Shown here: positions 1 through 32,419 of the stretch, piece after piece
How positions within the stretch are numbered: position 1 is the first letter of the stretch
How the letters are laid out: the number at the start of each line of letters is the position of its first letter
Source: an uncultured Saprospiraceae bacterium
GTDB lineage: Bacteria > Bacteroidota > Bacteroidia > Chitinophagales > Saprospiraceae
Length of the DNA stretch: 32,419 nucleotides
Direction of reading: 5' to 3'
NCBI GenBank assembly: GCA_937967625.1
Contig: CALCJP010000221.1
Location: 1 to 32,419 of the forward strand
The notes under the pieces: model-generated
Database searches by the model: none
Seen by the model: only the letters and a program-made list of their open reading frames with translations
What the model was told of the DNA's origin: nothing
Made by a program: the position numbers and the translations under genes

Positions 1-54
1 TTGGGCAGGGTTTTTTCATAAAAAAAGGTGATGTGAGGTTTTAATTGGGTTCTA

Positions 55-81
55 CCCCCTGACCCCCGAATCGGGGGAACC
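55..81. repeat. G/C palindromic intergenic repeat, copy 1
   Basis: The copy reads CCCCCTGA followed by the near-palindrome CCCCCGAATCGGGGG and then AACC. The same unit recurs at 232-252, 32099-32126 and 32235-32262 with AATT or AAATT at its centre. Four copies in one window show a dispersed family. Similar C-run/G-run palindromes are common between genes in Bacteroidota; the function is unknown. Confidence 0.8.
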
Positions 82-139
82 TGAATTAACAGCTTAATTT
101 CTAATTATTTCTTTTCTGCAAAAGTTTCATACATGTAAT

Positions 140-170
140 AAAAAAGGATGGTCATAGACCATCCTTTTTT
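140..170. terminator. Bidirectional intrinsic terminator downstream of rlmB
   Basis: A perfect stem AAAAAAGGATGGTC / GACCATCCTTTTTT with an ATA loop, bounded by A and T tracts, so it can terminate transcription in either direction. It lies 80 nt past the rlmB stop codon. Confidence 0.85.
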
Positions 171-231
171 ATTTGGATTTAGAATACATTGTTAAAGAGT
201 CCTTCATAAACGAATCGAATTATTTAAGCAT

Positions 232-252
232 GGTTCCCCCAATTTGGGGTCA
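232..252. repeat. G/C palindromic repeat, copy 2, overlapping the rlmB 3' end
   Basis: Read on the minus strand the copy is TGACCCCAAATTGGGGGAACC. It starts with the TGA that serves as the rlmB stop codon (250-252). The upstream CCCCC arm seen in the other copies is missing, so the repeat begins exactly where the coding sequence ends. Confidence 0.75.
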
Positions 253-1002
253 CATTGTAACCCGTTGCCGCTGCACTTCATACAACATCACCCCCGCCGA
301 AACAGAAACATTTAGCGAATCCGTCTCCCCAATCTGAGGGATCAAAAAGGTCGAATCTGCTCGCTTGCCTATCGCATGACTAATGCCTTCATCCTCTGAA
401 CCAACTACTAATGCAGTAGGCCCACTCAAATCCAAATCATTAATAGGTTTCGATGCCTTCAAATCGCTTGCGAACACTTGTATGCCTGAATTTTGAAGAT
501 ATTCAATCGCGTTGACTAAACTGTTGGTCTTACAAACCGGCATTTTTAAAAGTGCTCCAGCAGACGTCTTCAACGCATCCGAGCCAATCTGTGAGCTGCC
601 TTTCATCGGTACAATGATGGCGTGAACCCCAAAGATTTCTGCTGAGCGAACGATGGCTCCAAAGTTGCGCGTATCGGTCACTCCGTCCAATATCAAGAAT
701 AGTGGCGTCTCTCCCTTCTCATAAATGAGTGGAATCATATCTTCAATTTGATAAAACCGAATCGGAGAGATAAAAGCGAGTACGGATTGGTGGTTCTTTC
801 CTTTAGCTAAATGGTCCAGCTTTTCTTTTGGAACCATCGAAATGTAGATGTTATGCTCTTTGCAGAGCTTTCGGAGTTCTATTTCTAACTCGCCGCGAGT
901 GCCGCGCAGGAGAAGCACTTTGTCAATTGACTCGCCACTTTTGATGGCGTCAACGACCGGATGTCGGCCATAGATGATTTGATGTTTTGGTCTTGACTTC
1001 AT
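250..1002 (-). CDS. rlmB: 23S rRNA (guanosine-2'-O-)-methyltransferase RlmB (TrmH/SpoU family)
   Basis: Predicted SAM-dependent 2'-O-methyltransferase that modifies a guanosine of 23S rRNA (G2251 in E. coli) in the cytoplasm. The 250 residues match the usual family length. An N-terminal substrate-binding domain (about 1-80, IYGRHPVVDAI) precedes the SPOUT domain. All three SpoU motifs are visible: motif 1 NFGAIVRSAEIFG near 113-125 with the conserved Asn and Arg, motif 2 VVGSEDEGIS near 200, and motif 3 SLNVSVSAGV near 230. The ATG is followed by a typical family start. The stop codon lies in a dispersed repeat. A GAAA hairpin sits 15 nt upstream of the ATG. It is separated by 94 nt from the upstream small gene and may have its own transcript. 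The family is certain; the exact target base is inferred from homologues. Confidence 0.95.
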   Translation of the reverse strand: MKSRPKHQIIYGRHPVVDAIKSGESIDKVLLLRGTRGELEIELRKLCKEHNIYISMVPKEKLDHLAKGKNHQSVLAFISPIRFYQIEDMIPLIYEKGETPLFLILDGVTDTRNFGAIVRSAEIFGVHAIIVPMKGSSQIGSDALKTSAGALLKMPVCKTNSLVNAIEYLQNSGIQVFASDLKASKPINDLDLSGPTALVVGSEDEGISHAIGKRADSTFLIPQIGETDSLNVSVSAGVMLYEVQRQRVTM

Positions 1003-1016
1003 TGGGGGCGAAGATA

Positions 1017-1032
1017 TTCAGCGAAAGCTGAA
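1017..1032 (+). repeat. GNRA-loop hairpin element (upstream of rlmB)
   Basis: TTCAGC-GAAA-GCTGAA: six perfect pairs, loop closed by C-G. It ends 15 nt upstream of the rlmB ATG, with the GNRA strand antisense to rlmB. Member of the dispersed hairpin family described in the findings. Confidence 0.75.
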
Positions 1033-1051
1033 AGTTCAAGGTTAAACGATT

Positions 1052-1083
1052 AAAGTTCAAAGTTAGCTCTAACGTTGAACTTT
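1052..1083. repeat. Inverted repeat between the small Cys-rich gene and rlmB
   Basis: Arms AAAGTTCAAAGTTA (1052-1065) and TAACGTTGAACTTT (1070-1083) pair with one mismatch around a GCTC loop. The flanks repeat the same AAGTTCAA/TTGAACTT words. It could act as a weak terminator for the upstream operon; there is no long T tract. Confidence 0.6.
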
Positions 1084-1096
1084 GAACCTTCAACTT

Positions 1097-1288
1097 TTAT
1101 ACCCTCTTCGGGCATTTGCCACAACGCTTATGTTCTCCTTTTTTGAACTTCTTGCAGCACTTTTTCTTTTTGCTGCAACACATACTTCCTTTCCCACTTG
1201 CGTGGAATGGGTTCTTAAAATCCAAGTCCATTTCCAATGCTAAAGAAGGTTGGATGCCGAAGCCAGTGTTAGGTTTGATATAAATCAT
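1097..1288 (-). CDS. Small Cys/Lys-rich protein (63 aa), function unknown
   Basis: I use the ATG at 1288, which gives 63 residues and leaves 4 nt between this gene and the FMN-binding gene. A longer frame from 1351 would overlap that gene by 59 nt. The N-terminal half is ordinary (MIYIKPNTGFGIQP, then LALEMDLDF). The last 28 residues hold six cysteines, in two CC pairs plus CGKC, among many lysines (CCSKKKKCCKKFKK, then RCGKCPKRV). That suggests metal or nucleic acid binding, but there is no named domain and no signal peptide. Tight spacing places it last in a porin/FMN-binding operon, so a redox or metal link is possible but inferred. Confidence 0.65.
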   Translation of the reverse strand: MIYIKPNTGFGIQPSLALEMDLDFKNPFHASGKGSMCCSKKKKCCKKFKKGEHKRCGKCPKRV

Positions 1289-1292
1289 TGTA

Positions 1293-1895
1293 TTAGTTTT
1301 GAGAGATTTGAGAAAGCGATTCAACCAATTGGCGATGAGTTCTTTGCACATCAGCGGTAATAGAATTTCCAGAAATCGTTGCGCCTGAGATGGCGTCGAT
1401 GTCTTTACTATATTTCAATCTTTCTGTTCCTTTATATCCTTCAAATTGTCTCAGCCATCGCTTACTGCTCACCTCGTATCCATGCTCACCGGGGTAATCA
1501 TAGACTGCCAATTTTAGAACGGTAAAATCATTATCCACAATCATCAAGTAGTCGAAAGTTTCGTAAGTCCCTTCGTCGAAATCAGCGACATATTGAACCA
1601 TCTGGTCATTGGAGCTATTGGCGTCACAGCCACCGATTTTGCAGCCATGCACCCGACGCAAAACGAGATAGCCCAGCTGTGTCTCTTCGCTTTTGAGTGA
1701 GTATAAATTTCGCGAAAGCGCATTCGGCGAAAGCCGTTGAGAAGTCATTTTTTGAATACTGACTTCTTGCCCCTTCCATACTTTTTTGACCACTTTTTGA
1801 ATTTTTCCTTTGTTGCGTTGTGTCATCAGTGAAGGCTGCAAATGCAAACTCGAAAAGGAAAAAACTAAGGTGATGATGAAAAGTAATTTTGTCAT
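1293..1895 (-). CDS. Exported FMN-binding domain protein (covalent flavin attachment motif)
   Basis: The ATG at 1895 opens directly with a signal peptide (MTKLLFIITLVFSFSS), giving 200 residues; the frame extends upstream to 1961 through a repeat but that part looks non-coding. Near the C-terminus the sequence DAISGATISGNSIT contains the SGAT motif of FMN-binding domains (RnfG/NqrC/NosR type), where the Thr (residue 172) is esterified to FMN by an ApbE-type transferase. No ApbE gene is present in this window. A CKIGGC pair near the middle is an extra possible redox or metal site. The protein is expected in the periplasm as a one-electron carrier. It sits between the porin (102 nt upstream) and the Cys-rich gene (4 nt downstream). 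Two short GNRA-like hairpins lie within it at 1711-1720 and 1725-1736, encoded in NALSRN and RLSP. Confidence 0.8.
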   Translation of the reverse strand: MTKLLFIITLVFSFSSLHLQPSLMTQRNKGKIQKVVKKVWKGQEVSIQKMTSQRLSPNALSRNLYSLKSEETQLGYLVLRRVHGCKIGGCDANSSNDQMVQYVADFDEGTYETFDYLMIVDNDFTVLKLAVYDYPGEHGYEVSSKRWLRQFEGYKGTERLKYSKDIDAISGATISGNSITADVQRTHRQLVESLSQISQN

Positions 1896-1932
1896 ATTTC
1901 TTAAAACTATATGATTTCGAGAGCTTGAGAAA

Positions 1933-1986
1933 TCGAGAGTTCGAGACGTGATTTGTTCCAAAACTCTCGATGTCTCGAACTCTCGA
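1933..1986. repeat. CGAGAGTTCGAGA inverted repeat
   Basis: Arms TCGAGAGTTCGAGAC (1933-1947) and GTCTCGAACTCTCGA (1972-1986) form 15 perfect pairs around a 24-nt loop, between the porin stop codon and the FMN-binding gene. The related word family recurs at 23486-23582. It may attenuate porin transcripts. Confidence 0.75.
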
Positions 1987-1996
1987 ATTCCATTTT

Positions 1997-3187
1997 TTAA
2001 TTAAACCAAATGCCTACTCCGAAATTCAATTGATGCTTTGCCTCATCAGAAGCAGCAGTCGTAAAGCGTTGATAATCAGCTTTTAAGGCAGCGCCTGTGC
2101 TCAACTTCCAAGTCAGTCCAGAAGTGATTTCGGTTCGTTTGAAGGCGTCGTTTTGTTCTATTTGATCTACGGATTGATGCGTATTGTACTGCTCAAATCG
2201 AGTGAAGGCAATCAACTGATAATTCTTAAAATCGAGCGAATGAAAAAGGTCATAACCCGCCTCGACATAGTAGCCACCAATCGCACTTCCGACATCCGAA
2301 CCCGTGAATTGATTGTAAGCAGAAGCATTGCCAACTAAGCCATAATTGAATTGCCCTCGTGCCTGAAATCCTTTTTTATTGTAGCGAAAATCTGCTCCCC
2401 ATAGATACAATCCAACCACAGTGCTATCTGCCTGACTCATCCCGAAATCATCGTTTCGATCTATGCCGTTGTAGCTCGTAGATTGGGTGTTTCCTAAATA
2501 GGTTGAAAGTCCAAATTTTAGATTTCCGAAACCATAGTATTCGACCTTACCTGCAAAATTTGGAGCACTTGCAATCGCCTCAGCTGCTTTTTGTCTGCCA
2601 CTTCGGAACCCGTTTTGACCGCTTAGTTTGGCAGAGCCGTCAAAGCTTTTCAGACCATTGACTAAGTAGGCTTGGTAGCGAAGCGACCAACTATTGACTC
2701 GTCCATTGAGTCCGATTCCGATTTCGCGCCAAGTGGTTGGGACGATGTATTTATCAAGGTTCGGACGCTCGACGCCATTGAAAGTAGTTGGCTCGTGGTA
2801 CTCATTTATGATGCCCATTGGTATCAAAATCAGTCCCGCATTCAGATTGACATTACGCCCTAATTTATGACTCAAAAACGCTTGCTCCACAAAAACTTCT
2901 TTCACGTGCTCAAACTCAATTTCGGTAACGAATTGCGTCTTCTTATTGAATTTATAGCCAAAAAGCATAACCAGTCTATGAACATCTAATTTGCCATTGA
3001 GGCGATTGGTGGCACTAATGGGTTGATTGTAATCAATTTCGGCATAGCCTCCGATGGTCAATCGAGCGTCTTTTGCCATCATAGTTTGCGCGGTGTTTTT
3101 AGGCACCAAGGTGTCCATCTTCGTTTGAGCGAAGAGCGCAGACTGGAGCAAAACGAAAGCAAAAATGAAAGCTGTTTTTAAATTCAT
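1997..3187 (-). CDS. Outer-membrane porin (phosphate-selective porin O/P-like)
   Basis: A 396-residue protein with a clear signal peptide (MNLKTAFIFAFVLLQSALFAQ). The mature part begins with a porin-like first strand (RLTIGGYAEIDY) and continues as alternating amphipathic beta strands with aromatic girdles, ending in Phe-Asn (LNFGVGIWFN), typical of outer-membrane barrels. The motifs TEIEFEHVKEVFVEQAFLSH, NAGLILIPMGIINEYHEP and VPTTWREIGIG are characteristic of OprP/OprO-like porins in Bacteroidota. The substrate cannot be read from sequence: family members pass phosphate, other anions or unknown solutes. It is the first gene of a minus-strand group with the FMN-binding and Cys-rich genes, and is divergent from the epimerase. 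Confidence 0.85.
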   Translation of the reverse strand: MNLKTAFIFAFVLLQSALFAQTKMDTLVPKNTAQTMMAKDARLTIGGYAEIDYNQPISATNRLNGKLDVHRLVMLFGYKFNKKTQFVTEIEFEHVKEVFVEQAFLSHKLGRNVNLNAGLILIPMGIINEYHEPTTFNGVERPNLDKYIVPTTWREIGIGLNGRVNSWSLRYQAYLVNGLKSFDGSAKLSGQNGFRSGRQKAAEAIASAPNFAGKVEYYGFGNLKFGLSTYLGNTQSTSYNGIDRNDDFGMSQADSTVVGLYLWGADFRYNKKGFQARGQFNYGLVGNASAYNQFTGSDVGSAIGGYYVEAGYDLFHSLDFKNYQLIAFTRFEQYNTHQSVDQIEQNDAFKRTEITSGLTWKLSTGAALKADYQRFTTAASDEAKHQLNFGVGIWFN

Positions 3188-3281
3188 TATTTCTTATCTT
3201 TAATAAGATTAAATCCAAATAAGGATGAAATCGTGGGCAAATATACAATGATGTTGGACTATTGGGGAATACCAAACCCTA

Positions 3282-3297
3282 TTTTCCGAAAGGAAAA
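3282..3297 (+). repeat. GNRA-loop hairpin element (upstream of epimerase)
   Basis: TTTTCC-GAAA-GGAAAA, six perfect pairs, in the 208-nt divergent region between the porin and epimerase starts, 98 nt before the epimerase ATG on the same strand. Confidence 0.75.
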
Positions 3298-3310
3298 AAT
3301 AGGTATCCCT

Positions 3311-3326
3311 TACCTAACTTTAGGTA
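3311..3326. promoter_or_regulatory. Near-perfect 16-bp palindrome, possible operator
   Basis: TACCTAACTTTAGGTA has seven symmetric pairs around a two-base centre, in the divergent porin/epimerase intergenic region. The half-site AGGTA also occurs at 3301-3305 and 3327-3330 (partial). A dimeric regulator site is possible; there is no regulator gene nearby to support it. Confidence 0.35.
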
Positions 3327-3395
3327 GGTATGAACAAGCGACAATTCGTGATGTTAGAGCATCTAAAGTAGCACGACATAAATCATTAAATTTCT

Positions 3396-4316
3396 ATGGC
3401 AAAAGCATGTGTATTAATAGGTGGAGGCACCGGTTTGGTGGGTAGCAGACTGAGTGAATTATTTGCCGAAAGGCAGTATGAAGTCATCCACATCAGCAGA
3501 AAGGCGAAACCGGATGCGAAATTCAAAACCTACCAATGGGATTTGAAAAATAGAACCATCGACCCCGAAGCCATCGAAAAAGCAGACTACGTCATCAACT
3601 TAGCTGGTGCTGGAATCGCCGATGCACGATGGACGGATAAGCGCAAAAAACTCATCATCAACAGTCGAGTGGATAGTACGCTTACGCTAAAAACCGCTTT
3701 CGAAAAAGCAGGAAAAGCGCCCAAAGCATTCGTCTCTGCTGCTGCGATGGGGTACTATGGCGATAGTGGCGAGACTCTCGTTACTGAAGATTCCCCTCCG
3801 GGAAATGATGGATTCCTTTCCGCCAGTTGTGTGGCATGGGAAGAAGCATTGGATAAAGTCAAAGCCACTGGTTGGCGCACTGCTCGCATTCGAATCGGAA
3901 TCGTTTTATCCACTCAGGGAGGCGCATTGGAGAAAATGCTCATCCCTGCGAAGATGAAAATCGGAGGCTATTTTGGCGACGGGCAGCAGTGGTATTCGTG
4001 GATTCATATCGAGGACTTGTGTCGTCTTTTTATCTTCCTTACGGAAAATGAGCAGCTAAATGGCACCTTCAACGGTGTCTCTCCCAACCCCGAAAGAAAC
4101 AAACCTTTCACCCGAAAAATCGGTGAAGCCATCGGCAGACCACCCATTATGGCACCTGGCCCTGAATTCGTTATGCGCATTGCGATGGGGGAGATGGCGG
4201 ATACGATTTTTAGTAGCACGAAGGTGTCGGCGGAGAAGACTTTAGGAACTGGTTTTGAATTCAAGTTTCCTGAGTTGATTGGAGCGGTCAAGGATGTGGT
4301 GGATAGAGGGATTTAG
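3396..4316 (+). CDS. TIGR01777 family NAD(P)-dependent epimerase/oxidoreductase
   Basis: A 306-residue short-chain dehydrogenase-like protein. The Rossmann nucleotide-binding loop GGGTGLVGSRL is at 9-19, followed by the family motifs YVINLAGAGIADARWT (about 66-81), SAAAMGYYGD (about 113-122, holding the tyrosine of the active site) and YSWIHIEDLCRLF. The C-terminal segment GTFNGVSPNPERNKPF onward is the DUF1731 domain normal for this family. The E. coli relative is YfcH; physiological substrates are not established. A short GNRA-type hairpin (3464-3475) falls in frame and encodes FAERQ without disturbing the family consensus there. It appears monocistronic: the next gene begins 331 nt away. 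Confidence 0.9.
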   Translation: MAKACVLIGGGTGLVGSRLSELFAERQYEVIHISRKAKPDAKFKTYQWDLKNRTIDPEAIEKADYVINLAGAGIADARWTDKRKKLIINSRVDSTLTLKTAFEKAGKAPKAFVSAAAMGYYGDSGETLVTEDSPPGNDGFLSASCVAWEEALDKVKATGWRTARIRIGIVLSTQGGALEKMLIPAKMKIGGYFGDGQQWYSWIHIEDLCRLFIFLTENEQLNGTFNGVSPNPERNKPFTRKIGEAIGRPPIMAPGPEFVMRIAMGEMADTIFSSTKVSAEKTLGTGFEFKFPELIGAVKDVVDRGI

Positions 4317-4362
4317 TCTTTTCTAAAAATGTGATTTAGCCAGCAAAGTGGATTTAAGAATG

Positions 4363-4508
4363 ATGGCGCGTAGCGACATAAAGGTTGGTAGAAAATTACC
4401 AATAAGCCCAATAAGCACGGCGCGTAGCGACGTCAACATTTGTGTCGCTACGCGCCACGGAAGGGTTTGACGGGATACTTCTACCAACGTTAATGTCGCT
4501 ATGCGCCA
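4363..4508. repeat. Nested inverted-repeat element (GGCGCGTAGCGACAT family), MITE-like
   Basis: Outer arms at about 4364-4393 (TGGCGCGTAGCGACAT, then GTTGGTAGAA) and 4479-4508 (reverse complement, 27 of 30 matching) enclose a second perfect 13-bp hairpin of the same word at 4419-4431 / 4444-4456. So the GGCGCGTAGCGAC word occurs four times, in two nested opposed pairs, in 146 bp. There is no coding capacity. It occupies most of the 331-nt gap between the epimerase and the ABC-F gene. Mobile or amplified non-autonomous element is the likeliest nature. Confidence 0.8.
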
Positions 4509-4614
4509 CCTTCATAATTAGAAGCGTTCTTACATTCCAATCTTGTAAATGCCCTAATCTATGCGATTTATTAAACTCATTTTCCTTCCTCTCCAAAATT
4601 GATCTCGAAAGGTT

Positions 4615-4622
4615 TACCTTTG
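4615..4622 (+). promoter_or_regulatory. Predicted -7 promoter element for the ABC-F gene
   Basis: TACCTTTG matches the Bacteroidota -7 consensus TAnnTTTG, 25 nt before the ATG at 4648. A TTG at 4599-4601 is closer than the usual -33 position, so the -33 assignment is weak. Confidence 0.5.
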
Positions 4623-4647
4623 GGTTTTCAAAATTTCAACTTCCTAC

Positions 4648-6513
4648 ATGCAGTATCTTACCCTTGAAAATGTGTCGAAAAGCTATGGTGAAAAGGTTCT
4701 TTTCAGGGACATGAATTTTACGGTAAGTAAAGGGGAGAAAATTGCCCTTGTCGCTAAAAATGGAACGGGCAAATCTACTTTGCTGCGCGTCATCTCCGGT
4801 GAGGAAGCGCCGGAAGGCGAAACTGCAAAATATGCCCTCTATAAAAATATCAAAATCAGCATCCTAAAACAGGAACCTGAATTTGAGCCGAACATGACCG
4901 TCTTGGATGCGGTCTTTGAAGCCGACTCGCCGATGGTGCGAGCAATTAAGGAATACGAATTGGCGATGATTTACCCGGAGCGCTCTGAGGCATTGAACGA
5001 AGCCATGAATAAAATGGATGACCTCAAAGCATGGGACTTCGAGTCCAAAATGAAGGAAATCCTTTTCAAACTCAACATCACCGATCTCGAAAAGAAAATC
5101 GACCAACTCTCCGGCGGACAACAAAAGCGAGTCGCATTAGCCAAACTACTAATCGAAGATCCCGAATTCCTAATTCTCGATGAGCCAACCAACCACTTGG
5201 ATGTGGACATGATTGAATGGTTGGAAGAATATCTGAAGCAGCCAAATTTGACCATATTCATGGTGACGCACGACCGTTATTTTTTGGAGCGAGTTTGTAA
5301 TAATATTGTAGAATTGAGAGGTGGTATTTTATATCGCTACACGGGCAATTACTCTGAATATTTAGAGAAGCGTTCCAATCAATTGGAAGTCGAATCCACC
5401 ACAATGGATAAGACTAAAAAGCTCTATACCAAGGAGTTAGCTTGGATGAGGCGTGGACCAAAAGCAAGAACCACCAAAGCCAAATCACGAATCCACGAAT
5501 TTGAAAAAATAGAAGATAAGGTCTCCCAACGCCTCGATAATGACGAACTAAAAATTGACTTCAAAACCGCTCGCCTCGGTAGCAAAATCGTGGAGGCCAA
5601 TTACATCTCAAAGTCGTTTGATGATTTGAAGGTGTTGGATAATTTTCATTATAAATTCAAGAAAGGAGAGCGCGTTGGTATCGTTGGTCCCAATGGGGTA
5701 GGGAAGTCCACTTTTATCAAATTGCTCACGGGGCAAATCCGCCCTGACTCCGGCAAAGTGGTCATCGGCGAAACGGTTCAGTTTGGTTACTACACGCAAG
5801 ATGGTATTCAATTAAAAGATGACAAGACAGTTATCGAAGTGGTGCGCGATGTGGCGGAGTTTATTCCTTTGGAGAAAGGGAAGAAGTTGACGGCGATTCA
5901 ACTTTTAGATCGATTTATGTTTGCGCGAGATCAACACATGGTCTATGTGTCGCAGTTGAGTGGGGGAGAGCGCAGGCGTTTGTTTTTGCTGACGATCTTG
6001 ATGCAAAATCCGAACTTCCTCATCCTCGATGAGCCAACCAATGATTTGGATATTATGACCTTGCAGGTGTTGGAGGAGTTTTTGGATTCGTTTCCGGGTT
6101 GCTTGCTGATAGTGACCCACGACCGTTATTTTATGGATAAATTGGTGGATCATTTATTTGTATTCCACGGAAGTGGTCAGGTCAAAGATTTTAATGGAGA
6201 CTACTCTGCCTATCGAAAATGGATAGTTGAATTCAATCGTGAAAAGCGCCGCCAAGAACGCGCCGAAACTGAAAAACCAAAACCCCAAGTCGAAAAACCA
6301 AAAGAAAAGAAAAAACTCACCTACAACGAACAACGCGAACTCGAACAATTAGAAAAAGACATCGAAAAACTCGAAACTCGCCGCGCTGAAGTCTTAGCAC
6401 TTTTCAACAATCCCGACGCCAACATGAATGATCTTTCGAAGGAGTTGGCGCAGATTCAGGAATCATTGGATACCAAAGAGATGCGGTGGATGGAGTTGGC
6501 GGAGATGGCGTGA
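4648..6513 (+). CDS. ABC-F family ATPase, Uup-like
   Basis: A 621-residue soluble protein with two ABC cassettes and no membrane segment, as in ABC-F proteins, which act on ribosomes or translation rather than transport. Cassette 1: Walker A AKNGTGKST (36-44; Ala replaces the usual first Gly), signature LSGGQ (154-158), Walker B FLILDEPTNHLD (174-185). Cassette 2: Walker A GPNGVGKST (about 347-355), signature LSGGE (about 435), Walker B LILDEPTNDLD (about 456-466). The linker between cassettes is rich in basic and helical residues (KARTTKAKSRIHEFEK). A charged region with prolines (about 535-560) leads to a C-terminal coiled coil (YNEQRELEQLEKDIEKLETR), the layout of Uup, which binds DNA and branched intermediates in E. 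coli. The two H-loops are THDRYF. It is apparently monocistronic. Confidence 0.93.
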   Translation: MQYLTLENVSKSYGEKVLFRDMNFTVSKGEKIALVAKNGTGKSTLLRVISGEEAPEGETAKYALYKNIKISILKQEPEFEPNMTVLDAVFEADSPMVRAIKEYELAMIYPERSEALNEAMNKMDDLKAWDFESKMKEILFKLNITDLEKKIDQLSGGQQKRVALAKLLIEDPEFLILDEPTNHLDVDMIEWLEEYLKQPNLTIFMVTHDRYFLERVCNNIVELRGGILYRYTGNYSEYLEKRSNQLEVESTTMDKTKKLYTKELAWMRRGPKARTTKAKSRIHEFEKIEDKVSQRLDNDELKIDFKTARLGSKIVEANYISKSFDDLKVLDNFHYKFKKGERVGIVGPNGVGKSTFIKLLTGQIRPDSGKVVIGETVQFGYYTQDGIQLKDDKTVIEVVRDVAEFIPLEKGKKLTAIQLLDRFMFARDQHMVYVSQLSGGERRRLFLLTILMQNPNFLILDEPTNDLDIMTLQVLEEFLDSFPGCLLIVTHDRYFMDKLVDHLFVFHGSGQVKDFNGDYSAYRKWIVEFNREKRRQERAETEKPKPQVEKPKEKKKLTYNEQRELEQLEKDIEKLETRRAEVLALFNNPDANMNDLSKELAQIQESLDTKEMRWMELAEMA

Positions 6514-6520
6514 GAGTACA

Positions 6521-6536
6521 TTTCACGAAAGTGAAA
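6521..6536 (+). repeat. GNRA-loop hairpin element (after ABC-F gene)
   Basis: TTTCAC-GAAA-GTGAAA, six perfect pairs, beginning 8 nt after the ABC-F stop codon. An identical hairpin occurs at 22146-22161 and 23737-23752. There is no T tract, so it is not a standard terminator. Confidence 0.8.
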
Positions 6537-6578
6537 CTTGAATTGTCAAAAAATGAAAAGGTAGAAAATCCATCCCTT

Positions 6579-6586
6579 TATTTTTG
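6579..6586 (+). promoter_or_regulatory. Predicted -7 promoter element for the HYR-like gene
   Basis: TATTTTTG followed by CACC matches TAnnTTTG. It would start a leader of about 220 nt before the ATG at 6813, with the 6641-6656 hairpin inside the leader. The 300-nt gap 6514-6812 holds this element and two hairpins; I see no other gene. Confidence 0.45.
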
Positions 6587-6640
6587 CACCCTATTTCGTC
6601 CAAGATGTCTTTTGCCACTGGAAATTATAGTTATCGATCA

Positions 6641-6656
6641 TTCCACGAAAGTGGAA
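6641..6656 (+). repeat. GNRA-loop hairpin element (leader of HYR-like gene)
   Basis: TTCCAC-GAAA-GTGGAA, six perfect pairs, followed by AAAA. It lies downstream of the predicted promoter and 156 nt upstream of the ATG, on the coding strand. Confidence 0.8.
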
Positions 6657-6812
6657 AAAATACTCATCCATAAAATACCCACTTCTCCCTACCCAAACAA
6701 TGGTATAAAATAGTTATCCTTTCCACTTTTTTGCGAATTACAGCCAATTCTCCCTACAATTGTAAGAACACATTAGACCTAATTAACATACTTTTTGAAA
6801 ACAAGTACTATT

Positions 6813-9800
6813 ATGAGATTTGCAATACACCACTGCGGGAGAAAGATCTTTTTTTCCAACATTTCACTTCTAATATTATTTTTTCTTACGTCAAGTTTGA
6901 ATGCCCAAGTCGATTGCCCATCGCTCAATGCGGACATAGGAGATGTCTGTGATGACGGCGACCGCTACACGACCTACGATAAGGTGCAAGCCAATTGTAC
7001 CTGCGTCGGTGTGTTGCGCAACGACGAGATCGCTCATTGGGACTTCAACGCTTGCAAAGCTGGACAATCATTTGGGGAGTTTACGCCAGTCACCTCTACG
7101 CCATTTGGGTTTGAGCAGGTGGTCGGTTCCGTTTTCTTCAATACGAAAATGCACTCTTGCAATCCCGGTCCAGCGATTACAAAACCGAACAATAACATCG
7201 CCGTTTGTCGAACCATCCGCCCCTACTGTTTTTGGGTCGATGAGTCAGACGACGCCTATAAATTTTCTATTAGAGTAACACCAGAAGCGGGCGAGGCCAT
7301 CCAACTGACCGGTATTGAATTTTTTGAAAAAGCACCCCAAATCTACGAGTGGACGACTGGCGACACAGGTCCCAACAACCCACCCAAAATGTACGGCTGG
7401 CGCATTCTTCAAGATGGCGTCGAAGTAGGTCGGCAGATTGATGTACCGACTTCTGACGACTGGTCAAAAGAAGAATTCAGCTTCGATTCCCTCAATATTA
7501 TCACGAGCATTTGTGGCGAGACCACTTTCCAATTTGAACTGCTGGGCTACTGCCGCGACGGCATGGATCATGACTATTCGATTTGGGATATTGATGAATT
7601 TAGGATTTTCGGTCGCGCCCTGCCACTTCAACAATTGACAATAGATGACCAAGCTTTGACCACTTTCGTGGAATGCGATGGCAGCGGCAATCTCGGTGAG
7701 TTTAACGAATGGCTCAATAACAACGGCTTCGCCACAGTTTTTGACCCTTACGGAAATGCCAGTTGGACCAACGACTACGATGGCGAATTGGATTACTACT
7801 GCGGCGACACAGGTGACCGAGAAGTAACTTTCACTGCAACGAACCCTTGCGGACAGAGCGTCTCCACCACCGCCACCTTCACCGTTCAAGACAACGGCGA
7901 CCCATTCTTCATTTTTGTCCCTTCGGACAATACGCTCGAATGCGACCAACCCGAACCCACTGACGAACCTCTCGCAGGCGATGCTTGCAGCGGCCAGGCA
8001 GATGTCTATGAAAGAAAATATTATCGCCTCGATGGCGACTGCCCCTATAACTATCAAGTCGTTAAAGAATGGCGCGCCACCGATGACTGTGGAATATATG
8101 TCGATGCTATCCAAACCATTACTTTTGAAGATAACACCGCACCTCAATTTGATTTTGTGCCAGCCAGCGTCACTATCAATTGCAACGAACCGGTTCCCAC
8201 AGATGAGGCAACCTACTCTGACAATTGCGCAGCGCTAAACGAAATTTCACTTTCGTTAAATGAGGACATTGATGTCAGCCCAAATTGTCCCCAAAACACC
8301 GTGATTACCAAAACTTGGACAATAGTTGATGCCTGTGGCAATAGCAGCATTGCAACTCAGGTCATTACAATTCTTGATACAGAAGCCCCTGAATTTGATA
8401 ATGCCCCAAGTGACTTTACACAGGATTGCAATTTACCAGTACCTGCGCCACCAACCGTAACTGCCACTGACAATTGTGACCCAACTGCGGGAGTAGGCTT
8501 TAATGAGATAAGTTTTCCGATTGCATGTGGTTCACAAGTAGTGCGGACTTGGACGGCGACTGATGCCTGTGGCAATCAAAATCAAACCTCACAAACCATT
8601 ACATTAATTGACACAACGCCACCTACATTTGACACCCCACATGCTGACGCGACTTTCGAGTGCAATATCAACACCAATTCAAATGAGTTTATCACTTGGT
8701 TGAATAGTGCCGGAGGTGCAGTAGCATCGGATGATTGTAGCACCTTCACGATCTCAAATGATTTTGTAGGAGTGCTTACAGGAACTTGTGGAGCCACCAG
8801 TTTTGTAGATGTCACTTTTACGGCAACTGACAATTGTGGCAATGCATCAACTGCCTCAGCTCGATTTGCGACTGTTGATAATATGGCTCCTGACCTTATG
8901 AATCCAGCTCAAAATCAAACTGTTCCATGCGATGGCAGTGGTAATGTCAATAACTTGAATGCATGGTTAAACGCTAATGGAGGCGCTATTGCTACTGACC
9001 AGTGTATGTTCAATACACCAACTTGGACAAATGATTACGACCCAGCCAATTTTGTTGCTGACTGCGGTCAGACAGGTTCGGTAGAAGTTACTTTTACTGC
9101 TACTGATCAATGTGGCAATTTCATTGAGACCACTGCGACCTTTACTATTGAAGACACACAACCACCATTCATAACAGCACTGCCTAATAATTTGGTGGTG
9201 GCCTGTGATGATCCTACTATTAGTACGCAAATCGACGATTGGTTAGCAATAGCGGGAGGTGCGATAGCAAATGATGCCTGCGCTGCTGCGAATATTACCT
9301 GGTCCAATTCCTATCAAGGACTATTTAGTACCACTTGTGGCAATACCACGGTTGCTTTTACTGCAGATGATGGTTGTGGCAATACTGCAATTATCAACTC
9401 AACTATCATCGTACAGGACAACTTCGCACCAACTTTTTCTAATATGCCTGCTGATGTGACAATTGAATGCGGTGATCCTATTCCTACAGATATGCCTGAT
9501 GTTGTTGATAATTGTACAATGGCATTTTTATCTGAGATGCAAGTGACTGTCCCTGGTAGTTGTCCTAACAATATTCAAAGACAATTTACGGCTTCAGATC
9601 AATGTGGTAACTCCACAACTGCTGTCCAAAATGTTACTATCGAAGATACTACCCCTCCGACCTTTGATGTGTTACCAGTAAACGGTACTGCTGATTGTTT
9701 GCCATTTCCTGATGGAGCGATTCCGGCTAATATGGCAATTCTGGCTTGGGCAGCGGACAATATTGCAAATGTGACTGCCTCAGATGACTGTGGAAACGTT

Positions 9801-10559
9801 AACCTAACCAATGACTGGACAGGTCAGTTTGGAGTTAATTGTAATCTACCTCAACCTGCTTTCCTTGTGATAGAATGGACTGCTACGGATGATTGTGGCA
9901 ATTCAGCAACGACGACTGCTACCTTTGAAGTTTTCCCTCAAATTTCACGTCCGATTTATGATCCTGAATATGATTTGATTGATGGCGATGATGAGGCAGC
10001 AATTGGTCAAAATGGCGCTATCAATCAATTTGCTGTAGCATTGAAAGAACGAACCGTCAACCTGTTTTGGGTTAATAACACGGGTCACTTAAACGATTAC
10101 TTCGAAGTTGAACGCTCTTTTGATGGAACAAATTTCCAAGCGCTTCAATGGGTGGCAAATGAAGGTACTGATGAAACGGCACTTAGCTATGAAGCCGTTG
10201 ATGAAGCGCCGCTTACGGGTCTTAATCATTATCGTTTGAAAACTTACTATAAGGATGGTACTCATCAGTATTCGCCGATAAGGCAAGTAAAAATTAGTGA
10301 TATAGAAGACTTTGGATTGTTCCCAAATCCGGCACAGGAAGAAGTGATGATTTCGCTAAAAGGATATGAAGGTCGCCAGACGACTGTTCAATTAATTGAT
10401 CAGTTGGGTCATGTTCTTTTGGAAGAACAAGTAGATGGCAATTCACCTAACCATCACATTGGATTGAGAGATTTCAGAAACGGGTTTTATGCTGTTTGGA
10501 TATTTGCCGAAAGGCGCCGACCGATTGGTAAATGCCTGATAATCAATAAGATGTATTAG
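6813..10559 (+). CDS. Secreted HYR-like repeat protein with type IX sorting domain (1248 aa)
   Basis: I start at the ATG at 6813; an in-frame TTG at 6795 would only add six residues before the signal peptide (IFFSNISLLILFFLTSSLNAQ). The mature N-terminus has a short Cys motif (CPSLNADIGDVCDDGD ending CTCVG) seen in Saprospiraceae surface proteins, then a beta-sandwich-like region to about residue 270. From about 280 to 1070 there are nine Cys-rich repeats, each ending in a variant of TATDxCGN plus a strand plus D.TPP.F. Two subtypes are visible: one of about 100 residues with ECDGSGN and WTNDY, and one of about 80 with C..P.PT and PNNxxRxW. The last 80 residues are a sorting domain (FGLFPNPAQEE, then LRDFRNGFYAVWIF). 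Expected to be secreted through the type IX system and surface-attached; adhesion or matrix role is inferred. Codon choice changes near 8200-8350. The hairpin at 10505-10516 encodes FAERR within the sorting domain. Confidence 0.85.
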   Translation: MRFAIHHCGRKIFFSNISLLILFFLTSSLNAQVDCPSLNADIGDVCDDGDRYTTYDKVQANCTCVGVLRNDEIAHWDFNACKAGQSFGEFTPVTSTPFGFEQVVGSVFFNTKMHSCNPGPAITKPNNNIAVCRTIRPYCFWVDESDDAYKFSIRVTPEAGEAIQLTGIEFFEKAPQIYEWTTGDTGPNNPPKMYGWRILQDGVEVGRQIDVPTSDDWSKEEFSFDSLNIITSICGETTFQFELLGYCRDGMDHDYSIWDIDEFRIFGRALPLQQLTIDDQALTTFVECDGSGNLGEFNEWLNNNGFATVFDPYGNASWTNDYDGELDYYCGDTGDREVTFTATNPCGQSVSTTATFTVQDNGDPFFIFVPSDNTLECDQPEPTDEPLAGDACSGQADVYERKYYRLDGDCPYNYQVVKEWRATDDCGIYVDAIQTITFEDNTAPQFDFVPASVTINCNEPVPTDEATYSDNCAALNEISLSLNEDIDVSPNCPQNTVITKTWTIVDACGNSSIATQVITILDTEAPEFDNAPSDFTQDCNLPVPAPPTVTATDNCDPTAGVGFNEISFPIACGSQVVRTWTATDACGNQNQTSQTITLIDTTPPTFDTPHADATFECNINTNSNEFITWLNSAGGAVASDDCSTFTISNDFVGVLTGTCGATSFVDVTFTATDNCGNASTASARFATVDNMAPDLMNPAQNQTVPCDGSGNVNNLNAWLNANGGAIATDQCMFNTPTWTNDYDPANFVADCGQTGSVEVTFTATDQCGNFIETTATFTIEDTQPPFITALPNNLVVACDDPTISTQIDDWLAIAGGAIANDACAAANITWSNSYQGLFSTTCGNTTVAFTADDGCGNTAIINSTIIVQDNFAPTFSNMPADVTIECGDPIPTDMPDVVDNCTMAFLSEMQVTVPGSCPNNIQRQFTASDQCGNSTTAVQNVTIEDTTPPTFDVLPVNGTADCLPFPDGAIPANMAILAWAADNIANVTASDDCGNVNLTNDWTGQFGVNCNLPQPAFLVIEWTATDDCGNSATTTATFEVFPQISRPIYDPEYDLIDGDDEAAIGQNGAINQFAVALKERTVNLFWVNNTGHLNDYFEVERSFDGTNFQALQWVANEGTDETALSYEAVDEAPLTGLNHYRLKTYYKDGTHQYSPIRQVKISDIEDFGLFPNPAQEEVMISLKGYEGRQTTVQLIDQLGHVLLEEQVDGNSPNHHIGLRDFRNGFYAVWIFAERRRPIGKCLIINKMY

Positions 10560-10596
10560 GAATATTTGTTCCTTACAATTGTTTGATAGAAAAACT

Positions 10597-10627
10597 GCCC
10601 GCTGAACTTCGTTCGGTGGGCTTTTTT
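10597..10627 (+). terminator. Intrinsic terminator of the HYR-like gene
   Basis: GCCCGCTGAAC / GTTCGGTGGGC pairs over 11 positions (two G.U) around a TTC loop, followed by TTTTTT, 38 nt after the stop codon. Confidence 0.85.
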
Positions 10628-10644
10628 GTTTTGGGGTGTTTTTT

Positions 10645-10660
10645 TCTCCCTTTCGGGAAA
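10645..10660 (-). repeat. GNRA-loop hairpin element (minus strand)
   Basis: On the minus strand TTTCCC-GAAA-GGGAGA, five Watson-Crick pairs and one T.G. It lies between the terminator and the decayed small gene. Confidence 0.65.
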
Positions 10661-10700
10661 TAATCATAATTTAGAGGGAACCAAACATTAGCGAATTCCA

Positions 10701-10861
10701 ATGAAATCTAAATTCACTCTCTTCCTATTTCTCTTTCAGCAAGTTATGGTTTTTTCTACCTCAGTAACGGATTGAAAATCAAAGAACCATTTGGAGATAG
10801 ATTTACTATTGAAAAGCTGGAACCAATATCCCCGCCAACTAAAACTTATAAGCTGCCATAA
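10701..10861 (+). pseudogene. Possible frameshifted remnant of a small exported protein
   Basis: An ATG at 10701 starts a signal-peptide-like run (MKSKFTLFLFLFQQ) that stops at 10773-10775. Overlapping it in the +2 frame an open segment from 10712 to a TAA at 10859-10861 reads like real protein (SYGFFYLSNGLKIKEPFGDR, then FTIEKLEPISPPTKTYKLP). One indel between about 10725 and 10745 would join the two into a roughly 50-residue exported peptide or gene remnant. No family is recognised. The other explanation is chance coding potential in a non-coding gap. The 464-nt interval 10560-11024 otherwise holds only a terminator, a hairpin and a cruciform repeat. Confidence 0.35.
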
Positions 10862-10934
10862 AATAAACCTAAACTATGCCCCAACTACGCATTCTCAAAA
10901 GAGCAAGAAGAAATCAACCTGCCGTAAAAAACAA

Positions 10935-10996
10935 AGCCACGGATTCCCACAAATTTCACAGAAAAAAATCCGTGACCTCAGTGAAAATCCGTGGCT
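10935..10996. repeat. Cruciform repeat with AATCCGTGGCT arms
   Basis: Arms AGCCACGGATT (10935-10945) and AATCCGTGGCT (10986-10996) are perfectly complementary. Inside, TTTCAC and GTGAAA form a second stem and the word ATCCGTG recurs. CGCAACCC repeats follow up to the gene end at 11025. It lies downstream of the minus-strand gene and may serve as its terminator; the family is a generic intergenic repeat. Confidence 0.65.
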
Positions 10997-11024
10997 AAAC
11001 TCGCAACCCGAACCCCGCAACCCG

Positions 11025-12470
11025 CTACACCTCCACCTGAATCCGAGGTACCTTATATTTAAACAATCGCTTCTCTTTAATAATCGCAGCAGCCTCCGGC
11101 GGCACCAATTCTTTCCAACCCTTTTCGCCATCACGAATTTTGCGCAACACCTCTCGCGCATAGATGTGCATGACCTCCGCATTGCAATAAATCATATCGA
11201 CGATCTGCTTGCTTTCGATAAGGTGCTTGACCAAAAAGCGCACCTCTTCGGGGATTTCCATGTTGTGCGTGGTCACAAACTCATCGGTCATTTTTCGACC
11301 CTCGCGACGTTTGAGTTTTTCGGCAGGGTAGGCATAAACAAAAACATTTCTATGAAAAATTTCTCCAAAAGCGTAGAGCATGGGACCATCCTTGTGCTGC
11401 TCGTAAAGATTCCTAATCAGCTTTTCTAACTGGCGAATTCCAAAAACCACCCCAACGTGTTTGACCTTATAATTCTTTAAATAATTGACCAATTTATTGA
11501 ACTTATCACAATTGGTGATGAGGACTGTTTTGCCCATTGCAGATAACACTTCTGCGCGATCTAAGAAATCCTTTTCGTCTATTTTGGCATCAGCCTTACC
11601 CAAATTTTCAAGTGTAATTTCTGCCAAAAGATGGGCCTTAGATTCATCCACTTCCGACTCCTCACAAAACTGCTTGAATCCCGCTTTCATCAAGTCATCA
11701 TGCACCAAAGTCGTCGGGCGATAATTGCCCCTGACAATCATGACTTCTTTTTTATACAAAAACTCAGAAGCATGAGTCATCTCTCGTTCGGGGCTGAAGA
11801 TGGCAACCTCCGTGATGTTGTTTTTGACCAACCACAAAGCAGGCAATCGCCCATCAATTCTATCGAAATCAGGACCACTCAATTTTACCATATCAATGGA
11901 AACCCGTCCTCGCAACTCATCCATGAAGGCCTTGATCATCTCCTCTGGGTCTTCATGATAATTAAACGCGCCATGCACCAAATTGACCCCCAAAAGCCCA
12001 ATGGCTTGCTGCTGCAAAAAGGTATTTTTATCCCTCAAGCGCACGTGAACGATGATGTCATTCGGTTCCTTCTCAGGCGCTAATTGAAACCGCAAACCCA
12101 ACCAACCATGCCCTTTGATAGTGCGTTGATAATTGATAGCAGCCACGGTGTCCGCAAACGCAAAAAGTTTGCTATCAGGGCGCTCTTTGCTCAGACGCTC
12201 AATGTTGAGATTGTATTCATGGTCGAGCATTTTTTCGAGACGCGCTCGGCAAACATAGCGACCCGAAGCCTCCTCGCCATAGATCGCGTCGCTCACCTTT
12301 TTATCATAAGCAGACATCGACTTGGCAATCGTACCGGCAGCCGCACCGACCTTAAAAAATATGCGCGCCACTTCCTGTCCCGCACCAATTTCCGCAAAGG
12401 TGCCATAGATGTTTTCATCCAAATTGATTTCCAATGCCTTTTGGTCAATATCTAACTTCTGTCTTGTCAT
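11025..12470 (-). CDS. Conserved protein of unknown function (~480 aa; sometimes labelled nicotinate-nucleotide adenylyltransferase)
   Basis: A 481-residue soluble protein without signal peptide or membrane segment. The N-terminal signature YGTFAEIGAGQEVARIFFKVG, AGTIAKSMSAYDKKVSDAIYG and GRYVCRARLEKMLDHEY is very conserved in a family I recognise from Bacteroidota and some other phyla. Database entries call it TonB-dependent receptor or nicotinate-nucleotide adenylyltransferase, but I see neither a barrel nor the HxGH motif of adenylyltransferases, so both names look like propagated errors. The later segments VLITNCDKFNKLVNYL, GVVFGIRQLEKL and YAFGEIFHRNVFVYAYP are also family-typical. No function should be assumed. 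It has no close co-directional neighbours; a GNRA hairpin ends 15 nt upstream of its ATG. Confidence 0.8.
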   Translation of the reverse strand: MTRQKLDIDQKALEINLDENIYGTFAEIGAGQEVARIFFKVGAAAGTIAKSMSAYDKKVSDAIYGEEASGRYVCRARLEKMLDHEYNLNIERLSKERPDSKLFAFADTVAAINYQRTIKGHGWLGLRFQLAPEKEPNDIIVHVRLRDKNTFLQQQAIGLLGVNLVHGAFNYHEDPEEMIKAFMDELRGRVSIDMVKLSGPDFDRIDGRLPALWLVKNNITEVAIFSPEREMTHASEFLYKKEVMIVRGNYRPTTLVHDDLMKAGFKQFCEESEVDESKAHLLAEITLENLGKADAKIDEKDFLDRAEVLSAMGKTVLITNCDKFNKLVNYLKNYKVKHVGVVFGIRQLEKLIRNLYEQHKDGPMLYAFGEIFHRNVFVYAYPAEKLKRREGRKMTDEFVTTHNMEIPEEVRFLVKHLIESKQIVDMIYCNAEVMHIYAREVLRKIRDGEKGWKELVPPEAAAIIKEKRLFKYKVPRIQVEV

Positions 12471-12484
12471 GTGGCTCTTATTTT

Positions 12485-12500
12485 TCCGCCTTTCGGCAAA
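12485..12500 (-). repeat. GNRA-loop hairpin element (leader of the 481-aa gene)
   Basis: On the minus strand TTTGCC-GAAA-GGCGGA: four Watson-Crick pairs and two T.G. It sits 15 nt upstream of the minus-strand ATG at 12470, on the coding strand, the same distance as the rlmB copy. Confidence 0.65.
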
Positions 12501-12626
12501 TGAATTTAACTATTCCTTCAGACGCAAACGTCCCAAAATCATAACGCAAAAAAGAGAAATCATATTCAAAAATTGTCTCATTTTATCAAAAACAATTTTT
12601 CTTTCCTGCTTTCTTCAAAAACTCGG

Positions 12627-12634
12627 TAGTTTTG
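12627..12634 (+). promoter_or_regulatory. Predicted -7 promoter element for the DUF5916 gene
   Basis: TAGTTTTG followed by CGG fits TAnnTTTGC. Transcription would begin near 12641, just before the stem-loop at 12650-12689. No good -33 TTTG is seen. Confidence 0.5.
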
Positions 12635-12649
12635 CGGACTAAATAAAAA

Positions 12650-12689
12650 TGCAAGAGGCATACCGACTTTCGTCGAATGGCGTCTTGCA
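12650..12689 (+). promoter_or_regulatory. Structured 5' leader enclosing a GNRA-type hairpin
   Basis: Outer arms TGCAAGA (12650-12656) and TCTTGCA (12683-12689), with an inner CAT/ATG pair, enclose CGAC-TTTC-GTCG (12664-12675), whose minus strand is CGAC-GAAA-GTCG with a further T.G pair. The structure would fill the leader between the predicted start of transcription and the ATG at 12699. The core ATTCGACGAAAGTCGGT also occurs upstream of the M16 gene at 23655-23671. Confidence 0.55.
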
Positions 12690-12698
12690 AGTTAAATA

Positions 12699-14915
12699 AT
12701 GAGATCAATAATTTTCGCCTCCCTTCTTTTCTTTTCCTTTGGGGCTTTCGCCCAAAACGGCGTGAACAAAGAAAAGTACCGCCTAAAAATTGCCCGTGCA
12801 GTTGATGAGATAGTTTTGGATGGTCTGTTGCTGGAAGAAAGTTGGGCGAAAGCCGAAACCACCTCCCCATTTCAAAACAAATGGCCGACCGACATCGGCA
12901 GCCCACCCACGCAGACCATCATGCGACTTACCTACGATGATCAATTTGTTTATGTGAGTGCCTACTGCCACGAAGATAGCCCCAACTACATTATCGAAAC
13001 GCTAAAAAGAGATGCGTCTATCTGGGACTCAGATGGCTTATTCGTCTTCATAGATCCCGTCAATCAACAATCCAATGGATTTTTCTTTCACACCAGCGCA
13101 ATCGGAGTCCAATCAGAAGGACTCGTAAGAGTCAATGGCAGAAACCAACTCAGCCGAGATTGGGACAACAAATGGTTTGTAAAAACAGCCAGCCAGCCTA
13201 ATGGTGACTGGATCGTCGAGATGGCAATTCCATTCAAAACACTGCGCTATGACCCTTCGCTTGATGAGTGGGGAATAAATTTCCTGCGGGGCGATGTGGG
13301 TAATAATATGTTTTCCTCCTGGGCATTTGTGCCATTGCAATTCAGTGGTCCAGATTTGAGTTATGCAGGCACTTTGGAGTGGGATCATCCGCCGCCGTCA
13401 GTAAAGTCCAATTTTTCGATTATTCCGTACGTGACCGGAGGAGTCTCTAAAGACAATGAGGCAGATGATACCTCTACCCAGTCTCAATTCAATACAGGGT
13501 TGGATGGCAAAGTTGCCGTCACCAACTCCTTAAACTTAGACCTTACCGTCAATCCCGATTTCTCACAAATCGAGGTGGATCAGCAACAAACGAATCTGAC
13601 TCGATTCAGTTTGTTTTTCCCAGAGCGTCGTACCTTCTTTTTGGAGAATGCGGATATTTTTAATGATTTTGGATTGCGACCTGTACGTCCGTTTTTCTCT
13701 CGCCGCATTGGTTTAGATGATGATGCAGAACCGGTTCCGATTCTTTTTGGCGCTCGTTTGAGTGGCAATACCTCTGAGGACACGCGCATTGGTTTGATGA
13801 CCATGCAAACTGGAGCCAATGACGGAACGTCAGGGCAAAACTACTCCGTTGCTTCAGTTCATCAGCAGGTGCTTTCAAGATCGGTGGTGAAAGGAATCGT
13901 AATTAATAGGCAGGCTTATGGCACCGAAGGCTTTGAGCAAAATGATTTCGGAAGAAATGCAGGTTTGGAATTTCGATATGTCAAACCCGATGGAAATTTT
14001 TCCACTTGGTTGGGCTATCACCAATCCTTTACTCCTGAAAAGTTTAGTGATGCAGGGCTGCTCAATGCGGGATTTGGGTACGATACGAGAGTGTTTTCAT
14101 TTTCTCAATCGTTATTAGATTTGGGGAGTAATTTTATAGCCGACGCGGGGTTTAATCGCCGACTGGATAATTATGACGCCAAACGAGACACGACGGTGCG
14201 TATCGGCTACACACATTCTTTCAATGAGGTCTCGTATAAGATATTTCCCGAAAGGGAAAATAGTTTTGTTCAGTTTCATACCATCGGTGGTGAGTTTTTT
14301 AATGTATTCACTCGAGGCTTTGGCTTTAGTCTTTCTAACTCTGAAATCTTCTATCGTGCCTTTTTGAGAAATACTGCCCGGTTTAGATTAAAAGCTGAAT
14401 TGACTGCCGAGGAGCTGCCTTTTGAGACTAATTTACTGGGGGATGAGTTTGACTTTTTGCCGCAAGGTTGGTATCGATTTGCTACTGGCGAAATCAGCTA
14501 TGAATCCAATCAACGAAAATTTTTCTCCTATGAGATTGGTGCCGAAATCGGTGGTTTTTACAACGGCAGCTTGACTAAAATCGAAGGTGCGCTAAGATAT
14601 AGAACACAGCCATGGGGCAACTTTTCTGTTAATTTCGAACGCAACTTGGTGCGACTTCCCGACAACTATGGCTCTGCCGACATTTGGCTCGTTGGCCCAC
14701 GTATCGAAATCAATTTTAATAAAAGCATGTTTTGGACGACCTTCCTCCAATACAACACACAAAGCGACAACTTCAATATCAATAGTCGCTTCCAATGGCG
14801 CTACTCCCCGATGTCAGATTTGTTTTTGGTTTATACGGATAACTATGGAGTGGATAATTTTGGATTGGTGAATCGAGCGCTGGTTTTGAAGTTTAATTAT
14901 TGGTGGATGATTTGA
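12699..14915 (+). CDS. DUF5916 outer-membrane protein with N-terminal CBM9-like domain
   Basis: A 738-residue exported protein with signal peptide MRSIIFASLLFFSFGAFAQ. Residues about 27-215 form the carbohydrate-binding-9-like/DOMON-type domain usual for this family (IVLDGLLLEESWAKAE, DDQFVYVSAYCHED, WDSDGLFVFIDP, WIVEMAIPFKTLRYD, WGINFLRGD). The remaining ~500 residues match DUF5916, with the hallmark VNPDFSQIEVDQQQTNLTRF and FFPERRTFFLENADIF followed by many beta strands, predicted to be a large outer-membrane barrel. The last residues are aromatic (FNYWWMI). The function is unknown; the binding domain suggests glycan or heme contact, but that is inference. A perfect six-pair GAAA hairpin (14244-14259) lies in frame and encodes FPERENS. 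Confidence 0.88.
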   Translation: MRSIIFASLLFFSFGAFAQNGVNKEKYRLKIARAVDEIVLDGLLLEESWAKAETTSPFQNKWPTDIGSPPTQTIMRLTYDDQFVYVSAYCHEDSPNYIIETLKRDASIWDSDGLFVFIDPVNQQSNGFFFHTSAIGVQSEGLVRVNGRNQLSRDWDNKWFVKTASQPNGDWIVEMAIPFKTLRYDPSLDEWGINFLRGDVGNNMFSSWAFVPLQFSGPDLSYAGTLEWDHPPPSVKSNFSIIPYVTGGVSKDNEADDTSTQSQFNTGLDGKVAVTNSLNLDLTVNPDFSQIEVDQQQTNLTRFSLFFPERRTFFLENADIFNDFGLRPVRPFFSRRIGLDDDAEPVPILFGARLSGNTSEDTRIGLMTMQTGANDGTSGQNYSVASVHQQVLSRSVVKGIVINRQAYGTEGFEQNDFGRNAGLEFRYVKPDGNFSTWLGYHQSFTPEKFSDAGLLNAGFGYDTRVFSFSQSLLDLGSNFIADAGFNRRLDNYDAKRDTTVRIGYTHSFNEVSYKIFPERENSFVQFHTIGGEFFNVFTRGFGFSLSNSEIFYRAFLRNTARFRLKAELTAEELPFETNLLGDEFDFLPQGWYRFATGEISYESNQRKFFSYEIGAEIGGFYNGSLTKIEGALRYRTQPWGNFSVNFERNLVRLPDNYGSADIWLVGPRIEINFNKSMFWTTFLQYNTQSDNFNINSRFQWRYSPMSDLFLVYTDNYGVDNFGLVNRALVLKFNYWWMI
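14244..14259 (+). repeat. GNRA-loop hairpin element inside the DUF5916 gene
   Basis: TTTCCC-GAAA-GGGAAA, six perfect pairs, in frame without disrupting the gene (encodes part of IFPERENS). The identical sequence is intergenic at 27317-27332, which shows that the element is not an effect of coding constraint. Confidence 0.75.
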
Positions 14916-14936
14916 TTTTTCTAAGTAGGGTGAAGA

Positions 14937-15074
14937 GGAACGCGGAAGACGCGGACAGGCGCGGAATTTCGCGGATTTGCTTTGCGAGATAGCTCTGCGT
15001 GACTCTGCGGTTCTCTGCGCCACTCTGCGTAGCAAACAGCGAAAAATCATGACAATCCGCGTCATCAGCGTTCC
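14937..15074. repeat. 138-bp cruciform element overlapping the panE-like 3' end
   Basis: Terminal arms GGAACGCGGAAGACGCGGA (14937-14955) and TCCGCGTCATCAGCGTTCC (15056-15074) match except near the middle. A second pair, TTTGCTTTGCGAG and CTCTGCGTAGCAAA, lies inside with several CTCTGCG repeats. The right arm supplies the last codons (Glu-Arg) and the TGATGA double stop of the reductase gene. MITE-like, with no coding capacity. Confidence 0.7.
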
Positions 15075-15952
15075 ATACTAGCCGCTTTGTTCACCTTCCC
15101 CAAAAGCACCGAACCCAAATCATGCAACGGTATTGAAATTTGATACCTTTTTCCCAACCGACTAATCACACCACTCTTCGCATCAATCTCAATCTGCCTC
15201 CCACTCAACCTATCCGTCAACATAGAACTCCCTTTTTCAGGTGGATATTTTTTAGCCTTTTCGATGAGCTGAGTTTTAAAATTTGAGACAATCAAAGCAC
15301 CATCCTTTTGAGCGACTTGAATCGCTTCCTCAATCAATTGCCCATAAAGTGCCACCACTTTTTCATCTTCAAATATCCAACAAGTCTCCCCGCTTAAAGC
15401 AAGCAATGCGCCCAGCGAAGCGCTTTCAATCAACTTCTCCCATTGTTTGGTTTTGAAATCTTCGACCAAACGAACAGAGAGGAAATCTTGATTTATTAAG
15501 TTTTGAAATTCAGTAGCAAGCGAATTGTCAGGAAGCAAAAGCTTTGGCGAACGCAACAACTCATAAACACCATCAGAATTCATTTGAGTAGGAGCGTCGA
15601 TGATGGTTTCCAAAATTTGAGAGGGATTGAGATAGGGGAGTAGCGGACCTTTTAGGTCTAATCCATTTCTGATGACAACCACTTTTGTTTTTGCAGAAAC
15701 CAATTTTTGAAGCCAAGGAATCGCTTTTTCATAATGGTACTCTTTTAAACAGACGATTAGCCATTCAAAGCCATTAATCGGTCGCGGTATTGTGATTGCC
15801 TCAATTGGATTTTCAATAATTATCTTTCCAAATTTTAGTCTAAATTCATCTTTCAGACTTCGATTGAAGAAGAGTAAATCAGCCTCATGGTGCCCCAGCG
15901 AGTGCGTAATTACATGCCCAATAGCGCCCATTCCGAAGACTCCAATTTTCAT
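15065..15952 (-). CDS. Ketopantoate reductase (PanE/ApbA) family protein with altered active site
   Basis: A 295-residue protein of the 2-dehydropantoate 2-reductase family, which reduces ketopantoate to pantoate with NADPH for coenzyme A synthesis. GMGAIG (7-12) is the nucleotide-binding loop and RNGLD (95-99) holds the Asn equivalent to N98 of E. coli PanE. The catalytic Lys is K173 (WEKL) and the catalytic Glu is E255 (GRQIEID), preceded by SSMLTD. The two asparagines that follow the catalytic Lys in E. coli (N180, N184) are Ser177 and Gly181 here, so true pantoate activity is uncertain. It overlaps the DinB-like gene by 4 nt (ATGA), which suggests translational coupling. The 3' end lies in a repeat element. 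Confidence 0.82.
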   Translation of the reverse strand: MKIGVFGMGAIGHVITHSLGHHEADLLFFNRSLKDEFRLKFGKIIIENPIEAITIPRPINGFEWLIVCLKEYHYEKAIPWLQKLVSAKTKVVVIRNGLDLKGPLLPYLNPSQILETIIDAPTQMNSDGVYELLRSPKLLLPDNSLATEFQNLINQDFLSVRLVEDFKTKQWEKLIESASLGALLALSGETCWIFEDEKVVALYGQLIEEAIQVAQKDGALIVSNFKTQLIEKAKKYPPEKGSSMLTDRLSGRQIEIDAKSGVISRLGKRYQISIPLHDLGSVLLGKVNKAASMER

Positions 15953-16464
15953 AAATACCGCTCCTTCAAAATCCCAATATGATGATTCTCATGCCCCGCG
16001 ATGGTAAAAGCAACTCCAATTGGAGTAAAGACAACACCACTGGCGGTACCCCTTCGCTCAGCAGCTTCGTCAGTTAGATACTTGAAAAAGAAAATTGTGG
16101 AATCTCGCATGGTCAGATATTCCGCCATTAGAGAATCAACCGTTCGGTTATGCGCATCTGCGTTTTGATTAAATAAATCTTGATCAAAACCGGGCATTGC
16201 GGTGGAGTCTCCCCGTGCAATTCGCAAAGCACGGTAGAGAAATACGCGCTCGCAATCAATGATATGAAGCAGCACTTCTTTGATAGTCCATTTGCCTTCT
16301 GCATAAGCAAAATCCCATTTGTCTTTTGGAATGGATTCTAAAAAAGCAGCAGTTTTCAATTTGAGCGTTTCTAAAATCGAGAGAATGTCTTCGCCCTCAA
16401 CTTTAGAGATATAGCCGCCGTAATAGGGCGCAAATTCTTCTTCAGTAGGTCTTCTTTTCAACAT
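15949..16464 (-). CDS. DinB-family four-helix protein, putative metal-dependent
   Basis: A 171-residue all-helical protein of the DinB_2/YfiT-like superfamily, cytoplasmic. The N-terminal half has WTIKEVLLHIIDCERVFLYR, with the first helix-borne His of the metal-binding triad, and the C-terminal end AGHENHHIGILKERYL carries the other two. The family includes thiol transferases (bacillithiol, mycothiol, glutathione) and many proteins of unknown function; the substrate cannot be read here. It is the first gene of a two-gene operon with the PanE-like reductase, behind a well-formed promoter at 16492-16522. The ATG at 16464 gives a start typical for the family (MLKRRPTEEEFAPYY). Confidence 0.85.
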   Translation of the reverse strand: MLKRRPTEEEFAPYYGGYISKVEGEDILSILETLKLKTAAFLESIPKDKWDFAYAEGKWTIKEVLLHIIDCERVFLYRALRIARGDSTAMPGFDQDLFNQNADAHNRTVDSLMAEYLTMRDSTIFFFKYLTDEAAERRGTASGVVFTPIGVAFTIAGHENHHIGILKERYL

Positions 16465-16491
16465 GCGTGATTGCTTTTATTTCTTAAAAAT

Positions 16492-16522
16492 CAAATGTAG
16501 TCATTGCCCCACACCACACAAA
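16492..16522 (-). promoter_or_regulatory. Promoter of the DinB-like/PanE-like operon (TTTG-N19-TACATTTG)
   Basis: Read on the minus strand, TTTG (16519-16522) and TACATTTG (16492-16499) are separated by 19 nt, an exact fit to the Bacteroidota -33/-7 consensus, 28 nt upstream of the ATG. The -33 TTTG is built from the T tract of the preceding terminator. Confidence 0.75.
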
Positions 16523-16527
16523 AAAAA

Positions 16528-16552
16528 AGCCGTCTGCTATTAACAGACGGCT
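16528..16552 (-). terminator. Intrinsic terminator of the DUF6089 gene
   Basis: AGCCGTCTG / CAGACGGCT, nine perfect pairs around a 7-nt loop, followed on the minus strand by eight or more T. It lies 116 nt past the DUF6089 stop codon and directly abuts the next promoter. Confidence 0.85.
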
Positions 16553-16582
16553 CAAAAAATGTTAATTATGAAACTAATTTTT

Positions 16583-16661
16583 TAAGAAGAATCAAGACAT
16601 AAGACCGCTTCGCTGAAAGAGAGAAGATTTGGGTCTTGTTTCTTAACTCTTGCTTCTTGTA
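16583..16661. repeat. Inverted AAGAATCAAGAC-type repeat
   Basis: AAGAAGAATCAAGACATAAGACC (first part of 16583-16606) faces GGTCTTGTTTCTT and CTTGCTTCTTG (16632-16660). Related words occur at 20884-20923. It lies between the DUF6089 stop codon and its terminator. Confidence 0.5.
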
Positions 16662-16667
16662 TCTTTT

Positions 16668-17648
16668 TTAAAACCCAAGCCCTTTGATTTCGTCTCGTTC
16701 TTTATTTTTCTTTATGCTTTTCCAAGCGCGTTTGCGACGCTTTTGGCGTTTTTTCTCAGCCTGTTCTTTTAGCTCGCGTTTGGTGAGTTCTTTTTTCGTT
16801 TTTGGCGTTTTGAACACATCATATTTTTCATCGAAATCGAGACCATATTTGTCAGTCATATTGACCGAGATGGTCAAGCCCATGAAGTAATACCAGTCTT
16901 TGTTATCGGGATTGCCGCGTTCGGTACCCGAAGGATTTGGTAGATTGGACTTCATATATTCTGGGCTGCGGTATGACAATTGAGCGGCTGTTGGATTTAA
17001 GGACTTGAGTTTTGAAATATCGGGGTAGTAGCCCCCAACGTCGTCGAGGTAATCGGTAAAAGTTTTTCTTGCTCCAAACTCCAACCCCAAGTTGACCTTG
17101 TGGTTTAAGCTGAATTTTAACCCCAACCCCAAAGGAATTACCGCTTGATATTTACTGTAGCGTGGCTTATCAGTCAACTCCGCATAGCCTTGCCCCTCAG
17201 TGCCCAATGGTTGCAAATCATACCAATTGCCACGCATCTGCGCTTGTGGATTGAAATACATGCCGCCTATGCCAGCAAAAATATAAGGCGCACTCACCTT
17301 CCCTTCGCGAATGGCGAATTTGGTGAGATTGAATTCGAGTTGAGAAGAAAGCTCCACGATGTCTGATCTGAAATTCAGATTCCTCAAATTGATTTCTTCA
17401 AAACCAGAATCAGCATCATCACCTGAAACCTGCCCTTTGAATAGATTGAATTTAAGTGCAAAACGCGGCGAGGCATTGTAGCGAGCTGTCAGTCCAATCG
17501 CATGATTGTACTCATTTGGAGCGAGCGGGGTGCGTTCGTTGAGGTCGCCTTTGTAATTTGAAGCGCCCAAAAATGCCCCCAAATCAAGGTATTGTGCATT
17601 GCCCGAAAGGGCGAAAAATAAGAAACTAAAAACCGTAAAAAACCTCAT
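16668..17648 (-). CDS. DUF6089 outer-membrane protein (PorG-like)
   Basis: A 326-residue exported protein with signal peptide MRFFTVFSFLFFALSGNAQ. The start of the mature protein, YLDLGAFLGASNYKGDLN, and the strands VELSSQLEFNL, APYIFAGIGGMYFNPQA and IPLGLGLKFSL match DUF6089, a small outer-membrane barrel of Bacteroidota. PorG of the type IX secretion machinery belongs to this type, but related paralogues exist, so the secretion role is only a candidate. The last ~45 residues are an unusual highly basic, helical tail (KRELKEQAEKKRQKRRKR, then WKSIKKNKE). A GNRA-type hairpin (17599-17614) overlaps the signal peptide codons for ALSGNA on the opposite strand. It is monocistronic with its own terminator. 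Confidence 0.8.
   Translation of the reverse strand: MRFFTVFSFLFFALSGNAQYLDLGAFLGASNYKGDLNERTPLAPNEYNHAIGLTARYNASPRFALKFNLFKGQVSGDDADSGFEEINLRNLNFRSDIVELSSQLEFNLTKFAIREGKVSAPYIFAGIGGMYFNPQAQMRGNWYDLQPLGTEGQGYAELTDKPRYSKYQAVIPLGLGLKFSLNHKVNLGLEFGARKTFTDYLDDVGGYYPDISKLKSLNPTAAQLSYRSPEYMKSNLPNPSGTERGNPDNKDWYYFMGLTISVNMTDKYGLDFDEKYDVFKTPKTKKELTKRELKEQAEKKRQKRRKRAWKSIKKNKERDEIKGLGF
17599..17614 (+). repeat. GNRA-loop hairpin element antisense to the DUF6089 signal peptide
   Basis: TTGCCC-GAAA-GGGCGA: five Watson-Crick pairs and one T.G on the GNRA strand, which is antisense to the gene. Confidence 0.6.
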
Positions 17649-17719
17649 AAATTTCGAATTTTTGGATTATACATTATTAATACTTCATATATAGTGCCAA
17701 TTTTAATATGTCTTCACCC

Positions 17720-17756
17720 TTGAAATGAAAATTAAAATTTCAATGAAAATTAAAAT
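17720..17756. repeat. AT-rich repeat, left copy flanking the 142-aa gene
   Basis: Contains TTGAAATGAAAATTAAAAT and a second ATGAAAATTAAAAT. Its reverse complement recurs at 18293-18328 with about 33 of 36 positions matching, so the two copies face each other across the 142-residue gene. Related copies lie at 31107-31128 and 31195-31227. Confidence 0.65.
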
Positions 17757-17800
17757 AGGATTTCAACCGTCAGTTTAGCAAAAAGGGGATTGCGACTATT

Positions 17801-17818
17801 TTCCCGCTTACGCGGAAA
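17801..17818 (-). repeat. GNRA-loop hairpin element with GTAA loop
   Basis: On the minus strand TTCCGC... stem TTTCCGC-GTAA-GCGGGAA: six Watson-Crick pairs and one T.G. The loop is GTAA, still GNRA. It ends 28 nt upstream of the ATG at 17847. Confidence 0.65.
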
Positions 17819-17846
17819 TACCGTTACATTTACCTGAAAAAAAGCA

Positions 17847-18275
17847 ATGTCAGCGGAGATTTTCTACCCAATCGAGGAGGCCGAAAAGCTGGTTGCCCAA
17901 TTCATGAATTGCACCCTTCCGGCAGATGAATGGGATCATGGCGGACACCTCGTCATGGGACTTTATATGCATGCCAAGCATGGTGATGCCGCTTTCGCGC
18001 AAATAAAAAAACATCTTCAAGCGTATGTCAAATCACTCGGCAAGGATGGCTATCACGAAACGATGACTCACTTTTGGCTATGGGCAATTCGGCATTTCCG
18101 AATGGAAATAAAAGATGGATTGACATGGACACAAACTAATTTGGATGACCTGATCTTTGATGACCAACTCACTCGCCGCAATCTTTGGCAAGACTACTAT
18201 TCAGAGGAGTTGATGATGTCCGAGCAAGCGAAAAAGGAATTTGTAGCGCCTGATAAAAAAGCTTTTTCAGAATGA
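17847..18275 (+). CDS. Conserved small protein with His motifs, function unknown
   Basis: A 142-residue cytoplasmic protein without signal peptide. It matches an uncharacterised family I recognise by WDHGGHLVMGLYM (residues 29-41), GYHETMTHFWLWAI (58-71) and a Trp/Tyr-rich C-terminal half. The three conserved histidines (two in WDHGGHL, one in GYHET) suggest a metal or catalytic site, but no reaction is known to me. Its length is near the family norm. It stands alone: DUF2461 lies convergent downstream, and AT-rich inverted repeats flank it at 17720-17756 and 18293-18328. A degenerate -7 element TACATTTA is at 17825-17832. Confidence 0.75.
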   Translation: MSAEIFYPIEEAEKLVAQFMNCTLPADEWDHGGHLVMGLYMHAKHGDAAFAQIKKHLQAYVKSLGKDGYHETMTHFWLWAIRHFRMEIKDGLTWTQTNLDDLIFDDQLTRRNLWQDYYSEELMMSEQAKKEFVAPDKKAFSE

Positions 18276-18292
18276 TATGTAGTGCACCTTGT

Positions 18293-18328
18293 TTTGATTT
18301 TCAATGATATTTTAATTTTCATTTCAAA
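18293..18328. repeat. AT-rich repeat, right copy flanking the 142-aa gene
   Basis: Reverse complement TTGAAATGAAAATTAAAAT, then ATCATTGAAAATCAAAA. It is inverted relative to 17720-17756. Confidence 0.65.
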
Positions 18329-18387
18329 GTTGGGTACACATTGTAAATAGGAAACTCAGCTCCAAACCCATACTGGATGAAAGCAGA

Positions 18388-18416
18388 GGGTGGTCGCTTT
18401 GGCGGCTGCCCTTTTT
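18388..18416 (+). terminator. Intrinsic terminator after the 142-aa gene
   Basis: GGGTGGTCGC / GCGGCTGCCC forms ten pairs (three G.U) around TTTG, followed by TTTTT. Confidence 0.8.
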
Positions 18417-18431
18417 CTCGCTTTCGCGAAA
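18416..18431 (-). repeat. GNRA-loop hairpin element, inverted member of a pair
   Basis: On the minus strand TTTCGC-GAAA-GCGAGA, with one T.G. Together with 18440-18455 it forms a larger 14-pair stem around TGACCCT-like spacer, between convergent genes. Confidence 0.7.
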
Positions 18432-18439
18432 TGACCCTA

Positions 18440-18455
18440 TTTCGCGAAAGCGAAA
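18440..18455 (+). repeat. GNRA-loop hairpin element, second member of the pair
   Basis: TTTCGC-GAAA-GCGAAA, six perfect pairs. It lies 46 nt past the DUF2461 gene end, head to head with the copy at 18416-18431. Confidence 0.8.
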
Positions 18456-18501
18456 AGGCACTGAAATAGCAACCCATGAATTTCATTCATAGGCAAACTA
18501 C

Positions 18502-19170
18502 CTAAATGATCGACTCCCCATTCAAATCAGTAGTCAACACCTCGCTCATGTAATCAAAGTACGGTCGAATTGATTTGAACCCATCGGTCACCATATCAAA
18601 AAATTCGCTACTCAAAACTTCCTTATCAGAAAAGGTACGCATGAAGTAGAACTGCTTTTTGCGAACGAGGTCTAAATTGGGAACATCGGGCGTGAAGCCG
18701 CGTGGGGTAGTTTTGACACCTTCGCCCAAAATATCTCCGAAGTAGGTTTGGAGTTTTTTATCTTTTAAGAGTTTTTGAATAGGTTCGGGGTTGAGTGAAA
18801 ATTCTTTTCGAATGCGGAGCAAGTCTTCTTTGTTGGGCGCATAAAAACCACCTCCGACGCCTGAGTTGCCGGGTTCGATACCGAAATAGTAGCCGCCTCG
18901 ACGCTCGGCACCCAATCTGCTGATGGCAGCGTGCAGGTATTTTTTATAGGGCGTTTTGTCTTTTGAAAATCGGACGTCGCGATAGATTCGATAGACCTTC
19001 ACTTTGTCAACGGAATCGGTTTTGTCTAATTCTGCTCTGACGGCTCCGACAAATTCTTCCATATTTTCTTTTGCCGCTAAGTATTTGGGTTTGTTTTCTG
19101 TAAACCAAGGTTTGTTATTATTTTTAGCTAAATTTTTGAGGAAGTCGAGCGTTTGTTTTTTGATTTGCAT
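18502..19170 (-). CDS. DUF2461 (TIGR02453) family protein
   Basis: A 222-residue cytoplasmic protein that matches DUF2461 along its length: FLKNLAKNNNKPWFTENKPKY (first 30 residues), VYRIYRDVRFSKDKTPYKKY (about 58-77), GGYYFGIEPGNSGVGGGFY and PRGFTPDVPNLDLVRKKQFY. The family is widespread in bacteria and fungi, with no established biochemical role; the conserved RDVRFSKDKTPYK motif suggests an enzyme or nucleic acid contact, but that is a guess. The ATG at 19170 is preceded by a GAATGAGAG repeat region rather than a recognisable promoter. It is convergent with the 142-residue gene. Confidence 0.88.
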   Translation of the reverse strand: MQIKKQTLDFLKNLAKNNNKPWFTENKPKYLAAKENMEEFVGAVRAELDKTDSVDKVKVYRIYRDVRFSKDKTPYKKYLHAAISRLGAERRGGYYFGIEPGNSGVGGGFYAPNKEDLLRIRKEFSLNPEPIQKLLKDKKLQTYFGDILGEGVKTTPRGFTPDVPNLDLVRKKQFYFMRTFSDKEVLSSEFFDMVTDGFKSIRPYFDYMSEVLTTDLNGESII

Positions 19171-19178
19171 GTTAGTTG

Positions 19179-19211
19179 GAATGAGAGGATGAGTGAATTA
19201 CTGAATGAGAG
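19179..19211. repeat. GAATGAGAG direct repeat
   Basis: GAATGAGAG at 19179-19187 and 19203-19211, with a degenerate GATGAGTGAATTAC between them; a generic intergenic word repeat in the divergent gap. A TAGATTCACGGAGG stretch follows near 19254. Confidence 0.45.
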
Positions 19212-19295
19212 AATGTCTCTGTGGATCAGTAAAAATTTCTAACTGTTACACATAGATTCACGGAGGTAACGAAGTAAATATGAACTTTAGGGACA

Positions 19296-19311
19296 TTTTC
19301 CGAAAGGAAAA
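19296..19311 (+). repeat. GNRA-loop hairpin element (leader of cyclase-family gene)
   Basis: TTTTCC-GAAA-GGAAAA, six perfect pairs, identical to 3282-3297, ending 30 nt upstream of the ATG on the coding strand. Confidence 0.8.
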
Positions 19312-19341
19312 AAATCTGAGCGAAATTAATAAACAATTTGA

Positions 19342-20097
19342 ATGAAAGTAATTTTTAAACATAAGAGAAAGAAGTATCAGGCAGACTTGTCGAAGCCGAT
19401 AGATATTTCGATTCCAATTCGAAATGGGGAGCAAAATCCGAATTGCTTTTGGGCACCCATGCCTGAATTCGAACCGGTGCGGGCGGAGTCGTTTGTGGGT
19501 TCGACAGCAGAGGGAGGATTGGTCAATTTTTTCAATATCAAAATCAATCCACATGGCAACGGGACGCACACGGAGTGCGTGGGGCATATTGCAAAAGAGA
19601 AATTTTCAATCCTTGATTGCTTGACTTCTCACCATCATTTTGTTAAGTTGGTTTCGATTTTTCCTACCAAATTGGAAAATGGCGATCGAGTGATTTTGAA
19701 AGAGCAGGTGAAAGAAGTGTTTAAGAAAAACGAAGCCACTGCTCTTGCCATCAGAACCCAACCTAACGACGATTTCAAACGTATAACAAACTATTCAGGT
19801 GCCAATCCGCCGTACTTGCATCATGAAGCAGTGGCATATTTGGTGAACTGTGGAGTGGAACATTTGTTGATAGATTTACCCTCGGTTGATAGGGAGGAGG
19901 ATGAAGGAAAATTACTGGCGCACAAAGCCTTTTGGCAATACCCTGACAATATTAGAAAAAATGCCACCATCACGGAGTTGTTTTATGCAACTTCGGAATT
20001 AAAAGATGACCTCTATTTGTTAAACTTGCAAATCATTTCTTTGGATTTGGATGTAAGCCCAAGCAAACCGACACTTTATGAGCTAAAGCTCATTTGA
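19342..20097 (+). CDS. Cyclase-family metal-dependent hydrolase (kynurenine formamidase-like)
   Basis: A 251-residue protein of the cyclase family (PF04199), which includes bacterial arylformamidases. The metal and active-site motif HGNGTHTECVGH is at residues 71-82, the expected HxxxTHxxxxxH pattern; the Asp common after the TH pair in formamidases is Glu78 here. Further family features are PPYLHHEAVAYLVNCGVEHLLIDLPSVD (about 153-180), with a His pair, and DDLYLLNLQIISLDLDVSPSKP near the C-terminus. No tryptophan-catabolic gene is adjacent, so the natural substrate is open. The ATG is followed by an ordinary beta-strand start. It is possibly cotranscribed with the TPR gene, which begins 88 nt later. 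Confidence 0.85.
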   Translation: MKVIFKHKRKKYQADLSKPIDISIPIRNGEQNPNCFWAPMPEFEPVRAESFVGSTAEGGLVNFFNIKINPHGNGTHTECVGHIAKEKFSILDCLTSHHHFVKLVSIFPTKLENGDRVILKEQVKEVFKKNEATALAIRTQPNDDFKRITNYSGANPPYLHHEAVAYLVNCGVEHLLIDLPSVDREEDEGKLLAHKAFWQYPDNIRKNATITELFYATSELKDDLYLLNLQIISLDLDVSPSKPTLYELKLI

Positions 20098-20128
20098 TAT
20101 TTTTCAATTTATATATTCAGATATTTTT

Positions 20129-20144
20129 TTCGCCTTTCGGCAAA
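20129..20144 (-). repeat. GNRA-loop hairpin element (before TPR gene)
   Basis: On the minus strand TTTGCC-GAAA-GGCGAA: five Watson-Crick pairs and one T.G. It ends 41 nt upstream of the ATG at 20186. Confidence 0.65.
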
Positions 20145-20185
20145 ATGTCCTAATATCAAAATATCTCATTTACGTTTTTTCCTAA

Positions 20186-20872
20186 ATGCAACATTTTAAA
20201 ACATATCATTCGCCAACGTATCGAAACTTCAAGTCAATTGAGGTAGAGAACTTCCGTGAAGTGGTTCGTTTTTTCGAAGCAAACGAGAAGGAGATCACGC
20301 AATTGGAGTTTGGTGAATATTTTGAAATGTTGGTTTCCTACAGCAACGCCTTGTATGAGGTAGGCGCTTACTCTCGTCATATTTTGATGGCAAATGTCGT
20401 CATCGAAGCCTCCATTGAGCAGAATGTTCAATATTTCCACGGCGACGATGTGTATTACAGAACGCTCTTTCGGAAAGCAGCTTCTCATTATCATCTCTAT
20501 GAGCATGATAAATCAGAACACATTTTGAAAGAACTCATCAAAATGGATCCTTACAATACGGAGACGGTGGGTTGGTATAAGAAATGCCTTTTTGACCGAA
20601 AGGGAAAATTTCTGAAAAGAATGCGCGCCAGCGCAATGGTTTTCTTCTTGGTTACGCCAATGATCATTGCGTTAGAAGTGCTCTTTATTCAGCACTTTTT
20701 CGGAAGTCAAATCGAAATCGTTCGAACGCTTTGGATGGTTACTTTCCTATTGGGATGGGTGTTTTATTTGAGTGGCGATTTGCTGCACCGTCGGCGCGAA
20801 GGTCAAAAAGTAGATTCCTTAGTAAAGGAGGCGAAAGCTTTTAAAGCTCAGAATGAGAAGGTTTTTTATTGA
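20186..20872 (+). CDS. TPR-like protein with two C-terminal membrane helices
   Basis: A 228-residue protein of unknown function. Residues about 10-140 are helical with tetratricopeptide character (EFGEYFEMLVSYSNALYEVG, FRKAASHYHLYEHDKSEHIL, ELIKMDPYNTETVGWYKKCL). Two membrane helices follow: MVFFLVTPMIIALEVLFI (about 152-169) and LWMVTFLLGWVFYLSGDLL (about 181-199). There is no signal peptide, so the TPR part probably faces the cytoplasm. A partial GAAA word at 20605 has only two pairs and is not counted as an element. Bacteroidota carry many such small TPR membrane proteins; no partner is evident. Confidence 0.75.
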   Translation: MQHFKTYHSPTYRNFKSIEVENFREVVRFFEANEKEITQLEFGEYFEMLVSYSNALYEVGAYSRHILMANVVIEASIEQNVQYFHGDDVYYRTLFRKAASHYHLYEHDKSEHILKELIKMDPYNTETVGWYKKCLFDRKGKFLKRMRASAMVFFLVTPMIIALEVLFIQHFFGSQIEIVRTLWMVTFLLGWVFYLSGDLLHRRREGQKVDSLVKEAKAFKAQNEKVFY

Positions 20873-20890
20873 GAGGTGAGACGCAAGAGA

Positions 20891-20923
20891 CAAGAATCAA
20901 GACCAAATTGATCTTGATTCTTG
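20891..20923. terminator. Bidirectional hairpin between convergent genes
   Basis: CAAGAATCAAGA / TCTTGATTCTTG, 12 perfect pairs around a 9-nt loop, between the TPR and HhH gene ends. There is no clean T tract. It shares the AAGAATCAAGAC word with 16583-16606. Confidence 0.6.
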
Positions 20924-20939
20924 AATTTGAACTTTGACG

Positions 20940-22055
20940 TTATTTCCCTGGATCCTTCCCACCTTTCAAGAAATCCTGAAAAGTTTTCAGCTTATCCCAA
21001 TCGCCTTTAGCGGCGAGGGCGGCTTGTTCAGCCCAAGTGCCTGGGTCATGCATTTTGTAACGAGAACCTGCCTCCGAAAGAATTTTTTTGAGTTTTTCGA
21101 ATTTGGTTTTGGATAATTTATTGAACGTCGTGATGTTGGAGTCGATGAGCAATTGGGCGATTTTTGGACCAATGCCTTCGATTTTTTTCAGGTCGTCTTT
21201 TCTTCTGGTGGCTTTTTTCGCGGGAGCTTTTTTGGTTGTGTTTTTTACTGGAGGCTTGCTTTGTGTTTTTGCAGTTGCCTTCAAGGGCGCTCTCTTTATG
21301 GGCGGAGTAGCTTCAGGGGCTGCTTTTTGAGGTGCCTTTTTGATGACTTTTTTAAGAGCAGGCTCTTCCTCAGAGGCAGCTACTTTTTTTACTGTCCTTC
21401 TGATTACCTTAGGAGCTGGAGCAGGTTCTGGTGCGGCGGCAGCCAAAGGGGTGGGTGCTGGTCTGGATTTTAAAGTCTGATTTTCTGATTTTAATTTATC
21501 TCTTTCTGCTTCCAGCCTGTTGATGATACTGTAAGCGCTGGTGAGGTCGGCGTCTTTTTTTGCCAACTTGGTTTTCATGGAGTAAATTTCGGTGCTCGAA
21601 TTGGCAGACGATTTTATTGATTCGACGGAAGTCGTCAAATCAGTGTTTCTAGACTTCAAGCCCAATATCTGATTTTCTAAATCTTCGATTTTTGTGTTGG
21701 AAGCAGATTGAGAAAGTTTGACTTTTTCGGTGTGCTCTTTTAAAACTGCATTTTCGTTGGTTAAGATTTGGTTTTGATCTTCGAATGCTTTTACGTCTTG
21801 GCGCAATTTTACGGTTTCGAGAGCTGACTTTTTCAGGTCAGTTTCTTTGAGCGCCATTTCTTCATTGAGGGTGGTGACTTGCGATTCGTATTGAGCTGCC
21901 AAGTCGGTTTGCTTACTGAGTTCCCCTTTGAGGCTTCGAATTTTGCTTTTCCAAATCAACCATGTAAAAAAAACTCCAAGGGCAAATCCCATCAATAATA
22001 TTGCTGTGGTTAGCTGCCAAGATAGAATGTTGAAAATATCAAAAAGGGCATCCAT
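20940..22055 (-). CDS. Membrane-anchored coiled-coil protein with C-terminal helix-hairpin-helix domain
   Basis: A 371-residue protein in four parts. One membrane helix (about 14-33, TAILLMGFALGVFFTWLIW) with a short N-terminus. A long coiled coil (about 40-200) rich in Glu, Lys, Leu and Asn. A low-complexity Ala/Lys/Pro linker (about 205-290, for example RRTVKKVAASEEE and KNTTKKAPAKKATRR). A C-terminal HhH domain (DDLKKIEGIGPKIAQLLIDS, then TFNKLSKTKFEKLKKILSEAG and DPGTWAEQAALAAKGDWDKL), of the type annotated as predicted 5' nuclease/H3TH or L21-like. The HhH domain probably binds DNA or RNA, so the protein could tether nucleic acid to the membrane; that is inferred. It is 179 nt downstream of the M16 gene. 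Confidence 0.8.
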   Translation of the reverse strand: MDALFDIFNILSWQLTTAILLMGFALGVFFTWLIWKSKIRSLKGELSKQTDLAAQYESQVTTLNEEMALKETDLKKSALETVKLRQDVKAFEDQNQILTNENAVLKEHTEKVKLSQSASNTKIEDLENQILGLKSRNTDLTTSVESIKSSANSSTEIYSMKTKLAKKDADLTSAYSIINRLEAERDKLKSENQTLKSRPAPTPLAAAAPEPAPAPKVIRRTVKKVAASEEEPALKKVIKKAPQKAAPEATPPIKRAPLKATAKTQSKPPVKNTTKKAPAKKATRRKDDLKKIEGIGPKIAQLLIDSNITTFNKLSKTKFEKLKKILSEAGSRYKMHDPGTWAEQAALAAKGDWDKLKTFQDFLKGGKDPGK

Positions 22056-22145
22056 AAGAAATAGTATGTTTGAATTTACTTAAAATAATTTTCTCAGACC
22101 TGCAGATTGGGTTGTAAATGTATGAAATTCAATCAATTATGCAAA

Positions 22146-22161
22146 TTTCACGAAAGTGAAA
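22146..22161 (+). repeat. GNRA-loop hairpin element (M16/HhH gap, copy a)
   Basis: TTTCAC-GAAA-GTGAAA, six perfect pairs, identical to 6521-6536. It lies 90 nt upstream of the HhH gene start; the GNRA strand is opposite to the genes. Confidence 0.8.
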
Positions 22162-22174
22162 ACCTCTTGCCGGC

Positions 22175-22192
22175 TTTCGCCGAAAGGCGGAA
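22175..22192 (+). repeat. GNRA-loop hairpin element (M16/HhH gap, copy b)
   Basis: TTTCGCC-GAAA-GGCGGAA, seven pairs including one T.G. An overlapping alternative hairpin GGC-TTTC-GCC (22172-22181) uses the same bases, so this site could fold in two exclusive ways. Confidence 0.7.
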
Positions 22193-22234
22193 AAAATGGT
22201 CATACTGAAAATTGAATCACAGGTGGTTGAATCC

Positions 22235-23476
22235 CTATTCTTCATTTTTGCAATAGTGCAGGGTGCAACTATTTTCTTTGACGAGGATTTGTTTGGCGAC
22301 TCGTTGGATGTCTTCGTTGGTGACGGCTTGATATTTTTCGCCTTCCTGATTGAGCAGGGAAGCATCTTCCAGCACCTCATAGAATGCCAAATTCATGGCG
22401 CGTTGAGTGAGGCTCATCTCCGTAAAGACTAAGGTGCTTTCAGTTTTGTTTTTGATTTTCTGAAACTCTTTTTTCGCTACTTTTCGGCTTTTGAGTTTTT
22501 GGATTTCTTTCCAGATTTCTGTTTCTATCATCTTCAAAGTGAACCCTTCGGCTGGTTTGGCTTCGATGATGAAAAGCCCTGGATCCATGCTGCCACTGAT
22601 GTAGCAATCTATGTTCGAAACCATTTTCTTTTCTTTCAAAATTCGCTGATATAAACGCGAAGAAGGACCACTGCCCAAGATGTCCGACATCAGATCAATC
22701 GCATGGTAATCCTTGTTTTTTCTATCAGGCATGTGGAATGTCAAATAAAGCGAATCCACAGGCACATTAGCTTTATTGATACGCGTAACTGGCTGATTTT
22801 GAGTGGGTTCTTGAGGGAGCTTTCGCTCAATCGGCAATCCGTTTTCGATTTTGCCAAACCACTTTTCTACCAACTCAAAGACCTGCTCAGATTGGACATT
22901 GCCTGCAACTACGAGCACTGCGTTGTTGGGCAAATAGTATTTTTTGAAGAAGGAGCGCACATCCGCCAGTGTTGCTTTTTCGACATGTTCCGGTACTTTG
23001 CCAATCGTTGGCCAATTGTAAGGGTGTACTTTAAAAGCCATGTCTGCGAGGTGATGCCACACATCGCCATAAGGCTGATTGAGGCAAGTTTCCTTAAATT
23101 CCTCTACCACCACTTTTTGCTGGGTTGCCAAAGCTTTTTTATTGATGTTGAGATTTGCCATGCGATCGGCTTCGAGCCAGATGGCAGTTTCGATATTTTC
23201 GGCAGGCACGACGTTGTAGAAATTGGTCAGGTCAGCGTTTGTGAAGGCATTGCAATCACCACCCGCATTTTGGATGGGTTGGTCGAAGTTGGGTACTCGT
23301 TTCGTGCCTCCAAACATCAAGTGCTCAAATAGATGAGCAAAGCCCGTTTTGTCGGGCGACTCATCGCGCGCGCCCACATCATAGAGCAAATTGACCACCG
23401 CCATCGGCGTGCTCGCATCCTCATGTACCAATAATCTCAAACCGTTTTCTAAAGTATATTTTTTATAATCGACCAT
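22235..23476 (-). CDS. M16 (insulinase/pitrilysin-type) zinc peptidase, single-domain
   Basis: A 413-residue M16B-type protease. I start at the ATG at 23476 (MVDYKKYTLENGLRLLVHED); the frame runs on to 23602 but only through a CGAGAACTCGGGATT repeat. The inverted zinc motif HLFEH is at 48-52, and the distal ligand Glu lies in VVVEEFKE about 75 residues later. The second half (VPVDSLYLTFHMPDRKNKDY, LMSDILGSGPSSRLYQRIL) is the inactive-type M16 C domain. No signal peptide is visible from this start, so it is probably cytoplasmic, or the extension matters. Bacteroidota M16 genes often come as tandem pairs; here there is only one, so it may act as a homodimer. It is followed by the HhH gene. Confidence 0.88.
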   Translation of the reverse strand: MVDYKKYTLENGLRLLVHEDASTPMAVVNLLYDVGARDESPDKTGFAHLFEHLMFGGTKRVPNFDQPIQNAGGDCNAFTNADLTNFYNVVPAENIETAIWLEADRMANLNINKKALATQQKVVVEEFKETCLNQPYGDVWHHLADMAFKVHPYNWPTIGKVPEHVEKATLADVRSFFKKYYLPNNAVLVVAGNVQSEQVFELVEKWFGKIENGLPIERKLPQEPTQNQPVTRINKANVPVDSLYLTFHMPDRKNKDYHAIDLMSDILGSGPSSRLYQRILKEKKMVSNIDCYISGSMDPGLFIIEAKPAEGFTLKMIETEIWKEIQKLKSRKVAKKEFQKIKNKTESTLVFTEMSLTQRAMNLAFYEVLEDASLLNQEGEKYQAVTNEDIQRVAKQILVKENSCTLHYCKNEE

Positions 23477-23485
23477 TTTTTTTTT

Positions 23486-23582
23486 GATTTCGAGAACTTG
23501 GGATTTTGAGAACTCGGGATTTCGAGATTTCGAGAACTCGGGATTATGAGAAGTCTTGAACTCTCGAAATCCCGAACTCTCG
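23486..23582. repeat. GATTTCGAGAACTCGG tandem/inverted repeat upstream of M16 gene
   Basis: Sixteen-base units GATTTCGAGAACTTGG (23486-23501), GATTTTGAGAACTCGG (23502-23517) and GATTTCGAGAACTCGG (23526-23541), with a half unit between, face an inverted CTCTCGAAATCCCGAACTCT (23561-23580). The words match the CGAGAGTTCGAGA hairpin at 1933-1986. It would form a hairpin in the M16 leader. Confidence 0.7.
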
Positions 23583-23655
23583 CTTTCCAAACCAAGTCGC
23601 AAATTTCGATCTTTTTATCAATTTTTATCAAAAAATAAATTAGCTCCCACCAAAA

Positions 23656-23669
23656 CCGACTTTCGTCGA
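23656..23669 (-). repeat. GNRA-loop hairpin element (M16/TonB divergent region)
   Basis: On the minus strand TCGAC-GAAA-GTCGG: four Watson-Crick pairs and one T.G. The 17-nt core ATTCGACGAAAGTCGGT is identical to that in the DUF5916 leader. Confidence 0.65.
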
Positions 23670-23736
23670 ATCTTCCATACAAGCGCATAAAAAACTTACC
23701 ACCGGTGGAAATGTAACTAATAGAGGTTTTTCTTCA

Positions 23737-23752
23737 TTTCACGAAAGTGAAA
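23737..23752 (+). repeat. GNRA-loop hairpin element (upstream of tonB)
   Basis: TTTCAC-GAAA-GTGAAA, six perfect pairs, 85 nt before the tonB ATG on the coding strand. Confidence 0.8.
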
Positions 23753-23837
23753 ATCAAGCTTAATTAATTGATATTCAATTAGTTGCTAAACTTGAAGGCA
23801 AAACCTTTTCATTCCTTAATTTCAAAAAAATAGAATT

Positions 23838-24593
23838 ATGAAAAGGACTGACATTTCCAGATTACGCCGCAATCGGGCTTTGCATTTTCAGATTGGACTC
23901 ATCACTGCACTTAGCTTTTCTTTGGTTTGCCTGAATTGGACCTCTTTCGAGGAATCTCCCAACTCGCGACCCATACTTGAACTTGACCCTCTGGTTGAAA
24001 TCGAAATCGTACCGAACACCTTGCAAAAGAAGAAAACTCCACCGCCGCCTCCGCCACCTGAGAAAATGGATTTGACGAAAGTCGAAATCGTTGATGAAGA
24101 CATTGAAGCCCCAACGTTTTTGGATGATATTGAGATTGAAAAGATGGAAGTGGACAAAAATGTCATTGTCAAAAAAAAAGAGGTTAAGCAAGAAATTCCA
24201 ACGCCTCCACCTCCGCCACCCATCAAACGCGAAGAGGAAAAACCCTATTTACGAGTAGAGCGCATGCCCAAATTCGGCGATTGCTCCGAATTCAAAACCG
24301 AAACCGAACGCAACGAGTGCTCTGGCAAAAACCTCCTCGAATATGTCTATTCGAAGATTAAATACCCAAGTATGGCTCGCGAAAATCAAGTCGAGGGCAT
24401 GGTGGTGGTAAGTTTTGTAGTTGATAAGAATGGCAAAGTCAAAGACTTGGTGATGAGACGCGATATTGGTGCTGGCTGCGGCAATGAAGTCCTACGAGTT
24501 TTGGAAGACCTTCCAGATTGGAAACCTGGCTCGCAGCAAGGAAGAAAAGTGGCAGTGATGTACAACTTGCCGGTAAAGTTTAGTTTGCAATGA
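23838..24593 (+). CDS. Energy transducer TonB family protein
   Basis: A 251-residue TonB. One membrane helix near the N-terminus (about 18-36, QIGLITALSFSLVCLNW) anchors it in the inner membrane. The periplasmic part has two proline blocks (TPPPPPPPEK and PTPPPPPPIK) separated by an acidic stretch. A TonB C-terminal domain (about 165-251) follows: LLEYVYSKIKYPSMARENQV, EGMVVVSFVVDKNGKVKDL, and YNLPVKFSLQ at the end. Two cysteines (CSEFKTETERNEC) precede the domain, a common feature in Bacteroidota TonB proteins. It passes proton-motive energy to outer-membrane receptors; no ExbB, ExbD or receptor gene is adjacent. Terminators follow at 24601-24669. Confidence 0.88.
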   Translation: MKRTDISRLRRNRALHFQIGLITALSFSLVCLNWTSFEESPNSRPILELDPLVEIEIVPNTLQKKKTPPPPPPPEKMDLTKVEIVDEDIEAPTFLDDIEIEKMEVDKNVIVKKKEVKQEIPTPPPPPPIKREEEKPYLRVERMPKFGDCSEFKTETERNECSGKNLLEYVYSKIKYPSMARENQVEGMVVVSFVVDKNGKVKDLVMRRDIGAGCGNEVLRVLEDLPDWKPGSQQGRKVAVMYNLPVKFSLQ

Positions 24594-24600
24594 AATATTG

Positions 24601-24669
24601 AAGTGTTCTGGTGTTTGCGTGTTTAGGTATTCATGAACACAAGAAAACGTCAAGACGAGAACACTTTTT
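24601..24669 (+). terminator. Long-stem terminator after tonB
   Basis: AAGTGTTCT (24601-24609) and AGAACACTT (24658-24666) pair perfectly, with further GTGTTTG/CAAGA-type pairing inside, and TTTTT follows. Confidence 0.65.
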
Positions 24670-24688
24670 CAAAAAAAAAGCTGCTTTT

Positions 24689-24728
24689 GGATGGTGCAAC
24701 TTCGTTGAAGTTGTGTTATCCTTTTTTT
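24689..24728 (+). terminator. Second intrinsic terminator after tonB
   Basis: GGAT plus CAACTTC pair with GAAGTTG plus ATCC across four G.U pairs, loop GTT, followed by seven T. Confidence 0.75.
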
Positions 24729-24738
24729 ATTAAGTCTG

Positions 24739-24793
24739 CCAAAAGTCATTTTCCGAAAGGGAGAAAAATTATCGCATTCAAATTAAGACATTT
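24739..24793 (+). repeat. Upstream repeat of the secreted-protein pair, copy A
   Basis: A 55-nt segment from CCAAAAGTCATTT to GACATTT matches 27307-27361 at about 46 of 55 positions without gaps. It lies 234 nt before the first Omp28-like gene and contains the GNRA hairpin at 24749-24764. The 433-nt gap 24594-25026 holds two terminators, this repeat and the 24934-24952 hairpin. Confidence 0.75.
24749..24764 (+). repeat. GNRA-loop hairpin element in upstream repeat A
   Basis: TTTTCC-GAAA-GGGAGA, four Watson-Crick and two T.G pairs on the GNRA strand. Its counterpart in repeat B is perfect (TTTCCC-GAAA-GGGAAA), so the pairing survived the divergence of the duplicates. Confidence 0.7.
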
Positions 24794-24933
24794 GAAAGAC
24801 GTCAAAAAATGAAATGCATAGTATTTTGTACGGCATTTAAGCACCTGAACAAAATTATCTATAAGAAATTTAAGCTTCTTTTTTCCTCTCATTTCGTTGA
24901 AAATGCTCGTCGTAACTAAGGCTATGACTGCGC

Positions 24934-24952
24934 TTTTCGCCTCATGCGAGAA
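24934..24952 (+). repeat. Hairpin with family-like stem but CTCAT loop
   Basis: TTTTCGC-CTCAT-GCGAGAA, seven pairs with one T.G. The stem resembles the GNRA family but the loop does not; a diverged or unrelated copy. Confidence 0.45.
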
Positions 24953-25026
24953 AAAAATAATTCTCAAATTTTATCTATCCATACATTTAGCTCAGGTGCC
25001 TATTATTAATCATCAAAAGAATTATA

Positions 25027-26994
25027 ATGAAGAAATTTTTACTTTCAATGATTGGGATTTTGGTTTTCGCATTAGGAACCAATTTTGCTCAAAAAACTAC
25101 GCTGATTGAAAATTTTACACAGGCTTCTTGCGTGCCATGTGTTTTTTGGAATCCTAGAATTGATGACATCATGGCGACCAACCCTGATGCAATTTTAGTA
25201 AGGTATCAAACTAGTTGGCCTGGTTTTGACCCTATGCACAATCAAAATGAAGCTGATCCAAACGCAAGAGTTGATTACTATGGTGTTACGGCAGTTCCAA
25301 GGGTTTTCTTTAATGGAGCCACACAATTTGATCCAATTGGTGCGGGAATACAAAATTGGGATCAATGGACTGACCTCTTTACTACTAGTATTTCTAACGG
25401 CGCCAACGAAATGACGGCTTTAGATATTAAGCTGACACATGATTTTTCTTTTGATAAGAAAACTGCTGACATTAAAATGGTAGTTACCAATACTTCTGCG
25501 GATGATTTTACCGGAGCAGGCTCAGTAGCTCACCTATTACTTCTTGAAAAAGAAATCATATTCCCTGAAGCACCAGGCTCTAATAGCGAAACTGAATTTA
25601 CCAATGTGGTAAGAAAGATGTTGCCCAACGCAATGGGGACTCCAATGGCTGATATTGCAGCAGGAGATTCTATGGTAATGGATTTGACTGATGTTGATGT
25701 GCCTGATTACCTCTACAATTACGGAGGTTTAGAAGCGGTAGCGTTTATTCAAAATAACAATACGAAAGAAGTTTTGCAAGCTGCCAAAAGCGAGGCTCAA
25801 GCAATAGATGGACCTGATGCTGCCTTAACCGTATTAGCTACAGCTCCAACCTCTTACTGTGATTATGATTATGCCCCTAAAGTTTCTATCACAAATATGG
25901 GTACAGCAGATATTACAGAAATGACTCTTGATTATGTTTTAAATTCTAACCAGCCAGTTTCTCTACCTTGGACAGGTACATTGGCTCCAGGAATGACCGA
26001 AACCTTTGATTTTCCAGCCATTACACTTACACCACCTTCCACCGTTATTCAATATGCTATCACTTCTGTAAATGGTTCTACTGACTCAGATTTTAATAGC
26101 CTAAATGACATCTCTGCAGTTGAATCTTTTAGTTCTTTGACTTCTTCCCCAACAAGAGAAGAAGTATCTGAAGGGTTCAATATTAGTGAAATAGGAGAAG
26201 TGCCAGCAGGAGTCATTCTTGAAAACCCAGATAACATTCGAGTATTTACTGTTGATGGTAGCATTAGTACTGCTGTCTCCTGGCCCTTAGGAGGTTTTGG
26301 TAACTCTGATGGATGTATGAGATTTGATTATTATGGCATCCAATCAGGACAAGCAACCCTAATTATGGATCAGATCAATCTATCAAATGTTACCTCAGCG
26401 ACCCTTGTTTTCTCTCATGCTTACGCCCAATCTATCAACGAACCTGATAGATTAGAGGTAGTAATTTCTACTGATTGTGGTTCGACTTGGTCTCCTATTT
26501 GGGATAAAGATGGAGCTGCTTTAGCTACTCATCCACCTACTGGTGACCAATCTCCACGCTTTTACCCAATGCCAACAGATTGGGTTCAAAATGTGGTTGA
26601 CTTAAGTTTCTTGGATGGTGCACCTGAAGTAACAGTCGCATTTAGAGGAACCTCTGCGTGGGGTAACTCACTTTACCTTGACGATATCCAAATCGGTGCT
26701 GGTTTAGTTGACGCAGAAGATGTCAACCCATTGGAAGGAAAAGTTGAATTCTTCCCCAATCCAGCATCTGATAACTTGAATATCCAAATCACTTTGGAAG
26801 AGGCAAGCCCAATTTCAGCTGAGATTTTCTCCCTTACGGGAAATAGAGTAGCAACTATTGAAACTAACGCTACTTATCCTTCAGGTACTCATAATCTTAA
26901 TTGGAATATCGCTGACCAAGCGAACGGAATGTACTTGGTAAGAGTAAGAACTGCTTCTGGCGAAATCACTGAAAGAGTTTCTATTTTGAAGTAA
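25027..26994 (+). CDS. Secreted Omp28-like thioredoxin-fold protein with type IX sorting domain (copy 1)
   Basis: A 655-residue exported protein with signal peptide MKKFLLSMIGILVFALGTNFAQ. Residues about 23-150 look like the Omp28-related thioredoxin fold: ENFTQASCVPCVFWNP holds the CxxC pair, and TAVPRVFFNG has the cis-proline position. A CARDB/Ig-like domain follows (about 260-370, APKVSITNMGTADITEMTLDY), then a jelly-roll resembling choice-of-anchor domains (about 375-565, ATLVFSHAYAQ, NSLYLDDIQIG). The end is a type A sorting domain (VEFFPNPASDNLNIQI to VRVRTASGEITERVSILK). Expected to be secreted and surface-bound; thiol-redox activity is possible through CVPC. Its tandem paralogue begins 440 nt later, and codons here are more A/T-ended. 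Confidence 0.87.
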   Translation: MKKFLLSMIGILVFALGTNFAQKTTLIENFTQASCVPCVFWNPRIDDIMATNPDAILVRYQTSWPGFDPMHNQNEADPNARVDYYGVTAVPRVFFNGATQFDPIGAGIQNWDQWTDLFTTSISNGANEMTALDIKLTHDFSFDKKTADIKMVVTNTSADDFTGAGSVAHLLLLEKEIIFPEAPGSNSETEFTNVVRKMLPNAMGTPMADIAAGDSMVMDLTDVDVPDYLYNYGGLEAVAFIQNNNTKEVLQAAKSEAQAIDGPDAALTVLATAPTSYCDYDYAPKVSITNMGTADITEMTLDYVLNSNQPVSLPWTGTLAPGMTETFDFPAITLTPPSTVIQYAITSVNGSTDSDFNSLNDISAVESFSSLTSSPTREEVSEGFNISEIGEVPAGVILENPDNIRVFTVDGSISTAVSWPLGGFGNSDGCMRFDYYGIQSGQATLIMDQINLSNVTSATLVFSHAYAQSINEPDRLEVVISTDCGSTWSPIWDKDGAALATHPPTGDQSPRFYPMPTDWVQNVVDLSFLDGAPEVTVAFRGTSAWGNSLYLDDIQIGAGLVDAEDVNPLEGKVEFFPNPASDNLNIQITLEEASPISAEIFSLTGNRVATIETNATYPSGTHNLNWNIADQANGMYLVRVRTASGEITERVSILK

Positions 26995-27006
26995 TAACTT
27001 TTTGAA

Positions 27007-27081
27007 TTTTAAATCTAAGTACAGGACAAAAGTGAAATAAGAGGTTTACTCGTATGTTTTGTCCTGTACTCAGATTTAAAA
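27007..27081. terminator. Long hairpin after Omp28-like copy 1
   Basis: Arms of 25 nt at 27007-27031 (TTTTAAATCTAAGTACAGG, then ACAAAA) and 27057-27081 pair at 24 of 25 positions around a 25-nt loop, 12 nt after the stop codon. It may protect the mRNA end or terminate in both directions. A comparable outer stem follows copy 2. Confidence 0.7.
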
Positions 27082-27254
27082 TGAAAAACCGCTTGGAGCA
27101 GACACATGGTTGGATAAGGCGACGAGGCAATGAAAAATGAGTGGTTAGAAACACATTAGGCATACAATCTGTCTTATCACTATTCTTTGTTAACATCTTA
27201 GAGAAACTGCCGGATACGAGACTACGCTCGGTGGTGTGAGAGGACGAAAAGACC

Positions 27255-27275
27255 AGTAGTAGAAATATTACTACT
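27255..27275 (+). terminator. Possible weak terminator AGTAGTA hairpin
   Basis: AGTAGTA-GAAATAT-TACTACT followed by CTTTTCTCC. The region 27082-27433 otherwise holds repeat B and its hairpin; no gene is seen there. Confidence 0.4.
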
Positions 27276-27306
27276 CTTTTCTCCTACTCGATTTTTATTG
27301 CGTCAT

Positions 27307-27361
27307 CCAAAAGTCATTTCCCGAAAGGGAAAAAATAAATAGCTTTCAATTTAGGACATTT
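27307..27361 (+). repeat. Upstream repeat of the secreted-protein pair, copy B
   Basis: Counterpart of 24739-24793, here 72 nt before the ATG of copy 2, so about 160 nt closer to the gene than in copy A. Confidence 0.75.
27317..27332 (+). repeat. GNRA-loop hairpin element in upstream repeat B
   Basis: TTTCCC-GAAA-GGGAAA, six perfect pairs, identical to the copy inside the DUF5916 gene. Confidence 0.8.
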
Positions 27362-27433
27362 GTATAAACGAACCTTGAGTCATTAGTAAGACTATTACGC
27401 TCATTGTAATTATTAATAAAATAAAATAATAAA

Positions 27434-29374
27434 ATGAAGAAATTTTTACTCGTTTTAGTGGCGATAACCACTTTTGCCCTTGCGGCAAAATCGCAAACAG
27501 CCAAAATGGCTATCGTGGAGGAGTTTACAAATGCCTCTTGCCCTCCGTGCGCAGCACAAAACCCTGCTTTTGATGCCCTAATGGCAGCCAACAAAGACAA
27601 AGCCGTCGTATTGAAATATCAGGTTTGGTTTCCTGGTTTTGACCCAATGTATGAGCATAATACTATTGACGTAAGAGCTCGTGCTGACTACTATGATGGT
27701 GGATTTGGAGTTCCTAACGGAAGAGTTGAAGGTGCAGATGTAGGAATTGTTGCGAATGTCACTCAGGCTTCAATCGACGCCGCTTCGGCACCAATGAGTC
27801 CTTTAGACATCAAATTGACTCATAACGCTGACTTTGACAAAAAGACAATGACTATCAATTGTGTCATCAAAAATGTTTCTCCTGACATCTGGATGGGTGC
27901 AGATCACGTTGCACAAATTTCTATCATTGAAGAAGATATTGTCTTCAACGAGCCTCCTGGGAGTACAGATGAAACTCATTTTGTAAGCGTAATGAGACAA
28001 ATGTTGCCTTCCGCTACCGGAACTGCAATGATGGATATTATGCCTGGTGACTCAATGGTTATCGAATTTGCAGACGTTGATGTGCCTGATTACATCTATA
28101 ACTTTGGAGAAATTGGAGTTGTCGCTTTTGTTCAAAATAACACAACAAGAGCTTCTGTTCAAGCTGCAGTTAGTGCACCACAACCAGTTCAAGGTGTTGA
28201 TGCTGGAGTTACAAGTATGACAGCTGGGCCAAGTTCTTTTTGTGATTATAACCTAACACCACGTGTTGAAATTACAAATAATGGTTTGGTTGAGGCCACT
28301 GAAATGGAAATCGCATACTCTATCAACGGCGGTTTTCCTGTAGGACAAATGTGGACAGGAGCATTAGCAGCAGGACAAACAGAAACGGTTGAGTTTCCGG
28401 CGATTACCCTAATGCCGCCTTCAACCTCAATTTCTTACAGCATTTTGACAGTGAACGGTTCAACAGATATTGATTACAACAACATCAATAACGAAACCTC
28501 AGCTGAAAACTTCGTGAACCTTACTGCCAATCCTACCAGAGAGGATGCAATGGAAGGTTTTAATATCTCAGAAATTGGTGAAGTACCAGCAGGAGTAATT
28601 ATGACCAACCCGGCTGTAAGAATCTTTACCGTTAATAATGCCATCAACCCAACCGTCGTTACTTGGCCTTTGGGAGGACATGGTAATTCTGACGGTTGCG
28701 TGCGTTATGACTTCTACGCAATGAATGCAGGCGAGAACGGTATCGTAATGCTCGATCAGGTTAGCTTGGCAAACGTGACAAGTTCTACACTTGTTTTCTC
28801 TCACGCTTACGCGCAATATACCACTGAGCCAGACCGATTGGAAGTATTAGTCTCTACTGATTGTGGAGCGACTTGGTCAACAGTTTGGGATGCTGCAGGT
28901 GCTGCATTAGCAACACGCCCAGCAGTAAATCCAGATAGATTCTACCCAAGACCGACAGAGTGGGCTCAAAACGTAGTCGATTTAAGCTTCTTAGACGGAG
29001 CATCTGAGGTTACTATTGGGTTTAGAGGAACTTCTGCTTTCGGTAACTCTCTTTACTTGGATGACATCCAAATCGGAGCAGGATTGGTTAATGCTGATGA
29101 CGTAAGTCCTCTTGCAGGAAAAGTTGCTTTCTTCCCAAATCCAGTATCTGACAACCTAACTATTGAAGTGACCTTAGAAGAGGCTAGCCCAATTACCGCT
29201 GAAGTTTTTGACCTTTCGGGAAAAAGAGTTGCAGTTATCCAAAGCAATGCTAACTACCCAAGTGGTACTCACAATTTGACTTGGAACACAACTGACCAAT
29301 CAAACGGTATGTATATGGTAAGAGTATTGACCGAAGCAGGTGAATACACTGAAAGAGTTTCTGTATTGAAATAA
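27434..29374 (+). CDS. Secreted Omp28-like thioredoxin-fold protein with type IX sorting domain (copy 2)
   Basis: A 646-residue paralogue of the preceding gene with the same domain order: signal peptide MKKFLLVLVAITTFALAAKSQ, thioredoxin-like domain with EEFTNASCPPCAAQNP (CPPC), CARDB/Ig-like domain, jelly-roll (TLVFSHAYAQ, NSLYLDDIQIG) and type A sorting domain (VAFFPNPVSDNLTIEV to VRVLTEAGEYTERVSVLK). The thioredoxin part differs most: the cis-proline region reads GGFGVPNGRVEG rather than TAVPRVFFNG, so the two probably differ in redox behaviour or partner. The jelly-roll and sorting domains are nearly identical between copies. Upstream sequence was duplicated too. It ends at a large hairpin and then a strong terminator. 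Confidence 0.87.
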   Translation: MKKFLLVLVAITTFALAAKSQTAKMAIVEEFTNASCPPCAAQNPAFDALMAANKDKAVVLKYQVWFPGFDPMYEHNTIDVRARADYYDGGFGVPNGRVEGADVGIVANVTQASIDAASAPMSPLDIKLTHNADFDKKTMTINCVIKNVSPDIWMGADHVAQISIIEEDIVFNEPPGSTDETHFVSVMRQMLPSATGTAMMDIMPGDSMVIEFADVDVPDYIYNFGEIGVVAFVQNNTTRASVQAAVSAPQPVQGVDAGVTSMTAGPSSFCDYNLTPRVEITNNGLVEATEMEIAYSINGGFPVGQMWTGALAAGQTETVEFPAITLMPPSTSISYSILTVNGSTDIDYNNINNETSAENFVNLTANPTREDAMEGFNISEIGEVPAGVIMTNPAVRIFTVNNAINPTVVTWPLGGHGNSDGCVRYDFYAMNAGENGIVMLDQVSLANVTSSTLVFSHAYAQYTTEPDRLEVLVSTDCGATWSTVWDAAGAALATRPAVNPDRFYPRPTEWAQNVVDLSFLDGASEVTIGFRGTSAFGNSLYLDDIQIGAGLVNADDVSPLAGKVAFFPNPVSDNLTIEVTLEEASPITAEVFDLSGKRVAVIQSNANYPSGTHNLTWNTTDQSNGMYMVRVLTEAGEYTERVSVLK

Positions 29375-29377
29375 TAT

Positions 29378-29449
29378 CTATTTTGAATTTTATTTTCCTC
29401 CCGAAGCGAGTTCGGGGCAGGTTTTCGGAAAATGGATAGTTCAAAATAG
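29378..29449. terminator. Compound hairpin after Omp28-like copy 2
   Basis: Outer arms CTATTTTGAA (29378-29387) and TTCAAAATAG (29440-29449), middle arms ATTTTCC/GGAAAAT and an inner CCCGAA-GCGAG-TTCGGG stem. It starts 3 nt after the stop codon. The opening TTTTGAATTTTA is shared with the hairpin after copy 1. Confidence 0.6.
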
Positions 29450-29479
29450 CTTTATAAGATAAGAATATTCCAAACAGTG

Positions 29480-29512
29480 GGGTGGCTACAAGTAATTGTA
29501 GCCACCCTTTTT
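29480..29512 (+). terminator. Strong intrinsic terminator before rfaE2
   Basis: GGGTGGCTACAA / TTGTAGCCACCC, 12 perfect pairs around GTAA, followed by TTTTT. Confidence 0.9.
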
Positions 29513-29545
29513 GGTTTAATAGATAAAATTTGATTTTTTCGCACT

Positions 29546-30031
29546 ATGATTGAAAACATCAGCGCCAAAATTCAGGACAAAGACGAAGCTGAAAAATTAA
29601 TCAATGGCTGGCACTTAAAAGGAGATAGCATTGTGTTTACCAATGGTTGTTTTGATATGTTGCATTATGGTCACATCGACTATTTGGCGAAAGCCAAAAA
29701 ATTGGGGAATCGCCTCGTCGTAGGATTGAATAGTGACGACTCCGTCAGGAGGCTCAAAGGCAACCACCGTCCAATCAATGACTTAGCGACGCGCAGTCAT
29801 TTATTAGCAGCGTTGCAGTTTGTGGATTTGGTGGTGATATTTGAAGAAGACACGCCCTTGGGGTTGATTCAACAACTTCGACCCGACATCCTCGTAAAAG
29901 GAGGGGATTACCAAATCAACCAAATTGTAGGTGCAGATTTTGTCTCAGCGAATGGCGGCAAAGTACTGAACTTGCCTTTCGTAGAGGGATATTCTACCAC
30001 CAACATCGAGCAAAAAATCAAAAACCAATGA
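29546..30031 (+). CDS. rfaE2: D-glycero-beta-D-manno-heptose 1-phosphate adenylyltransferase
   Basis: A 161-residue nucleotidyltransferase that activates heptose 1-phosphate with ATP to ADP-heptose for lipopolysaccharide core synthesis; it corresponds to the C-terminal half of E. coli HldE (RfaE). Visible motifs are [13 protein letters not shown] (31-43), with the HxGH signature at 40-43, [13 protein letters not shown] (about 60-72), the [12 protein letters not shown] region, and [12 protein letters not shown] (about 113-124), which is diagnostic for this enzyme. The kinase half is not in this window. Its stop codon overlaps the ATG of the Nif3-family gene by 4 nt. A perfect GAAA hairpin (29683-29698) encodes LAKAKK. 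It follows a strong terminator, so its promoter must lie in 29513-29545, where TAAAATTTG is an imperfect -7. Confidence 0.93.
29683..29698 (+). repeat. GNRA-loop hairpin inside rfaE2
   Basis: TTTGGC-GAAA-GCCAAA, six perfect pairs, in frame as YLAKAKK. Coding constraint could account for this one, as AKAKK is compatible with the family. Confidence 0.5.
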
Positions 30032-31101
30032 CGATAAAAGAGATAACCAATTACCTGGAAATGATTGCGCCGGGAGCGTTTCAGGAAGGGTATGATAACT
30101 CGGGGTTGATTGTAGGGAGACCTGAGATGGAGGTGACCGGAGTGGTGGTTTGTTTAGATTCGACGGAGCATGTGATCGACGAGGCGATAGCCAAAAAATG
30201 TAATTTAGTCATCGCTCATCATCCTATAGTATTTAAAGGATTGAAGCGATTCAATGGACGCAACTACGTGGAGCGAACCATCATCAAAGCCATCAAAAAT
30301 GACATAGCCATCTATGCGATTCATACCAATCTGGACAACGTGTTTAGAAAAGGAGTCAATACCAAAATTGCTGAACGAATCGGCTTAGTCAACACCCAAA
30401 TTTTAGCGCCAAAGCAAAACCTCTTAAAGCTTTTTTGTTTTGTCTCTACTGATAAAAGTGATGTTTTAAGAGCCAAACTTTTTGAAGCCAAGGCGGGCGT
30501 AGTGGGGGAGACCACTGACTTGAGTTACGCCTCGCTGGGAGTTGGGACTCAAAAAGGAAGTGGCAGTGGGCAGGTGAAGTTGGAGGTAATCTTTGAGGCG
30601 CATCGAAAAAATCAACTGATTCGACTGCTTCAGGAAAACCTTAGTCCTGATGAACTTGTTTATGATATTGTAAAAATAGAAAATCAAAATCCGCACGTAG
30701 GGTCAGGTATGGTGGGAGATTTGGCGAAAGCCATGAGTCCACTCTCGTTTTTGAAAAAACTGAAGGAATCCATGCGAATTGATTGCATAAAATACACGCG
30801 ACTCCCAGACAAGAACGTGAAGCGAATTGCAGTCTGTGGAGGTTCGGGAGGTTTTTTGTTGCGTCACGCCATTTCCGCGAAAGCGGATGTTTTCATCACT
30901 GCCGATTACAAGTATCATGAGTACTTTGATGCTGACGGTCAGATAGTGATTGCAGACATCGGGCACTACGAAAGCGAGCAATTTACCATTAACCTTATTT
31001 TTGACATATTATCAAAGAAATTTCCTACTTTTGCGCCCGCTTCCGCGGAATCGCGACTATTCAAAACGGAAATCAACACCAATCCAGTTAATTACCTTTA
31101 G
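30028..31101 (+). CDS. Nif3-like dinuclear metal-centre protein (YbgI/YqfO family)
   Basis: A 357-residue member of the Nif3/DUF34 family, whose proteins form toroidal hexamers with a two-metal site. The metal-ligand motifs are in place: [12 protein letters not shown] (about 63-74), HTNLDN (about 98-103) and the C-terminal [10 protein letters not shown] (about 310-319). An insert of roughly 100 residues in the middle (about 125-230) is the extra domain found in the longer YqfO-type members. Often labelled GTP cyclohydrolase 1 type 2, a doubtful name. It overlaps rfaE2 by 4 nt and precedes the zinc-ribbon gene, a frequent Bacteroidota pairing. Hairpins of the GNRA family lie in frame at 30722-30733 (LAKAM), 30874-30887 (ISAKAD) and 31036-31049 (minus strand, ASAES). 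Confidence 0.9.
31000..31033 (+). promoter_or_regulatory. Predicted promoter for the zinc-ribbon gene inside the Nif3 3' end
   Basis: TTTG (31000-31003), 22 nt, TACTTTTG (31026-31033), then CGCCCGC. It fits TTTG...TAnnTTTG with slightly long spacing, within the upstream coding region, followed at once by a hairpin at 31036-31049. Confidence 0.5.
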
Positions 31102-31106
31102 ATTTA

Positions 31107-31227
31107 ATCAAAATTAAAATGAAAATAAAAGTGAAAAATTAAATTAGTTTAAAGGTTTTCGAATTCTTAAATAGCTAAGAAACAGTCGTTTATCTTTTTG
31201 ATTTTAATTTTCATTTTGATTTTAATT
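31107..31227. repeat. AT-rich repeat pair in the Nif3/zinc-ribbon gap
   Basis: TCAAAATTAAAATGAAAAT (31108-31126) faces the inverted GATTTTAATTTTCATTTTG (31200-31218). The words match the repeats that flank the 142-residue gene at 17720 and 18293. Confidence 0.55.
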
Positions 31228-31252
31228 GAGCAAATTTAAACCAATAAAATAT

Positions 31253-32017
31253 ATGAGTACCGCAACCAAAAATGCCCAAACAGTAGCTGAGAAACTTCGG
31301 TCACTATATGAGTTGCAATTGATTGATTCTGAAACAGACCAAATCGGAATCATGAAGGGAGAGCTTCCAATGGAAGTCAGCGACCTCGAAGACGAAATTG
31401 CTGGTTTGGATAAACGCGTCGAAAAACTTTCGGAGCAAGTAAAGGAAATGCAAGTGGAGATTAGCAATCACACTACCAATATCAAAAATGCCGAGCTTTT
31501 GATTACCAAATATCAAGGGCAGATGGACAACGTGAAAAATAATCGGGAATATGAGGCATTGACCAAAGAGGTCGAAATGCAGCACCTCGAAATCAAACTT
31601 TCTGAAAAACGTATCAGAGAATTTACCGGAACGTTGGAGAGCAAAGAGAAGTCGCTTGACGCAACAAAAGAGCGCTTCAATTTGAAAAAGGAAAACCTTG
31701 AGGTGAAGAAAGCGGAGTTGGATAAGATCATCGAGAAGACCGAAAAGGACGAGGAAAAATTGTCTAAAAAATCTGCTCGTGCGCGCAAGCGAATCGAGGA
31801 GCGTTTGCTAAAAGGATATGACAGTGTTCGCGAATCTTATAGAAACGGTTTGGCAGTGGTGACCATCAGCAGAGAGGCTTGTGGAGGTTGTTTCAATCAG
31901 ATTCCACCACAGCAGCGTTTGGAAGTCGGACAACGCCAAAAAGTAATCACTTGCGAGCACTGCGGACGAATTTTGGTCGATGATGACATCATGAATTCAG
32001 AAGGAGATCCAAAATAA
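31253..32017 (+). CDS. Coiled-coil protein with C-terminal C4-type zinc ribbon
   Basis: I use the ATG at 31253 (254 residues); an in-frame TTG at 31226 lies within an AT-rich repeat. Residues about 5-190 form a long antiparallel coiled coil (EDEIAGLDKRVEKLSEQVKE, YEALTKEVEMQHLEIKLSEK). The C-terminus is the C4 zinc ribbon (PF02591): ACGGCFNQIPPQQRLE with CxxC, then ITCEHCGRILVDD with the second CxxC. Members of this family have been linked to nucleic acid binding and cell-surface phenotypes; no reaction is established. Its regular position behind a Nif3-family gene suggests a joint role, as inferred from that conservation. It ends at a strong terminator. Confidence 0.88.
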   Translation: MSTATKNAQTVAEKLRSLYELQLIDSETDQIGIMKGELPMEVSDLEDEIAGLDKRVEKLSEQVKEMQVEISNHTTNIKNAELLITKYQGQMDNVKNNREYEALTKEVEMQHLEIKLSEKRIREFTGTLESKEKSLDATKERFNLKKENLEVKKAELDKIIEKTEKDEEKLSKKSARARKRIEERLLKGYDSVRESYRNGLAVVTISREACGGCFNQIPPQQRLEVGQRQKVITCEHCGRILVDDDIMNSEGDPK

Positions 32018-32054
32018 ATTCACATTCTTTTAAGTAAGAATCAACAATATATCT

Positions 32055-32088
32055 AAAGCCTTGAAAGTTACTTTCGAGGCTTTTTTTT
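32055..32088 (+). terminator. Intrinsic terminator of the zinc-ribbon gene
   Basis: AAAGCCTTGAAAG / CTTTCGAGGCTTT, 13 pairs with one T.G, loop TTA, followed by eight T. Confidence 0.9.
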
Positions 32089-32098
32089 GTGCCGATGA

Positions 32099-32126
32099 CC
32101 CCCTGACCCCCAAAATTGGGGGAACC
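32099..32126. repeat. G/C palindromic repeat, copy 3
   Basis: CCCCCTGACCCCC, AAAATT, GGGGGAACC. It is inverted relative to copy 4 at 32235-32262; together they flank a 108-nt AT-rich segment. Confidence 0.8.
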
Positions 32127-32234
32127 AAGCGTTGCGACTTTGTAAATAGAAAATTCAACAACTGCAAAACTCTAAATTGAGAATTTGAAGTTTTGTAGAA
32201 TTTGAGATTTTGAAAAAACAAAAGTTGATATTTA

Positions 32235-32262
32235 GGTTCCCCCCAATTTGGGGGTCAGGGGG
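32235..32262. repeat. G/C palindromic repeat, copy 4
   Basis: GGTTCCCCCC, AATTT, GGGGGTCAGGGGG, ending 15 nt before the start codon of the last gene, so it would fall in that gene's leader or promoter. Confidence 0.8.
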
Positions 32263-32277
32263 TAAAATCACTACTTT

Positions 32278-32419
32278 ATGAAAAAACTTCTCTACCTCTC
32301 CCTCGCACTCCTTTTTCCTTTTTGCCTTTTCGGCAAATCGTATTTTGAGTGGACGCCCCAAACCAAGGATGCTTATGATGATGTCATGAGCCTTCGTTTC
32401 GCGGAAGCGAAAATCAAAA
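32278..32419 (+). CDS. Start of an exported protein, truncated by the window end
   Basis: The ATG at 32278 opens a frame with no stop before the window end (47 codons). It begins with a signal peptide (MKKLLYLSLALLFPFCLFGK) and continues SYFEWTPQTKDAYDDVMSLR and FAEAKIK, resembling the N-terminus of Bacteroidota exported TPR-type proteins, but too little is present to name a family. Two hairpins of the GNRA family fall in this short stretch: TTTGCC-TTTTC-GGCAAA at 32321-32337 (five-base loop, over the signal peptide codons LFGK) and TTTCGC-GGAA-GCGAAA at 32397-32412 (encodes FAEAK). Confidence 0.7.
   Translation, partial: MKKLLYLSLALLFPFCLFGKSYFEWTPQTKDAYDDVMSLRFAEAKIK
32397..32412 (+). repeat. 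GNRA-loop hairpin with GGAA loop
   Basis: TTTCGC-GGAA-GCGAAA, six perfect pairs. It differs from 18440-18455 only in the second loop base, which the GNRA rule allows. Confidence 0.7.

Follow-up and report, generated by a model that had tools for sequence, protein, structure and literature searches.

A fold-conserved mini-hairpin iterated on both strands of an uncultured Saprospiraceae genome: a candidate strand-specific DNA signal

The window analysed here is a stretch of 32,419 nt of contig CALCJP010000221.1, from the draft genome (64% complete) of an uncultured Saprospiraceae bacterium. A short element recurs along it on both strands. Its layout is yATTT, a mini-hairpin with three covarying pairs closed by C-G over a GNAA (or GACA) loop, and a purine/A-rich 3' side. 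Elements were collected with a uniform rule (TTnnnC-GNAA-G, Watson-Crick at pair 2, Watson-Crick or wobble at pair 3), under which the window holds 44 copies against a mean of 0.5 in 20 dinucleotide shuffles, while 12 passed in a control with the two inner pairs crossed. They are listed below; a single number in brackets at the end of a line is the position used in the original prediction.

1017–1032 (+) hairpin element
1192–1207 (-) hairpin element, GCAA loop, T.G
1708–1723 (+) hairpin element, T.C at pair 4
1723–1738 (+) hairpin element, T.T at pair 5
3282–3297 (+) hairpin element
3462–3477 (+) hairpin element, T.G then T.T
4033–4048 (-) hairpin element, GTAA loop, T.G
6163–6178 (+) hairpin element, GGAA loop, T.T
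6521–6536 (+) hairpin element
6641–6656 (+) hairpin element
7658–7673 (-) hairpin element, T.T
10503–10518 (+) hairpin element, T.G at pair 4, then T.C, T.C (10505)
10645–10660 (-) hairpin element, T.G (10645)
12485–12500 (-) hairpin element, two T.G (12485)
12662–12677 (-) hairpin element, T.G then T.T (12663)
12740–12755 (-) hairpin element, T.C
12842–12857 (+) hairpin element in a gene, G.G; no gap against an orthologue
14244–14259 (+) perfect hairpin element in gene 12699–14915; ungapped against the L079 orthologue, one-base gap against L080
14456–14471 (+) hairpin element in a gene, GCAA loop
17599–17614 (+) hairpin element, T.G (17599)
17802–17817 (-) hairpin element, GTAA loop, T.G (17801)
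17987–18002 (-) hairpin element, G.G
18416–18431 (-) left half of a divergent pair, T.G (18416)
18440–18455 (+) right half of the pair, its ATTT facing the left half across a fixed 6-nt gap
19296–19311 (+) hairpin element
20129–20144 (-) hairpin element, T.G (20129)
21621–21636 (+) hairpin element, GGAA loop, T.T
22146–22161 (+) hairpin element
22169–22184 (-) hairpin element, T.G then T.C; overlaps the next element
22176–22191 (+) hairpin element, T.G (22175)
22815–22830 (-) hairpin element, T.C
23655–23670 (-) hairpin element, T.G then T.T (23656)
23737–23752 (+) hairpin element
23939–23954 (-) hairpin element, T.T
24071–24086 (+) hairpin element, T.G
24749–24764 (+) hairpin element, T.G at pairs 3 and 5 (24749)
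26828–26843 (-) hairpin element, GTAA loop, T.G
27317–27332 (+) hairpin element
28801–28816 (-) hairpin element, GTAA loop, G.T and T.G
29683–29698 (+) perfect hairpin element in a gene; ungapped against three homologues
30720–30735 (+) hairpin element, T.T
30873–30888 (+) hairpin element in a gene; ungapped against a homologue
31035–31050 (-) hairpin element, GGAA loop, T.G then T.C (31036)
32397–32412 (+) hairpin element, GGAA loop (32397)

It had been proposed that thirteen copies carry a T.G pair on the strand of a GNRA loop, that every imperfect pair is of this type and that C.A is absent. Twelve of the thirteen are GNRA-type tetraloop hairpins with T.G on the loop strand, whereas the one at 24934, read by eye, has a T.G pair under a 5-nt loop (CTCAT) and is no copy of the element. 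The claim about every imperfect pair did not hold: over six pairs, the 44 elements contain 54 non-Watson-Crick cells, namely T.G (24), T.C (13), T.T (13), G.G (2) and G.T (2). The T.C and T.T cases (e.g., 1708, 6163, 7658, 12740, 22815 and 23939) had presumably been read as marking where the stem stops. As for C.A, neither it nor A.C occurs among the 54 cells of the window, but C.A is found genome-wide.

The search was extended to a sample of the same genome consisting of 61 sequences and 723,571 bases, of which 7,726 were masked. The sample yielded 916 elements against 16.2 in shuffles, i.e., a density of 1.28 per kb over the approximately 716 kb that were readable; extrapolation from the 723.6 kb sampled to 3.08 Mb gives about 3,900 elements genome-wide. 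The pattern TTTNNCGAAAGNNAAA matched 650 places in the genome and its reversed form 9. The first batch of contigs was picked from the motif match list, several of them for showing close pairs, and the second by number; the two batches agreed (1.25 and 1.30 elements per readable kb, with 17 close pairs in each).

Across these copies it is the pairing, rather than the letters of the stem, that is conserved. Watson-Crick pairs occupied pair 2 in 591 of 609 cases (226 expected) and pair 3 in 508 of 609 (196 expected), with all four types used and covarying. Pair 4, which lies outside the selection, tracked its left base, as illustrated by C-G in 126/155, G-C in 55/77 and T-A in 403/609 cases. For the window's 44 elements (39 distinct rows), the number of cells paired, the cells changed on both sides and the covariation score exceeded all of 500 shuffles, in a count where pairs 2 and 3 belonged to the selection rule; the count of pairs with both sides altered showed no excess and was reached by 363 of the 500. 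Complementarity peaked in the inner three pairs, and the outer left arm was conserved even where it did not pair. At pair 3, A.G (31, against 20 A-T in the genome sample) fits simple pairing poorly. Loop length is exactly 4. C-G closed 808 of the 906 GNAA cases having a standard closing pair, and the third base of C-G-closed G..A loops was A in 808, C in 42, G in 2 and T in 3. Hence, the loop is GNAA or GACA and not the generic GNRA loop first described, GNGA being almost absent. A C-G-closed loop of GNNA form is shared with the GNRA-tetraloop hairpins of RNA, which differ from this element in its near lack of GNGA, its GACA loops and the absence of a bias toward the transcribed strand. Loop form and C-G closure are identical to those of the d(cGNNAg) DNA mini-hairpins, e.g., d(GCGAAAGC), which are exceptionally stable with stems of 2–3 bp. 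To our knowledge, these mini-hairpins have been described in biophysics and aptamers, and not as a genome-wide signal.

When mismatches were tabulated by strand in the genome sample, the predicted T.G bias was recovered at pair 3, a narrower result than had been claimed. Given a paired pair 2, T.G (43) and G.T (23) outnumbered their mirror images C.A (15) and A.C (3), that is 66 against 18 (p = 1e-7); at pair 2, wobble and mirror cases numbered 4 and 1 (p = 0.4), the non-Watson-Crick pairs there being too few for a test. With a left T, pair 4 was T.A in 403 cases, T.G in 110, T.T in 71 and T.C in 25, and pair 5 was T.A in 246, T.G in 159, T.T in 113 and T.C in 72. Since the T at pairs 4 and 5 is kept whether paired or unpaired, and wobble is in excess at pair 3, the bias has two sources: it is partly sequence conservation of the left arm (yATTT) opposite a relaxed 3' arm, and partly a tolerance of wobble on one strand. 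The T.G count alone is thus no proof of folding in single-stranded DNA, because its T side is conserved in sequence. Nevertheless, it is apparently the loop strand that folds, because pair 3, outside the conserved arm, still favors wobble by 66 to 18. The DNA energies computed with ViennaRNA for four examples differed between strands by just 0.6–0.7 kcal/mol. Of the earlier proposal that this strand folds as RNA or single-stranded DNA, the conserved folding is upheld by covariation and by the wobble excess; RNA is not supported, which leaves single-stranded DNA.

Indeed, the element ignores gene direction. With genes taken from our own ORF and codon-score calls rather than from a published gene finder, both here and in the genome G072, 569 of the 916 elements (62%) lay inside genes, 285 in sense and 284 in antisense, and the in-gene elements of G072 were split 55 to 55. 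Between co-directional genes, 91 were sense and 96 antisense. Density was 0.96 per kb in coding and 2.72 per kb in non-coding DNA. Indels were present in 4 of 83 comparisons of in-gene elements with orthologues and in 3.3% of control stretches from the same genes, and the substitutions making the elements fell at less conserved protein positions. By these alignments, the in-gene copies arose through substitution and not through insertion.

Spacing in this genome is regular when each strand is taken by itself. In the genome sample, the coefficient of variation (CV) of same-strand spacing was 0.859 against 0.987 ± 0.026 in strand shuffles, i.e., more regular, and 513 neighbors alternated in strand where 429.5 ± 14.8 were expected. 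Both effects persisted when only the contigs picked by number were counted (z = -3.4 and 3.6); the CV effect was weak within genes alone (z = -1.6). Same-strand repulsion spanned 200–2000 bp, each strand has one element every 1.5 kb or so, and 35 inverted pairs had a fixed spacing. Elements occurred throughout the readable sample, in which the largest gap (5,027 bp) abutted a contig end. No element-poor foreign island marking recently acquired DNA was found in this sample, and no mobile DNA was recognized among the ten proteins of the four largest element-free gaps. Three of these ten proteins matched a secretion sorting domain, one of them just below the cut-off.

The motif is patchy among relatives, and congeners carry few copies. 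An alternative hairpin "dialect" was looked for in the congeners G001 and G004 and not found; their contigs came from homology matches, two of those of G004 from transposase matches, so that this choice may have skewed their densities. G072 did not show the per-strand regularity (CV 0.98, 68 of 121 neighbors alternating); its density was four times lower, a figure possibly biased by the picking of contigs from the motif match list. Dokdonia was considered as a second lineage and set aside as having a different, mostly fixed word. Among the four Dokdonia genomes, stems were inspected in Dokdonia pacifica only, which has 158 places; 95 of the 100 listed share one stem starting TTTCGC, in which pair 3 is often C.A, contrary to the wobble rule, and the other 5 retain A-T at pair 2. 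One exact copy of the element, scanned against viral contigs, matched 2 of them.

Taken as a DNA-level signal conserved in structure, the element is described with high confidence. Because gene direction is ignored and wobble is tolerated on the loop strand, it acts as DNA, most likely with the loop strand single and folded. We propose, with a probability of roughly 0.38 for the whole statement, uptake included, that it is a strand-specific DNA signal of the folded loop strand working like a DNA uptake sequence. The loop strand would be single-stranded and folded in the cell, and a receptor on the route of natural transformation, or acting on single-stranded DNA after uptake, would recognize it and bias uptake in favor of self DNA. 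Copies would arise by mutation, and recombination of the preferred DNA would spread them until each strand has one element per 1.5 kb or so. A fuller version is offered only tentatively: any sequence with yATTT and a three-pair, C-G-closed GNAA mini-hairpin may serve as a genome-wide self-recognition signal read as folded single-stranded DNA, maintained per strand at about 1.5 kb in one Bacteroidota lineage by drive from uptake or recombination.

Known uptake sequences, USS in Pasteurellaceae (H. influenzae) and DUS in Neisseriaceae, are fixed linear words; like the present motif, they have an AT-rich flank and are patchy among relatives. In H. influenzae, 65% of them lie in open reading frames without orientation bias, their non-coding share is above expectation, about 10% form inverted repeats and an origin by point mutations, not insertion, has been proposed (excerpts of PMC1939737); a spacing of about 1,000 bp is given in part of PMC7811141. 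The same sources and PMC2397512 support a likeness in abundance (about one per kb), equal orientations, many in-gene copies, intergenic enrichment, some close inverted pairs and origin by substitution. In contrast, our motif has no fixed linear core, its stem letters being free provided that they pair, and it is regular per strand, whereas uptake at USS and DUS starts on the double-stranded DNA bound by the Gram-negative machine (same part of PMC7811141). Moreover, the intragenic orientation bias that the abstract of PMC2346458 gives for known uptake sequences is absent here. Some Bacteroidota are naturally competent, and one of them, Riemerella columbina, shows a preference for its own DNA for which no signal is confirmed (passages of PMC7965970). 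ComEC and DprA were found in the present genome (G000); each was present in 9 of 10 genomes, motif-dense or not, and did not track the motif. Also counting against the proposal are the small energy difference between the strands, the A.G cases at pair 3, the irregular spacing in G072, the weak CV effect within genes and the lack of an element-poor foreign island. We know of no precedent for a folded uptake signal. Among the matches listed by a literature search, which mostly left subscription journals outside its coverage, nothing resembled this motif.

A possible but unlikely alternative is that the motif acts inside the cell, as a strand-specific signal in recombination, repair or replication that is read on single-stranded DNA from resection or at forks. 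It could be Chi-like or a hairpin for priming or strand loading, with the even per-strand spacing selected directly, and it would account for that spacing, for single-strand folding and for the presence of elements throughout the readable sample. Chi is an unstructured, strand-specific octamer that acts on single-stranded DNA and is biased to the leading strand, and replication-linked signals are usually orientation-biased. Our motif resembles Chi in strand specificity and in the proposed action on single-stranded DNA, but no bias of the leading-strand type was seen: elements did not correlate with GC skew (r = 0.05, 53 sequences), a weak replichore proxy in this draft that itself correlated with gene direction at r = 0.26, nor were they oriented by genes. 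Furthermore, congeners get by with few copies.

High iteration, substitution-made in-gene copies and patchy density among relatives also recall HIP1 and the alternate HIPs of cyanobacteria, and a motif driven by methylation or mismatch repair may be imagined. This is improbable, as HIP1 is a symmetric octamer of fixed sequence, linked to methyltransferases (according to the abstract of PMC4390886), whereas the present motif is asymmetric between strands and defined by a fold, with stem letters that vary and covary and with wobble tolerated.

Template switching that perfects imperfect palindromes would yield complementary arms on both strands and in genes as a mutational by-product. It is very improbable here: complementarity is greatest in the inner three pairs while the outer left arm is kept even where it does not pair, ATTT, C-G closure and GNAA are demands on sequence, and same-strand repulsion requires selection or drive.

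That a Y1 (RAYT/IS200) transposase moves the motif, as a mobile or REP-like element, is disfavored and hardly credible. Like the present motif, REP, BIME and REPIN sequences, associated with RAYT (Y1), are short hairpins that have a conserved 5' foot and form inverted pairs of fixed spacing, and G000 gave four Y1_Tnp matches. However, our motif is not inserted and lies mostly in genes, its in-gene copies show indels at roughly the low control frequency, and its stem sequences vary freely among copies. Y1_Tnp was not found in motif-rich G063 and was present in motif-poor G006, G007 and G017; over 20 genomes, the presence of Y1 transposase was not associated with motif density. Finally, a cis-acting RNA hairpin with a GNRA tetraloop (UTR element, terminator or processing site), as the GNRA-like loop and one-strand wobble had suggested, is largely refuted by the balance of sense and antisense copies in both genomes, the scarcity of GNGA, the lack of any Rfam match in the window at gathering thresholds and an intergenic 3' flank that is A-rich with no U-tract.

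The iterated genome signals known to us (USS, DUS, HIP1 and Chi) are all fixed words. In this genome, what keeps an estimated few thousand sites is base pairing together with a loop, whether the DNA is coding or not, and recognition by fold would be new. The spread of density among related genomes opens gain and loss of the motif to comparative testing. If a protein reads the fold, this would be structure-specific DNA recognition on the scale of a whole genome and a candidate self-DNA tag for Bacteroidota.

Elements, each consisting of yATTT and a mini-hairpin, were counted with a uniform rule, TTnnnC-GNAA-G, in which pair 2 had to be Watson-Crick and pair 3 Watson-Crick or wobble, pairs being numbered outward from the loop. 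Under this rule the window carried 44 elements, against a mean of 0.5 in 20 dinucleotide shuffles. The source genome (G000) is a 3.08 Mb draft of 278 contigs, 64% complete, of which the window is one contig, and the pattern TTTNNCGAAAGNNAAA matched 650 times genome-wide, compared with 9 matches for the reversed pattern. An own-genome sample, composed of the window and 60 other stretches (723,571 bases, 7,726 of them masked), contained 916 elements; five shuffles averaged 16.2, and the reversed sequence gave 19. With the two inner pairs crossed, 266 still passed; this control also lets through symmetric stems such as CC/GG. The density of 1.28 per kb of readable sequence extrapolates to a genome-wide total of ~3,900 elements, and contigs chosen via the hit list agreed with those chosen by number (1.25 vs 1.30 per kb).

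Pairing was assessed on 609 ATTTnnCGNRAG sites selected without regard to it. Pair 2 was Watson-Crick in 591 of them (226 expected from base frequencies) and pair 3 in 508 (196 expected), and at pair 4 the right base tracked the left one (C-G 126/155, G-C 55/77, T-A 403/609). In the 44 window elements, for which pairs 2 and 3 were part of the selection rule, the named structure exceeded shuffles and slid versions for cells paired and for covariation score, but not for the count of pairs in which both sides had changed. At one in-gene site, a compensatory G-C to A-T change distinguishes TTTGCCGAAAGGCAAG (position 7936 of the sampled sequence L007) from TTTACCGAAAGGTAAA in the orthologue of the congener G004, amino acids being unchanged across the stretch.

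Holding the loop and three pairs constant gave a 5' arm of yATTT (A 66%, T 91, 91 and 69%), the facing 3' positions being only about half A. Intergenic elements were fuller: y, A (85%), T, T, T (87%), two free stem bases, C-GAAA-G, two free bases, A (70%), A (58%), A (77%) and then an A-rich stretch. Loop length was exactly four bases (1,409 vs 565 crossed), lengths of 2, 3, 5, 6 and 7 giving ratios of only 1.0-1.2. C-G closed 808 of the 906 GNAA loops having a standard closing pair, and the third base of C-G-closed G..A loops was A in 808 cases, C in 42 (28 of these GACA), G in 2 and T in 3. GNRA is thus a misnomer for this loop: GNGA, which is nearly absent, ought to be accepted if GNRA loops were selected for their stability in RNA.

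The original prediction was that thirteen hairpins had an imperfect pair, always T.G on the loop-bearing strand, and hence that this strand folds, as RNA or single-stranded DNA. Twelve were as described; the site at 24934 has a five-base loop, CTCAT (read by eye), and is no copy. Over six pairs of the 44 window elements, the 54 non-Watson-Crick cells comprised T.G 24, T.C 13, T.T 13, G.G 2, G.T 2 and C.A 0, so that C.A was indeed absent but imperfect pairs other than T.G also occurred. Among the twelve, every T.G pair except that at pair 3 of 24749 fell at pair 4 or 5. At pairs 4 and 5, T.G outnumbered C.A (110 vs 19 and 159 vs 2, respectively), but the left T was conserved there even when unpaired (T.T 71 and 113, T.C 25 and 72), and the T.G pairs at these positions are confounded by it. 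At pair 3, strand indifference predicts equal numbers of wobble and mirror-image pairs; in the own-genome sample, with pair 2 paired, T.G 43 and G.T 23 were counted vs C.A 15 and A.C 3 (66 vs 18, p = 1e-7). Mismatches at pair 2 were too scarce for this comparison. At pair 3, A.G also outnumbered A-T, 31 vs 20 in the own-genome sample, at odds with simple pairing, and 13 vs 9 in G072 (Saprospiraceae ALOHA_ZT_62).

Folding as RNA was rejected, since elements showed no sense-strand preference in genes or between co-directional genes: the 487 predicted genes of the own-genome sample held 285 sense and 284 antisense elements, and 91 sense and 96 antisense elements lay between co-directional genes. 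Of the others among the 916, 115 were flanked by divergent or convergent genes, 6 lay at gene edges and 39 at contig ends. No trend appeared by fifths of gene, 110 of the 125 elements of G072 were in genes, 55 per orientation, and an Rfam search of the window gave no match at gathering thresholds.

In-gene copies were compared with orthologues from two congeners, using those of 130 hits that reached 40% identity or more, which gave 83 element-orthologue comparisons; some elements count in both congeners. An indel was found in 4 of the 83 (4.8%), vs 3.3% of 4,150 stretches taken from those genes as controls, and amino-acid identity was 0.50 at elements vs 0.61 at controls; copies therefore originate by substitution, at sites where constraint is lower. 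The orthologue also carried an element in 7 of 79 ungapped comparisons, and the higher density in G000 suggests gain there rather than loss in the congeners.

Strand arrangement was evaluated by permuting strands over fixed element positions. Neighbours alternated strand 513 times vs 429.5 +/- 14.8 expected (z 5.7), and the CV of same-strand spacing was 0.859 vs 0.987 +/- 0.026 (z -4.9). Respective z values were 3.9 and -3.3 once elements were thinned to a minimum of 300 bp, 2.9 and -1.6 for genic elements alone, 3.0 and -2.8 for intergenic elements alone, and 3.6 and -3.4 for contigs chosen by number alone. From 200 to 2000 bp, same-strand pairs stood at 0.69-0.87 of expectation and opposite-strand pairs at 0.81-1.23. 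Alternation together with same-strand regularity indicates that each strand bears its own roughly regular set of elements. No strand-spacing effect was seen in G072 (125 elements; 68/121 neighbours alternate, CV 0.98). The widest element-free gap in the readable sample, 5,027 bp, is by our own arithmetic about the random expectation for both strands pooled at the observed density. Two of the four largest gaps (L044 3205-8232 and L051 7952-12328, in two sampled sequences) coincide with large proteins that match a secretion sorting domain, the L051 match falling just below cut-off.

Thirty-five divergent pairs were exactly 24 bp apart start to start, AAATr-n4-yATTT, with its own stem on each side; the other orientations at this offset gave 0, 1 and 1 pairs. 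Their flanking genes (-- 11, ++ 10, +- 7, -+ 4, genic 2, contig end 1) roughly matched the background (125, 100, 62 and 81 for --, ++, +- and -+). AAAT stood at the partner offset in 16 of 272 unpaired intergenic elements, vs a mean of 5.5 at twelve nearby offsets.

Among congeners, G001-G004 had 26-35 pattern matches vs 3-9 for the control, and G005 had 5 vs 3; pair 2 was Watson-Crick in 76/121 in G001 (32 expected) and 51/90 in G004 (24 expected). In the relatives' list G031 had 76 matches, and none of 395 genomes drawn from the phylum came near 650, the next highest being G033 with 65. Sixteen named genomes, found through one exact element copy, included G063 (Saprospiraceae HH_bin16; 295 vs 13 control), G072 (160 vs 12), four Dokdonia genomes (125-199 vs 3-9) and G075, an uncultured Saprospiraceae (27 vs 3) which, with counts and size equal to those of G001, is probably the same genome; the other nine had 1-13 vs 0-11. 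ATTT, GNAA and covariation are common to G072 and G000. In Dokdonia pacifica (5.5 Mb; 158 matches vs 7 for the reversed pattern), stems started with TTTCGC in 95 of the 100 listed matches, out of 158, and its motif is probably a separate, mostly fixed iterated word.

Other features of the window were as follows.
26995-27095: a 32-bp inverted repeat, AAGTACAGGACAAAA ... TTTTGTCCTGTACT, member of a dispersed repeat family, with 8 BLAST pieces in the own-genome sample (own two counted), 15 in each of the G001 and G004 samples and none in the G072 sample.
1905-1995 and 23480-23600: self-folding arrays of 8-base units, GATTTCGA / GAACTCGG, matched also in L002 of G000 and in G001, with no match in the G004 sample.
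14925-14990: a GCGGA-rich repeated stretch, with 4 BLAST pieces each in the G000 (own copy counted), G001 and G004 samples and many weak matches in congeners.
29479-29508: a possible intrinsic terminator of the ordinary type, formed by a long GC-rich hairpin (13-bp stem, GTAA loop) and the short run of T after it.

The distribution of the element is close to that of the DNA uptake sequences of H. influenzae and Neisseria. For H. influenzae, passages of one study place 65% of copies within open reading frames, with no orientation bias, more than expected in non-coding DNA and ~10% as inverted repeats; point mutations are proposed as their origin, and even spacing is cited there in favour of an intracellular function, then judged less even than that function would require (PMC1939737). 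Excerpts of other work give a spacing of ~1,000 bp and state that ComEC lets just one strand through (PMC7811141), or describe close inverted pairs as frequent in Neisseria and argue that many copies come by recombination, not in-place point mutation (PMC2397512). An uptake drive would explain spread via substitution-type differences, tolerated amino-acid cost and patchy density; wobble tolerance and per-strand spacing would both follow if the signal were read on a single folded strand. A receptor and uptake itself are what we infer; ComEC and DprA are present in G000, yet do not discriminate motif-rich from motif-poor relatives. A Chi-like or other intracellular single-stranded DNA signal fits nearly as well as uptake. 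Among the literature matches listed, no description of a signal defined by its fold was found. The T.G observation, correct but partly confounded, led to an element that is a genuine DNA signal, unusual and spread genome-wide, whose distribution is of a known kind.
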